A DNA stretch of 64,000 nt from positions 10,635,601 to 10,699,600 of the forward strand of contig JARUPZ010000009.1 of the NCBI GenBank assembly GCA_031213475.1. Direction: 5' to 3'. The notes under the pieces were generated by a model. The model did no database searches. It was given only the letters and a program-made list of their open reading frames with translations, and was not told where the DNA came from. Source of the stretch: Nereocystis luetkeana (lineage: Eukaryota; Sar; Phaeophyceae; Laminariales; Laminariaceae). Shown piece after piece: positions 1 through 64,000 of the stretch. Positions within the stretch are counted from its first letter, which is position 1. Every line of letters starts with the position of its first letter. The translations under genes were made by a program, and so were the position numbers.

Positions 1-670
1 TGGACTCGATCACGCCTGCAGTTGATGGCGTGAAGTACAGAGGAGGACTGGATGCCTTCGTGGCGGACGAGCGCCAAGCCGTCCGAGAGTTACGCCAAGT
101 CGTAGAGGAGGGACATGCCGCCCAAGACCGAGCTAAAGAAGGCCATAACGACAGCATACTATTAGGCCGAGCTTCACCGGGGGGGGCAAGCCAAGGACGG
201 TGACCACGTGTTGCCCAAGGAGGCAGCAAGCGCATGGTCGAGAGAAAGTGTTCACTCGAAGCTAGCACACGCTTACTGGACGGGCCGTGGCAAGTAAGCA
301 CGGTGGTGCACCCGGGTCTCAGCTATATGCAGTCAACCTGAATGGTCGCTGTATCAGGAAAATGATGGCGTCTACAACGGATTATGTAGCCCTTTCATGA
401 ACGCCCAGCGGGTCTCCGCCACGCCTTCGAATACAGCTCCGTACACCCGGCTTGAGAACCGGACGTTGGACTCGCCGAGACGTCCACAACCGCAGCGCCG
501 CTGCATACGCTGAGTGGCCGTAGGCTCCTGTGGGATACTGCAGACTTGAGGTCCTGGGAGTACAAGGGGAACTACCAGGACGGTGCGGACTCCAACTGGC
601 TGAACGAGGAGTGGGCGAGGGAGAGCTTTACCCCATTGAAGCTGGATGTATTCCCCGCTCTGTGAGAACT
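1..670 (+). mobile_element. Fossil of a Ty3/gypsy-like LTR retroelement, end of pol
   Basis: The translated + strand resembles the last part of a retroviral-type integrase. There is a basic and charged stretch over about 3-210, then a GPW-containing module over about 210-340 like the GPY/F end of Ty3/gypsy integrases. A short Trp-rich stretch at about 560-660 could be a chromodomain-like tail. The copy is broken in several places and has no visible LTR in the window, so it is old and continues to the left of base 1. Family assignment rests on motif memory only. Confidence 0.45.
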
Positions 671-2400
671 CCACGACGCCGGTTGCACGACTCGCCTGGC
701 CGGGACGCAGACAAAGGGAAAAAAGAGAAGCGGGTTCCAGGGAAGAGGCGCTCAAGGTACCACTGATGCGAACCATAGTCAGGAGGGAGTTTACGGACAT
801 CAGAGGTAGGAGAAAAGTATTCGATGAGGAGGTGTGCGTGCGACTTCATCGAACCGTTCTGGCGGGTGATGTATCCGGGCGTAGATTGCGAGGAGATGGT
901 CCAAACGGTGGGTCTGGCGGGGATGGGAAGGACCGGGGGTGGGAAGGGTAAGAGCTCTGTCATCCGGGGCCGCACTCGTGTAAGACCTGGAAAACAGTTC
1001 GAGATTTTGAGGGGGTGTTGCGGTGGAGGAACGTGAGAGCAATCAAAAGTACGACAGGTCGAGGCATGCAGCGACGAATCGTCGGGTGCAAAGCAGAGGC
1101 GGATCACCCTATATGGGTGTGGGACTTGCGTTTAATTCAGCAGGTGATATCAGTCTGCTTGATGCTAAACTCCTGACCAAGGTGAAGAGCGCATGCAGCG
1201 CCGAGGCCTACACCGAGTGCCTCTAGACATTGCCAGGCAACAAAAAGAAAACATGCTAAACCTAAACATTCATGATTTGACTACGTGCTAAATAACAAAA
1301 GGGTAAACCGACCGTCCGCTTGCATAAACGCATTATTCCGCGAAATTGTGAGTACTATCAAGGATCTGCATCGTTGGCCATCGTTCGCTCCGCTCTAGTC
1401 CGAGCGGAGCACTGGATCCACTTGCACCACCGACGGGGTCAACTTACCAACGGAGGAGGCTAGTCAGGTGGGCGTTGACAGCTCACGCCGGGGACCTTGC
1501 CGTGACAAAGCATCTGCCTGCCTGCCTGCCTGCTGTGAAAACACCAAACCCATTGGAAATATTTCGAATGAAAATGCAGTTGATACACTATAGTCATCCT
1601 GGAAATCGACCCGACACCGTCGTGAGCATCACCAACCAGCTCATGCAAAGGGTTGGCTCTATCACGAAACGGGACCGTTAACAACTCGAGGCCAGGTCTG
1701 CCATCAATCAGGCGAGAGTAGAAAGAGGACCAGGCATCAGGTATTCAGCCGGAACAAGAAGTGATGCAAAATAATTCCACCCGCTCCTTTCCAAAGCAAT
1801 CTGGGACCGACCCCATGAAAAAAAAACCGTCTAAAAAAAAACAAATCAGCCAGAAATAATGGGTCAGGCTCCGATGTCCCGAGCGAGAATCCCGGCCACA
1901 TCCGTGGAAGATTCAGCCTCGATGGTTTGGCGTTATCAAGTGCCCTGCGCGGCGAGGAATCGGCGGCGGCGGCCAGTAGGTAGGTAGGTGCTGTGTGTTG
2001 AAAACACACGATTTTTTATGTTTGGGCAGTGATCGGAAATAAATGGCTCATTCAAGTCTACCGACGGCACCACCCTGCTGGGGCTTCTACGCGATGAAGG
2101 GAAATCCTGCTTAGTTTTTTCCGGTTTGGGTTTCCCAAAAGATGCAGCCTCAACATGGCTAAATCAATTCACGTGTCTATCCGAACTCAATACATTATAA
2201 ATATTCTACTCCGTCCGTAAATATATATTTACTGTTTGGATTGAGTTATTACTCTACACAGACGATCCTAATATATATATGTAGGGGACAGAGTGTTAGA
2301 GTATTAAACTTCAGACGCGATGTAGGGGACAGAGTGGTACAGTATTAAACTTCAGACGCGTTCTTCTGCGGTAGAGGTAGCACAATTCCGCTTTTGTTTT
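671..2400. other. No gene recognised; one 41-bp tandem doublet
   Basis: I find no exon-like or element-like sequence here. The only clear structure is a 41-bp unit repeated twice in direct orientation at about 2281-2361, beginning GTAGGGGACAGAGTG in both units. Short A-rich tracts occur near 1820-1850. Confidence 0.5.
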
Positions 2401-2403
2401 TTC

Positions 2404-2625
2404 CTAATGACGGGTCTTCTTAGCCCAAAATCGTGGGAATGCCAATCTTGTTTCGAAAATGACGTCCATGTACACTTCGACCATGGGATCATTCGTTGGG
2501 ATGCAACCTGATGTTCGCTGAAGCCAGTTAGTTTTGGGGTGAGGTATGGAGCTCCTCAAGTGAGGAGCCTCGGGGGAGTTAGGGAGAACCTCTATCATCG
2601 TAGAACGCCTCTGCACCCACCCCTA
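2404..2625 (+). repeat. Interspersed repeat A, copy 1
   Basis: About 220 bp that recurs at 50870-51095 (+), in part at 45640-45705 (+) and 53490-53650 (+), and reversed at 62690-62935. Shared landmarks are CCCAAAATCG, CCATGGGAT, GAGGTATGGAGCTCCTC and GAGGAGCCTC. No long open frame and no tRNA-like head; the class is unknown. The segment GAGCTCCTCnnGTGAGGAGC is itself an imperfect hairpin. Confidence 0.75.
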
Positions 2626-2859
2626 TAGTACCCCCCTCGAAATAGGCGACACGTCATGCGTGTCATGCATGCACGAAATAACGTACCTGGTACACTTCTT
2701 CTTCTTCTTCTTCTTCTTCACTTGCGTCGTACGTTGGATGAAATCATGCAAGAGGACCAAAAACGCGAAACGAAACAAAACATGTCATGATGCTTATACA
2801 CACTCAGAGTAGTACTACTGTGTGGCTTCATTGTTGTCGTTTCGGGAGTCGGGAGTCAG

Positions 2860-3345
2860 CACTTTTACCCCTTGACAGACGCCGTCAAGGAAAATGTCTT
2901 GACAGTCAACTCTGACAGCCAACACCAGGGGACGCTACGAAAAATCCCCGTTCTGCCGGAAACGCCCGGAAATATTGTCGAAAGCAGTGTGTTTTCCTGT
3001 AATTTTGTTTCTTTCGGCCTTTTGATACGTTTTCGAGCCCGATCTACAGAAAAATACAATTAACTTGCAGAATCTCGATATTTATTTGAAAATCAGCACC
3101 ATACAAAACGAGTATTATAACAGCTGCACGTGAAAAAAATAAACAGAGGTTTCCACACACGTCATGAGACCTTTTCTGCCAGGGGGGGGTAGGGGATATA
3201 TGCCTAGAAATAAAGATGGGTTTGCCTTGACAGACAGCCTTGACACTGACATGTTTCTGGACTTCTTTGGCTCTACTACCTAAAAAAATCGAAGATGTCA
3301 GGGGGCATGCCAAGCAAGGCAAAACGTGCGCTGTAGTGAAGAGTG
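2860..3345. repeat. Interspersed repeat H (CCTTGACA-rich), copy 1
   Basis: This stretch holds several CCTTGACA or TTGACAG boxes and, near its right end, a block reading AAAACGTGCGCTG followed by GTGTAGGGCCGAGTG. The same block occurs in reverse complement at about 27060-27105, and the TGCCTTGACATGCC boxes recur at 21095-21180 and 27010-27035. The three places therefore belong to one diverged family. Class unknown. Confidence 0.5.
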
Positions 3346-3599
3346 TAGGGCCGAGTGTGCGCCTCTAAATCTTAGTAGTTTGGTGTTCAGTCAATAATAC
3401 ATGTCGAGGCAAAGTTGCTGTCTGCCAAGGGCTGCTGTCTCCTCGCTCCTGTCATGTTCGCCCCCAACAAAAGGCACAGAAGGACCGCTTGGATTTCGTA
3501 AGACGGATCAAAGGGTGCATGGATGAAAAAAACAAGTTGTTGATGGCTGATGATGATGATGGAGTTGGTCAGGTGGACGATTTGACTACATACAGTACA

Positions 3600-3945
3600 C
3601 GAATAATTGATGAAGGGGTTAACGAATGAAAGTAAGTTTGGATGGATGAGTGAAGGGAGTGGAAATTAATAGGGAAACAGCTGGCAGAGAAGCGTATGTA
3701 TGTATGAGGAATGCTGCTGATTTACGGAAGGATATTCGGTTTGTATTGGAATGGCATCTCACGCTGTATTGTCGGAAGGCAAGCACAATGATAATAACGA
3801 ATGATGAATGGATGAATGGATGCATGTATGTACGGATGAATGAGTAGATCGTTTATGAATGAATGGATGAGCGCATGAAATAATGAATGGCTGAAGGAAT
3901 GAATGCATGCATGAATGAACGAGTGGATTGATGGGTGTTTTAAGC
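3600..3945 (+). repeat. Degenerate (ATGA/ATGG)n simple-sequence tract
   Basis: Imperfect ATGAATGG and ATGGATGA tetranucleotide repeats run through this segment, densest at 3800-3935. It opens several short shadow frames, none of which looks like a protein. A second low-complexity patch built on GTCGGG follows at about 3965-4080. Confidence 0.7.
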
Positions 3946-4129
3946 ATTACTCGTCGCGAGTCGTGACCTCAACCTGTCGGTCGGGCCAGGAAGTGTTCGT
4001 TATCTCGCTAGTCGGGGGTCGCGTCGGGTCGAATCGGGTCAGGAGGACTTCAAACTTTCACAGGTCGGGTCGGGTCGCCCTTTCTTTGCTGACCCGACCC
4101 TACCTGGCCCGCGAGGTTTCACCCCACCC

Positions 4130-4244
4130 GTGAGCAGCCCTGGTTTTAAGTCATCGGATTCTACTGCGGTGGGCGAAAGTTGGAAGGAGGCGGCAGACAG
4201 GGTGGTAGCAAGGCACGAGGCCGACTATTATAGTAAGTGGAACA

Positions 4245-4279
<35 letters not shown>

Positions 4280-5330
4280 GATTCTACTCGTGCCGCCAAC
4301 TGCTGCAGTTGGTTTAGAACGCGATCTCCCTTCTTTAGCTTTCTTTTCTTCTTCTTTTTGATCCTCGGGGCGGTATTGTTGATGTTACTTTTGTAGGGTA
4401 TCCTTTCTCCTTCTTGCCCAGATCATGATGGGGGTCTTGTGGCGTGGGGTATCCTTTCTCCTTCTTGCCCAGATCATGATGGGGGTCTTGTGGCGTGGGT
4501 TGACAACGAGCCTACTTTGCTTGTTATGTACGAGGTATTGTCTGACGCATACTCTCCGCGTATGGGACGTGGTTGTCAAAAGCAGGACGGAGACGGCAGA
4601 TAAATAGGGTAGCAAGGCACCAGACCGACTATTACGGGGGACCATAGTAGATAGGACCTACGGTGCAACTCGAAAACCTATATTGCGCTTTGCTGTACGT
4701 AGCAAGGTACGGTTTAATATGAAGAACACACACGCGACTATTACGGGGGGCCATAGTAAATAGGACCTACGGTGCACTCGAAAAACGATACATTGCGCTT
4801 TGCTTACTAACACTAATTGGTCCTATTTACTATGGCCCCTCGTAGTATTTATAGTATATACTGCTGGGTAGGAAGGTACGGTTTAATACGAAGAACACAC
4901 ACGCGACTATTACGGGGGGCCATAGTAAATAGGACCTACGGTGCACTCGAAAAACGATACATCGCGCTTTGCTTACTAGCACTAATTGGTCCTATTTACT
5001 ATGGCCCCTCGTAGTATTTATAGTATATACTGCTGGGTAGAACCTCTTCGATTGTTTCCTTTCGTTTCTCTATTTCATAGAATGTGTATGTCGGTACCTA
5101 CTGTGCATGTATGCCACATGCATGCTAGTATGATGACATGGCATTGCATTGCCCACTGCTGTGTTTACTGCATACGTGGCAACGTAGTATCTCTGTGGCG
5201 TAGCTTTGTGACCGCATAACTTGTATCTCTTCTAGGATTGAAGAATCGGCACGGACACTGGTTGTGCTGGATGCCGACGGGTAGAAAGAACGGTTGAATG
5301 TGAGGAACACACACATGCTACTTGTATCGT
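4130..5330 (+). mobile_element. LINE-L 3' end, 5'-truncated and invaded by miniature elements
   Basis: The sequence matches the 3' part of the LINE at 23400-25912: the GGCAGACAGGGT...AGCAAGGCAC block (about 4190-4220), the block before 4630, and the 3'-terminal 250 bp (5040-5330) with GGATGCCGACGGGTAGAAAG and the end GAACACACACATG. It lacks any reverse transcriptase sequence, as expected for a 5'-truncated insertion. A 51-bp direct doublet lies at about 4398-4499, and family C miniature elements at 4631-5030 split the LINE. Confidence 0.7.
4631..5037. mobile_element. Family C miniature elements with a 169-bp tandem duplication
   Basis: Family C ends (TTACGGGGGACC and its complement) occur at about 4631, 4738-4850 and 4907-5019. 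A 169-bp unit made of a LINE-like fragment (GGTACGGTTTAAT...) plus a full family C copy is present twice in tandem, at about 4699-4867 and 4868-5036, with only a few differences. The duplication therefore followed the insertion. Confidence 0.8.
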
Positions 5331-5395
5331 ACCACAAACTGCTGCGGCTGCCTGGTGTTGAAAGGACGACCCTGGGCTGGGAAATCGAGCGATAA

Positions 5396-5480
5396 TTTAC
5401 CCCCACAGCTCAATAGGTGACACCTTCAAATTTGACGTCGTCGGGTGAACACGGGTTCGATTCTTACTTGCAAGGTTTCT
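5396..5480 (+). mobile_element. tRNA-derived head of a third SINE-like repeat
   Basis: An A-box-like AGCTCAATAGGTGA is followed at tRNA spacing by a B-box-like GGTTCGATTC. These are the two internal RNA polymerase III promoter boxes. The head is followed by non-tRNA sequence, so it is a SINE head or tRNA pseudogene rather than a working tRNA. A related A-box (TATAGCTCAGCAGGTAATACC) stands at 6932-6952, both times just after a CTGGnCTGGG...ATCGA block. Confidence 0.5.
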
Positions 5481-5617
5481 TTTATTGAAACCCTTGCGCG
5501 TGCGCCCCTTAAAACGCATCTCCCTGCCCCCCCAGGTATTGAGACGAAGCGGGTAGGTCAGCGTACGGTCGTATGCGGTACCGGCGCCCCAAATATCCCA
5601 CCGTTCAGAGGGCGACG

Positions 5618-6165
5618 TGCGGGGGGGGGGGGCGTACTCCTTAGGAGAGATGTACTCGATCTCATGCATGGCCATAGTCGTAACCGTAGACCCCCGCATC
5701 CCTACAATGCCGAGACGGAGCATGTCGGGTTTTCACCAACCAACCAGACATTGCTTGCACCACGCGCGAAGCGCCGTGAGTTGTCCGGCGAGTCGCATGA
5801 AGGGTGAGCTGCATCCTACTAAGAACCGCTTGTGAGGCGGAACTTGCATATGGATGACAGCTTCAACGACTTCATTTAATGCCCGGTGTAGGCACTTCCA
5901 GAGACAGCAATGGGAGCACTATGTAACTGTCTCTTGGGTGCCTTACCATGAACACTACGTGATACGATCGATTCCCTTGTGTGGGAGTACCGAGGTTCTT
6001 CATATATATCGCACAAAGGATCTAACTCGACAACCGGCTGTGGGTGACCGCCAAAAAAACAAAACAAAACAAAAAAAACGGTACCCTGGTTGTCTAGCTC
6101 ACGTAGTGAGCGGTATTATTTGTTGTGTTGTTGCCAACCGGCGCCAACCCAACCTACATCCAATA
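5618..6165 (+). repeat. Interspersed repeat F, copy 1 (poly-G linked)
   Basis: Roughly 550-600 bp. It starts after a G-run with GTACTC..GAGATGTACTCGATC, passes through GACCCCCGCATCCCTAC, GCGCGAAGCGCCGTGAG, GAGGCGGAACTTGCATATGG and CAGAGACAGCAATGGGAG, and ends in a CAACCGGCGCCAACCCAACC block. A second copy follows at once at 6195-6780. Reverse copies or fragments occur at 32310-32460, 34555-34770, 37500-37830 and 50285-50515, and + fragments at 39480-39600 and 46690-46830. No protein-coding frame is conserved. Confidence 0.75.
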
Positions 6166-6194
6166 GGGTGGGGGGGTTAGAGGGCGGCGGCGGC

Positions 6195-6780
6195 GGGGGG
6201 GGGGCGGGGTGTACTCGATAAGAGAGATGTACTCGATCTCATGCATGGCCGAAGCCGTATGACCATAGACCCCCGCATCCCTACAACGCCGGGACGGAGC
6301 ATGCCGGGACGGAGCATGCCGGGACGGAGCATCCCGGGTTTTCACCGACCTGGCAGATAGATATTGCTTGCATCAAGCGCGAAGCGCCGTGAGGTGTCCG
6401 GCGAGTCGCACGAAGGGTTAGCTGCATCCTACTAAGAACCGTCTGTGAGGCGGACTCGCAAATGGATTACAGCTTCAATGAATTCGTTTAATTTCCTGTG
6501 TAGGCACTTCCAGAGACAGCAATGGGAGTACTATGTAACTGCCTCTTGGGTGCCTTACTATGAACACTATTGATACGTGATATGATAACAATTCCCTTGT
6601 GCGGAGTAAAGGTTGTTGTCTCGCACAAATAATCTAGCTCGACGGCCCGCTGTGGACGACCACGACTCCCCCCCCCAAAAAAAAAAGGTACCCTGGTTGT
6701 CTAGCTCACGTACGAGAAATTAACGGCATGTTTTACGGTGTGGTTGCCAACCGACGCCAACTCAACATACATAAATAGGG
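6195..6780 (+). repeat. Interspersed repeat F, copy 2
   Basis: Same order of blocks as the copy just upstream, so the two form a direct tandem pair with a period of about 590 bp. Here the block GCCGGGACGGAGCAT occurs three times in a row (6288-6330). Short T- and A-runs interrupt the 3' half. Confidence 0.75.
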
Positions 6781-6892
6781 GGGGGGGGGCGTACTCATTT
6801 TTGTTGCTTGCCTCAGTCTTTTGAACATTGACCCCGCATCCCTTTCGCGACGGGGAGCACTAGGGGGGGGGGGGGGGGGGGGGGGGTATAAG
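6781..6892 (+). repeat. Short F-like unit ending in a 24-base G-run
   Basis: A G-run at about 6778-6789 precedes a short unit with TTGTTGCTTGCCTCAGTC and CCGCATCCCTTTCG, which ends in an unbroken run of 24 G at about 6863-6886. The same short unit recurs at 31381-31445, 39420-39480, 39600-39725 and 42780-42840, nearly always next to a G-run. Confidence 0.65.
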
Positions 6893-6895
6893 GAT

Positions 6896-7400
6896 TACCC
6901 TGGACTGGGCTATCGATCGGTCTTTTACCCCCCCTATAGCTCAGCAGGTAATACCTTCACACGGAGGGAACTCTTTTTTTTTGTTGTCCTGTACGTTTCC
7001 TTGGCTGTTGGTTCTTAGTCTCACTCCGTTTATATGCAGTGGTGTTGATTCCTTACCTCGTTCTGTATTGTCTGCCAAACATCCCTTACGGAGAGGCACG
7101 ATATCTATCTACTGTTTTTGTTTCGATAAACTTTTCGTTCCTTTTTTTGTTTTTTTCTCCCTCATACAATGTGCCATGCCGTACCCGTCGTATCCAGTAC
7201 GATCACATGACACTGCTTTGTCTGCTCTGTTTTTCACTGCTTAACCAATCAATTTAGCATATCCGTCGCGTGGTTTTGTGAGCACAGTACTCTCTCTGCT
7301 CTGGCAATAATAGGGAGAATCGGCACAGACGATGGTTGTTCTGGATGTCGACGGGTTCTTGTGAAAAACGCACACAGCAGTGCCGCCATGTAGTCCCTTT
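6896..7400 (+). mobile_element. Diverged LINE-L 3' end
   Basis: Matches the last part of the LINE at 25400-25912 with many differences: TTGTCTTACTCTGTTTAC-like, then ACAATGTGCCATGCCGT, then AATCGGCACAGACGATGGTTG and GGATGTCGACGGGT. No coding part is present. It is older than the 21815-22985 and 25670-25912 copies, judging by its divergence. Confidence 0.55.
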
Positions 7401-7411
7401 TGTGTATGAGC

Positions 7412-7752
7412 CGGCGTCCCCGGTGGCTTGGTAGGTGGTCCGCGTGCCTATCAAGATCAATTTCGTGGGTTCAAGTCTCACCGAGTGCATGCTCGTGGCT
7501 TTTTCTCGCAAAAACAAAAAGGATTAGCGGAAAGCGCGAGAGCGTGAGATAGCTACATTCGATGAAAATCGACGAGCAGTGGGAATGCTGAACCCTATGC
7601 GCGACAAAAAAATAAAGGCACGTACCGGGGGGGAGAAGGGTGGACACTTACTTGTGACCACGGCTTGTCACTGAAGCTCGTTGAGGGTAAAACCTCCCGC
7701 GAGTAAGGCTGGAAAGTAAAAGTGATGTTGAAAAAATAAAAAATGTAAAATC
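7412..7752 (+). mobile_element. SINE-2, tRNA-derived, copy 1
   Basis: The head has an A-box-like TGGCTTGGTAGGTGG and a B-box-like GGGTTCAAGTCTCACC at tRNA spacing. The body contains ATTCGATGAAAATCGACGAG and AAAGGCACGTACCG, and the tail is A-rich. The copy at 28719-29047 matches it nearly base for base over its whole length. The body blocks also occur in SINE-1, which has a different head, so the two families share a central domain. Confidence 0.85.
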
Positions 7753-7839
7753 ACACCCTGGACAACTACTATTTCAATAATAGTTTTTTGTGTCTACAAT
7801 AGATTCAGGAGGATGTGTCTCCATTGGATTTGTCTTGAC

Positions 7840-9990
7840 AATTATTTTTGGCGACTGCCAATTTAATTGAAATTAATTGTCCACACAATTGATTTCGGCG
7901 ATTGATTGTCTATCGATTGGAATTGCCCAGGCAATTGATTTCGAAGACCATCTATCTGCTGGTTGGGATTGCGTGAGCAATAGGCTTCGAGTGTTGCCTA
8001 GGATTTGGAATTGTCCAGACAAATGGTTGCGGAGACTGCTAATTAATTGGAACCATTCAGCAAATTGATTTCGGGTACTGATCCAATAATTGGAATTGTC
8101 CAGACAAATGATTGCGGAGACTGCTAATTAATTGGAACTGTTCAGCAAATTGATTTCGGGTACTGATCCAATAATTGGAATTGTCCAGACGAATGTTTTC
8201 GGGTGTTGCCCACCAACTGAATGAAGTTGGGGAGACGACTGATTTCGGGAGCTGTCTGTTAATTGGATTTGTCTGAACATTTTATTTCGTCTGCTGCTGC
8301 TTATTAACTGAAATTAATTGTCCGCACAATTGATTTCGGGTGCGGTCAATAAAATGGAATTGTCCGAACGGACTTCGGCGATTGGAAAGTGGTTAGAACT
8401 GTGTCCGCACAATATATTCCAGATGCCGCGCAAGAAACCATGTGCTCGATAAATGTCATGGCCGTGTACCTACAGTAGTTATTGTAGTGTGATAGACACT
8501 CCCCATTGAATTGATACTACTCGTAATATGGAACAAGAAAGGACCTTGCGGGAGAGTGCGTAGAGAGGAAAGTTCCCGATCCTGTTTTAGAGGCAACACT
8601 AGCATGGTGGTACTGTTGTGTACTACTGTCCAAATCAACTGCAGTTCTACAACTAGCTGCCAGCTTTCAAATAACAGAACCCTCTTAAACTCGATAGTCA
8701 TGACAATTAATTCCGATTGGTAGATCGCTTCCGAAACCAATTGTCCGGGCAATTCCAATTAATGGACGGTCTCTCAAAGTAGTTGCCCCGACAAGTAAGT
8801 CCCATTCATGTAAATCTCCCGAAATCGAATACTCAAGCAATTCCAATTGATAAGCAGCCTGTGAAATCATTTGCCAGCACAATTTCAATCGATAGGCAGT
8901 CTCCCAGCTCATTTGTCTGGGCAATTCCAATTAATTATTGGAAAGCACCAAACATCAATTAATTGTTCCGGCAATTCCATTTAATGGGCAGGCTCTGAAA
9001 TCAATTGTCAGGCCAACTTCAATTGATAGAGAGTCTCCCAAATTATTTGTCCGGACAATTCCAATCGTAAGACAGTACTCGATATCGATTGTCCGAATAC
9101 ATCTAATTAATACCAGGTCGACAATATCCAAGATCAACTGTCTAAACAATTTCAACTGCTAAGCAGTCTATGACATCACTTACTTGCCCGGACAATTTCA
9201 ATTATTAGACTATTTCGTGACTCTGCTGTAGGGGCAATAGCTATTGAGTGGTCTATTGCCCAAGGCATATTATTAAGCAGAAAAGGGTGGGACACCTCAG
9301 CTTTAGCTTTGTATTTTATGTCCGCACGTAGAAGGTATCGATACCGCCTAGCCCATGTGCTCATATGTAAATAATAATAATAAAAAGTATCACGAAACAA
9401 AACAATCCGTATGCACTGACATTTCGAAATGTACCGGCAGTAGACTTGAGAGACTGCCCACGAACGGCGTTGTCTGAAGTAGTTTTGGAGATTTATTTGT
9501 ATTATATTAGTCGAAATTGTCGGGATAATTATTTTTGTGTATCGTCTATGAATTGGAATTGCGCGGCCAATTGATGTACCTGGTAGAAGGCAGTCTGCTA
9601 ATTGAAATTGTCCGGACAAATGATTTTGGAGACTGTGTATGAATTGGAATTGTCGGGCTAATTGGTCTGGGAGACTGTCTAATAATAATTGGAGTCGTCG
9701 GGACAAATAATGTTGGCGGCAGTCTATTAATTGAGATTGTCTGGACAAATATTTCGGCGGCCCGACTATGAACTGGAATTGTCGGGGCAATTGATCCGGG
9801 AGACAGTCTGTCAATTGGAATTGACCGGACAATTTATTTAGGAGAAAGTCCATTAATTGGAATTGTCCGGACCATTGATTACGGAGACTGCCTACAGAGT
9901 GAAATTGTCTGGACAATAGGGCCAGGTAGGGGTCACTTGATAGAAATTGTCTGGGTAATAGAGCTCGACGCCTTTCACTTGACTGGAAGT
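7840..9990. repeat. Self-complementary minisatellite (AATTGTCCGGACAATT type), orientation reverses twice
   Basis: Degenerate units of about 55-70 bp contain AATTGGAATTGTCCGGACAATTG-like cores joined by TTTCGGGAGACTGTCTATT-like linkers. Units read in one sense at 7850-8440 and 9480-9990 and in the complementary sense at 8720-9220, where the linker reads GGCAGTCTCC and the core CAATTCCAATTAAT. The spacers 8440-8700 and 9220-9480 lack units. The core is close to its own reverse complement, so each unit can fold back and the three blocks can pair with each other. No protein or RNA gene recognised. Confidence 0.8.
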
Positions 9991-10004
9991 GGGGACCACA
10001 ATAG

Positions 10005-11078
10005 GTGCAGAGGGGGACCTGGTCCCAGGGCCCCCCTGAAGCCGACATGCTGGCTGCGCATGATGCCGTAATCACGAACTCCCGGAAGGCTCAACAGAGG
10101 TTGGGCAACCTGGAGAATCGGGGTCGGCACGCTGCACACACAGCCTCGCTGGAGGGGCTACCGGAGATTGCAAGCCCACCTGGACCAGGCGACCCGCTGG
10201 GGGCGAGCTAGAGCAAGGCCTTCGCATAATAAGCTCGCTACAGGAGTCTTCAAGGAGCAGGAGCCACTGCTTGCCTTCGGGCGAGGCCAACATACTCGCT
10301 CCGTGTCATACCAGCAGCGGAGTTCGTGGGCACGGGAAGGCGCTTCATGGGCATCGAGGAGCACGTGGCGGTGAGGTGCCCCTGCTGCGACGCAGTCGAC
10401 ACAGACACAAGCAACGCACGCATCTGCCCCAGAGCAGGGGCACAGGTAAACCAGCATCAACCGTTGGCTCACGCGATCTCCCGCACGCTGAAGCGACTGG
10501 GAATCCCTCACCAAGTAGAGAGCGGCGAACCGTTCACTGCAGACCGGAACCTGCGGATGAGCATCGTTGTCAGGAGAGGAGGTCTTCGGGACGCTCCTAA
10601 CAGGGGATACAGGGAAAAGTCCATCCTGCTGGACGTCACCCATGCAGACCCGCAAGCGCAGGTCCACCTGCGAGGAGGCAGCGCTGATCATGATGGATCA
10701 GCTGCCTTTACCTCCGAGGCGCGCAAGCGCCAACACTACGCGCTTCCGGGACATGTGTCCTTCGACGAGCGGAGCCACAAACTAGCCACCTTAGCGGTGG
10801 AAAGCTTTGGGCGCCTCGGGGTAGAGGGCAGCAACTTCATCGACCAACTGGCAGCTGGCGTCGTGGGGGGGAGGGATGGTGGGTCGATCGCAAGGAAGGG
10901 GGTAGTGAAGGAACGCCTGCTCCAAATCGTCTCGGTGACCACTCAGGTCGCCATTTCGAGGAGGGTGTCGAGGTTCAAGCTCCAGCTTAGGGACCGCCAA
11001 GAAGGAAGAAGGAACAGGGGGGGGAGCGACGACAGACCCACACCGATGGCGGGGGGATGGAGCTTGGATGCAGTTTAG
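10005..11078 (+). pseudogene. Retroelement C-terminal zinc finger and restriction-like nuclease domain
   Basis: One frame reads as protein from about 10005 to a stop at 11076-11078, and is uninterrupted from 10233. It has a CPCC...H/C-type zinc-binding start (CPCCDAVDTDTSNARICP, about 10378-10431), then HAISRTLKRLGIPHQVESG, then an RMSIVVRR...ILLDVTHADP block. That block has the spacing of a PD-(D/E)XK nuclease core, as in the C-terminal endonuclease of R2/CRE-type LINEs. A well-kept C-terminal helix region follows. Upstream the same frame is interrupted and no reverse transcriptase is in the window, so this is a 5'-truncated, broken copy. Family and nuclease call are from memory of the motif. 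Confidence 0.6.
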
Positions 11079-11099
11079 GATTTAAGAATAGGACGTATT

Positions 11100-11596
11100 G
11101 AGAGGGAAGGAACAAAATACAGCAAAATTGAAATGGAGTAGACAAGCCGAAAGTCGACATAGAAGGGAGGTAGACTTGGTGCATGGGATTCCTTTTGTTT
11201 CTTTTTCTTCCTCTATCGGGAAAGTTATGAGTGATCAATGTTGAAGATAATACTGCACATTATCGGAAGGCAAGACAAATAATAATAGACAGGCAATTGC
11301 AATAGGAAGCTGTTAATGGACTATTGGACTATTGCCCATTGCCCAGGGTGTGTAAATGTATGAGGATGATATGATTGGAACAAGCGCTGGACGTTTGTCC
11401 GATGACAAATGGAATCCTAGGTACGTAACACTGAAACATTGATGCATGCATTGATTCGTTCGTCAATGCATTGACTAGCGGAAAATATTATAAATGATTC
11501 GGAGGCATGGTGTATTTTGAATGTATGCGCATTCATGAAATTCTCCTGTGAACCTTAACAAACCTAACCCTACCCGGATATACCGATCCCCTACCG
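11100..11596. other. No gene; short tail of the AATTG minisatellite
   Basis: Nothing protein-like is visible. At about 11283-11345 there is a short stretch with CAGGCAATTGCAATAGG and repeated CTATTG, resembling the minisatellite of 7840-9990. The nuclease ORF is thus flanked on both sides by that repeat. Confidence 0.4.
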
Positions 11597-11597
11597 C

Positions 11598-11685
11598 CCC
11601 TTTAGGAGTGCAGTCCAGTTTTTGGGACAAACCACTCAAATTCTAAGTATTTTATCTCCCAAACGGGACTGCGGTCCTAAGAGTG
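11598..11685. mobile_element. Family B miniature element (piggyBac-like), copy
   Basis: About 88 bp of near-perfect palindrome: CCCCTTTAGGAGTGCAGTCC on the left and GGGACTGCGGTCCTAAGAG on the right, followed by TTAA. Matches the other family B copies in this window, which begin CCCTTTTAG and end CTAAAAGGG. Confidence 0.8.
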
Positions 11686-11699
11686 TTAAACTTAACCCT

Positions 11700-11925
11700 A
11701 CCCCTATAACCGGATATCGAATATATCGAATCGAACGGTATACAACAGATATCGAGTTCGCTATATCGTGTCGAACGCGTTTGCCCCTCCATTTTACCCT
11801 GGGAAATCCCGTGCTAGGTTTCGTTTGTCCCGAAATAGTACTCTAGATATTGAACGAGAGCTTGGATGTATCAGATGTCAATATCGTTTATATCGACTCG
11901 TTTTTTCACTTATCGGCTGGTATAT
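11700..11925 (+). repeat. Repeat J, left copy (flanks a SINE)
   Basis: A GATATCG-rich stretch followed by CATTTTACCCTGGGAAATCCCGTG. The same order (GATATCGTATCC, then CACTTTACCCTTAGGGGAAATCCC) appears at 12275-12450. The SINE-1 copy lies exactly between them, so it either landed between two tandem copies or one repeat was duplicated around it. Confidence 0.5.
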
Positions 11926-11936
11926 TTCCATAAGCC

Positions 11937-12269
11937 GGTCGCCCCGGTGGTTCAAGTGGTTAACCTCGAATTGTACTTGTTTGAGTCCTGGGTTCGAGCC
12001 CCAGGTGGGTCGGACTTTGACTTTATTTGCAAAAATAAAAATAAAAAGGATTGTTGAGAGCGCCTTGCAGCGTGGGTAGGCACAATTCGATGCGAGTCGA
12101 CGAGGGAAGAAAAGGCTGAAATCTTCTCGCGATAAAAATGAAGGCACGTACCGTAGCGGGAAGGGGGGAGAAGAGCCTGCTATGTGAACACGGATCTGAG
12201 TTACGAGTTGGAAAGAGAGAGAAAAGACGATGTGCGAAGATCATAAATGGGATGAGCAAAAAAAAAAAA
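11937..12269 (+). mobile_element. SINE-1, tRNA-derived, full-length copy
   Basis: The head GGTCGCCCCGGTGGTTCAAG contains an A-box-like element, and GGGTTCGAGCCCC is a clear B-box. The body has TTGAGAGCGCCTTGCAGCG, ATTCGATGCGAGTCGACGAG and GAAGGCACGTACCG, and the copy ends in an A-run at 12258-12269. Other copies: 20416-20772 (-), 21362-21702 (+), 26430-26707 (+, head missing) and 35050-35470 (-, split). Confidence 0.9.
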
Positions 12270-12274
12270 TCTGT

Positions 12275-12450
12275 TCGATATACGATATCTAACACTAGCG
12301 TAGTGTCGGGGATATCGTATCCTGAGTTTTGATAATCGTGTCGAAGGTGTTGTGTCCTCCACTTTACCCTTAGGGGAAATCCCGTGTCTTTTGCGTTGTG
12401 TAATATCAAATATCGAAATGATATCGATAAGGTTGTTGGTATCGATCGCA
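12275..12450 (+). repeat. Repeat J, right copy
   Basis: Homologous in order and sequence to 11700-11925; see that entry. From 12450 to about 13310 I see no gene or known repeat, only CTGCTG-type patches at 12783-12815 and 12953-12967. Confidence 0.45.
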
Positions 12451-13319
12451 TCGGACTCGATTCTCGTTCGGTATCCAGAGCTGATGAGAGCGTTGATTGG
12501 TTGAGGAAGTCGCAGGAAATATGCCGCCAATAAGGTTTGCATCGCTCCTAGCAGTAAGTGCTGGCGGTGCGTGCTTGCCCTCAGTGAATCCGGTAGATTC
12601 ATCGACACACGTACGTAAGTAAATATTTTCTTCATGTCGTTTCAGTTTGTTCGCATTTTTATGTCACAAGACAGGCGGGTTGGGTTGTAGAGACCACCTA
12701 CCTGTGCGAGGTTGCTTCAAGCATGACACAAGCCCTCCCCCCCCCTCCGGAAGGACCAACACTCCGGGTGCCATATCACCAACACTGCTGCTGTTGCCTG
12801 TGCTGCTGCGTGTGATGTTCAGTGTTTATTGTTGTTCCTCTGGGCATTGTATGGCTTGGATGAATATATATGTCGAAATCAAATAATCTTGACTTCACCC
12901 CTCCCTCCCTTTCTACTCAACATCACCACCTGGCGGTACAAATACTACTTACTGCTGCTGCTGCTGTGTGTGTTAAGTAGAGGCCCCTAACGGTAAGCAG
13001 AAAGCAGTGTTTACGCTCTCCGAGATCTGAGTATAGATGCATGGAACAAACCGCGAGAGCCGGCACATTCACATGGGTGTGGGTTGTCGAAAATACTGCT
13101 GCTGTTGTGTGTGCACTCCAAAGTGAAAACACGGCGTAAACAACGCGCCAGCACACAAATCCGTGGCATTGATTCTGGCACCCCTTTATCCTTTCCAGGA
13201 GGAGGACCCGAGCGAGCGCGAGAAGTGCGACGAGAGCGCAACCAACGAAAACCGGTGAGGGCCGGGGCCTCTTTTCGCGAGGGGCTGGATTTCGTTGATT
13301 TTCTGTCCCCAAGGCGACA

Positions 13320-13817
13320 ATGATGGAGGGTCCGACTAGCAACACCTCGCGCGGTAAGTGACGTATCCCGCGACTTGCGCGCCTCGTGTATGTGAGTATC
13401 GTGCAGTGCGTGACATGTGTTGGTTATATATAGTAGTAGAAATTTAGGATTTTTGGGTGCAGTAGTTCGTGTTTCACTTCACAAAGAATTTACAGCTATA
13501 TAATACCTCGGGCTGGTAAGCTGCAAGCATTTATTTGTGCTCATCGGGGGACGCCCCTCTAAACCCCATCAGTATACTTCGTACAGTTAATACCAGGCAA
13601 CCCTATATCTATCTATGCTCAAGGCTCAGATCACAACATGGGCGCAAGCTTTGTAGCCGACACTGGATATATTGTTAACTGTCTGTACATGTGTGAGCGC
13701 GTGCGTGTGCGCGCGTTTTGTCACCTCGCTTGTCTTCCAGCTGCACTCGCAGGAACGTTTTACCCTCAGCTCGGCCTCCCGGACACACTGCACCAACTAT
13801 ACACCAAAACACGATGA
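13320..13817 (+). CDS. Weak candidate: two-exon short gene, unknown product
   Basis: An ATGATG at 13320 opens MMEGPTSNTSR, cut by a strong donor GTAAGT at 13354. A good acceptor (CTTGTCTTCCAG, ending 13740) follows, and joining in phase 1 gives AALAGTFYPQLGLPDTLHQL and a stop at 13815-13817. The product would be only 36 residues and I recognise no family. The donor and acceptor are the only real support. The true gene could use other exons, or this could be a 5' untranslated region with chance codons. Confidence 0.2.
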
Positions 13818-13929
13818 TGGTCGCTCGCAGGAGGTGCCCTTTCTTTTCTCTCTCTCTCTCCCCCCCCCCCCCCCCCCCGTTCTTGTTGTGTCTTCACTTC
13901 TTCGTATATACTACCAGGTACCAGAGTAG

Positions 13930-14457
13930 GTAGTATTCATCGCGCATGTCGTGTGTGCCTCGTATCACATGCATTCAGTAACTATTAAACAAAACGCCAC
14001 AGCTAGCTGTGAGATCGAGGGTATACAGATGAAAACGACTACTACTGTAGTAACAACAAATCTCCTGAATTGATATAGATTAACTAAAAAGTCTCCTTGA
14101 CATGAGCAAGGACAAATACATGGTAGGTAATTAATACCTGGAAATACATCACTAATGAATTCACACAAGCTCAATACGTAAACGTCTTGGTGTTGTTTTG
14201 TACTGATACCGAAGTTTGCGGCAGTCAGTGTGGTTATGATGATTCTCTTTGCGTTTTGCATAATGTGCTAAACAAATCACTGCTGTGTCCCTAGGCCAAG
14301 CTGAGGTTGTCAACGCATTTCGTATAAAACAAATTTGGTTTCGAGGTTTGAGGTGTACATCAGTACACGCGGCTTCTCATTGCCAATGTATAATATACCA
14401 AATAAATACTACTGTAGGTACACCCAAAAGTGATATAGCATGCATCACAGGAGAAGA
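13930..14457. other. No gene recognised
   Basis: AT-rich sequence with no convincing exon, element or RNA gene. A run of C of about 18 bases lies just before it, at 13861-13878. Confidence 0.4.
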
Positions 14458-14535
14458 CCCCAGTCCCGTTTTGGGGACAAATCACTTGGAATTAGACCTG
14501 TTTCTCCCGAAATCGGGGCTGCCGTAATAAAGGGG
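14458..14535. mobile_element. Family B miniature element, eroded left end
   Basis: CCCAGTCCCGTTTTGGGGAC on the left pairs with the right arm, which ends before GGGGTTAAGG. The TTAA is preserved on the right (14536-14539). The left TTAA and the first bases are no longer recognisable. Confidence 0.7.
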
Positions 14536-14539
14536 TTAA

Positions 14540-14996
14540 GGTATTTTTCCGTAGGGCTACGTCCTGTTAAAAGGTTAAACAATCGCATACCAGTCTAAGC
14601 CTTATACCAAGAAGCCTGAAAGAAACTTCCTGGTATTGTCGTAGGCGTGTACGCCCTCTACAAGCAGCAGGGTAGCATGTCTACGGGATGGTGCGCGAAG
14701 TGGCCGCTCGAACCTACTGTAGTAGTAGTAGTAGTAGCGTATCGGTCGCCCTGTGAAGGTAGGGGACGACACAAGCGGCACACGGTATCGCGACAATGAC
14801 TGCAGACGGTGACACGCAGAGATGAAACTCCCTCTCTAGCGTCGTTATCGGACGGTTGAGTTGGGACTCGAGTCCACACACCTCATGAAGAGCGACAGAC
14901 AACGAGTGGCATCGGGAGAGCACACGGATTGAAACGTGCCGCGCCTTGCGTTGCGCGTAGAATCTCCGTGTAGCAGGTATATGCTGAATCGTCACA
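14540..14996. other. No gene; short TAG-repeat
   Basis: Only a (GTA)n microsatellite of about eight units at 14716-14737 stands out. Confidence 0.4.
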
Positions 14997-15000
14997 TTAA

Positions 15001-15083
15001 CCCATTGAGGACCGCAGCCCCCTTTTGGGGACACACCAGTTGAATTCCAAGTAGTTTGTCCCCCAACCGGGACTGCGATAATG
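15001..15083. mobile_element. Family B miniature element, eroded right end
   Basis: Preceded by TTAA (14997-15000). The left arm has GGACCGCAGCCCCC and the right arm TTTGTCCCCCAACCGGGACTG. The right terminus has decayed. Confidence 0.75.
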
Positions 15084-15389
15084 TTTTCGTCATAATATTT
15101 CCCTCCCACGCCGTACAGGAAACTTTGCCAAAGGCGCCACGCAATCACCGTTTTTTCCATAGTCCGTCGTGAAAGGAAGGCCATGCGTACGATGACGAGT
15201 AAAAACTCCTTGATGTGCCCTCTCTTTCCGCCAATACGACAATGTATACGGCGCAGTATGCCGTCCCGTAACCACGGGAAGCTTTGCCCAAACGCTCGCA
15301 GGTGGAAAGTGAGTAAGGGTGTAATAACCACCACAAAACGTATGCTGTACTAAACGCCATGTGGTTCCACTTGTGGAGTACCGCACAGT

Positions 15390-16110
15390 AGGGCGCCATG
15401 GGGTACCATACAGCGGGTACCCCAGGATACCCACGGGGCGCCGCAGGGATACCACAGGGGAATACAGGGTGCTGCAGGGCGCTCCCAGATATCAAGAACA
15501 TGCACAGGGTGCCAAAGGGGTCCGCAGGGTGCCACAGGGTGCTGTAAAGAGTGCTGCAGGGTGCCACCTGGTGCGACAAAGTGCCACCGAGGGTACCACA
15601 GGGTTGTGACAGGGCACCAAAATGTGGATCAGGGCACGTGCCACCACACAGGGTGCCACGAGGTGCCACAAGGTGCCGCGGGGTCCCACAGGGTGGTGCC
15701 ACGCGGGACCCCAGGGTGCCCCGAGGTGCTATACGGGGCGTACCCGAGTGGTACAGGGCGTCACAGGGTGCAGCAGGGTGCCCCAGGGTGCTACCCAAGG
15801 TGCCATAGGGTACCGCAGGGTGGTACAGGGTGCCCCAGGGGGTCACAGGGGGACATAGACGGGGACACAGGGGGGCACAGAGTGGGCCACAGGGGTCAAC
15901 ACAAGCCACCGGGTGCTACGGGACCCTCAGGGCGCCACCAGAAACAAGGGCCCACGGTGCGCCACCATGCAGCCTAGTGCGGCACAGTTCACCACCGGAC
16001 ACCACAGGGCACCGCAGGATACCTCACGGCGCTGCAGGGCAATGCGGGGCTGCAAGGCACCACCGGGCACCACCAAGCACCACCGGGTATACAAAGAAGA
16101 CAAGTGGAGT
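15390..16110 (+). repeat. Short-unit minisatellite (CAGGGTGCCA)n
   Basis: About 720 bp of degenerate 10- to 12-bp units of the form CAGGGTGCCA, CAGGGTGCTA or CAGGGTACCG, all in one direction. The lack of stops in several frames on both strands is a by-product of the repeat and does not indicate a protein. Confidence 0.85.
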
Positions 16111-16494
16111 GGATATGTGAAGAGGAGAGCAGTAGAGGAGAGGAGAAGTGGGAAGAGAGAAGAGGGGGAAGGTGAGTAAATGGGCGTGGCCAACGCTTTG
16201 TCATCTCGGGACAATGCCCATGCTACGGGGAGGTGTACCCTACCGTAGCCCGTATTGTTCCCTGTAAGGTTCTTTGCAACATTCTAGCAACGTTCTCGGC
16301 ATCGTTACTGATGTCGATGCATTGAATACATGTGCAATATACCGTACCTAATACTACGAGTAAGACATACTCGTACTCTATCTGACATATTGCATCTGCC
16401 CGGATATCCAAACGAAGATACTCATACAATCGTCTCCGTGCGTAGTGACTGCACATCTAAATATATACGTACCATCACGAACGTCTATATGCTA

Positions 16495-17475
16495 GCATTC
16501 ACCTCCAACCGCAAGGGCCAAATCTTCTCTCCCACCCCCCCCCCACCCCCGGAGAAGCATCGAACGGCTAAACCCGCTCTCCATATATATTGCATCGAGT
16601 GGCTGGTTCGTATCTGCTGCGCGTATATTTCAACGCGCATCGGAACGCTGTGCGTGTGCGGTGTTACTGCCGATAATACTGACATGGATGGGTCTACCGA
16701 AAGGAAAGACTCACCCCCCTCGGTCTCACTCGTCCTCTGCGGCTCTGCCCGCTTTACCTTCCCCCCCCAAGCACCTACTCTTATGCTCCCACCCTTAACC
16801 TTGCCACCTCAAAACGCAGGGACCAACCCCCTCATCCCCAAACTCTTCCGACGAAGCATCGAATTCCAACCCTGGCGCTGTCCATATTAACTGTTTGTTT
16901 TAGAGTTACAAAAACTGAAAACTGAAACGGTTTTCGTTTGTGTAATCGCTGCGCGTGTTTCAACGTGAAGAAGTCTGCGCAGTATTTCCTGCCGAGTACA
17001 CTGCTCCACACCGGTCGTACCCCAAGGAAAAATACTCCCCGCCATTCCCCTCTGTAGGTCTCCCCTGTCCACCCTCCGCACCCAGACACTGCTTCTTCCA
17101 TCCCTGATGACCTTGCCACCTCCAACCGCAAGAGGGCCAAGTCTCTTTTTTCCCCCCCGAAGCACTCCCGAAGAAGACTTGAACGATGTAACCTGCCGTC
17201 CACAAAAAGGGTTTGTTAGTGACTCTTGCGCGTATACTTCGTATGCTTCAATGATGCGCAAAAGGCTGTGCGGCACTGCTGTATTGCGGCCTCATACGAC
17301 AAGACTGCTTACTATCGGTCGTACGAAAGGAATACTCCTTGCTGTCTCGCTAATAGCTCTGCCCTCTTCGCCCCCGTCCCCCTCAAACACTACCCGCCTT
17401 CCATTCCTAACCTGGCCACCTCCCCCCATAAGGAACAAGCCCCCCTCCCTCAATGCTCCCGAAGAAGCATGGGTA
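16495..17475 (+). repeat. 305-bp tandem repeat, about three diverged units
   Basis: The landmark CCACCTC...C followed 50-70 bp later by GAAGCA(T/C) recurs at about 16500, 16806, 17111 and 17416, a period of 305-306 bp. Between landmarks, units also share GCGCGTAT/GTTTCAACG and AAGGAAnACTCC. Divergence is high outside the landmarks, so this is old. No coding frame is shared by the units. Confidence 0.65.
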
Positions 17476-18512
17476 TAAACAACAAACAAACGGAGAATTT
17501 TGCACACGTCGGAGAGTAGATACAGCGGGCGGCCGCAGTTAAGAAACTTAGGGTTGACCAAAGTAGGCTAAGCTTGGCGAAAGAGAACAAGGAAATCTGG
17601 GTAAAGAAACACAGCTCAACAGAGTGGGATGCACTCGAAATCTTTGACTACAATTAGAGTGAGATCAACATCGGAAACAGAGTAAGACGTTGGTCCTGTG
17701 GACACAAAACTGTCGTTTCTTGAAACCGGACGCCCACTGTTGTGCTGTATACATGTCGGGGGCAGACTATGTATACTCCTGGTATCGGTGGTACACATAC
17801 ATACTTCGTACTTGTATGTACAAGATGTGCTCGATCTATAATAGTATAGGTCGTACTTGCCGGGTGGGGTCTGCATAACACATCTCTTGCATGGTGGGAT
17901 CCGTATGGCACGGCTGTTATTATACCTGTTCCGATAGGTCGGGGGTGTACAAGTCATAAGGTCTAGGGTCAGGACGAGGGGATGCGACACAGACACGAGG
18001 CTATTCGTGATGCAGTCGAAGGATCATCGTTTTTAGCCTAACCGCATTCGATTCGGATACGACAAGATTACAACACATACCTACGACACGCAAATACTAA
18101 TTAATGTAGAACCACACGGCCAACCTCAAGTCTGGCTGCGACCCAACCGAGTCGAGGCGTGTGCGCTCGCGCGTGCCCCGGAGAGGCAGGGCGCGCTTCT
18201 GACGCTGAGGAGAAGGTTTCCCAGAGATACCCTGGTATGTATAAAATAGAGGGTAAACTGATTGATTTGCGCACCAGGTCAAGAGCGATCACCAATGCAA
18301 CACGTAGGACTGCCGAAAAGGAGGGCAACCCACAAAATTGGGAGGGGCCGTAAACGACGCGACCCCTCCCGATACGAAACACGCATGTATGTCGTCGTAA
18401 CTCCTGAAACGGCCCAAAGCCGTAACATATCATACAACGGCAAACACACTGGAAATATTTTGTAGGATCCACAACAACAACGAACGGTAGCATACGAAGT
18501 ATGTATTGTACA
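17476..18512. other. No gene recognised
   Basis: Contains no exon-like or repeat-like structure that I can support, apart from a micro-insertion motif at 18228-18237. Confidence 0.35.
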
Positions 18513-18514
18513 TA

Positions 18515-18618
18515 ATACGGGGGACCATAGTTAATAGGACCAAATATTGTTAGTAAAAATCGTTAAATATATAGGTTTTATGTATATCGTAGGTCCTATT
18601 AACTATGGTCCCCCGTAA
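18515..18618. mobile_element. Family C miniature element (TA target)
   Basis: Both ends are present: ACGGGGGACCATAGTTAATA on the left and its complement on the right, ending CCCCCGTAA before TA. The centre reads AATATTGTTAGTAAAAA and AAATATATAGGTTTT. This copy is uninterrupted and serves as a reference for the micro-insertions seen in other copies. Confidence 0.9.
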
Positions 18619-20230
18619 TATTAATAGTAGTAGATGAGATCTTTGTGGATCATGGTCTGTTGAATTGGTGAATATTTGATCTAAATTCTGTTGAACCAGG
18701 TACGCCTTTTTGTTATTTTTTGAGATCGGGAAAATGCTGATCGTATGTACGGTATGATACGAGCAAACTGCATTTCGCGTTGGTTCACCCGTCCTCTGTC
18801 ACGCATCAGTTTAGGTACTGTATACTGTAGTTCACGGAGTTCATCACCCCTATTAGTAGCAGCCGTGTCGGATCGTGGGACCCCGATCTCTGACACGAAC
18901 TAAAACTGTGAATAAACCATAAGATACCACGTCGCATGAAGAACGAAAGAGAAACAAACGTGTTTTATTTCGTATTTCTACTGATGTACGTGTGCACATT
19001 GGATTTGTAACGGGCAACCTCCGAAGGTTGAGTGCGCCCTCGGAGTCGACAGCCGCTCGCGCCGTCGCTCTAACGTCGATAATCCGTTCGCTCGGCGCCT
19101 GCTGCTCTGCGTACGTATAAAGTACGAGTACTAGGATAGTTTTTTTTTTGTTCGTAGAAAAGCAGGAAAGCGGAGATTATCACACAGCTTGCCAGGGGCT
19201 ATGCATAGTAATAAGGGATCTTTTCTTACCGCCATGCGTAGCCCATCTACAAGGCCAGAGTGGCAAGGATGGAGGTGAAGGATATTTGGGGCAAGGAATA
19301 AAGCGGAAAAGTTTTGGTAGGAAAACGAATGGCATGCTGGTTCACACTATTTAAGTTTTACCGACCAGCCAGTTTTATATTTTTATACGGCAAGTTTTTC
19401 ATTGACAGGACTTCATACCCTTGACGGGAGGGCCGTTGATTCTAAGTGTGAGTCTAAAACTTGTATAGACGGTCCTGACGGGTCAAGTCCAAAACTAGAC
19501 GGTCATCCGGCATCTTCGAAATGGTATGATCAGCAGCAGTGCTTGCGGAGCGATCGCATGCACAGCACCAGCCATAGCAGCAGCAGCAGCAGCAGCAGCT
19601 GCAGCAGCAACAGAGTTTTCACATACCCAACTGGTATACGTATACCGTCGGCCAGTGGAGGAGGAGGAGGAGGAGGAGGAGGAAGAGGAGGAGGAGGCCG
19701 ACGGTAGAACTGCTTGTGGGGTTGGTTCCTCCCGCTTTCACTCCTCTCCTTGTTTCCCCGTCCGTTCGAATTGAGGTGAGAGAGATAATAAAGGTGATCA
19801 GATTGGAGAATCTTCGCGTATCTGGTATGGGTGGGGCATGGATGATGGCTCTCCCGAGCGATCCCCAGTACCACTCGAGGGAAGGCTACCTGTGTTGGCT
19901 GTTGGTTCATTGCTCGTGTCTCGTTGTCACGGATGGACCGGGGGCAACGGCAGTAAACCCGCCACAAACTACTCGCACGCTTGATGGGTCATGTACAGCA
20001 GCATTGATATTAATATTAATAGTAATAATAGGAGTGGCGCACCAGGCTCGCAGGCCAAATTTAATGAAATGATGTCGCATGCAGTGTGTACTTGACCTGA
20101 ATTTCAATTTAATTAGTTCGTACTGAAAATAGAGTGAATTGTTTATTTTCCGTCTTCGGGCACACGAAAATTATTTTTTATACAACTCACACACTCTACT
20201 CGTAATCAAATCTGTGTATCCTGAGGGTAG
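18619..20230. other. No gene recognised; CAG and GGA microsatellites
   Basis: A (CAG)n tract at about 19575-19612 and a (GGA)n tract at about 19656-19697 lie 50 bp apart. The open frames through them are low-complexity artefacts. The rest has no recognisable gene. Confidence 0.45.
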
Positions 20231-20259
20231 TGTTATGTACCAGGTACGACCGTACGAAC

Positions 20260-20413
20260 GATATGTAATTCAAATTTGGCCACTGGATGTATGTGCGTGC
20301 GCACGTCAAGCGCTTGGAAGCATCAATCAGCACAGCAGGCACTGGATGTGCCGGATGGATGTCGACAGGCAGAAAAAAGACACACCCATTCATTCCGACA
20401 CACAAGACATGAT
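20260..20413 (+). mobile_element. Possible highly diverged LINE-L 3' end
   Basis: GGATGTCGACAGGCAGAAAA and the following ACACACCC resemble the GGATGTCGACGGGTAGAAAG...ACACACAC end of LINE-L, and the preceding CACTGGATGTGC is similar to CACTGGTTGTGC. Too short and diverged to be sure. Confidence 0.3.
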
Positions 20414-20415
20414 GC

Positions 20416-20772
20416 TTTTTTTTTTTTTTTTTTTTTTCCTCATCCCATTCATGATCTTAGCACATCTTCTTCTCTCTCTCCTTCCAACTCGTAACTCAGA
20501 TCCGGGGTCAGGGTCGCATAGCAGGCTCTTCTCCCCCCTTCCCGCTACGGTACGTGCCTTCATTTTTATCGCGAGAAGATTTCAGCCTTTTCTTCCCTCG
20601 TCGACTCGCATCGAATTGTGCCTACCCACGCTGCAAGGCGCTCTCAACAATTGAATCCTTTTTTTGTTTTTATTTTTGCAAATAAAGTCAAAGTCCGACC
20701 CACCTGGGGCTCGAACCCAGGACTCAAACAAGTAGAATTCGAGGTTAACCACTTGAACCACCGGGGCGACCG
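20416..20772 (-). mobile_element. SINE-1, full-length, minus strand
   Basis: A T-run at 20416-20437 is the poly-A tail in reverse. The body blocks follow in reverse order, and the head with B-box complement GGGGCTCGAACCC ends at about 20772. Very close to the 11937-12269 copy. Confidence 0.9.
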
Positions 20773-20865
20773 GCAATGCATGAAGCCCACAATTGATGAA
20801 AAAAAAATACAGTTAGCTGCAGTGCTGCAGTACATATCTGCGATTATTAATATAATATGAATAGT

Positions 20866-20982
20866 ACGGGGGACCATAGTGAATAGGACCAAATATAGTT
20901 AGTAAAAACAGGGAAACCTATACCCTGGCAGGTTTTTGTCTGTACCGTAGATCCTATTAACTACGGTCCCCCGTAATAGCAA
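20866..20982. mobile_element. Family C miniature element with a micro-insertion
   Basis: Ends TACGGGGGACCATAGTGAAT and CCCCCGTAATA. At 20922 the central TATAGGTTTTT of sister copies reads TATACCCTGGCAGGTTTTT, an addition of CCCTGGCA at a TA. Confidence 0.85.
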
Positions 20983-21084
20983 ACTGACGGTGATGAGCGA
21001 GCAAACATCGACTGATCGGACACCGGGTGTACTGCTGAAACTGGATAGAATGACGAGTTCATCTACTGCTGTAAGAAGCAACAC

Positions 21085-21250
21085 CCACAGACAGCAAATT
21101 TGCCTTGACATGCCTTGACTGACACCAAACTACTTGTACCAGGCACCCTTGACAGCGAAGGTTTTGCCTCGCTTGACGTATCTTCTCCTGACAATCTTTG
21201 ATTGTACACGTACAACACAAAACAGCCACTCCTGACGAGTGTGTTCGTAC
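21085..21250. repeat. Interspersed repeat H, copy 2
   Basis: Contains TTGCCTTGACATGCCTTGAC, then further CCTTGACA and CTTGACG boxes. Similar to 2860-3345 and 26985-27105. Confidence 0.5.
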
Positions 21251-21361
21251 GCTGTTGCCTTTTCACTCACTCTCCCGGACGACGTGAGCATCAGCATGCC
21301 ATGTAACTATTTTAAATACAACAGGAATGGAAATAAATCGTAGGAATGGAAATATGCCATC

Positions 21362-21702
21362 GGTCGCCCCGGTGGTTCAAGTGGTTAACCTCGAATTCTA
21401 CTTGTTTGAGTTCCGGTTCGAGCCCCAGGTGGGTCGGACTTTGACTTTCTTTGCACAAAAAATTAAAAGAGGATTAAATTGTTGAGAGCGCCTTGCAGCG
21501 TGGGCGGGCACAATTCGATGCGAGTCGACGAGAGAAGAAAAGGCTGAAATCTTCTCGCGATAAAAAGGAAGGCACGTACCGTAGCGGGAAGGGGGTAGAA
21601 GAGCCTGCTATGTGACCCCGGATCTGAGGTACGAGTTGGAAGGAGAGAGAGAAGAAGATGTTCGAAGATAATAAATGGAATGAGCAAAAAAAATAAAAAA
21701 AA
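21362..21702 (+). mobile_element. SINE-1, full-length
   Basis: Head GGTCGCCCCGGTGGTTCAAG, B-box GGTTCGAGCCCC, body as in the other copies, and an A-rich tail at 21685-21702. Close to the consensus, so relatively young. Confidence 0.9.
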
Positions 21703-21814
21703 TCCCAGCCACCCGTGTGTTCGTCTTGGTTGGTATTGTCGTATTGTTTCCCTGCTATCAAAGAAAGACATGGCCAGGTTACAGGTACGAGGACATACAC
21801 AAAGTCGTATGTAC

Positions 21815-22985
21815 CGGTTTCTCTATTTTATAGAATGTGTATGACGTGCCTGTCGTATGTGCGTGTTCTTCACATTAAACCGTTCTTTCTACCCGTCGAC
21901 ATCCAGCCCAACCAGTGTCCGTGCCGATTCTTCAATCCTAGAAGAGATACAAGTTCTGTGGTCACAAAGCTACGCCACAGAGATACTACGTTGCCACGTA
22001 CCTGGTACCAGGTATGCAGTAAGCACAGCAGTGGGCAATGCAATGCCATGTCATCGTACATACGACAGGCACGGCATATACATTCTATGAAATAGAGAAA
22101 CGAAAGGAAACAATCAAAGAGAAAACAAAAAACAAAAAAGACAAATCGAAAGAGAAGGAGAAAAAAATGAAAACAAAAAAATGGAAGAAACAATCTGTCG
22201 TGCCCCCCCCCCGCAGGCGAGGTGGCCAACACTTGAAAAAGAACGAGCTCGAAAAAAAAAAAGAAAAAAATAACAAAAACACCACTACTTGTAAACAGAG
22301 TAAGACAAAGAACCAAGGGAAAAAACAACAAAGGGAAAATAACAGGCAGACCAAAGCCCAAAGCACCCTCCAGGTGGCGGCAGCAGTTTGTGGTACGAGT
22401 AGTATAGCCAGGTTCTCCCTACTAATCAGCCTGGTACCTTGCTACCCAGACTGCCGTCTCCGCCCTGCCGTCGTCAACTATGCCCAACCCCTTGGCGTCA
22501 GACAATACGAAACGAGCAGAGCAGGTTCGTCATCCAACCACGCCACACGACTCCTTCAGTACGGCTTATCAATCAGAAAAGGAAGATAAATAAATAAAAT
22601 GAAAATCACGGTGAATCAGCGCAAGAGAGAAAACACACAAAACAAAAAAAGAGAAGACAAGGGAAGATCACGTTCGAACCAGCTGCACCAGTTGGTGGCA
22701 CTAGCAGTATGGTCATGTTCTACTTCCTGAGTCGGCCTGGTGCCTTGCTACCCTGTCTGCCATCTCCTTCCTACTTTCGTCTACCGCAGTTTCCCTTCTA
22801 CTCCTCCTGTTCCCCCCCCTCTCCGCTTTCCCTTGGTCAGGCTTTCTGCCACTTTTCCTGTTTCCCCCTCCGCCCCCATTCCCTTGGACACCATCCACGG
22901 CGGATGCGCGGCGCTTGCCTACTCATCTCAGCCTCAGCCTCATGCCACCTCACCATGAACCGTTCGGCTACTTCAAGGATATCTA
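21815..22985 (-). mobile_element. LINE-L, 3' 1.17 kb, minus strand
   Basis: Reverse complement of 24785-25912: the C-terminal codons and 3' untranslated region of LINE-L, ending (in its own sense) at about 21835. The 22200-22270 C-run and GCAGGCGAGGTGGCCAAC block pairs with 25535-25570. At 21999-22014 it carries an extra 14 bases (CCTGGTACCAGGTA in its own sense) that are absent from the three sister copies. Together with 23400-25912 it forms a large inverted pair. Confidence 0.85.
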
Positions 22986-23220
22986 GGATGATGACATGGC
23001 ATTGCATTGCCCACTGCTGTGCTTACTGCATGCGTGGCAACGCAGTATCTCTGTGGCGTAGCTTTGTGACCGCAAAACTTGTATCTCTTCTAGGATTGAA
23101 GATGAAGAATCGGCACGGACACTGGTTGTGCTGGATGTCGAAGGGTAGAAAGAACGGTTTAATGTGAAGAACTCATGCCCATCATACCACTGGTGGTAGG
23201 CACGACATACACATCCTATA
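22983..23220 (+). mobile_element. LINE-L 3' end, severely 5'-truncated
   Basis: Only the last 235 bp of the LINE (ATGATGACATGGCATTGC to AATGTGAAGAAC). It abuts the 22985 end of the minus-strand copy, so the two insertions are back to back. Confidence 0.8.
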
Positions 23221-23440
23221 AAAGAGAGATAACAAAAGGAAACACACAAAAAAACAATAGTAGCAACAGAAACCGAAGAAATAAATCAAAGAAAAAAAGA
23301 AAAGGAAGGATAAATAAACATACTTCGAAGTATGATATAAGTCGTGCCTTCCCTCTGCAGATGTGTTAGCCACGTGAAATGAACGAGCTGAAGAAACAGC
23401 ATTACATGCATTTTACAAGCACCTTAAGAGCACGGTAGGA

Positions 23441-24911
23441 TTGGAAGGGACTAAAGTCAGAAGCGAACAGGATAAGGTGCGAATTCGTGAACGATGGGCG
23501 GGGTTTTGCCACAAACTCTTGAACACGAAGCCGCTGAAACTCGATCCCACGATCATCGACCTCTTGCCACCGCGACCGCCTAAACTGTCGCTTGAAGATG
23601 AACCATCCATAGACGAGATGACAGAAGCACTTAACCCTTTTAGTACCCCAGTCCCGTTTTGGGGACAATCCACTCAAATTTCAGGTAGCTTGTCCCCAAA
23701 ACGGGACTACGGTACTACAGGGGTTAAGGGGATGTCAAATTGGAACGCTGTCGGGCCAGATGGCCTCCCGGTCGAACTCCTAAAAATCGACCACCCGGCA
23801 TTCGCTCAGTGCTTTCACAACATTGTTGTCAATGTTTGGTTAACAGGAGAAGTCCCCCAGCAATGGAAAGATGCGATCATCAAGGTCCTTCACAAAACGA
23901 AGGACCGAACTGACTGCAACAACTACAGAGGGTTTCGCTTGTTCCCCACGCAGGCAAAGTGTTGAAAATCGTCGCGTCCCGCCTCAGCAACTACTGCGAG
24001 ACCGAGAAACTACTCTCTGAGGAACAGTGCGGCTTCGCGAAAATGATGACAGTCATCGTGACTGTCTTCGAAAGCAGCAGACCTCACGGTGTCGGAAAAG
24101 AAGACAGACCAGACCGGACAACCCTCGCACCACCGCTCGTCATCGAAGCGGCAGGCCAGAGGTATAAGCAGACGACCCAGTTCTTATACCTAGGCGGCGT
24201 TATCCACGAAAACGCTGACCTCTCGCTCGAAATCGACCGACGGACCCGCCTCATGCGAGCATGCCTCAAACCGTTCGGCCCGGAGCTGTATGACAGGACG
24301 ACCGCCCCCCTTAGCCTTAAAGTCCGAATGCTGAAGGCCGAGGTGATTGAGACCCTGCTGCACGGGTATGTGACGTGTACCCTCAGAGCGGAACACTTTG
24401 CCAAGCTTCGAACGGCTCACCACCAAGTCCTGTTGCGAGTCATTGGCTTCCAGCGCCGACTTCGTACTGACCATGCCACCCTCTCGTACGCGAAGGCCCT
24501 CAAGATGACACGTTGCGAGAGCATCGAAACGACCATTCGTAAACGTCGGCTCTTCTTTGCGGGGGGCGTGGCAAGGAGCGATTACGCAGTCGGGCAATGT
24601 TCGGGACTATAGCTGGTGGGGAGAACCCGAGACCAGGCGGACAGTGTAAGACTTGGCATACATGCATAGTCGAAGACCTTAGGGAGTTCCGAGCCACCGA
24701 AGGGTCAACGGAAGTTGCCCCCTTACAGATTGGAGTTGAGACCGCGGTGTGGTCCACTGCAGCCAAAAAGGCGGGGAAGTGGTACCGGGGGATCGTTGAA
24801 GTAGCCGAACGGTTCATGGTGAGGTGGCACGAGGCTGAGGCTGAGATGAGTAGGCAAGCGCCGCGCATCCGCCGTGGATGGTGTCCAAGGGAATGGGGGC
24901 GGAGGGGGTAA
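23441..24911 (+). pseudogene. Non-LTR reverse transcriptase, internally deleted
   Basis: The first frame (23441-23965) has the RT fingers block MSNWNAVGPDGLPVELLK and WKDAIIKVLHKTKDRTDCNNYRG. A frame change near 23960 leads to LKIVASRLSNYCETEKLLSE and EEQCGF. The frame then jumps directly to MMTVIVTVFESS, which in related proteins lies after the catalytic palm. The FADD-type active site and about 100 residues are therefore missing. QTTQFLYLGGVIHE and the thumb and C-terminal parts follow to 24612, and a last frame (24597-24911) has AERFMVRWHEAEAEMSRQ. It cannot be an active polymerase. Confidence 0.8.
23635..23723. mobile_element. Family B miniature element inside the LINE reverse transcriptase
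   Basis: TTAA at 23631-23634 and 23724-23727 flank an 89-bp palindrome (CCCTTTTAGTACCCCAGTCC ... GGACTACGGTACTACAGGGG). With the duplicated TTAA it adds 93 bp, so the frame is kept. The protein reads straight through between EMTEAL and MSNWNAVGPDG. Confidence 0.9.
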
Positions 24912-26184
24912 CAGGAGAAGTGGCAGAAAGCCTGACCAAGGGAAAGCGGAGAGGGGGGGGAACAGGAGGAGTAGAAGGGAAACTGCGGTAGACGAAAGTA
25001 GGAAGGAGATGGCAGACAGGGTAGCAAGGCACCAGGCCGACTAGGAAGTAGAACATGACCATACTGCTAGTGCCACCAAATGGTGCAGCTGGTTCGAACT
25101 TGATCTTCCCTTGTCTTCTCTTTTTGTTTTGTGTGTTTTCTTTCGTGCGCTGATTCTCCGTGATTTTCATTTTATTTATGTATCTTCCTTTTGTGATTGA
25201 TAAGCCGTACAGAAGAAGTCGTGTGGCGTGGTTGGATGACGAACCTGCTCTGCTCGTTTCGTATAGTCTGACGCCAAGGGGTTGGGCATAGTTGACGACG
25301 GCAGGGCGGAGACGGCAGTCTGGGTAGCAAGGTACCAGGCTGATTAGTAGGGAGAACCTGGCTATACTACTCGTACCACAAGCTGCTGCCGCCACCTGGA
25401 GGGTGCTTTGGGCTTTGGTCTGCCTGTTATTTTCCCTTTGGTTTTTTTTTCCTTGGTTCTTTGTCTTACTCTGTTTACAAGTAGTGGTGTTTTTGTTATT
25501 TTTTTCTTATTTTTTTCGAGCTCGTTCTTTTTCAAGTGTTGGCCACCTCGCCTGCGGGGGGGGGGGCACGACAGATTGTTTCTTCTATTTTTGGCTTTCA
25601 TTTTTCTTCTTTTTCTTTTTCGACTTGTCTACATTGTTTTTGTTTTCTCTTTGATTGTTTCCTTTCGTTTCTCTATTTCATAGAATGTATATGCCGTGCC
25701 TGTCGTATCTAGTATGATGACATGGCTTTGCATTGCCCACTGCTGTGCTTACTGCGTACGTGGCTACGTAGTATCTCTGTGGCGTAGCTTTGTGACCACA
25801 GAACTTGTATCTCTTCTAGAATTGAAGAATCGGCGCGGACACTGGTTGTGCTGGATGTCGACGGGTAGAAAGAACGGTTTAATGTGAAGAACACACACAC
25901 ATCATGTGATTTACGTACGTGCAACTTCACTTAGGGTCATTCTTATCGGAGAGCTTTATTGTCCAATTTTTCGACTTTTTTTTCGCGCAATTTTTCAATC
26001 TTTCATATTTTCCTGTTTTTTTTTCCAAATATTGGAATGTTAACGAACTTGATATGTTTGCTTCTGGAGAATTTCACGAATAGTGACAGAACGCCTCCGT
26101 ATATCGACACATATCTCCAATTATTTCTAAACTTTGGAAATTTTGGAAAAAACGCTCGCCGGTAAGAATGAACCTTATTTCTCT

Positions 26185-26296
26185 ATTACGGGGGGCCATA
26201 GTAAATAGGACCAAATATTGTGAGTAAATATAGGTATATATTTAGGTTTATGTGTGTACCATAGGTCATATTAACTATGCCCCCCCGGAATAGTTT
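26185..26296. mobile_element. Family C miniature element
   Basis: TATTACGGGGGGCCATAGTA on the left and a CCCCCCGGAATAG end on the right. Another copy starts 11 bp further on. Confidence 0.85.
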
Positions 26297-26306
26297 ACAC
26301 CTGGTA

Positions 26307-26411
26307 TTGCGGGGGACTATGGTGAATAGGACCAAATAGTGTTGTAAAAATAGCGAAATATATAGGTTTTTGTGTGTACCGCATGTCCTGTTTAATATGG
26401 TCCCCCGTATT
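26307..26411. mobile_element. Family C miniature element
   Basis: TATTGCGGGGGACTATGGTG on the left and GGTCCCCCGTATT on the right. Same orientation as its neighbour. Confidence 0.85.
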
Positions 26412-26429
26412 GGTATCTAGTAGCAAATA

Positions 26430-26707
26430 GTCCCAGGTGGGTCGGACATTTGATTTTATTTGCAAAAATAAATCAAGAAGGATTCAATTGTTGAGAGCGC
26501 CTTGCAGCGTGGGTAGGCACAATTCGATGCGAGTCGACGAGGGAAGAAAAGGCTAAAATCTTCTCGCGATAAAAATGAAGGCACGTGCCGTAGCGGGAAG
26601 GGGGGAGAAGAGCCTGCTATGTGACCCCGGATCTGAGTTACGAGTTGGAAGGAGAGAGAGAAGAAGATGTGCGAAGATAATCAATGGGATGAGAAAATAA
26701 AAAAAAA
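26430..26707 (+). mobile_element. SINE-1, head missing
   Basis: Starts within the B-box region (TCCCAGGTGGGTCGG) and runs to an A-rich end at 26694-26707. The first 60 bp with the A-box are absent. The left edge almost touches the preceding family C copy. Confidence 0.85.
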
Positions 26708-26754
26708 GGCACCGAATCCGAGGCAGAGAAAACCAAAATCGGGCAGTACGGCGT

Positions 26755-26828
26755 TTGGTACTGCAGTCCCCTTTTGGGGGCAAACCACTTTAATTCCAAG
26801 TGTTTTGCCCCCTATACGAAACTGCGGG
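26755..26828. mobile_element. Family B miniature element, eroded
   Basis: GGTACTGCAGTCCCCTTTTG and the matching right arm GCCCCCTATACGAAACTGCG are recognisable. Termini are worn. Confidence 0.65.
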
Positions 26829-26984
26829 TTAACCGCAGTGTGTGACGAGTGTGCGTTCTGGTGGGGCCTCTCGATTGCGACCAAACGAACGACAAACACA
26901 CTTTTTCTCCTGCTGACTTTGGTGTCATCAACCGCCGTGTCTACTACGTACGGTGCACGAGCGGCGAAGATGTCCAGAGACAGC

Positions 26985-27105
26985 ACTTTCACCCCTTCGC
27001 CCTGACAGCAACCTTGCCCTGACATGCCTTGACTGACACCACCCTACAAGGTTTTAGCGCGGAACACCGAGCCCTACACCCTTAGCAGCGCACGTTTTCG
27101 CGCGT
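26985..27105. repeat. Interspersed repeat H, copy 3
   Basis: CCCTGACATGCCTTGACTG, then a block (GAGCCCTACACCCTTAGCAG, GCGCACGTTTTCGCGCG) that is the reverse complement of 3320-3350. Confidence 0.5.
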
Positions 27106-28715
27106 TGCTCGACATGTCTCCTGACCTATTTGCCCAGCTGTACCGGCGCACTAGGCCATGTTGGGTCCGTGCCTCACGACGCCTTGCGGTGTCAATATTC
27201 AATAGGACACTCCCTGTTTGTATCGTCCTCCCAAATCACCAACCACGCTCGTGCCGTCGCTTCAACCGCCAGCCACTACTGTAGTTACCGAAACGTTACA
27301 TCGTTGAGGTCTCCAGACTCCAGAGGGTAACCGGTTTTTCCACCCGTTGGCATCCAGCCCCCCAGCAGCACGAGCACAGACAGTAGTATTAATGAGTCAC
27401 TTGCAGGAAGCGTACAGAGTGGTATATATAGTTGAAGGGGGATGCAGTTTCTTTTTTTTAGTTCGTGTTTTGGGCGGCGCCCCCTCGGCCAATAGGGTGG
27501 CTTCGCCAGCCGACGTCATTTGGCGGGAGGCAGTAGTTTTCGATGGGCAATACCCCAACCTATTGACAGATCAAAAGATATGTTCAGTAGGCTGTTGTCT
27601 AGGGTGTGATTTGTACAGTCGGGAAGTCCTGCCGACTGAGTGCTGTAGCAAGTTATCAATACGTTTTGGGCGCGTTTCCCCTCTGAAGCTCCAAACCGCG
27701 GGGCTGCCAGTTGGCGGACCAACAGCCGCCAGCTAGTTACTAGTTGGCTTAAGTAATATAAGGTTGCGGCGATGCCAACTATCCAACTATTTTTCACGTA
27801 TGGGTTTCCTTGCTTGTAGGAAGGCTTGTTTGATACGAGGTACGTATTTCCCGGCATCTCCAAGTAGCACTAAGTTCTAGCGAACTACTACGCTGCTACC
27901 AGGTAGCACACAGAGAGGTCTTCTGCAACTCATGGCGCTTCGACCCATCGCCATCGACTACGAATTTATCTCCCGTTAGTGTGTTCAGCGTCCAGCGGAT
28001 GATGAGCACCTCTGGCTTGGGTGTTTGAGCGATGCTAGCCCTGAGCTGCGTATCTCTATCCAGCGAAGCCCATAAGGCCAAGCAATGAAACCTCGTACAG
28101 CACAGATTCGCTTCGTGTGTTGGTTGGTATGTAATATAACTCATCCAATGCCGCGGAGGGTATGGCATGGTACTGGCTAGCTCGAAATATGAACCGGGCT
28201 TGACTCGCTTGAATCGCCGGCGATGAACAATCTATTGTCTGTGCTCCTGTCCTGTCGTAGGCCCCGGTCTGTTTGCTGTTTGTTTTTTTTTTGTTTTTTT
28301 TTTAGTTTACTGGTCTGCTACTGCGCGCCGCCCGAGAAATTTACTGATACGACAAAACGTAACACCAACACCAACACCAGAGAGTGAGAACCCAGCGAAC
28401 GCGGACGGCATGCCCGGAGACATTTCTGGCGCATTATCTACAAAGTCTGACAAACAAGGCAGGAGCTTAAAACGTTTACTTTTCTTGATCAAAACCAGAG
28501 ATAAGCTGGCGGATTTACCATACTTTTTGAGTGTAAAACGAAGCAAAATAGCGTATTTTGCGCCCCCGGCGGGGGCGCCTCCAGCGCCCCCCCCCCCTGG
28601 GGATTTTTCTCCTTTTTTCGCTTGCTGCGCTCGCCTGACTTTATTCCGCTAGTTGGCTAACTTCGCCGGGCTGAAGTCAGTTTAGCGCGACCCAACTATT
28701 TATAGAAAGTATATA
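27106..28715. other. No gene recognised
   Basis: About 1.6 kb without a convincing exon or known element. A short G/C-rich hairpin (GCGCCCCCGGCGGGGGCGCC) lies at 28559-28578, followed by a run of 12 C. T-rich runs occur at 27449-27458 and 28282-28303. Confidence 0.4.
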
Positions 28716-28718
28716 GTC

Positions 28719-29047
28719 GGCGTCCCCGGTGGCTTGGTAGGTGGTCCGCGTGCCTATCAAGATTAATTTTGTGGGTTCAAGTCTCACCGAGTGCATGCTC
28801 GTGGCGTTTCCTTTCAAAAAAGAAAATGATTACCGGAAAGTGCGAGAGCGTGCGTTCGCTACATTCGATGAAAATCGACGAGCAGTGGGAATGCTGAACC
28901 CTATGCGCGACAAAAACTAAAGGCACGTACCGGGGGGGAGAAGGGATGACACCTGTGACCACGGCTTGTCCAGAAGTTTGTTGAGGGTAAAACCTCGTAC
29001 GAGTTAGGCTGGAAAGTAAGAGTGATGTTGAAAAAAAAAAAAAAAAA
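28719..29047 (+). mobile_element. SINE-2, copy 2
   Basis: Head GGCGTCCCCGGTGGCTTGG, B-box GGGTTCAAGTCTCACC, and an A-run at 29029-29047. Nearly identical to 7412-7752, which suggests that both are fairly recent. Confidence 0.9.
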
Positions 29048-29285
29048 CAAATACAGGCGGGCACTCCAGCCCAATCGCTGGAGGGTTGCTTTCCACATAC
29101 TCGAGAAAATGGTTGGCACACACTGTGTGCGGGACGAATATAACTAACGCTAATCTTGGCATTGAGCCTATCAGCGCAGCACCAACCCCCCGACGCTAAG
29201 CCAACCAGACCAAACATCTCGAATAAGTGGCACACTCTACTGGGCAGGGCTGTGATTGGCTGGCTGACTATAAATCGCGCCGACT

Positions 29286-29396
29286 GTTACGGGGGACCAT
29301 ATCAAATAGGGACCTACGGTAGACACAAAAACCTACCAGGTACGTATTGGGCTATTTTTACGAACAATATTTGGTCCTATTTACTATGATTCCCCG
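29286..29396. mobile_element. Family C miniature element with micro-insertion
   Basis: TTACGGGGGACCATATCAAA on the left and GATTCCCCGGAATAA on the right. At 29334-29342 it reads CCTACCAGGTACGTATT where the motif CCAGGTA has been added at a TA. Confidence 0.85.
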
Positions 29397-29566
29397 GAAT
29401 AAGTTATTTCGGTTACTTGCGATAACCAAATGGGGTTGGGTCGTTTATATATTAGAAACTGACATGACGAGGAGGTGATTGGCTGGGCAGCTGCATCCGA
29501 AGGCCCTACGAGCCAATCAGAAGTTGCTCCGTTTCCTAACCAACCCATAAGGGTATACCAAAGCCA

Positions 29567-29653
29567 AGAATGCTTGGAGAAGAGCCTGCCTAATTGTATG
29601 CGTAACCCTGGAATCTGATCTACAACTTGCAGATGAAAAAAAAAAAAGTATCT
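29567..29653 (+). mobile_element. 3' fragment of a SINE of the SINE-1/2 kind
   Basis: GGAGAAGAGCCTGCC, then a GGAATCTGATCTACAACTTG stretch and an A-run at 29635-29647. This matches the order GGAGAAGAGCCTGC...GGATCTGAGTTACGAGTTGG of SINE-1, at low identity. Confidence 0.5.
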
Positions 29654-29929
29654 GTAGGTGGGAAATAAAAAAGAAGGCGCTAAGATGATGATTTGTTTTG
29701 GAACAACAGCAACAACAACGAAAAATCACACATCTCTCGCCGTGCACTTTGAACCCCCCCGCCCTTCCCTCCCCTCCCTACTACTCCAGCGACCCCGACT
29801 GGGTCGTTGCGGCCGGTGGATGCCGTATACGTCGTACTGGTTGACGCCTTGGTCAGATCATGATCTATTGATAGATCATCCGTCGACAGCAGTAGATCAT
29901 TTAGTTATTTCCCGCCGTTGTTAGGGAGC

Positions 29930-31105
29930 TTTTGTGCGGGGGTCTGCTCGGCAACAAAATTCAACCCGGAAGAAGCGACAGGTGCCACTGCTCTGTAGAT
30001 GATGTAGGTTACACGGGCCCCACTCGACAACACGAGCTACCTCGCACAAGGAATATATCTGCGTTTTGAGGTGTAGTATCATGGAGGTGGAGAATCGACT
30101 ATCTGTCCTGGGTGGGTGCGGGTTCTACGGTTTCGCCCTTCCTCGAGTCCCACGGGTGGGAAACCGTTTAGGGCGCTGGGCACTGGCTGGCTCAGCCGGA
30201 AGCGATTGTACAGTTGTAGTCTGAAACCAATCGGTATGCTGGATTGCAGGCAGTATTCTACTAAAGGCCTCTCTCTCTCTACTCTCTCCTCCCGAACCGC
30301 ACCCGGTGGGTTTCCATTTATAGTAAGGCGCTCTTCTTGTGCGTACGTGAGATAGAGCACCTGTGGCGAACGTTCTGACCAGAGCAATCAGAAGATTACT
30401 ACTGCTACAGCAGTAGACTACTACTGCCAGAAGATTACTACTGCTACAGTAGTAGACTACTACTGGCAGTAGATTACTACTGGCAGTAGATTGCTACTGG
30501 TAGTAGATTACTACTGGTAGCTTACTACCGGCGGTAGATAAGTGCTGCCAGTAGACACAGTGCCAGTGCCCAGCTCTACCAAACCGCTATCAGTACCTGG
30601 TATATACCTGTATATACTTGATCACGGTGGAGGCACTCCAAGAAGGACACCTCAGCACTTTGCTGTGGGACCACCCCTGACCTTGAACGCGGGCTATTAC
30701 TATGCACTGGTAGGGTTTTAGCGTAGCCCTTGCGGCTGAACGCGATCTTCTTCGTACCGATTTTCTTGGCCTTCCCCCCAAAGGCGAGCCTAACGTGCTT
30801 ACTCAACTGGATGGCTCACTCTCGTGGGTCTTACACCGTTCATGTTGCGTTAGCTCAGCTGTAGCTGTATACGTCGAAAAAGCGTGAGCTTTTGTTGGTG
30901 GACAAACAGGGGGGGGGGGGGGGGATAAAAACCCTTGTACGGCGGTGCGTTCCCGGTGGTATAAACGCGCTGCTTACCGAAGGCATTGCCCACCACGCCG
31001 TGCGCTGATATGTTTAGGTGTCCACGTCTGACCCACCACGGTACCCGCAACTAACTCATCGACTCCATGAAATGTGTCTGCGGTGCAGCGGGACCATTTT
31101 TATAT
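29930..31105. other. No gene; TACTACTG-type tandem repeat at 30385-30555
   Basis: At 30385-30555 imperfect 16- to 20-bp units of the form AGATTACTACTGGCAGT and AGACTACTACTGCCAG follow one another; many are partly self-complementary. A G-run of about 16 bases is at 30909-30924. The rest shows nothing I can support. Confidence 0.5.
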
Positions 31106-31109
31106 CGTG

Positions 31110-31216
31110 CCTATTACGGGGGACCATAGTTAATAGGACCTATGCTATACATAAAAACCTATATATTTAACGACTTATACTAACAATATTTGGTCCTATT
31201 AACTATGGTCCTCCGT
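31110..31216. mobile_element. Family C miniature element
   Basis: TATTACGGGGGACCATAGTT on the left and CTATGGTCCTCCGTAAA on the right, uninterrupted. About 500 bp upstream of the glycosyltransferase start codon. Confidence 0.9.
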
Positions 31217-31295
31217 AAATAGTATGGCCTTCACGAGTACGCCAACTTTGCAGACTAACGTGTTGTGCGAGGCAGGGAGGAGGGGAGGGGGAGGA

Positions 31296-31450
31296 AGGGG
31301 GGGGGGGGGGGGGGGGTCGCACACATGTCATGCATGGCCGTAGATGCATAACCATGGACGGGGGGGGGGTATCATAGGGCGTACTCATGTGTTGCTTGCC
31401 TTAGCCTGATGACCATTTGACCACGCGCCCCCCTTGGAGGAGGAAGCATC
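31296..31450 (+). repeat. G-run and F-like short unit
   Basis: A run of about 20 G ends at 31316. After it come CATGCATGGCCGTAGATG (an F block) and GTACTCATGTGTTGCTTGCC...GCGCCCCCCTTGGAGG (the short F-like unit). Confidence 0.55.
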
Positions 31451-31713
31451 GTTCCACTTTTCATCTTGGTAGAGACAACCTCGAACATTTTGGCGCTCTC
31501 TGCGTTTCCCCCCCCCCATAGTAAACCAGCTTGCACATTTGTGATTTTTTAGTTCTTTCCCCCCCCTCCCCCTACTTTTCCCCTTCGTTCGAGCACTTTT
31601 CGGCTACTATATACATACCTGGTACATCACTTTGATCGAAAAAAAAAAATACTGTTCGAAAAATTTTTTGACTTTTTTTTTTTGTTTTCCTGCCAGGGAG
31701 GTGGAGGAGAGTA

Positions 31714-32287
31714 ATGGCTTCCGACGATGGCGACCGGGATGCGAGCGCGGCGAACTTCAGCCCAGGCGGTGCACACCGGCGCCCGAACTCGAAGCTGCCG
31801 CACGGCTTCCCGTGGCTCAACTTTGGCATACCGTTGTCAGGCCGGAAGGCCTCGGCGGCAGCGGCCTGTCTGGCTCTGCTCTGCGTGACGATGTTGGGGC
31901 AGTACGCTATCGGGCGCGCCGAGACCTCCCGGACGACCAGCCTGCGGGAGGACCACCACGATGATCGCAGCGGCAGCAGCGGTGACGGTGGTAGCGGCGC
32001 GAGTGCTAGTCATGCTGCTGGCGCTGCGGTCGGAGTCGCGGTTGTTGGAGGCGCCGATTGGGAAGCCCGCCCGTCGATCGAAGGGAAGGAGGTTGTGGAT
32101 GGCGGGGGGGGGGGAGGAGGAGGAGGAAGAGGAGGAGGAGGAGGAGGAGGAGGAGGAGGAGGAGGAGGAGGAGGGAGATGGCCTCCCGAGGATCTTGACG
32201 GTCCTGACGACGTATAGCAAACGGGCTGGGTTCGTGAAAGCCTACAAGCAGCGAGTGTGGGACCGTGAAGACCGCCATCGACTCCCG
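31714..32287 (+). CDS. Glycosyltransferase exon 1 (anchor, stem, start of catalytic domain)
   Basis: 574 bp, ending RHRLP before the donor GTGAGA. The start, anchor and stem are in one frame. The stretch beginning [14 protein letters not shown] is in the next. The switch must fall between about 32040 and 32180, inside an 11-base G-run (32104-32114) or the following (GGA)n tract. In the downstream frame the tract encodes about 21 Glu; in the upstream frame it encodes Gly. A one-base error or polymorphism in the G-run is the simplest explanation. A real disrupting mutation, or a small unseen intron, is possible. Confidence 0.8.
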
Positions 32288-35200
32288 GTGAGAAAAAACA
32301 AAAATGAGGCGTTTTTGTTAGCCTACCCCCTTGTTGGTTTGGGTTGGCGTCGGTTGGCAACGACACCGTAAAACATGCCGCTCACTACGTGAGCTAGACG
32401 ACCAGGGTACCGAGTTTTTGTTGGGCGGTCGGTCACAGCTGGCCATCGAGTTCGGGTCGTTTTTAACGGCAAGATGAAATGGCAAGTCTAGTGCTATTTT
32501 AGTATTACGGGGGTCCATAGTTAATATGACCAAATATTGTTAGTAAAAATGGTTAAATATATAGGTGTTTATGTATACTATAGGTCCTATTAACTATGGT
32601 CCCCCGTAATAACGAGAATTGGCAAACATCTCGGAACAATAACATAAAAACTAGAGATGACACCCGGATTCGTGGGAACCGGGTACCCGGAGGCGGGTAC
32701 CCGGAACCGTCGGTACCGGTATCGTCCCGGTTCCATTTTACTACCGGCGGTACTGGGTATGCCGGGTATCCGGGTTCCCGCGTCCCCGGGTACCCGGATT
32801 CCCCGGGTACCCGGGTTCCCCCGTTGGTTATGCTCCACGGAGCCCCCGATAGACAGAGCACAGCGCACAGCATATCCTACCTACCTTCACACAACACGCA
32901 ATACACACGCATACACACACGAGACCCCTACCAGCTACCAGCGGAAGCTGCCCATTTCATGGAGCAACCGACAGAGGCTGCTGTAGCCTACTTCCTCTGC
33001 TTGTTATTATATGCTCGCTGTTTCTGGGTGTTGGCTTATCTCGCAGGGCTTGGTTGGTGGATGCAAACAATTATATTCGAAGGATGTTCCTGATGGAGTT
33101 GACTTCACGAGCGAATTAAGGGTAAATTAGATTTTATACCTGGTATTAATAGTTTTTTATCTCTACTTGTTGACTTTGATTGTATGATTGCTTGTATTTC
33201 ACCTCCCCACGCCCCACCTCCTCGATTGCACCGAGCACACGCACAGCCTCCTCTCTCTCTCTCATTTTTACTCATAGAGAGAGACGACCTGAAGGCTTGT
33301 CCTCCCACCTTCCGCCTCACCACGCCTCACCCCCCCGCCTGAGGACCGGTCACGCCGCTCAAACACCAGAGTGGAGAAAAAATGTACGTGTAACCCCGGG
33401 TACCCGCAGTACCCGCGGTACTGGAGAATACGCGCAGCCTCCTCTCTTTCGCATTTTTATCCATCGAGAGAGATGAAATAAAGTCTGGTCCCGCCTCACT
33501 ACGCCTCGTCACCTCGCCTGAGGACCGTTCACGCCGCTCAAACACCAGAGTGGAGCAAACTGTACACGTAACCCCGGGTACCCGGGATACCCAGTACCGC
33601 GGGATACCGGGGACGGTACTGGTCAAATCCCACCGAAGGCGGTACTGGTCCCGGTTCCGACTTTTGAATCCGGGTGCCCTCTCTGCTAAAAACCTTCTAT
33701 CGGCAAAAACATCAAAATATAATTTAGTCCCAAAAATTGGCAACACATTTTGGCGAAAAAACCCCATCGAAACCTTCTATCCGCAAACGTATCAAAACAA
33801 CAAAAACACTCGCTATTCTGCATCGAGAAACGCCTTCAGGTTTTGATCCAACCCCGCACAGCAGACAGCCATTGCAGGCGACATCCTCCGTCGAGAGGAG
33901 GGCAAACACAGCAACTACGGGGGGAGGATAGTAAATAGGACCAAGTATTATTCGTAAAAATATGTAAATATATACCTGGTAGGTTTTTGAGTGTACCGTG
34001 GGTCCTATTTACTACGTTCCTCCGTAATGGTATACCCCAGAGGTGGGCAGGTCTTCCAAGACAAGAGTAAGCACACGGGTCGGTTGTCTTGGGGAAGCTG
34101 CCTTGAGCAACACCGAAATCGTCACCTGTACCACGCCACACAACCACACGGGGCGCGTCACCCTCCTCACCGCGTGCCACCATTGCTGTCAGCACCACCC
34201 TCTGTCCCTCGATGCCTCCCTGTGTTGCAAAGGCTCGTGCCATTCTAGAGCCGGCGTGCGGTTTATACAGCCTTGCGTTGGCGTTGTCGGGCTGACATGG
34301 CAAAGGAAGTACATTTGAGTTATCTGACTTCCCGTAAGAGCGCCCACAAACAGGCAGGGAATTTTGCCGCGAAGCGGTTGGCAAGGTTCTTTTTGTTGTT
34401 GTTGTTGCTGTTTTGGCAAAGTCGAATTTTCCATAATTTTTGTTAACTTTTTCTTTTTTTCCTTTTTTTCCAGATATGTGTCGTTAGAAACGATTATGAG
34501 ACCTTTTGTGCGGCGTGGAGAACCTTCACCCCACGCAAGGAGAACGGTCGTATCATGTAACAGGTAGTGTTTATGGCGAGGCACCCACGAGAAGGCAGCT
34601 ACGCAGTAGCCCTATTGCTGTATCCGGGATCGGCCACGCCGGAAAACAAATAAACTCCTCGGGAGCTGTCGTCCATATGCAAGTCCGCCTCACAAGCGGT
34701 CCTTGATGCGATGCAGCGCTTGCCCTTTATGCGAGTCACCATCTCACACAAGGAAGACGAGCACTCCCATCTCTTAGATACACAGCAAATAAATATACCG
34801 AAACACGCGTGGGATTCAACGAACAGCACTGGGTGGTAGTGCCTCAGTTTATGAACCCCGTCCGTCAACAAATGTCTACACTCGAAAGCCCACCGCTATC
34901 GCAGCTCGCGCCCTGATGAGCCTGCAAACAAGAAAAGAGCTAAATATATATTAAAAAAAAACATGAGAACTCACTACGATATAGGGCTCACTCATTTGGT
35001 TTTGCGGTCGGGCGGGGGGGGGGGGGGGGGGGGGGGTGGGAGCGCTCGGTAACTTTCCCCCCTCTTTTTTCCTTTTCGATCCCATTCGTTATCTTCACCC
35101 CCTTCTTGTCTCTCTCCCGTCTTGTATTACTCGCGCCTCAGATCCGGGGGGGGGGGGGTCACAAATTACGGGGGGACATAGTAAACAGGGCCTACGGCAC

Positions 35201-37908
35201 GCACGAAAACCTATATATTTCGCTATTATTTTCTAACTATATTTGGTCCTATTTACTGGGGTCCCCCGTAATACCCGTAATATTACGGGGGACCATAGTT
35301 GATAAGACATAAGGTTTACATAAAAACCTATATACTTCACAATTTTCACTAACAATATTTGGTCGTATTAACTACGCCCCCCCGTAATAGTAGGCGCTCC
35401 TCCCCCCTCCGGTTCGTGCGTTGCTTTTTTATCGCGAGTGGACTGCTTCTTCCCTCGTCGCCTCGCGTCCAACTATTATGGAGTAAAAACTAATGGTAAG
35501 CGGCGAGCGCTATATCTGTCTATCTATCTGTCTATCTATCTATCTATCTATCTATCTGTCTATCTATCTATCTATCTATCTATCTAACTATCTATCTGTC
35601 TATGTGTATATCTATCTATCTATCTATCTATATATCTATCTATCTGTCTATCTGTCTATCTATCTATCTGTCTATCTATCTATCTATCTGTATATCTATC
35701 TATCTATCTATATATCTATCTTTCTACCTATCTATCTATCTATCTATTTACTAGATACTGCACTACTAGGTCGTGTCAGGCACGTCGCATATAAGAAGCT
35801 AATACCCTCATTTTATGTTTTTTTTAAAAGGAGAGTGGTCACATGATTTCGTTTTTGTTGGCGGCGGCGGCGGCCCGATACCTGCTGTTACAACACTGGA
35901 ACCACACCTACCTCTCTGACCGGTAAAGCAGAACCCTCACCGTCAACAATTGCGGCGAACCTGTCCCTCACCCCCCCCCCCCCCCGTCCTCCTCTCGACA
36001 TGCATGCGTCGTTAATGGGCAAGTGACTAAGGCAGGCAACAAATGAAGACGCCCTCCCCCCCCCCTCCCCCCCCCCCCCGCCCCCCCGCCTCTCCTCCTT
36101 GATCGGAAAGTTGTTCATCGTCAGCGACGCAGACGATCCCGACCTCGACGAGGTCGTGGACTTCCGCATCGGCTCAAGCAGAGAGCACCGGTTACTACCT
36201 GCCGTCGCGGAGGTGAGGTCGCCATCTGTCTATGGTCGGCAGGACCCGGGACACCCTGGGTCCCTCCCCGGGTTTGCTAAATTAGATGCCCTCGAGCAGT
36301 ATACCAGCACGTAGTTGCTACCGTATGTCGTCAAACTACTCGGAGCTGCTGCACGAGTAGGCTTTGCGCTATAAAGGGGTCATTTTGTTCCGGCCGAAGG
36401 ATGGCGCACCAAGGTACCTGGAGCATTTTTTTTTCTATTGTTTGCCTTATTTCGGGGAGACGGAAGAGACGATGAAATTGGTAACCTGGTATGGTTTTGT
36501 TTAAACATGGGCGGATGTCTGGATTTTTTGCGCCCCCCCCGTGACTTCTGCTGGCCGTAATGATTGGGTGTTGAGTAGTGGGAGGTCCCTCTATGGTGCC
36601 GGTCGGTATGTATGCGCCAGCGAGCAATACCGGTACGATAGCAGCAGCAGGCACTGTTAGTAGCACACTGCCATCCGTCTGATGTGCCTAGCGATTTGAC
36701 AGGCACTGTGGCGGGCAGCCCGCACCAGGGCAACCGGCGTTGGCTGCTGTATCGAGTGTACTCCGGCGTAACCGAGCACCATCCCCGCGTAAAAAGCATG
36801 GGGCTTCTGATTGCTTTGCAGTAGTCCGTCAGCGTTGACACTCGCCTGCGGCCTCATTACGTTCTATTGATGACTTGAGGTACCCAAGCCTCGAAAGGAT
36901 TCCCCCTCCGCCACCCTGGCCCTGCCAGAAAGAAGGACGAGGCACGTCGGTAGCCGGAGGAGGAAGAGGAGAGGAGGAAGAGGAGGAGGAGGAGGAGGAG
37001 GAGGAGGAGGAGGAGGGAGGAGGAGGAGGAGGAGGAGGAGGAGGAGGAGGAGGAGGAGGAGGAGGAGGAGGAGGAGGAGGAGGAGAAGGAGAGGCGGAGG
37101 AGGAGGAGGTAGATGCACAGGTGTGCCCGTGTGGCAAAGCAATAGAGGGTAGAGCTCACACAGTAGGAGCACGTGAAATGCACAAGGAGGAACGGGGTGT
37201 GTTAGAAGAGGAGATGAGGGGGATAGACGAAGGTGGCATGGAGGGGCTCGGTACACTGAATAGCGGTGAGAAAACGATCGCTATCCTAAGAGATAGATGG
37301 TGGCCACAGACGGCGAAAACAGGAAGGTGATGAGACCAGCGAAAACAATCTATGTCATGTACGGAAACAACGTAATGAGTGCCCAAAATGTTGGAGGTGT
37401 GTCTATTAGGGGTAGAAACAGCAGTGCTCCGTCTCGGAAAGGATGCGTGGTCAATGGTCAAATGACTACGGGAAGCAAAAAATAAGTACGCCCCCCTCCC
37501 CCCCCCCCCCCTCCGTTAGAGTTACCACACAGGAAAGTCCGCCTCAAAAGCGGTTCTTACTAATAGTAGGATGCACCTCGCTCTTCATGCGCCTCGCCGA
37601 ACACCTGCACGTTTCGCTTCGCGCTTGGTGCAAGCAATGTCTGCCCCTGGTCGGTGAAAGCCCGACACTGCTCCGTCCGGCATTGTAGGGATGCGAGGGT
37701 CTATGGTCGTACGATTACGGCCATGCATGAGATCGAATACATTTCTCCTATCGAATACACCCCCCCCCCCCCCCTATACTGCTACAGCCATGCATGAGAT
37801 CGAGTACATCTCTCCTATCAAGTACTCCCCCCTCCTCCTCCCCCTCCCTCCCTCCTCCTCCTCCTCCTCCTTCCTCCTCCTCCTCCTCCTCCTCCTCCCT
37901 CCCTCCTC

Positions 37909-37943
<35 letters not shown>

Positions 37944-40900
37944 CCCCCCCCCTTCCCCCCCTCCCTACCCACCCCTTTCGTACGGTACTATTACGGGGGA
38001 CCATAGTAAATATGACCAAACATTGTGAGTAAAAATAGGTAACTACATAGGTTTTCGTGTAGACCATAGGTCCTATTAACTATGCCCCCCCCATACCACT
38101 GCACCTGTACCGACATTTTTCGCGCGCAGAGAACGAAGCACGGCAGCCCATTTTGGTCTCCTTTTTTTTTTTCCTACTCACTGTTGGAGATGATGAGAGC
38201 TTATTTTGATATTCATGTCAAGAGTCCAAACGATGCTTTTATACATGCTTCGAAGTATGAGCACACCGGCCGTGAATATATTGTTATTTTGATGTTCATC
38301 TCAGAGTACAAATGTTGCTTATATTGGCGGCCTAGAGTGCAGGAAGACTCTGACCCAGAATATGAGCTCATCTTGGTATTCATATCAGAGTCCAAATGTT
38401 GATTATGTTGGCGGTCAGAGTATAGGAACAGCCTGACCGGAAATATCGGCTCTCTCTGATATCCATCTCAGAGTTCAAATGTTGCTTGTATTTGCGGTCA
38501 GAATGTAGAATGTAGGAACACCCTGACCGGGAATATAAGCTCCGTTTGATATTCATGTCGGAGTCCAAGTGGTGCTTGTACTCTGACCGGGAATATAAGC
38601 TCTCTTTGATATTTACATCAGAGTTCAACTATTGCTTATAGTAGCGGTCAGAGTACAGTCTGACCGGGAATATAAGCTCCGTTTGATATTCATATCAGCT
38701 CCAAATGGTTCTTATATTAATGGCAAGAGCGGTACAAGCGGTACCCCCCCCGGTGTCCATCGGAGGCTCAAGTGTCTTATTTTTTCGTCCGACCTTGATG
38801 TCACTCTGTTGTATAGGATCAAGAGTTGGCCTCCACCGTGGAGCCGCGTTTCTCAACGCTTTTAGAGCCGCAGTCCCGTTTTCGGGACAAACTACTTGAA
38901 ATTTGGCTGGTTTGTCCCCCAAACGGGACCGGTCCCAAAAGGGTTACCCCAATTTTTTCATTGCTCTTGCCGATCTGAGCCTGTTCTGCTCTTAACCCTT
39001 TCTCGAACCGCAGTCCCGTCATGGGGACAAACTACTTGAAATTGGAGTGGTTTGCCCCCAAAACGGGACTGCGGCTCTGCAAGGTTCAAGTGAGCGTTTG
39101 TTATCTGCGAGCGCAACTGCCACTGTAAAGGAACTGCCCGTCCCTCGTTTTTTGCTTTTCCCCCAAGACCTACGTGTACCGCACAAACTAAGGGCTCGTT
39201 TTTTTGTTTTTTTGTTCTCATGTTCGGGTGATATTAAACCCCTTTAGAAACGCAGTCCCGTTTTGGGGTCAAACTACTTGAAATTTGAGCAGTTTTCCCC
39301 CAGATTGAGACTGCGGTTCTAAATGGGTGAAGCCTTCCTGATACGTCGGAGTGACGGTTTCAGCAACGGCAGCAACTGCGTGATTGGCGGGGGGCGGGGG
39401 GGGGGGGGGGGGGGGGGGGTACTCATTGGTTGCTTGCCTTAGTCATTTGACCAATTGACCGCGCATCCCTTTCGAGGCGGAGCAGGGGGAGGGAGGGTGT
39501 GCGTACTCGATCTCATGCATGGCTTTAGTCGTACGACCATAGACCCTCGCATCCCAGCAATGCCGGGACGGAGCATGTCGGATTTCCACTGACTGATTTT
39601 TTGGCTGCCTTGGTCATTTGACCATGAATCACGCATCCCTTTCGAAACGGAGCGGGGGGGGGGGAGCATTCTCATTTGTGGCTTGGCCATTGACCACGCA
39701 TCCCCTTCGAAACGGAGGGTGCCGGGGGGGGGGTGGGTGTAATCATTATCATGTGTGGCCGTGGATGTATGACCATAGACCCTCGAACCCCCCCCCCCGG
39801 GGAAGGGGGATAACAAGTGGGTCCCCAAGGTACAATGCAGGGAGTTGTATGGCACGGGGCGTACCATGCTCCCACACGTCCTCCCGGGCCCTTTTTTCCT
39901 CTGCTCGTAGAAAACAGATAGCGCCAAGGTTGCCATTGGTTTTTCGTTCGCTATCGTGCCAAAAAGGAGCTCCGACGAAGTTCAAGCGTACATTCATTTT
40001 TCTTACAACCCGTTTTTGGGCGCAACTATCGAGCGTGCTATAGCCGTGCTCGAGCGAGGACCCTCAGGGAAGTTAGCCGGTGCGCCTATTTCGGGGGACC
40101 ATACCAGGTACCTGGTACCTGGTAGTTAATAGGACCTATGGTATACATAAAAACCTAGATATTTAACCATTTTTACTAGCAACATTTGGTCCTATTAACT
40201 ATGGTCCCCCGTAATAAGTATGTAGCCTGCGCCAGGGCAGGGGGAGGCGGGTATGTTATTACTGGGGACCATGGTAAACAGGACCAAATATTGTTAGTAA
40301 AAATAGCGAAATATAGAGGTTTTTGTGTGTACCGTAGGTCCTATTAACTATGGCCCCCCGTAATAGTTCGAGTCTGTTTTTTTTCTATAAATCATTTTTT
40401 GCCTTCGCAGGCCGTGACTCTTGACTCCTCCACCCACTCACCCTCGTCTTTACTGCTCGGGACGACTCTTGCCTCAAGTTAGTTTGGGATCAATGCTATT
40501 TACGGGGGACCACAGTTAATAGGACCTATGGTATACATAAAAACCTATATATTTAACATTTTCGACTAACAATATCTGGTGCTATTAACTATGGTCCCCC
40601 GGAATAACGTACAAGCTGTTCTTAAGGACTCATAAAAAGACAAGACACTCAGGTGCCTACATCCTCGGAGTAAACCACACTTTAATGACGGCCACAGGCA
40701 GGCCCGACCATGGTGGAAGAAAAAAAAAAAAACTCATAAGAAGACGTGCGCCAAAATTCACCGTCTGACACGAAAAAACAAGCGCGGACTCCGGCCGGGG
40801 AACACGTTTTCGTTTTTTCGCTCGATTTCCAGCCTGTGCCTTGTTTTTTTTGGGACGAGGTGGTGGGTCGTGGTAAAGGCTCATACATAGCCTCTGGGGT

Positions 40901-41544
40901 CTCTTCTGTACGCAACAAGCCCGTTCTGCGTTTTCTTTTTCGGTTCTCCTTTTTCTTTCTCCCTTTTTTTTTCTCCTTTTTTTTTCATGTTCCCTGCGTT
41001 CGGTACGTCCCCCGAACACGAGGTCACAGCATGATTAGTGCCGTCCCTTCCCTCTGTCACGGGGAGGCCATAGCCACCAGAAACCACGTATATGTGTAAT
41101 GTATTATGTGGTACTTCGAGTAAATATGTATACGTATGTTTGTCAAGTTTTCGTACATTTGCCAACTATTCTCTCCGTACGAGCGCTTTCCGGCAAAACA
41201 CCAAGCATGCTTGGGCACTGGAAGCCCGGCCGGACACAATGGTCGTGGTCCAGGCGTTCCTATATACCAGGGTATATATTTTCCCGACGGAAGTGGAAAG
41301 GACGATATCCCTGGTTTCAGTACGAGAGGCGTTATTTTTGTACGCACGTACCTCTTGAAATGTCGTCATCTGTTTTTGGTCTCGCGTGTAGTGCGTACAA
41401 GTGCCTGTACCGGGTACCATTTTTTTTCGCGTCTGAACACAACACACAACACAGACAGCAGACAATTCAATACAGCGGCAGAGCGGAGAGCGTGGTTGAC
41501 CCCAGACGCATACAACACTCCAACCCTGCCGTCCAGCAGCAGCA

Positions 41545-41620
<76 letters not shown>

Positions 41621-44600
41621 AGTGGGCAGCCACGGCCACGTGTGGCAGGCCTACATGCGCGGCCACGTGTGGCCGGTCTACATGCGCGGCCGCGTGCGGC
41701 AGGTCTACATACGCGTAGGTCTCTGCTGTATTGCTGTGGCTAGATTCCTTTTTTCTGACCCTGAGAGTGATAATCCCGCAACAACACACCTCTCTCTCTC
41801 TGACGCTGTGCGCGATCGTGCGATCGGACAGTATCCTGCATATTTATAAAATTAGAAATAACAGCTGTGAGATCGATGATTTCGTCGTTTTATCTAGTCT
41901 AACGGCGGACACCCCCCCAAAAAAAAACACACACACACACACAAACACACACCCACTCCCGAATATTATAAACACCCTATTTTGTCGTTGTTACACTACA
42001 GTGCAGTTTGTTCCCTCATCAAGTGCAAGAAATCGAGATAGCGAGTGACCCAGGCTTGATTTCTTGTTAGGGGCGGGATGCATTCCTCTCTAATTTCCGC
42101 ACAAGGGTACGGTCTACCCGCTCCCCGAAGATTTTCATTCGCTCCGACGGAAATCTGAGGCTTCTGATTCTCGTGGAGGCTTTTTATTTTTTATTTTCAC
42201 GCCTTTATCTCAGAGGGCCAGTACGTACGTACACAAGAACAGTGCCTCGTTTTCGTTTGCACAACAGAGCCGGGACACCTCCCCCACTACCCCCCTCCTC
42301 CCGGCGTAATGCGGGCGTGATGGAACTCCTTGTGGAGACTCCGAACAACGTAGCCCACCACTTTTACGGGGCAAGGAGATCAGAAAGACTGCTACTATGT
42401 ATCATGCTAATATTACCGGGGGCCATAGTGAGTAGGGCCAAATTTTGCTATTACGGGGGGCCATAGTTAACAGGACCTATGGTACACATACAAACCTTTA
42501 TGTTTAACCGTTTTTACTGACAATAGTTGGTCCTGTTCACTATGGCCCCGCGTATCAGTGAAAAAATGGCGAAATGTATACCCTGGTAGTTTTTTGTTGT
42601 GTCTACCGTAGGTCCTATTTAATGTGGTCCCCCGCAATTGGTGTATCGAACTGAGAAGGTTTGTCGACACCTGATACGATTTGTGTTTTGTGCAGCTGCT
42701 CCTCAACGTGTTTTTTTACGCCAGCATTGTGCAAGGGGGGGGGGGGCGGGGGAGGGGCGGGGGAGGGGCGGGGGGGTGGGAACTCATTCGTTGGTTGCCT
42801 CAGTCGTTTGACCATTGACCACGCACCCCTTTCGGGGCGAGGCGGGAGGAGGGGGGGGAAGGGGGGGGGGGGAGGGGGGGGGGGTCCCGGCCTTCGGCCT
42901 CCTGCTGTCTTCTGACCATTTGGAGTATGACTCGATTTCGATTTTGTTTTTTCTTCTCGCGTCGTTGTTTGTTTGTGTGTGTGTGCTTTTTTTTGTTTTC
43001 CTTGTCAGGCGTGCATGCGATACGAGGGCATGTTCGACTGGATTGCTTTAGGAGACGACGACACCACCTTCATGTACAACAGAGCCAAGACATTTCTGAA
43101 GCACATCGATCACACTCAGGTCAGAGGGGGTTCTCTTCTCGCCGTAAAATGGTGGCAGCACAGCAGTCTATCTATATGTACGAAAGTATACGCATCCAGC
43201 AGCTACCGCCGTAACGCGGAAACACGTTTGAAACCGGGTCGGACGGACCAGTTGTTACGGGGGGACCATAATAAATAGGACCTAGGGTACTCACAAAAAC
43301 CTTAATATTTCCGTATTTTTACCAAGAATATTTGGTCCTATTTACTATGCCCCCCCCTATGAATAGTAGCACCTATTTCCCGATGGACCCCTGTGCTTGA
43401 ACGCTAGTTTTGTTTTCTCGATTTTAGTATAACGTAGAGTAGATAGCCCAAGGTTTCGCCCTCGCGGGGGGCTCCTCGAAAAATAACGCCTACCGGTAAA
43501 TGACGTAGCCTTTTTTTCTTTGCATCCAATGTGTCGCATTGGATATTTGTATCAACGGCAAACCCGTTTCATTGTGTATCGGGCTCTTTAGATGGCAGTG
43601 TTTTTTTTTTGTCGTACGTACCCGTAGCATATATCATAGTATTGGAGCATCACAGAGGAACGTAGTACCTGGTATATATAGTAATCAGGAACAGATATAC
43701 TTAGTAAAAAAACTGCAATGTAAATGATGTCTCCTGATTACTATTACGTGGGACCATAGTTAACAGGACCAAATACTGCTAGTAAAAATGGTTAAATATA
43801 CGTATACCTGGTAGGTTTTATCTATATACCATAGGTCCTATTAACTATGATCCCCCGTAGTATGACCCCCCACGTTAGGTGGAACTGTAGGTGCTTGCCC
43901 CAAGGAGCACCGTAGCGCGCGTGCCCTGGTGTACGAGGGATGAACTGCACAGCGTAGATATTCCGGGGGGCCATAGTTAATAGGACCAAATATTGCTGGT
44001 AAAAATAGAGAAATATATAGGGTTTTGTGTGTACCGTAGGTCCTATTTAATAGGGTCCCCCGTGATAGTCGTGTTGCCCCGAGTGAGGACCTGCATGTCA
44101 CTGTCTCTTTGCCTTCATCTACAACGGAGCCAGGGGTTTTCCTGACGGCCTAGATACCGCGCACCCAGGGCTGGAGGGGGCCCCGCGCCGGCCTGACGCT
44201 CGCTCGTCCCAGTCGGGCCGAGTGTGGTCTGTGCTCGGGGCAAGCCAGGAGCTAGCTGAGGTTCAGCGCACCTAGAAAGTTGGTTGAATATTTTGCACGC
44301 TTAAAGTGGGCCAGATTCGATTTATCCTGCCGCCGCGCTTTACGTACGTCGAGCAAGAGTCTTTACGATGCTGTTGTTGCACGCGTCGGGCAGAGTGTCT
44401 GCTCGGAGACTCTCCTGCCGCCGCGCCGGCCAGCGGTGCATCCAGCAGAATACTTTCGAAACGCTGCGCGCATAAAAAGGCAGACCCGTGGCACCTCGCG
44501 CAGCCTTGGTGTTTCGACCGCTCGATGATTATTGCCCACCCTATCCAGTCACCCTCTCCTCACTCAGTCATGCACGCTCCCTCTGTTCCTGCTCTGTTCG

Positions 44601-47600
44601 TTTGTTGTGCATGCAGCCTGTGGCGTTCGGCAGAGTCGATGGTCTGAACGATAACTCGGCCCCATGCGAGAAGAGGGGATGCTTCTCCCCACAGGTGAAC
44701 CCACTCCTTCCTACACACAGAGACCTATACCATGGATCAGATGTATCGGATGCAACAGATATATCGGATCGATCAGATATATCAGCCAGAAATATCAGAT
44801 AGCTCATATATCAGATCGATCAGATATATCGGCCAGAAATATCAGATAGCTCATATATCAGATCGATCAGATATATCGGCCAAACATATCAGATAGCTCA
44901 TATATCAGATCGATCAGATATATCAGCCAGAAATATCAGATAGCTCCTATATCAGATATATATATATATATATATGTATATATATTATATATATCCGATA
45001 CATCAGACAGATCAGATAGATCATATGCATCAGATGTATTAGGCAGATTAGACAGATCATATGTATCAGACAGACCAGATGTGTCACAGAGAAAAGACAG
45101 ATCATATATAGTACTCATACCAGATATTCATATATATATCAGAGATATCGGACATATCAGATATATCAGATATATCAGACATATCGGATATATCATACTT
45201 ACAGGTATATCAGACATGTCGGATATATCAGATAGATTAGATATATCTGATGTATATACCTGGTATCAGATATACCAGACTTACAGGTATACCAGGTATC
45301 AGGTACGTCGGATATGTCCGATAGGTCATATCCCTACAGTAGTTCACGGTGACGCATGCCCCAATACTACATTAGGACTTGTATCGTTTTTTTTTGCCTT
45401 CCGAGGCAATATTTCTTAATCGACAGAGCCCCTCATCGTACGAACTATGTGTCCCTAGCGTGTTGCACAGTTTTTTTCGCTGGCACTCAGGCCATGCATG
45501 GTGCTCATCCGGTTACAGCCCTTTTTGGACTGCAGTCCCGTATTGGAGACGAGTGAGTTCTAATTTGACTGGTTCGTCCCCAAAACGAGACTGCCGCCCT
45601 AAAAGGGTCAGTAGAGGTTTCTGGCAAACATTTTATCAAAAGTCAGTTTTGGGTGGGGTGTGGAGGTCGTCAGGTGAGGAGCCTCAGACAATTAGGCGCC
45701 GCCCTTACAAGGCAAAAAGTACGCGTCTAATCTACAGCAGTAGGTCGTACTATATTCGGGGCAGATATTATGCGTATCGTTCACAGACCTATGCCAATGG
45801 AAACACGAAGTCAAAAAGTTTTCTTTCGAGAAGATTGCTCTCAAAGAACAGCCGAAAATATCCTCCTTACCGCCGCTGTGGGAAAACATTTTTTTTTTTT
45901 CTCGATTTTTTTTTCTTTTTAACGGCTGCAGGCGGCGCACTTTGTTTTTTCTCGTTGCAAGTTGTCAACACGCTGATAAAGACCAGCTCGTGCGACGATA
46001 GACTCTCCATCTCGACATCGACTCAGCCCACAGCCAACCAGCTCGGTGACGGGCAAGGCCAACGAGTATAGATAACGGCCTCTAAGATACCAGGTGGATC
46101 CATGGTCTAGGGGGCGAGAGCTTGCCGGCGGCGTCCTACGGTAACCTCCCAAACCTGAGAAAAAACTCTATTTTTGGCCATTCGAGACGGATCGAGAATT
46201 TTTTGTCATTTGTTTCGTTCACACCAGCGCCCTATTGTTGTTTTTTTGTCATACGCCTGGAAGCAGCGCCCGCCACATGCCACCGATCATGTGTGTAAAC
46301 ACGGTGACCCTGGGGTGGGTTGGAACCCCTAACGAGCGCACCCCGTTCAGAATTCATGACGCAGTCGTTGGTTTCGTCGATCGATGTCTGTCGGGGACTC
46401 GGAATCTCGCCGCTTCGAACGAAACATCCGCCTGAGTTTTTCTGACGCCGATCTTGGTCCAACATCGGCCCCATAACTGTTTTTTCCGTGTTTTTCCAAA
46501 GTTTGGAACTGTCCGCTTTAAAAAACCTACCCATAGCAATCTGTACCTGGGATTTTCCGACGGGTATGTTTGGAATTCAGACTTTTTAAAGGCAAATATG
46601 CGTTTCCATTGGCATAGAGGTCTTAGCCCGCAAGATTCATATATATCACGAGAAGGATTTGGAAGCCATTTTTCTCCGAAACATTGTGGGGGGGGAGGGT
46701 TGTACTCGATAGCAGGGATGCACTCGATCCCATGCAAGGCCGTAGTCGTGTGACCATAGACCCTCGCATCCCTACAATGCCGGGACGGAGCTTACCCCCC
46801 CCCCTGCGGGGTAGGGGCAGCTAAGAATAATGATAATAAGGAGAAGTGAGCCTCGGGCGTCACCGCCTACAGCCTCAGAAGTCGAGGGCGATGATACCGA
46901 CCGGCACATCCATTATCCACGATAGGGCGAGGGTACCGACCGGCACGTAACTGCCCTTTTCTAGAGACCGAACGATCGCGATCCTTGTGCGATTTCAATG
47001 ATCCTTGCGGTACCTAGACAACGTGCTGTTGGGCTCTTTGCGCAGCATCGCACTGTGGCTACTAGGGGGTCTTTGTGATCCACAACAGGGGTCGTGATGG
47101 GGGTATTGTACAACATGCCCGGCCAGAGGTGGGGGGGGAAATGGGGTCTATCTACCAGGTACGTATCTAATATGAAACGGCTCTTCTTGAGTATCATCGA
47201 ATAGCGGACAGTGTACTCGTAGGAGTTTTTACGATCTGAATCGTGATATGTACGGCGCTTGCGTAACATTCGCATGGTGGAAACCGTGGGTTTTATCTAT
47301 ACACCACTCTGTCCCTACAGATAAGAAAGCGTGTTTATAGTAAAATTCAATCAAAACGGTCCTCATGTAAAGAAAGGAACGGAATAGTGTGTGGTATCAG
47401 ATCAGATCAGATAAAATCAGGCCGGATCGGATCAGATCGGATCAGATTCGATCATATTAGCCCAGACCCACCTTTCACGATCTAGATATTCACCTCTTAC
47501 TTTTTGTGAGAGGGCCGGTAGTACCCCGCGGACGTCGAAGTTCCAAGCTGTTTCATTTCAATAATGGGACGGGGGGAGATAAATAGAGAGAAAGAGAGAG

Positions 47601-50600
47601 AGAGTGCATACGCCGAGCGACGCATTTATATGTATTGAAATTTCGACGAGATCGTTCCAGTAAGACCTTGATGACATTTTTCCAACAAGATCCCGACGAT
47701 TTTTTTTCGAATCAGACCTCGACAAGATTTTTTCAACAAGATCGGTTCAACAAGATCTTGACGGGATCGTTCCAATTAAGTCTCGACGATATTTGTATTA
47801 TAAGATCTCGACGGGATCTTTCCAACGTTATATCGACGAGATATTTCCAATATGATCTCGACGATATCGTTTCAACAAGATCTCGACGAGATATTTCCAA
47901 TAATACGAGAACTTCTCAACAACATCTCTACGAGATATTTCCAGTAAAATCTCGACGAGATCTTTCCAATAAAATCTCGACGAGATCTTTCCAATAAAAT
48001 CTCGACGAGATCTTCCAATGAGATCTCGACGAGATCTTTCCAGAATCCACGTTTTTCCGTTATGTACACGTACGTATGTATATGATACGCCTCGATTTTT
48101 GGAGGAAAATGGGTCCGAAATTAGTCCTTGCGTGGTACCACACCTCCGAGGAAAGCCTTGTATCTCTGGGCGTAAATGTTAGAACCGATTGGTTTCATAT
48201 TAGTATATAGAATGCCCTTGTATTTCCGGTCACAGTGGTATACGGCGCGTTGTGCACCGACTGTGTATACTGCTGTAGTGTATACTTGCCGCACCCCACC
48301 CCATATTGCTCCGTTACACCACACCCCCATCGCACGCCATATATTTTCCTGGAACTACCTACTTTAGGACTGCATTGCCGTTGTGGGGGACAAAACACTT
48401 GATAATTACAGTCAGAGTTGGGTCTCTGTTCACGGTGGGTACCTCTGTTTAAGAGCCCCCCGTGACGAGCGGAAACGCGCGCTCTTTGTGCAGTGCGTAT
48501 TGCACTAATCCGTTGTGGGCAAATATGTATCTACTTCGTGTAACGTTTATTAACAGTATAGGTGGAACGAGCCGTCTCACCGCTCGTAACTCCAAAATGC
48601 TCTTATCTTGTGCGCTCTTAACTCCAGTACGTATTGCTCTATTCGGCAGTCGGCGATACATAAATACATACTTCGAAGTAGATATACAGCTTTTCGTATA
48701 GGTGGGACAAGCCGTGTTACCGCTCGTAATTCAAGGGTGCTCTTATATCGGGTGCTCTCAAATCGGGGCTCTCAACTACCGTGCGTGCTGCTCTTTTATA
48801 TATATACCAGGTATTTATAGATAAGTGTCAGTATAGGTGGGACAAGCCTCAACTCACCGCTGTTGACTCCAGAATGATCTTGTCTTGGGGTGGTCTTAAA
48901 CAGGGGCACCCACCGCAGCGCAGTAGTAGAGGTGCTCGCTGAGTAACCGGGATGCTGGCCCGACCTAGAGCTGCTCTTGTTTGAGTTTTCCACGCCTATT
49001 TCACCCTTTTACGACTACCGCCGAGTCCCGTTTTGGGCACGCACTGCTTAGAATCTGAGTGGTTTTGTACCCTAAACGGGACAAAGTATGTAGAATTTGA
49101 CCGTTTTCCCCCCAAAACGGGACTGCAGTTTTGCTCTAAAAGGGATAGTAAGGACAACCCCCTCCCCCCCCCCCCGCCTCTTCCGAATTTCCTATTTACC
49201 CATGCTGTCAGTTTCTTGTGGGGGGCTGTCTCCTACGAGAGGAGTGCTAGTTGGTTTTGTTCGCTGACCCCCTTAACGTTCGCCACCCTATCCATGCTTG
49301 CCCCCCCCCCCCGCCCCCCGACCATCACCCCCATTGCGCGCCATTTTTTTCACGTTTGTGTATATATGATGTCCTCTACAGGACAAGCGTAACGCCTCCC
49401 ACGTTCTAGCCTCCACGGGGTGCTGCGACGACTTCACGCGACCCTGCGAAGTCCCCGTGTACCCCTCAGGACGCGAAACGGATCACGTTTTCAGCTACAA
49501 GGACTACGGTCCGGGCGGCCTGTTCTGGCCATACGGTGGCTCCGGCACCTTCGTCAGCGCCGGGCTGGCGATGGCCGTGGTGGGGGGGGAGAGGGGGTGG
49601 AGTAACTGCGCCAGCATTTTTGGCGTCATGAATACAGACGTGCAGGTAATTCGCGATACGTAAATGTTGTACTGACTCCTAAATGAGGGGCAATTGATTG
49701 TTGTTTTTCACGCCCCCTTGATGGAAGAAATTACGCATCTTTTTTTTGCAAGGCTGAGCGTGCTGAGCGCCAACCATTCCATCGGCCGCGTAAACTACCG
49801 CGGCAGGGGTGCGATCCCGCGGGAACAGGTGCTGGTGCCTTACTTTTATGAGCTGACGTAGTCAGGGAGTTGCTCAATGCCTCGCCCCAAAAACGCGGCA
49901 CTGGAAGAAGTTTTAGTCGAGCAACCCGACCCAACATTTCTATGCGCTGTTGTGGCACCGTGATACAGCAGTGGTCGCTCTATAGCACAGGTTGAGCAGA
50001 ACCGGCTCCCCGCTACGTAGGGTGCCGGTGAAGTAGCTCGGCGCAGATGATATTTAGCCAGCGCGGCAATGTGCGGAGGAGTGGCGCCGGTCGCTGCTGT
50101 AGTGCCGATATTGTTGGCTGACGCATATACCGGCGCTATGGTTGCGCCAGCACAGTTATTTATTTCAAGTCATGCTTCGGGCGAGGTACGAGTTGAGCTT
50201 CCAAGTCGTGTGAGGATCTTGAAAAAACAAGGCACCATCGCCACCGTGACGTTGCTCTCTGTCCTACGTTGTTTTCGCTACCTGTGCTGACGGCTCTTAT
50301 CTCCTGAGCCGCATCCGTCAGGCTCGCCCCCGTGAACATGGGTGTGCGTGTCTCCGTCCACCCACCTCGCGGCCCTTCCCTTCGCTCTTGGCGCAAGCAA
50401 TCCCTGACTGGTCGGTGAAAACCCGATGTGCTCCGTCCAGGCATCGTAGAAAAATGCGAGGGTCTATGGCCATACGACTACGGCCATGCACGATAGGGAG
50501 TACCCCTCCCCCCCCCCCCCCCCCCCTCCCCCCTCCCTGGCTACGTATAACCGTGACCATTGCCACCTTTCGTTCATCGTGCGCAAAGTTCGCGCAGTGT

Positions 50601-51649
50601 ATCAGGATGCACGGGTATTCCATGGGTCGCTACCCGGAGGGGTTTGCTCAGATGGAGACGTCTGATCCGGATCAGATTCGAGCGACGCTAGCAGACGACT
50701 GCCAGGTACGTCGAGGTTTGGGACGCACAAAGCAGCGATGAACAATCCATTTCGTGTACTGACATACTTCGAAGTTGCTCAGGGTCAGATATCGGGGGCA
50801 TCAGCATTATACGACAAGGCGAAAAAGACTCACGAGGTGACGCGTTCTACGATAGAGGTAGCACATTTCCACTAAATGGTTTCTGAATGACGGGGTTTCT
50901 TAACCCAAAATCGTCGCAATGTCAACCTTGATTCGAAACATGACGTTCTTGTATGCTTGGGCCATGGGATTATTCATCGGGATGCAGTTTTGATTCTTGC
51001 CGAAGTCAGCTTTCGGGTGAGGTATGGAGCTCCTGGAGTGAGGAGCCTCAGAAGATTCAGGGTGAAGCTCTATGGTAGAACGCCTCAGGCTACCTAAGTA
51101 CGTAGCAGGCACGTGTCACGAGATACGTGATTAATTTTTGGAAGAAACACGCTTGAGAAAAAAAAAACGTTCGGGCACCGGTGTAGTTGACAAGAAACCC
51201 TACGGCATCGCATCAACTTCGAGCGTCACTATCACTAGCAGGTTGCTATCAGGCAGGTAATGGCTTTGAACTAAATCCATCCGCGCTTTTCACCCCTCAG
51301 GCAGATCACGATCTAAGTAAATTATCTGCAGCAGGTCCTATCCTGGAGTTATGGTGTGCTGTGCAGGGCCTGTACTCTCGTCTGAGGCGTGGCCCTTACT
51401 TGATATGTTTCCCTGCGCCACAACGGGCGGCTGCGCTAAAACCCTCCTGGTGACTTACAGATCATGGGGGTGCACCTCGGCATCAAGCACCTCGCGGACG
51501 GTAGCAACTACACGGCAGACTCCTTCGGGGATGCTGTCACCGCCGTGCGAGACATCGACTTGGCATGGGCGTCGGAGAACTCTGGTACGCAGGACCTGGA
51601 CACCCTGTGCCACGAGTCGTGGGCCGCGCTTACGCGGTACGACGAGTAG
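31714..51649 (+). CDS. Fringe/GT31-like type II membrane glycosyltransferase, six exons
   Basis: The predicted protein of about 448 residues should transfer a sugar in the Golgi lumen. Residues 1-45 are cytosolic, about 46-67 ([20 protein letters not shown]) form a signal anchor, then comes a low-complexity stem. The catalytic part begins [15 protein letters not shown], continues [11 protein letters not shown], has the metal-binding triad in [15 protein letters not shown], then [16 protein letters not shown] (GT31 G-G-A/S-G motif) and [14 protein letters not shown]. Order and spacing fit the Fringe/GT31 family; donor and acceptor sugars cannot be told. All five junctions are phase 0 with GT-AG ends. 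The start ATG at 31714 (AGTAATGGCT) follows a likely acceptor (TTTTCCTGCCAG) at 31696, so a 5' UTR intron is likely. One frame conflict lies in exon 1 (see there). Confidence 0.85.
32104..32178 (+). repeat. G11 plus (GGA)n tract in coding exon 1
   Basis: A run of 11 G followed by some 20 GGA/GAG triplets. It encodes the low-complexity stem of the glycosyltransferase, and its length decides the reading frame of everything downstream. Confidence 0.9.
32310..32460 (-). repeat. Repeat F fragment, minus strand, in intron 1
   Basis: GGTTGGCGTCGGTTGGCAAC and CTCACTACGTGAGCTAGACG are the reverse complement of the 3' end of repeat F at 6080-6165. Confidence 0.7.
32505..32609. mobile_element. Family C miniature element, reference copy
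   Basis: 105 bp between TA at 32503-32504 and TA at 32610-32611. Ends TTACGGGGGTCCATAGTTAA and CCCCCGTAA. No micro-insertion. Confidence 0.9.
32665..33690. repeat. GGTACCCGG-rich satellite patches and a 180-bp tandem duplication
   Basis: Dense GGGTACCCGG, GGTACCGG and GGTACTGG words fill 32675-32830, 33395-33425 and 33570-33660; many are perfect palindromes. Two units of about 180 bp, sharing CAGCCTCCTCTCT, CGCCTGAGGACCG and CCGCTCAAACACCAGAGTGG, occupy about 33240-33420 and 33420-33600 in direct order. Each unit ends in a satellite patch. Confidence 0.75.
33914..34029. mobile_element. Family C miniature element with micro-insertion
   Basis: CTACGGGGGGAGGATAGTAA on the left and ACGTTCCTCCGTAATGG on the right. 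At 33973-33981 TATATAGGTTTTT of sister copies reads TATACCTGGTAGGTTTTT. Confidence 0.85.
34555..34770 (-). repeat. Repeat F fragment, minus strand, in intron 1
   Basis: GGCACCCACGAGAAGGCAGC and ATATGCAAGTCCGCCTCACA are the reverse complement of the middle of repeat F. Confidence 0.65.
35050..35470 (-). mobile_element. SINE-1, minus strand, split by two family C elements
   Basis: 35055-35150 matches the reversed 3' part of SINE-1 (CCCATTCGTTATCTTCACCC, ACTCGCGCCTCAGATCC). After two family C insertions the body resumes at 35391-35465 (TATCGCGAGTGGACTGC, TTCCCTCGTCGCCTCGCG). The SINE is therefore older than the two insertions. Confidence 0.7.
35165..35391. mobile_element. Two family C miniature elements in direct tandem
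   Basis: First copy about 35165-35272, second about 35283-35388, separated by about 10 bp. They sit inside the SINE-1 of 35050-35470. Confidence 0.85.
35510..35756 (+). repeat. (TCTA)n microsatellite
   Basis: About 245 bp of TATCTATC with interspersed TGTC and TATA variants. It gives a spurious YLSIYLSI frame. Confidence 0.95.
36111..36212 (+). CDS. Glycosyltransferase exon 2
   Basis: [20 protein letters not shown] and on to LLPAVAE, with donor GTGAGG at 36213. The frame is phase 0 at both ends. The acceptor is chosen at GGAAAG (36110), preceded by a long C/T-rich stretch with interposed CTTGATCG. It is the weakest of the junctions; an alternative a few codons away is possible. The block is the D-rich strand that precedes the DDD motif in GT31 enzymes. 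Confidence 0.7.
36958..37113 (+). repeat. (GGA)n purine tract
   Basis: About 150 bp of GGA/GAG triplets with hardly an interruption. A (CTC)n tract of similar length lies at 37838-37955 on the same strand. Confidence 0.95.
37500..37830 (-). repeat. Repeat F, minus strand
   Basis: GTCCGCCTCAAAAGCGGTTC, GGTCGGTGAAAGCCCGAC and GCCATGCATGAGATCGA blocks in reverse order. A C-run at about 37488-37511 stands where + copies have G. The last block (CATGAGATCGAnTACATnTCTCCTATC) is present twice. Confidence 0.75.
37838..37962 (+). repeat. (CTC)n and poly-C tract
   Basis: CTC triplets with CCCTCCCT interruptions, followed by a run of about 20 C. Complementary to the (GGA)n tract 800 bp upstream in the same intron. 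Confidence 0.95.
37989..38095. mobile_element. Family C miniature element
   Basis: TATTACGGGGGACCATAGTA on the left and AACTATGCCCCCCCCATA on the right. Confidence 0.85.
38205..38730 (+). repeat. 85-bp tandem repeat, about six units
   Basis: The block ATATTCATnTCAGAGTCCAA recurs at about 38208, 38288, 38376, 38458, 38549, 38607 and 38685. It alternates with GGTCAGAGTnTAGGAACA and CTGACCGGGAATATAAGCTC. Units vary from 58 to 91 bp. Confidence 0.8.
38857..38943. mobile_element. Family B miniature element
   Basis: Left arm TTTTAGAGCCGCAGTCCCG and right arm CCCCCAAACGGGACCGG...AAAAGGG, then TTAC. Confidence 0.85.
38996..39084. mobile_element. Family B miniature element
   Basis: TTAA at 38992-38995. 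An 89-bp palindrome with GAACCGCAGTCCCG and CGGGACTGCGGCTC. Confidence 0.9.
39239..39327. mobile_element. Family B miniature element
   Basis: Again 89 bp: CCCCTTTAGAAACGCAGTCC on the left and GACTGCGGTTCTAAATGGG on the right. Third copy within 470 bp. Confidence 0.9.
39390..39800 (+). repeat. G-runs with F-like short units
   Basis: A 24-base G-run at 39396-39419 is followed by three short units with TTGCTTGCCTTAGTCATTTG or CCATTGACCACGCATCCC (39420-39480, 39600-39655, 39665-39720). An F fragment (TCGATCTCATGCATGGC...GCCGGGACGGAGCATG) lies at 39505-39580. Confidence 0.65.
40090..40215. mobile_element. Family C miniature element with triple micro-insertion
   Basis: The left end TTTCGGGGGACCATA should be followed by GTTAATAGG. 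Instead there are 21 extra bases made of CCAGGTA, CCTGGTA and CCTGGTA (motifs at 40102, 40109 and 40116). The rest of the element is intact to CCCCCGTAATA. Confidence 0.9.
40258..40365. mobile_element. Family C miniature element
   Basis: TTACTGGGGACCATGGTAAA on the left and GGCCCCCCGTAATAG on the right. Uninterrupted. Confidence 0.85.
40499..40606. mobile_element. Family C miniature element
   Basis: TATTTACGGGGGACCACAGT on the left and ATGGTCCCCCGGAATAAC on the right. Uninterrupted. Confidence 0.85.
40610..42410. other. Intron stretch without recognised elements, plus (CAG)n
   Basis: The only clear structure is an interrupted (CAG)n tract at about 41536-41620 followed by a diverged GCGGCCACGTGTGGCnGG triplet of units (41634-41712). 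The long open frames over 41100-41850 arise from it. Confidence 0.5.
42413..42640. mobile_element. Family C miniature element, split by a nested family C copy
   Basis: The outer copy runs TTACCGGGGGCCATAGTGAG ... CCAAATTTTGCTA, is interrupted at 42449, and resumes TATCAGTGAAAAAATGGCG to GTGGTCCCCCGCAATT. The resumed part carries a micro-insertion at 42579-42588. Confidence 0.9.
42449..42555. mobile_element. Nested family C copy with TA duplication
   Basis: TTACGGGGGGCCATAGTTAA to CACTATGGCCCCGCG, bounded by TA on both sides, in opposite orientation to its host copy. Removing it with one TA restores the outer element, which fixes the target site as TA. Confidence 0.9.
42722..42895 (+). repeat. 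G-rich tracts around an F-like short unit
   Basis: G-runs at about 42727-42780 and 42849-42893 surround ACTCATTCGTTGGTTGCCTC...CACGCACCCCTTTCGG. It lies 100 bp upstream of exon 3, so this stretch of the transcript would be extremely G-rich. Confidence 0.6.
43009..43119 (+). CDS. Glycosyltransferase exon 3 (catalytic DDD motif)
   Basis: Acceptor TTTTCCTTGTCAG and donor GTCAGA. The 37 codons include [20 protein letters not shown] and then [13 protein letters not shown]. The DDD binds the metal and the sugar nucleotide in GT31 enzymes, so the exon carries the active site. Phase 0 at both ends. Confidence 0.9.
43258..43362. mobile_element. Family C miniature element
   Basis: TTACGGGGGGACCATAATAA on the left and CTATGCCCCCCCCTATG on the right. 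Confidence 0.85.
43742..43860. mobile_element. Family C miniature element with micro-insertion
   Basis: CTATTACGTGGGACCATAGT on the left and CTATGATCCCCCGTAGTA on the right. The motif at 43805-43813 sits at the same point as in 33914-34029 (TATA then CCTGGTA then GGTTTTA). Confidence 0.85.
43961..44070. mobile_element. Family C miniature element, last in the window
   Basis: ATTCCGGGGGGCCATAGTTA on the left and AGGGTCCCCCGTGATAG on the right. No family C copy was found between here and the end of the window. Confidence 0.85.
44740..45330 (+). repeat. ATATCAGAT / GATCAGATATATC tandem array
   Basis: Short degenerate units of TATATCAGATCGATCAGA, with a pure TA stretch at about 44956-44995. A nearly exact 53-bp higher-order unit (GATCAGATATATCGGCCAG and on to TAGCTCATATATCA) repeats three to four times at 44770-44950. 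Confidence 0.9.
45519..45607. mobile_element. Family B miniature element
   Basis: 89 bp: CCCTTTTTGGACTGCAGTCC on the left and GAGACTGCCGCCCTAAAAGGG on the right. TTAA not preserved. Confidence 0.85.
45640..45705 (+). repeat. Repeat A fragment
   Basis: AAAAGTCAGTTTTGGGTGGGGTGTGGAG and GTGAGGAGCCTCAGA match the 3' half of repeat A. Confidence 0.6.
46680..46830 (+). repeat. Repeat F fragment
   Basis: GGGGGGGAGGGTTGTACTCGA, then CCGTAGTCGTGTGACCATAG and ACAATGCCGGGACGGAGC, followed by a C-run where other copies continue. Confidence 0.65.
47640..48045 (+). repeat. 25-bp minisatellite (ATCTCGACGAGATCTTTCCAATAAA)n with palindromic core
   Basis: At 47950-48045 the unit repeats with a period of exactly 25 bp; upstream units drift in length. 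The core ATCTCGACGAGAT is almost its own reverse complement, so each unit can form a small hairpin. The unit gives alternate weak frames on both strands. Confidence 0.85.
48363..48410. mobile_element. Family B miniature element, half copy
   Basis: Only the left arm and centre (TAGGACTGCATTGCCGTTGT, GGGGGACAAAACACTTGA) are recognisable. Confidence 0.5.
48555..48900 (+). repeat. 137-bp tandem repeat, about 2.5 units
   Basis: TATAGGTGGnACnAGCCGT and CACCGCTCGTAACTCCAAAATGCTCTTAT-like blocks start at about 48557, 48697 and 48831. Confidence 0.7.
49004..49144. mobile_element. Family B miniature element with an internal duplication
   Basis: CCCTTTTACGACTACCGCCG starts the copy and GCTCTAAAAGGG ends it. 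The length is 141 bp instead of 89 because the right arm (TTTTGTACCCTAAACGGGAC, then TTTTCCCCCCAAAACGGGAC) is present twice. Confidence 0.75.
49382..49645 (+). CDS. Glycosyltransferase exon 4
   Basis: Acceptor GATGTCCTCTACAG and donor GTAATT; 88 codons. It has a Cys pair in [16 protein letters not shown], then [19 protein letters not shown], the glycine-rich acceptor-site motif of GT31, and [15 protein letters not shown]. The trailing D is where these enzymes have a catalytic or structural Asp. The uninterrupted protein-like frame is in strong contrast to the flanking introns. Confidence 0.9.
49646..50597 (+). other. Glycosyltransferase intron 4 (0.95 kb)
   Basis: GTAATT to TTCGCGCAG. Its right part (50285-50515) is a reversed repeat F with a C-run of about 20 bases; the left part shows nothing known. 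Confidence 0.75.
50285..50515 (-). repeat. Repeat F fragment, minus strand, in intron 4
   Basis: GACTGGTCGGTGAAAACCCG, GCTCCGTCCAGGCATCGTAG and GAGGGTCTATGGCCATACG, then a C-run. Confidence 0.7.
50598..50705 (+). CDS. Glycosyltransferase exon 5
   Basis: [20 protein letters not shown] to RATLADDCQ, 36 codons, phase 0 at both ends. The acceptor is TTCGCGCAG (50597), lying within a frame that is open upstream, so the exact left edge rests on the fit of DVQ to CIRMHGY. Donor GTACGT. Confidence 0.75.
50706..51460 (+). other. Glycosyltransferase intron 5 (0.76 kb)
   Basis: GTACGT to GGTGACTTACAG. A complete repeat A occupies 50870-51095. Confidence 0.75.
50870..51095 (+). repeat. Repeat A, copy in intron 5
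   Basis: CTTAACCCAAAATCGTCGCA, GGGCCATGGGATTATTC, GAGGTATGGAGCTCCTGG and GTGAGGAGCCTCAGA. Same orientation as copy 1. Confidence 0.8.
51461..51649 (+). CDS. Glycosyltransferase exon 6 and stop
   Basis: [20 protein letters not shown] through [20 protein letters not shown] to WAALTRYDE, then TAG at 51647-51649. Acceptor CTTACAG. The last 18 codons fall in a 50-bp stretch that recurs, diverged, many times downstream. Confidence 0.85.
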   Translation: MMGVHLGIKHLADGSNYTADSFGDAVTAVRDIDLAWASENSGTQDLDTLCHESWAALTRYDE

Positions 51650-52654
51650 TCTGCGCAGGCTGCAGGGCTCGTGGGCCTCGCTGACTTGGGGTGGACGCCG
51701 GGAGTGAATTGACAAACAGGAACAAGATGCCCTTGTGCCGCTAGTCGCGAGCAGCGCGTACGCAGTACGCCGAGTACTTTACACACGGTTTGGCGGTCGT
51801 GGGTATCGCTGTTGCTTGCGGTGTAGCGGCGGGGGGGGGGGGAAGCGGACCCTTGGCAGGATGTGGACGCCCGTGCGCGACGGGTCGTGAGACGGGCTTG
51901 CGCCGTACGACGAGTAGTCTGCGCATCCATCGGCGGGGTGTTAGGCTCGCCGCCGCAGTGACACGGTAGTAGCCTTCGCGTGTTCGAGGTTGTGTGCCGT
52001 GTGTTCCCAGCGGGAGGAGTTGTTGTCTGCGTCTGCTCATGTTGGGGGGTTTGTAGCGAAAGTGTACGAGGTATGCGTTTCATGGAGACATGCACGAAGC
52101 GTTTGGAGAAACCCTGTGCCACGAGTTTTGTGCGTCACGTTTTTTTTTCGCTGATGGGGTTGAGAAACCCGCGCATACGAACGTTTTCGGGTTTGTTTCG
52201 CGACCAGGTAGGCAAGCATCCGGGTACCCTGTGTATGCGCCACGAGTCGTAGCATGCGCGTTTTTTCGACGCGGATTGTTTTGGGGGAAGTCTTCGCAAT
52301 TCATGAAATTTAATTTTCTGTTTTTCTAGAGATATTTAAGGTGTTTTGTTTGGTCTGGGCGTGTTAGGGTTTGTTCGCGAGTCGTGGGCTGCCCTGTCGC
52401 AGTGGGAAGAAATGTTGTGGTATTGTAGTCTGCACGTCGTCTGAGATCGTATTTGAACGGCAATAATATTATGGGGGCCAGATACTCGGCATCTGGACAC
52501 CCTGTGCCTCGAACGAGTCGTGGTTCCAAGTTTTTGTAGTATTGGGGTGAAACAGCATGGGCATGTAGTTTGTAGTGCTTTTTTTCTAGAGCGTATACCA
52601 GAAGGTACGCGCTGTATCTGGATACCCTATGTGCCGCGAGTCTCCGTGGGTCAT

Positions 52655-52850
52655 GCTTTCGCAGTGGGAGTCGATGAGGGAAAACGGCACAGGACTCTTC
52701 TCGCGATGAACATGCAAGGCATGTGCCGTGGTGGGAAGGGGGTAGGAGAGCCTACTTGGTGATGCCGGGTCTGATTTACGACTGTAAGGAGGGCAGCAGG
52801 AGTAAGAAGAGCGAATATAACCGTAAACGAGAGGAGTAGGCTGGGCATGC
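52655..52850 (+). mobile_element. SINE core-domain remnant
   Basis: GGAGTCGATGAGGGAAAACGG, CTTCTCGCGATGAACATG, AAGGCATGTGCCGTGGTGGG and GAGAGCCTACTTGG follow the order of the SINE-1 body, at moderate identity. The head with the A- and B-boxes is absent. Confidence 0.6.
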
Positions 52851-52979
52851 TTGGGTTTTGTAGTGGAATACTGTTTTTCTTGTTGGGACAGGGGAAGGGC
52901 AAGCACGCGAGCACCTGGGTGCAACTCGTGCTACGATAGGCGTAGTAGGTCTAGCACGTTTTTGACCGAAATTCTTCTG

Positions 52980-53071
52980 ACTTGACGGGAGCTCCGTTAA
53001 GGACACTGAGGTATTGACCCGGGTATCTCCATTTGTGAGACACAATAATACTCGTAACCACTGGGCCCGGG
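52980..53071 (-). mobile_element. Possible tRNA-like fragment
   Basis: On the minus strand GCCCAGTGGTTACGAG resembles an A-box and ACCCGGGTCAATACC a B-box. No SINE body follows. Weak. Confidence 0.25.
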
Positions 53072-53425
53072 GATGCAAGATACGTTTAACGATTCTTATA
53101 AGGTGTCAAACGATGTTCTTATAAGATTCCGATGCAAGATACGTTTAACGATTCTTATAAGGTGTCAAACGATGTTCTTATAAGATTCCGATGCAAGATA
53201 CGTTTAACGATTCTTATAAGGTGTCAAACGATGTTCTTATAAGATTCCGATGCAAGATACGTTTAACGATTCTTACAAGGTGTCAAACGATGTTCTTACA
53301 AGATTCCGATGCAAGATACGTTTAACGATTCTTATAAGGTGTCAAACGATGTTCTTATAAGATTCCGATGCAAGATACGTTTAACGATTCTTACAAGGTG
53401 TCAAACGATGTTCTTACAAGATTCC
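53072..53425 (+). repeat. 59-bp satellite, six exact-length units
   Basis: Units start at 53072, 53131, 53190, 53249, 53308 and 53367. Units 1, 2, 3 and 5 are of one type and units 4 and 6 of another, differing by T-to-C at two places (TTCTTATAAG versus TTCTTACAAG, both times in the unit). Within a type I see no difference. The unit has no unique spacers, so it is not a CRISPR array. Confidence 0.95.
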
Positions 53426-53489
53426 GAACGGTCTTTATATTCACAAACATCGATTGCTCATCGGGTTGAGCCTACACATTTTATCGAAA

Positions 53490-53650
53490 TCTCAGTTGGG
53501 GATGAGGTATGGAACTCCTCAACCCTTTTAGGACCGCAGTCCCGTTTTGGGGACAAACTACTTGGACTTTAACTGGTTTGTCCCCGAAACGGGACTGCGG
53601 TTCTAAAAGGGTTAAGGTCAATCGTGGAGGCTCATAACAATTAGGTGCTA
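53490..53650 (+). repeat. Repeat A fragment split by a family B element
   Basis: GGGGATGAGGTATGGAACTC precedes and GGAGGCTCATAACAATTAGG follows the family B copy at 53523-53611. Confidence 0.7.
53523..53611. mobile_element. Family B miniature element, best-preserved copy
   Basis: 89 bp: CCCTTTTAGGACCGCAGTCC to GGACTGCGGTTCTAAAAGGG, then TTAA. Arms pair almost perfectly. Confidence 0.95.
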
Positions 53651-53900
53651 TTATACCCCTATCTGTTGCATGTTTTAGCGATAGAGTTAGGTCTAGGGTT
53701 AGGACGCGTCGTACGGTGTGCCTCGAGAGTCGTGGCTCGTACTTTCGCGGCGGGGTCAAGTCCGCCGTGCGCACGTGTAGGGTTTGGTCACGAATGATGT
53801 TTTCGCTGTTTTGGTTGTCTGCGTTTGTGTGGGTTTGGTTCGCGAGCGTGTATTCTTAATTGTCATTGGTATGTGATCTCGTCATTTGTTTTGGGGTTCG

Positions 53901-54429
53901 TGTTGCAGCGCTACGGGCTTCAGGAGTCGCCCAGGTGGGCGACAGGGTATTCTGTGATGTACGTTGACTGACCTGACCAGTGACGCACGGAGGGTGCATC
54001 GTGTAAGGCAGCGATAAAGCCGTAGGATGGCTCGCTGTCATATCGATGTAGGTATGCAATGGAGTGTCCCCGGCGGGGGAGGCCATTGTCTGGGTCATGG
54101 AAACCCCGTATCGGCTGTAATGGTCGATGCGGGTGCTCTCTGGCCCTACCTGGGGTTAGTCAATCCCACCAAAGAACGGAAGAAACAAGTCAAACCATAT
54201 CCTGTTCACACACCGTGCATGCACGTGCCTGTCTGTTAACCACGCGTCGCACCTGCTGAGTAATACCAACACTCAACCCGCGTGGCGTCTGGCCACCCCG
54301 TGGCCAGAGAGGATTCAGGACCGAGGAAAGGAGGAAATCCCCAGAAGGACTCTCTCAACGAACGACAACAGCTGGCTATCGAGGTGAGACCGAGCCGATA
54401 GCGGTACACAGGAGGAGGCAGCTGTAACA
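53901..54429 (+). repeat. Left LTR (529 bp)
   Basis: TGTTGCAGCG to GCTGTAACA. Matches 60229-60757 at a constant offset of 6328 with no visible mismatch. Confidence 0.9.
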
Positions 54430-54479
54430 TGGTGAACCCAGGGAGATGACAGAGAGAGGGGGAGATTGGAGCGCAAGGT

Positions 54480-54735
54480 CATGAGCTCTGGCGGGGACAC
54501 GAGAGATCGGTACCCAGGGAATTTGTTCGGCCCCGAGCACCTGGGCCCGAGTTTTCTCCCGGGCGGAACGAGGGCCCGAATAACTGGGCCCGAGAGTCCT
54601 CCTGGGCGGAATGAGGCCCAAACACCGGGGCCCGAGTTTTCCCTGGGTGGGATCAGTGTCTCTGCCCGAGCTTTTCCGGTATGGAATCTGATGGGTGGCC
54701 AAGTATCGAGCCCCGAGTTCTGTCCGGGATGATGG
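54480..54735 (+). repeat. GGGCCCGAG-type 60-bp tandem units inside the LTR element
   Basis: GGCCCGAGTTTTCTCCCGGGCGGA recurs as GCCCGAGAGTCCTCCTGGGCGGA, GCCCGAGTTTTCCCTGGGTGGGA and CCCCGAGTTCTGTCCGGGATGAT at intervals of 60 bp or so. Non-coding in appearance. Confidence 0.8.
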
Positions 54736-54739
54736 AGTC

Positions 54740-57340
54740 TGATGGGTACCAGCGGCGAGGGATACACGTAGAAACTACGATAGAGTACATATATTCGGGT
54801 AGCACTACTGCTGTTTATAGCAGTGACCATGCATAACGTATCAGGAAACAGTAGTCACGGCAGGTAGCCACCATCGCATACTCGCGATAAGGCAGCACCA
54901 GAAAAAAAGAAGGCCACAAATCTCTCCGTCCTGACCCTCGATTTGTTTTTTGTTCCCGCGCACGCCTTGACGATTGTTTGCGGCCGGCCTTCGCCTCAGG
55001 TGTAACTCTCGTTTTTTTGCGGCCGTTCTCCGCCTCAGGCGTCACTCTCGATTTTTTTTGTTTTCGGCCCCGCACATCTCGTCTGTGTTTTGTGGTGCGG
55101 CCGTTTTTTTCTTGCTGTGCGGTACTCCTCGAGGAAAAAAATGGGGGGGGTCGGCTGTATTCATTTAGACTACCATGGCAATACGTATGCGTACGACTCT
55201 AATAATCAGCCCAACCTAAGTGACAGCAGTATTTTCGTGGTCACATGTCACATGTAACTGCTGTTTGTTGAAGTATACCTCGCTGCTGGTATCGAAACAG
55301 GGAGTACTTTTGAATATCGTTGCGGGAGGAACGCTTTCCGTAGATGGTTCTAAGTTTGAAGTTGTACGCAGGAACCGATAACCTACCATGCCCCGAGCAC
55401 TGAGTAATAGCTGCCTGGAGCAAAGGCGCCTCAACTTGAAAATTACACAGAAAAGCCGTATCCCCGTCTACAATACCATCAGTAGTCTATACACTACCTG
55501 GTACGCAGTTTCACACGATGCTCAAAAAGATGAGAAGATGGTATACCAGGGTAAATTATACGACGAGTTGCATTACCGTGCGTACACGACTAAGAATATG
55601 AATATTAACGATAGTACATGTAATGTGGAAAAAGATAGGAAACCATACTCCTACTACTACTGCTCTACTCTGTACCTGCAGTCTTTTTTTTATTTTTTCT
55701 ACCCCGAACAGGGTGAGCTCTTCATACACGGTTAAGCATACGGGGGGGGTGGCTCGCAGTATGTATGCTTTTGACAACATCAATAAAGGGCGTTTATGGG
55801 CTATATATAATACTACACACTCCCGTAAAACTGTACCAGGTACCTGGTAGGCCGTATGGCAAAATCCTTAGGGATCATTTCGTACATCTCTCTTCCCATC
55901 TTTTCGAGTCATGATAACGCGTTGAAAAGCGACATATATATCAGGATGTACCACACACACCGTATGCACACGAGTACCAGGTATCTGGGATTCATACGGG
56001 GCATACTACGGTGATGAAGCTGGGTAGAAATTACGAGTTTTAGTCGAAGGCCACATATCATACGTGGAGGATGTATCCACAGTATATACAGTATTCATAC
56101 CATTATCAATATAACCGTTCATGGGACTGAAGGTCGCACGGCAAAAGCTCTCTAGATCCTTGGGTCCATCGCTCCTCTTGCTTTCACAAGCGTGGAGACG
56201 TTTAACTTTGGCCCCACACATCCCTACACACGTACGGGATGAGTGTCCCCTACTACCGGAGCAAAGTAATGTTGTTGGGAAGCCGTTCAGCTGTGCAGTG
56301 TACGGCATGTTACTATTCGGGGGTAGATGAAAGCTATGCTGAAACAACTGAGGGCACACAACGAGAGTCATAGCGGGTTGTTATGGTCTCCAAGTACCCG
56401 ATACGCTGGAATTCCACTTGTTTCACCCGTTCGGGTCTTCTCACCCGGTACGTTGGCATTTCACTGGCTTTCCCTGGTCTTTTGACCCGGTACGTGGCCA
56501 TAGGAAACAACCATACTCATTAGCTTTCGCGCCCATAAGTAGTCCGTCAATTATAAGAAAGAAGAACGGACAACCCAGGCGATGGGAATGTTTGCAAAAC
56601 TGTGATATGAGGTGATCGTGCTCTTTGTATAATCCCAAGTTCTATTTTGCATACTACCAGGTATGTTTTAGCTTCCGCGCACATAATTAGTCCGTCAATT
56701 ATAAGAAATAAGAACGGACAACCCAGGCGATGGGAATGTTTGCAAAACTGTGATATGAGGTGATCGTGTTCTTTCTATAATCCCACGTATGTTATGGGAT
56801 ACTCGTTATATGCATATATCCACATGTTTTCGGTGTTGCCTGCCTTGTAGGACGGTGATTCGTGTGATACGCTGTTATGTATTCACGCTGCCGATGGTGC
56901 TTTGCCTGTTGTTTCGTAAGGCTTTGAAGATACTCGTCTGGTCAATGCATGCAGGCATACTCGTTGCTCGTGCTCGTGCTCGTATGCTCGCTCGTTTTTC
57001 ATGATCGCACACACATGCATGTTCGTTAATAAATGTCTGCATGCGATTGACCACATAATGTCTTCAAGACGAAATGCAACCGACAGGTGTCGATACAAGC
57101 CATAGGTGCCGTACGTACTAATACACGCATGCTCTCGTGGACCGTTTGCTCGGGCAAGTGATAACGGAAACTAACAATGTCGAGCCTTACGCTGTTTGGG
57201 CGTACATAACCACCCTTTAGAACGATGAACCCCTGGACAACAACGTGCATTGTCGGCTGGCAAACATGGAACTTTCGAGAAATCCACGTATATTGTGATG
57301 ACTGTGGTGTAGTTTGTGACCACAGGAAAAATCTCTCTCT
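54740..57340. other. Internal LTR-element DNA with no recognised gene; dense micro-insertions
   Basis: AT-rich sequence without protein similarity. Between 55495 and 57806 it carries seven micro-insertion motifs (55495, 55544, 55834, 55841, 55975, 56655, 57797), more than any other part of the window. A 148-bp direct duplication is at 56519-56790. Confidence 0.55.
56519..56790 (+). repeat. 148-bp tandem duplication
   Basis: TTAGCTTTCGCGCCCATAAG to CTCTTTGTATAATCCCA and TTAGCTTCCGCGCACATAAT to TTCTTTCTATAATCCCA are about 95 per cent alike over some 120 bp. The offset is 148 bp, with a micro-insertion motif (56655) in the junction. Confidence 0.85.
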
Positions 57341-57342
57341 AG

Positions 57343-57430
57343 GATCAAATAAAGGGCACGGACACTGGTTGTGCTGGATGTCGACGGGTAGAAAGAATGG
57401 TTTAAGGCGAAGAACACATACACAATACGT
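57343..57430 (+). mobile_element. LINE-L 3'-terminal fragment inside the LTR element
   Basis: GGGCACGGACACTGGTTGTG, GGATGTCGACGGGTAGAAAG and GAACACATACACA: the last 90 bp of LINE-L. Confidence 0.7.
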
Positions 57431-58729
57431 GCAGAGTACGAGTCGAACACATACGGCCGCATTACCTTATTCATCCCGACTGCTGTAAAGTATGTATATT
57501 ATCTTCATTCAGCATACCGAGCTGGTATCACATCACACTGGATACGGCAGGCACGACGCACGCATTCCGTCCAAGAGCAGGGAGAGATAGCAGTGCGACA
57601 CCAACTAATAAATAAAACCTATCAACCTAGTGGCACCGGGCATATTAGTACTGGTAGTTACAAACCACCCGGCACTAGATTATCGACTACCAGGATGTCG
57701 ACACAGCAGTTTGTGTCACAGAATCGGGGATCACACACATAAATAGTTGCAATCCCGTGATCACAGCGCCCGAATACTGGGGGATGCGTGAACAGTTACC
57801 CTGGTACTCGATAGTATCATGCACGAATATTTGAAAACCGTGAAAACAGGCGTTTGTTTTACATTCGTGCTGAAAGGACCTCGGAGCGCTGGCCTCTATC
57901 CGGAGCGATTTGCCTGTAGCAAGGGTGTCTGCTCTTCCAGAGCAAATACATGCATCCTAAGCAGTGGATACGAGATACACAATGCAAATCAAACTGAGGA
58001 GAGAAAACCTGGTAGTTTCCGATAGGAAAACAAAGCCCCTCCCCAGCGCGCATACTCACGCGCCGTCTTAGTCGCTGACGCAGTGAACGGAGAATCAAAC
58101 GAGCTTGACTTTGTTCAAGTATCTGACATGGTTCCCAATGACGATTGGGCATCTTCACCGTTTGAGTACTGCACTGCTGTACATGTACATAAGGTTGACC
58201 CTAATTTTCAAGTGCTTCGTCCCCGCATGGGGAGGGCAGTTCTATATAGGTGAGGCCACATATGCCCACTGCCCAAACTAAAGGCTCCCTTCATTTGCGA
58301 ACGCGATCGTGAAGTGGTTGGGCGTACCACGCACCTGTTGTGTCGTCCGTCTCCAAGCATCGAGCGATCCGCCTGATCGGAAAAGAACGGTTGTAGGAAT
58401 TCTAGATTGCATGACTAATGCTGGAAAACATGATGTAGGCATGGTGTAACCGAGCAGGATACCTTCCTATTTGACTCTCCAAGATTAGTGGCCCAGTGTT
58501 GGAAACACGAAGCGAAAGGTGGGATTGGGATGCCAATAAGCAGTAGGTAGTTTCCGTGCTGGGGGGGTGTTTGTCACCACCTTTCTACAACTACTTTCAC
58601 GAAAACCGTTATACAAGGGTTACGATCTTGAAGTGGTGGTGGATGAATGACGTTTGAGGACTCATGAATTAGTTTTAGAACGAAAGGGTCTCACCAGTGG
58701 ACACTGTTCGGGCTGGGGGGGTGGCGTGA

Positions 58730-59115
58730 AGGTGGCGTGAACGTCAGTGCCTTCAAACGACTTACTTACTCGGAGTCATGTCAGTACCTTCAAACGTGGC
58801 GTGAACGTCAGTGCCTTAAACGACTTACTTACTCGGAGGCGCGTCAGTGCCTTCAAACGACTTACTTACTCGGAGGCACGTCAGTGAAGGTGGCGTGAAC
58901 GTCAGTGCCCTCAAACGACTTACTTACTCGGAGTCATGTCAGTACCTTCAAACGTGGCGTGAACGTCAGTGCCTTCAAACGACTTACTTACTCGGAGGCG
59001 CGTCAGTGCCTTCAAACGACTTACTTACTCGGAGTCACGTCAGTACCTTCTAACGTGGCGTGAATGTCAGGGCCCTCAACCGATCTGCTTACTCGGAGTC
59101 ACGTCAGTACTTTAG
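58730..59115 (+). repeat. 37/62-bp compound tandem repeat
   Basis: GTCAGTGCCTTCAAACGACTTACTTACTCGGAG repeats about eight times. It alternates with GTCAGTACCTTCAAACGTGGCGTGAAC. The two spacings (37 and about 62 bp) form a higher-order pattern. Confidence 0.85.
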
Positions 59116-59119
59116 GGGG

Positions 59120-60228
59120 TGGCGTGAACTTCTGAACCTTCAAACGACTTACTTTCTTGGAGTCAAACGTCAGTATCTTCAAAAGACCACACTAGGGGTG
59201 CACCAAACGTTCCCGAGCGAAGTTTCACACAGAGCTTGCAAAGATGAGTTTCGACGAAATCCTCGATTGCACAGTTGGTGTTGGGGTATTGGCAGCCAAA
59301 CTCAAGGTCTTCCATGAGCGGCCGAACCACATGAGGCTCGAATGTGAATTCGTCCAATTTCTTGGCGGAGAGGCAGCAGATGTTCTGGAGGCTGAGAGGG
59401 ATACTCAAGAGACGGCAGGGGAAAAAGAGCCCCAGAAGAGCGCGGGACGACGCGGCAACTCAGAGGAGTTCCTCGGGTGAGCAGAAGCTGGGGGTCAACA
59501 GGGTCTTGATCAAGGAGGCGGCCAGCAAACGCGGAAGGGAACGCATCCACGCGAATCGGGCGCACGAGCATTGGACCGGGGGGTAGCGAATCACTTCCGT
59601 CGAGCAGCCCGGTCTGAGCTATCAAGCGTCTATGAGAGGACGCCGGATCAGGGGTCGGGTAGGTTTGTGTGTACCCGTTACATAAGCGGCAAAGGATGCT
59701 AAAGCATTGTACCATTTTCAAGTTAGATGCACGGAGCCGCAGTCGCAGTCGTGACCGCCGTAGCTGCCACCACCGCCGTAGCAGGAGTGCCACGCAGGAG
59801 CGCAACCGCAGTAGCAGCAACCGAGCACGGCAACGGGAACCGGCAGGACGGGGGGGCAATCAGGTCCACCACCTCCGCCGCCGCGGAGGGAGCGCAAACA
59901 GCCGGCCCAGCAGGAGAAGGAGGAAGAGGTGGAACAGCGTCAGGCGCAGCAACTGTGTCATCATCAGCAGCAGCAGCAACTGCAGCCGCCGCAGAAGCCG
60001 AAACAGCAGCAGCGACCGTCAGAAGGAAAAGCGGAAGGCGTAGGAGCCTCGTCACGAGCATCGGGGATGTCCGTACGTGGCCGAAGCTCGTTAATCGTCG
60101 AATGGATAAGGAAGGACGCGGCAGCCGGTTCGTCGGGGATATGGAGGAGGAGTTGCCCACGCTGTTACCGGGTAGTGGCCGGGATACCCGCTGTGCACCG
60201 ACGATAGTTATGCGTCGGGCAGGGGGGG
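59120..60228. other. End of the LTR-element interior; open but unrecognised frames
   Basis: Frames at 59244-59480 (start MSFDEILDC) and 59669-60299 stay open but are Ala-, Arg- and Gln-rich and biased by GCAGCA and CGCAG repeats. No retroelement protein motif is visible. The last frame runs into the right LTR. The polypurine tract is at about 60217-60228. Confidence 0.4.
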
Positions 60229-60757
60229 TGTTGCAGCGCTACGGGCTTCAGGAGTCGCCCAGGTGGGCGACAGGGTATTCTGTGATGTACGTTGACTGAC
60301 CTGACCAGTGACGCACGGAGGGTGCATCGTGTAAGGCAGCGATAAAGCCGTAGGATGGCTCGCTGTCATATCGATGTAGGTATGCAATGGAGTGTCCCCG
60401 GCGGGGGAGGCCATTGTCTGGGTCATGGAAACCCCGTATCGGCTGTAATGGTCGATGCGGGTGCTCTCTGGCCCTACCTGGGGTTAGTCAATCCCACCAA
60501 AGAACGGAAGAAACAAGTCAAACCATATCCTGTTCACACACCGTGCATGCACGTGCCTGTCTGTTAACCACGCGTCGCACCTGCTGAGTAATACCAACAC
60601 TCAACCCGCGTGGCGTCTGGCCACCCCGTGGCCAGAGAGGATTCAGGACCGAGGAAAGGAGGAAATCCCCAGAAGGACTCTCTCAACGAACGACAACAGC
60701 TGGCTATCGAGGTGAGACCGAGCCGATAGCGGTACACAGGAGGAGGCAGCTGTAACA
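60229..60757 (+). repeat. Right LTR (529 bp)
   Basis: See the left LTR. Followed by TTCG and then by more of the tail-repeat array. Confidence 0.9.
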
Positions 60758-62690
60758 TTCGTTCACGAGCAGGCACACGCAGCATCTTGGACAATCTGTG
60801 CCACGACCGGTGGGTTCGTGCTTGCGCGGTGGATTTTAAGTGGTCTGCGTGCGCATGTGTGCGATCTGGCCACGAAATATCCTTCGGTTTTGAGCTGTGC
60901 AGTCCGCGATATATGCTTCGCACTGCACCCTAGTTGCGGGGACACTATACTTGGTTTTAGACTCATTGTTAGCCTTCTGTGCAGTGCAGAGTATCAAACG
61001 GGTTGCGTTCAAGAGCGTCTGTCAGTGTTGGCGGTCGCTGCGCATGCTTTGGGTTGGTTCTCGAGCGGATGGATACGCGCAGCATCTGGAGCCCTTGCTG
61101 CGCTACAAGCCGTGGCCCGCCCCCCCTTTTTCTTTTCAAGTGGCGTTAGTCTATGTTCGCGGTTCGTTTTTTGTTTGTCCACGAGCGTGATAGGGTATCT
61201 GTAGTCTGCCCGTGTTAGTCGTATCCCGCGCATGTATAGTGGGGTAGGTTCGTCTGAGTGTGTCTTTGGTCTCCGTCGTCTGCGCATGTTTTGGTTCGTG
61301 TTGTGTGCTTTTGATTTGTCCAAGAGCGAATTTTGATGTTGATGTGCTGCAGTTTGCGTATGTTTTTGGTTTTAACGTTGACGAGCCAGATACAATGTTA
61401 ATGTTGCACGCTTCGGACAGATCGCGGTCTAGAGATAATCTAGATCCAAGCCCGCGATATCGAGATGCTGTGCAGGATCTGTGTGGTACATATCTAACCC
61501 CAGGGAATGTGCCCTAGATCACGCAGATTATACGGCTCCCCACCGGGCGACACGAGCTATAGATCATACAGTTCAGGAGGAAATCTGCCTCGAAATGTCT
61601 CGAGACCATCAAGTGGAAAGCGATGACCTGTCCGACGTGTACAGTGTTTGCACACGTTGGGAAGGTCATCGATATGTATAGTCTAGATCCCAACCTGCCG
61701 TCATGATATGTCGTGCAGGATCTGTGCAGGATCTGCACCGTACAGATCCAACCCGGGAACCCTGTCGTAGATCACACAGATTGTACGCCCCCCGCACGGT
61801 GACATGATGTATAGATTTTACATATCAGGGGATCATATCGTCCCCAAGGATCTAGATCAAGTCAAAATCGATGATGCACGTATAATGTTTGTCTTTAACC
61901 ACTGCTCAGACGAATGACCCACTCGATGGAGTCACTGAGCGGGCCAAACGCATATTTCAAAGAGGGTAGAGGTGCGGATACGTACCCTGTTCCACCAGCC
62001 GTGGCCCGCCGTGCCTTCGCAGCCTTCCGTGTATTTTCTTCCGAGGTGGCAAAAAAGGTGGGAAGGAGGAGCGTGACAGAGGCATTGGAGTGGTCAAACC
62101 AACCCTACTGTATGCTTTGATGATGTGCGCAGGTTTGGAATTGTTCACGGTCGAATTGTGATGTTTCGCAGTCTGTACACGTTTGAGTTTGTTGACGGGT
62201 CTTGCTGACGCCGCGCTTAGCAGCGCGAGGAGTAGTAGCCCTTTTATTTCATGCTAGGGGTTTGTAGTTGACGAGCTAACGTTGATGTTTCACAGTGGGA
62301 TAGCGTCGTTTCTGTTTGTACTGTAGTCGACGGGCATATTTTAACGGGGGCAACTTGGCACCATCTGGATACCCGTGACCAATAATCGTGGGGTGTCGTG
62401 CTTTGGAAGTGGGATCACTGGTGGTCTGCGCATGACTACCTACGAGTACGCGCATTAATACGGAGAGCCGCGTGGGGCGTCGATCGGCGACGAACGGAGC
62501 GGCGGCGCCATCGATCGGCCGCGCGAAGATGCGAGTGGACCGAACTACTTTTTTTTCTGTTTTTTACACGAGCGTATTTTGTGTTTGGGGTTTGTCTTCT
62601 TTTGGCAGGGATACGAAACAGGTTAATATTGAATTTGCAAGTTTTCCGGCGATCGAGCTCTACTACGCTGTTCTCCGATTGTAGCGTTTT
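60758..62690 (+). repeat. Tail-repeat array, right part
   Basis: Resumes with CAGCATCTTGGACAATCTGTGCCACGACCGG (60781 on) and recurs at 61078-61125 (CAGCATCTGGAGCCCTTGC) and 62362-62440 (CACCATCTGGATACCCGTG, GGTGGTCTGCGCATG). Between are GTCTGCGCATGTTTTGG and GAGCGnATTTTG pieces at 61270-61335 and elsewhere. No gene seen. Confidence 0.6.
61430..61890 (+). repeat. Diverged 250-bp tandem duplication
   Basis: Order of shared blocks: TCTAGATCC, CAGGATCTGTG, TCCAACCC/TCTAACCC, TAGATCACnCAGATT, CACCGGGCGACA/CGCACGGTGACA, ATAGAT, AGTCAAAATCGATGA/AAGTGGAAAGCGATGA. First unit about 61430-61680, second about 61680-61890. Confidence 0.65.
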
Positions 62691-62935
62691 ACGATAGAGG
62701 TTCACCCTAATTTTTCTGAGGCTCCTCACTTAAAGAGCTCCATACCTCATCCGAAAACTGACCTCAGCATAAATCGAATCGCATCCCGAGGAATACTCCC
62801 ATGGTCCAAGTGTACAATTATTGCGTCAATTTTCGAAACCAAATTGGCATTCCGACGACTTTGGGATAAATAACCCCGTCATTCGGAAACAGGTTAGCGG
62901 AAATATGCTACCTCTATCGTCGAACGCGTCGATTA
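62690..62935 (-). repeat. Repeat A, minus strand
   Basis: GAGGCTCCTCACTTAAAGAG, CTCCATACCTCATCC, CTCCCATGGTCC and CCCCGTCATTCGGAAAC are repeat A in reverse. Confidence 0.8.
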
Positions 62936-63165
62936 TGAATAGCTGACGTCAGGCCACGGTGCCGTGTCTGTAACTTCTTAAATACAAAGAAGGCGTCTTC
63001 TCGACATTATTTTTATTCGTGCCGGCCCTCTCACAAGATACCTGACATGATACGTATCGGGCTCAAAACTGACATGATACATATCAGGCTGTATAACACA
63101 AGTTTTCACAAGACAGAAACATGACGTTTCTCTGGGTATACTCTAGGGGTTCTATAGCGTAAATT

Positions 63166-63172
63166 TGAAACC

Positions 63173-63213
<41 letters not shown>

Positions 63214-63232
63214 GACTGTCTGTCTGTCTGTC
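63166..63232 (+). repeat. (TCTG)n microsatellite
   Basis: About 16 TCTG units with one interruption. It ends in CCCCCCTTAG and so provides a strong-looking pyrimidine tract. Confidence 0.95.
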
Positions 63233-63238
63233 CCCCCT

Positions 63239-63568
63239 TAGAAGGAAGCTCCAGTCCTTGCAAAGGCTGGCCCCAAACCGCCCCCGACGTTGACGTGTAT
63301 TCTGCGCGAATCGACAGCGCACACGCACAAGCAGTCTGAACTTTCGGACTTAACGGAGCCCTGCGCCTTGAGCTACATGACCCAGCCCCACCCGTGGAAC
63401 AATCGCTTGTGCCAGAGTCGGTACGAGCAGCGAAATATTTCGCAAATTGGCTACAGCGCATCGATCAGTGTAAAACGTGACATCACCTTGTGGAAGCATG
63501 GCTCGCTCAGCGGGATTGTCATAACGGTGTTAATGAGGTCGTTGCCCACGGCACGCAGACAGCCGTGA
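63239..63568 (+). CDS. Weak candidate terminal exon, unknown product
   Basis: After the acceptor-like CTGTCCCCCCTTAG the frame is open for 109 codons (KEAPVLAKAGPKPPPTLTCI to LMRSLPTARRQP, stop 63566). Composition is ordinary and not repeat-driven, but I recognise no family. The minus strand is also open nearby (63451-63675), so a decayed element is an alternative. If it is real, upstream exons should lie to the left and would share the + strand with the glycosyltransferase. Confidence 0.2.
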
Positions 63569-63840
63569 AAGGTCGCTTCTGGCTGAAAGGTCTCGACCCC
63601 ATGGGGTTTGCGATATATTCTATGGCGTGTTATCGCAGGGTCGCTTCCTGATCGATAGTAAATCGAAGCACTCATAAATCAGACAGCAGCAGCAGCAACA
63701 GCAGCAGCAGCAACAAACAACAGCACCAGCACCAGCAGCACTACTGCTGTGTGCCACCGAAGATGTGTCACTTTCGTCATTCCTATTGTTCTCGTGAAAT
63801 AATCCTAGCTAGCCTGTGAAAGAGTCTGGTGCATCATCAC

Positions 63841-63861
63841 TACTACTACTATTATTATTAA

Positions 63862-63958
<97 letters not shown>
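63841..63958 (+). repeat. (ATT)n microsatellite
   Basis: About 39 ATT units, pure after 63870. A short CAG-rich patch lies at 63686-63743. Confidence 0.98.
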
Positions 63959-63959
<1 letters not shown>

Positions 63960-64000
63960 CTCTTGCCATCTGACAATGTGCAGCATGATCTTCAACATGG

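What the first reader, a model, noticed from the sequence alone, without database searches (positions are those of the whole stretch)
2684..57806. A dispersed micro-insertion, TA-CCWGG-TA, about 31 copies: probable excision scars of an unseen TA-targeting transposon
I count about 26 copies of TACCAGGTA/TACCTGGTA and 5 of TACCCTGGTA/TACCAGGGTA. Starts: 2684, 9577, 13912, 18228, 20238, 21999, 22006, 27897, 29334, 30594, 31616, 33137, 33973, 40102, 40109, 40116, 41275, 42579, 43666, 43805, 45257, 45290, 47153, 48805, 55495, 55544, 55834, 55841, 55975, 56655, 57797. With equal base use, the two 9-mers together are expected about 0.5 times in 64 kb. In repeat copies with sisters to compare, the unit was added: one TA became TA-CCWGG-TA. 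Tc1/mariner-type excision leaves TA, a few terminal bases, TA. A 5-base overhang CCAGG meeting CCTGG differs only at the centre, which would explain both the A and T forms.
Basis: partly seen in the sequence, partly recalled or inferred. Interest (0 to 1): 0.88.

Follow-up and report, generated by a model that had tools for sequence, protein, structure and literature searches.

The report
Genome peppered with transposon exit scars
A tiny sequence, TA-CCAGG-TA or TA-CCTGG-TA, occurs about 180,000 times in one eukaryotic genome and, where it can be checked, was inserted at a plain TA; the simplest reason is that an unidentified jumping gene leaves this short scar each time it exits.

Summary
The window has 26 TACCWGGTA (shuffles: mean 0.49, max 3) and 5 six-base variants; one listed coordinate is off by 10. 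In the unnamed 465 Mb eukaryotic genome around it the 9-mer occurs 182,395 times (reversed control 1,744), and a four-unit tandem pattern matches 236 times (control 0). Where a repeat copy carrying the unit has a comparable sister, the sister reads plain TA (26 of 27; about ten weak). A and T forms are 1:1. Six-base forms are mostly CCAGGG/CCCTGG (11,422), not CCCAGG/CCTGGG (1,578), as expected if a parent element ends TA-CCAGGG...CCCTGG-TA.

Best explanation: excision footprints of a low-copy TA-targeting cut-and-paste transposon cut five bases inside each end; CCAGG overhangs anneal with one central mismatch, resolved to A or T, as in Sleeping Beauty footprints but with longer arms.

Not shown: the transposon. 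No full-length element in 320 kb held, no DDE_3 hit, mariner search uninformative; five bases exceeds the 2-4 stated for Tc1/mariner. Within arrays, neighbours are alike somewhat too often, so duplication also contributes. Footprints are known; this length, number and tandem growth I did not find in the papers searched.

The parts
2684..2692 (.). scar TACCTGGTA
9577..9585 (.). scar TACCTGGTA in a 42-bp tandem repeat; aligned sister site reads CG, not TA
13912..13920 (.). scar TACCAGGTA, followed by CCAGAGTA, perhaps a degenerate second unit
18228..18237 (.). six-base scar TACCCTGGTA
20238..20246 (.). scar TACCAGGTA
21999..22014 (.). double scar TACCTGGTACCAGGTA; three sister copies (5128-5234, 22990-23092, 25694-25818; 94-96% identical) have no insert; L023:831 has a single scar at the same TA
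27897..27905 (.). scar TACCAGGTA
29334..29342 (.). scar TACCAGGTA inside a family-B MITE
30594..30602 (.). scar TACCTGGTA
31616..31624 (.). scar TACCTGGTA
33137..33145 (.). scar TACCTGGTA
33973..33981 (.). scar TACCTGGTA at the central TA of a family-B MITE; 39 sister alignments (a copy may count more than once)
40102..40124 (.). triple scar TACCAGGTACCTGGTACCTGGTA in the terminal repeat of a family-B MITE; 51 sister alignments (a copy may count more than once)
42579..42588 (.). six-base scar TACCCTGGTA in sequence that aligns with family-B MITE copies
43666..43674 (.). scar TACCTGGTA
43805..43813 (.). scar TACCTGGTA inside a family-B MITE (next to a 4-bp difference)
45257..45265 (.). scar TACCTGGTA beside the ATCAGATAT satellite
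45290..45298 (.). scar TACCAGGTA in the same place
47153..47161 (.). scar TACCAGGTA
48805..48813 (.). scar TACCAGGTA
55495..55503 (.). scar TACCTGGTA
55544..55553 (.). six-base scar TACCAGGGTA
55834..55849 (.). double scar TACCAGGTACCTGGTA
55975..55983 (.). scar TACCAGGTA
56655..56663 (.). scar TACCAGGTA
57797..57806 (.). six-base scar TACCCTGGTA

Best explanation
The units are excision footprints of a low-copy, TA-targeting cut-and-paste DNA transposon whose ends read TA-CCAGGG...CCCTGG-TA. Inferred steps: the element inserts at TA and duplicates it; on leaving, the transposase cuts one strand five bases inside each end, so each chromosome end keeps a 3' overhang CCAGG; the two overhangs anneal as CC/GG pairs around one A-A mismatch, and filling plus mismatch repair gives TA-CCAGG-TA or TA-CCTGG-TA. 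A six-base cut gives CCAGGG or CCCTGG. The scar has two TAs seven bases apart, a spacing the process seems to favour, so scars are hit again and grow into tandem, mixed A/T arrays, with some further growth by duplication. Shown: precise TA to TA-CCWGG-TA insertions, their number, the variant spectrum and the arrays. Inferred: the element, its enzyme and the repair chemistry.
For: Genome-wide excess 182,395 vs 1,744. Empty sister sites are TA in 26 of 27 informative runs of 139, including a double and a triple scar with 96% identical flanks. A:T 93:94 in the 317 kb counted. Six-base forms CCAGGG/CCCTGG 11,422 (5725+5697; control 195+214) vs CCCAGG/CCTGGG 1,578 (798+780; control 177+185). Repeated hits at one place: 71 single, 8 double, 1 triple run in 264 unselected kb with 15,919 TAs and 90 units by my sum, i.e. 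0.6% per TA, yet 9 of 80 runs are multiple; 236 matches of a four-unit pattern genome-wide (overlapping in longer arrays), control 0, with mixed A/T order in the listed part. TA recurs at +6, +13 and +20 from the scar (28%, 16%, 12%; it is also common right beside the scar, +1 23% and +3 22%). Other runs are dense around four-unit arrays: 60 runs, the 15 anchors included, in 15 loci of 3 kb vs 53 in 200 kb, as local hopping would give. A Mos1 mariner end reads CCAGG directly after TA (primer table in PMC2642840, passage); [quoted passage not shown]
Against: No full-length element found: no TACCWGG...CCWGGTA pair with convincing inverted repeats (187 pairs in the window; 801 pairs in all held sequence, the high scores being scar arrays or AT-rich; relaxed search, 16 hits, none convincing), and of 190 sister-supported larger inserts 0 have such ends on both sides and 9 on one side, these being scars or a satellite at the border. 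DDE_3 (PF13358) 0 hits, 30 candidates scored, introns not modelled; mariner PF01359 0 hits but its control was silent. 111 half-sites TACCWGG without the second TA show no recurrent neighbour apart from a satellite, a LINE and a duplicated stretch. Adjacent units in 43 arrays, read by hand from the listed part, are alike 84 times and different 52 times (p about 0.008), so units are not fully independent. Five bases exceeds the 2-4 bp stated for Tc1/mariner. One informative sister reads CG, not TA (window 9577). CCCAGG/CCTGGG also exceed their own control about 4-fold, so some six-base forms arise by other routes.
Confidence: 0.68

Rival explanations
1. Direct micro-insertion: an enzyme inserts a ready 7-bp unit (or trimmed transposon-end fragments) at TA without a long element ever being integrated at that place, for example abortive integration of end fragments.
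For: Scars are very common while full elements were not seen in the held sequence; arrays would follow from repeated addition at one end; adjacent units are alike more often than chance.
Against: I know of no enzyme that does this (recall). The CCAGGG/CCCTGG variants and the CC-W-GG palindrome are what staggered cutting of element ends predicts.
Confidence: 0.15
2. Programmed or developmental elimination: TA-bounded elements are abundant in a germ line and are cut out in the sequenced tissue, leaving the scar each time, somewhat as in ciliates.
For: Very high number; adjacent elements would give tandem scars.
Against: One-mutation neighbours of the scar are in excess (by hand 49 transitions seen, about 19 expected under equal base use), so many scars look old and inherited. 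Scars also occur in DNA of the same or a very close species from another source (L011).
Confidence: 0.07
3. Replication slippage or a minisatellite process with unit TACCWGG.
For: Tandem arrays exist and like neighbours are somewhat enriched (84 of 136).
Against: Most runs are single units (71 of 80) and lie where the sister has only TA, so there is nothing to slip on; 52 of 136 neighbours differ in A/T.
Confidence: 0.03
4. The words are part of a longer dispersed repeat, or a binding site kept by selection.
For: 9 of 49 family-B MITE intervals carry one, several at or near the same central TA.
Against: Flanks of 82 runs share no sequence beyond base preferences; most MITE copies lack the unit and the copies that have it differ in its form; insertions rather than substitutions create it.
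Confidence: 0.02

Closest known systems
Tc1/mariner excision footprints (Sleeping Beauty, Mos1)
   Same: TA target duplicated; a few terminal bases left between two TAs after end joining; A/T-centred footprint as in Sleeping Beauty; a Mos1 end starts CCAGG after TA (passages only, in PMC2642840, PMC2874221, PMC7913693).
   Different: Five (sometimes six) bases instead of 2-4; about 180,000 copies in one genome; tandem scar arrays; parent element not found.
Tc1/mariner families of the brown alga Ectocarpus (PMC12477816, passages)
   Same: A sizeable Mariner-Tc1 complement (17 families, almost 12,000 copies, most non-autonomous) in an alga; a passage warns that introns and low conservation make transposases hard to find by homology.
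   Different: The find counted 0 occurrences of 'footprint' and of 'excision' in its main text. The host of this window is not identified, so kinship is only a guess.
Ciliate TA-bounded internal eliminated sequences (recalled)
   Same: Very large numbers of TA-flanked excisions.
   Different: Those leave a single TA and no extra bases (recalled); here scars look inherited and decaying.

Membership tests
Tc1/mariner-type excision footprint | insertion at TA with TA duplicated on both sides of the residue | tested here: met
   26 of 27 informative runs (of 139) have TA as the empty site; about ten of these alignments are weak
Tc1/mariner-type excision footprint | residue of 2-4 terminal bases | tested here: not met
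   five bases (182,395) and six bases (11,422); 2-4 stated in PMC7913693 (passage)
Tc1/mariner-type excision footprint | residue equals the outermost bases of the element's inverted repeat | tested here: inconclusive
   element not found; six-base variants fit an end CCAGGG
Tc1/mariner transposon | full-length element with inverted repeats between two TAs | tested here: inconclusive
   none convincing in 320 kb held; the rest of the 465 Mb was not read
Tc1/mariner transposon | DDE/D transposase | tested here: inconclusive
   PF13358 0 hits (control rang in 3 of 14 genomes); PF01359 0 hits, control silent; introns and divergence can hide it; PF03184 not searched
Minisatellite | tandem copies as the primary form | tested here: not met
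   71 of 80 runs are single

The most novel reading that the evidence does not exclude
A genome is being enlarged by a 7-bp 'micro-transposition': an enzyme adds TACCWGG units directly at TA sites, or an element of a new superfamily with five-base staggered excision cycles so fast that scars outnumber elements by orders of magnitude, and its own scars are preferred targets so that they grow into arrays.
Probability: 0.25. Interest if true: 0.9.

Novelty: new variant of a known kind. Interest (0 to 1): 0.74.

Why it matters
If these are excision scars, insertion and exit of one transposon is a major source of small insertions in this genome (182,395 x 7 bases, about 1.3 Mb), each a record of one completed jump. 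That gives a rare count of excision events rather than of resident copies, makes target preference and repair outcome measurable in nature (five- vs six-base cuts, A vs T resolution), and offers a dense set of short presence/absence markers. It would also show that a transposon can be nearly invisible in an assembly and still be a leading mutagen.

Tried and rejected
Tried without result: TACCWGGTACCWGGTA in viral contigs (9 hits, no more than I would expect by chance in a collection of that size, a rough estimate); family-B MITE pattern in viral contigs (0); LINE protein in viral contigs (0 confirmed); Rfam on the window at gathering cut-offs (0); relic spliced-leader word (5 vs 3.92 expected); paper searches for the word and for footprints, for the source contigs and for brown-alga transposons. 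Considered and rejected: the L032:1799-6307 pair with ends CCGGGGGG as the parent transposon, because the same sequence occurs alone in other loci and continues past the TA; LINE half-sites 22430/25333 as element ends (ordinary LINE sequence). L011 beyond about 3702 was judged bacterial from the end of the alignment and the look of the sequence, not by a separate search. A 13-bp insert CCAGGATTGTGCT after a TA in L035 (about 1742, minus strand), absent from the sister in L011, could be a longer footprint; it occurs once in the held sequence. Allele test of the three L011 scars against G000:C4:10947983-10951679 (99% identical over L011:15-3702) could not be made: the aligned lengths (3688 vs 3697) do not tell which sites differ. 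The organism was not identified; a LINE and a TIG-domain protein did not name it. Never answered, so not known: TACCWGGTACCAGGGV (meant to catch full elements beside scars), TACCAGGGNTA, and the genome-wide number of double units.
Full report
1. The observation. All 31 units are in the window: 26 TACCWGGTA and 5 six-base forms; one listed start (41275) should be 41265. They make 27 runs, three of them multiple. In 100 shuffles of the window the 9-mer occurs 0.49 times on average and at most 3 times. CCAGG/CCTGG is the commonest five-base word between two TAs in the window (26) and in a 200-kb sample of the same genome (54).

2. Where it lies. No tRNA and no Rfam family at gathering cut-off; a LINE fragment has 277 relatives, of which 119 of the 120 listed come from ENA records, the ten best all on contigs under 6 kb. 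I did not identify the organism. The frequency is not local: TACCWGGTA occurs 182,395 times, the reversed pattern 1,744 times, about 0.39 per kb.

3. It is an insertion. In copies of repeats the unit is extra. Window 21999 has TACCTGGTACCAGGTA where three sister copies (94-96% identical) have no insert; 40102 has three units inside a MITE terminal repeat that is otherwise 96% identical over 28 columns to its best sister. Over the 320 kb held (38 sources, including 15 loci picked for arrays), 139 runs were tested, 27 had an informative sister, 26 of these read TA and one CG. About ten of the 26 rest on weak alignments. Of 49 family-B MITE intervals, 9 carry a scar, several at or near the central TA, so some TAs are preferred.

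4. The variants tell about the source. A and T forms are equal (93:94). Six-base forms are TACCAGGGTA 5,725 on one strand and 5,697 on the other (controls 195, 214), while TACCCAGGTA, which addition of a C would give, has 798 and 780 (controls 177, 185). The second is itself about fourfold over its control, so some six-base forms arise by other routes. In the held sequence the ratio is 14 to 2, and no seven-base form CCAGGGN was seen. This is what an element end CCAGGG, cut at base five and sometimes six, would leave.

5. Arrays. In 264 unselected kb there are 71 single, 8 double and 1 triple runs, 90 units by my sum on 15,919 TAs; chance re-use of a scar's TA would then make about 1% of runs multiple (my estimate), and 9 of 80 are. 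Genome-wide a four-unit pattern matches 236 times (overlapping matches within longer arrays included), control 0. Neighbours in 43 arrays from the listed part of that answer are alike 84 times and different 52 times: too mixed for duplication of one unit to be the rule, but not fully independent. TA recurs at +6, +13 and +20 from the scar (28%, 16%, 12%), and is also common right beside it (+1 23%, +3 22%) (82 runs); so seven-base spacing of TA is favoured, or older units have decayed beside the scar, and AT-rich context plays a part. Regions around four-unit arrays are rich in other scars (60 runs, 15 anchors included, in 45 kb; 53 in 200 kb).

6. Age. One-mutation neighbours of the scar are in excess in the held sequence; by a hand estimate under equal base use, transitions are 49 where about 19 are expected. 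Many scars therefore look inherited and decaying, with intact ones in the majority. As an order-of-magnitude inference, this many scars at a few per cent divergence need well under one new scar per genome per generation, so a low-copy element would suffice.

7. DNA from another source. A scan of genome contigs for the family-B MITE word found two contigs in bacterial MAGs. L011 (JALZWD010000061.1) is 99% identical over bases 15-3702 to G000:C4, so this part is DNA of the same or a very close species; the rest looks bacterial. Its 3.7 kb hold three scars, one of them in a MITE whose aligned sisters have TA. The allelic comparison could not be done.

8. The missing element. No pair of TACCWGG ends with inverted repeats was convincing; of 190 sister-supported larger inserts 0 have such ends on both sides and 9 on one; 111 half-sites showed no recurrent neighbour other than a satellite, a LINE and a duplicated stretch. 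DDE_3 gave no hit; the mariner family search was uninformative. The held 320 kb are about 0.07% of the genome, so an element of up to a few thousand copies could be missed.

9. Comparison with the known. Tc1/mariner elements insert at TA, and end joining leaves a footprint flanked by TA (PMC2874221, passages); the same text prints the Sleeping Beauty footprint as A/T-centred. Footprints of 2-4 bp are stated in PMC7913693 (passage), and a 5' break two or three bases inside the element in PMC2642840 (passage), whose primer table shows a Mos1 end reading TA-CCAGGTG. So this works like a Tc1/mariner footprint with a longer stagger; membership is not shown. I saw no report of CCWGG scars in the listings of searches, which cover only open-licence papers.

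10. Verdict. Mechanism most likely transposon excision (0.68), element still unseen. New variant of a known kind; interest 0.74.

Noticed in passing
window 4628-44069 (18 intervals): Family B: palindromic MITE of about 110 bp with ends TATTACGGGGGACCATAG..., TA-flanked; 49 intervals in the held sequence. 9 of the 49 carry a scar.
   Followed up: partly
L011:2953-3045; window 11589-11690, 14439-14540, 14993-15094, 23627-23728, 38849-38950, 38989-39090, 39231-39332, 45511-45612, 53515-53616: Family C: palindromic MITE; in L011 it reads TTAACCCTTTTAGAAC...GTTCTAAAAGGGTTAA, which suggests TTAA target sites and a piggyBac-like parent (inference).
   Followed up: no
window 22253-25516: Two long inverted copies of repeat sequence (400 nt, 97%) flank a LINE remnant at 23378-24609 that is split by a family-C MITE at 23627-23728.
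   Followed up: no
JALZWD010000061.1 (L011) and JALZUO010000060.1 (L010): Public bacterial MAG contigs that contain DNA of this or a close eukaryote; L011 looks like a chimera whose eukaryotic part ends near base 3702.
   Followed up: partly
L035 about 1742, minus strand: A 13-bp insert CCAGGATTGTGCT directly after a TA that is absent from the sister in L011; could be a longer excision remnant.
   Followed up: partly
window 53072-53427 and 58732-59180: Two tandem arrays: 59-bp unit (6.0 copies, 97%) and a composite 37/64/101-bp unit.
   Followed up: no
window 6570, 37560, 43797: Other short differences between repeat copies at TA (inserts TTGATA, CTAATA, TATA/TACG), perhaps scars of other elements.
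   Followed up: no
L025: A GC-rich tandem satellite containing TACCAGGCCCC; no scars in that 10 kb.
   Followed up: no
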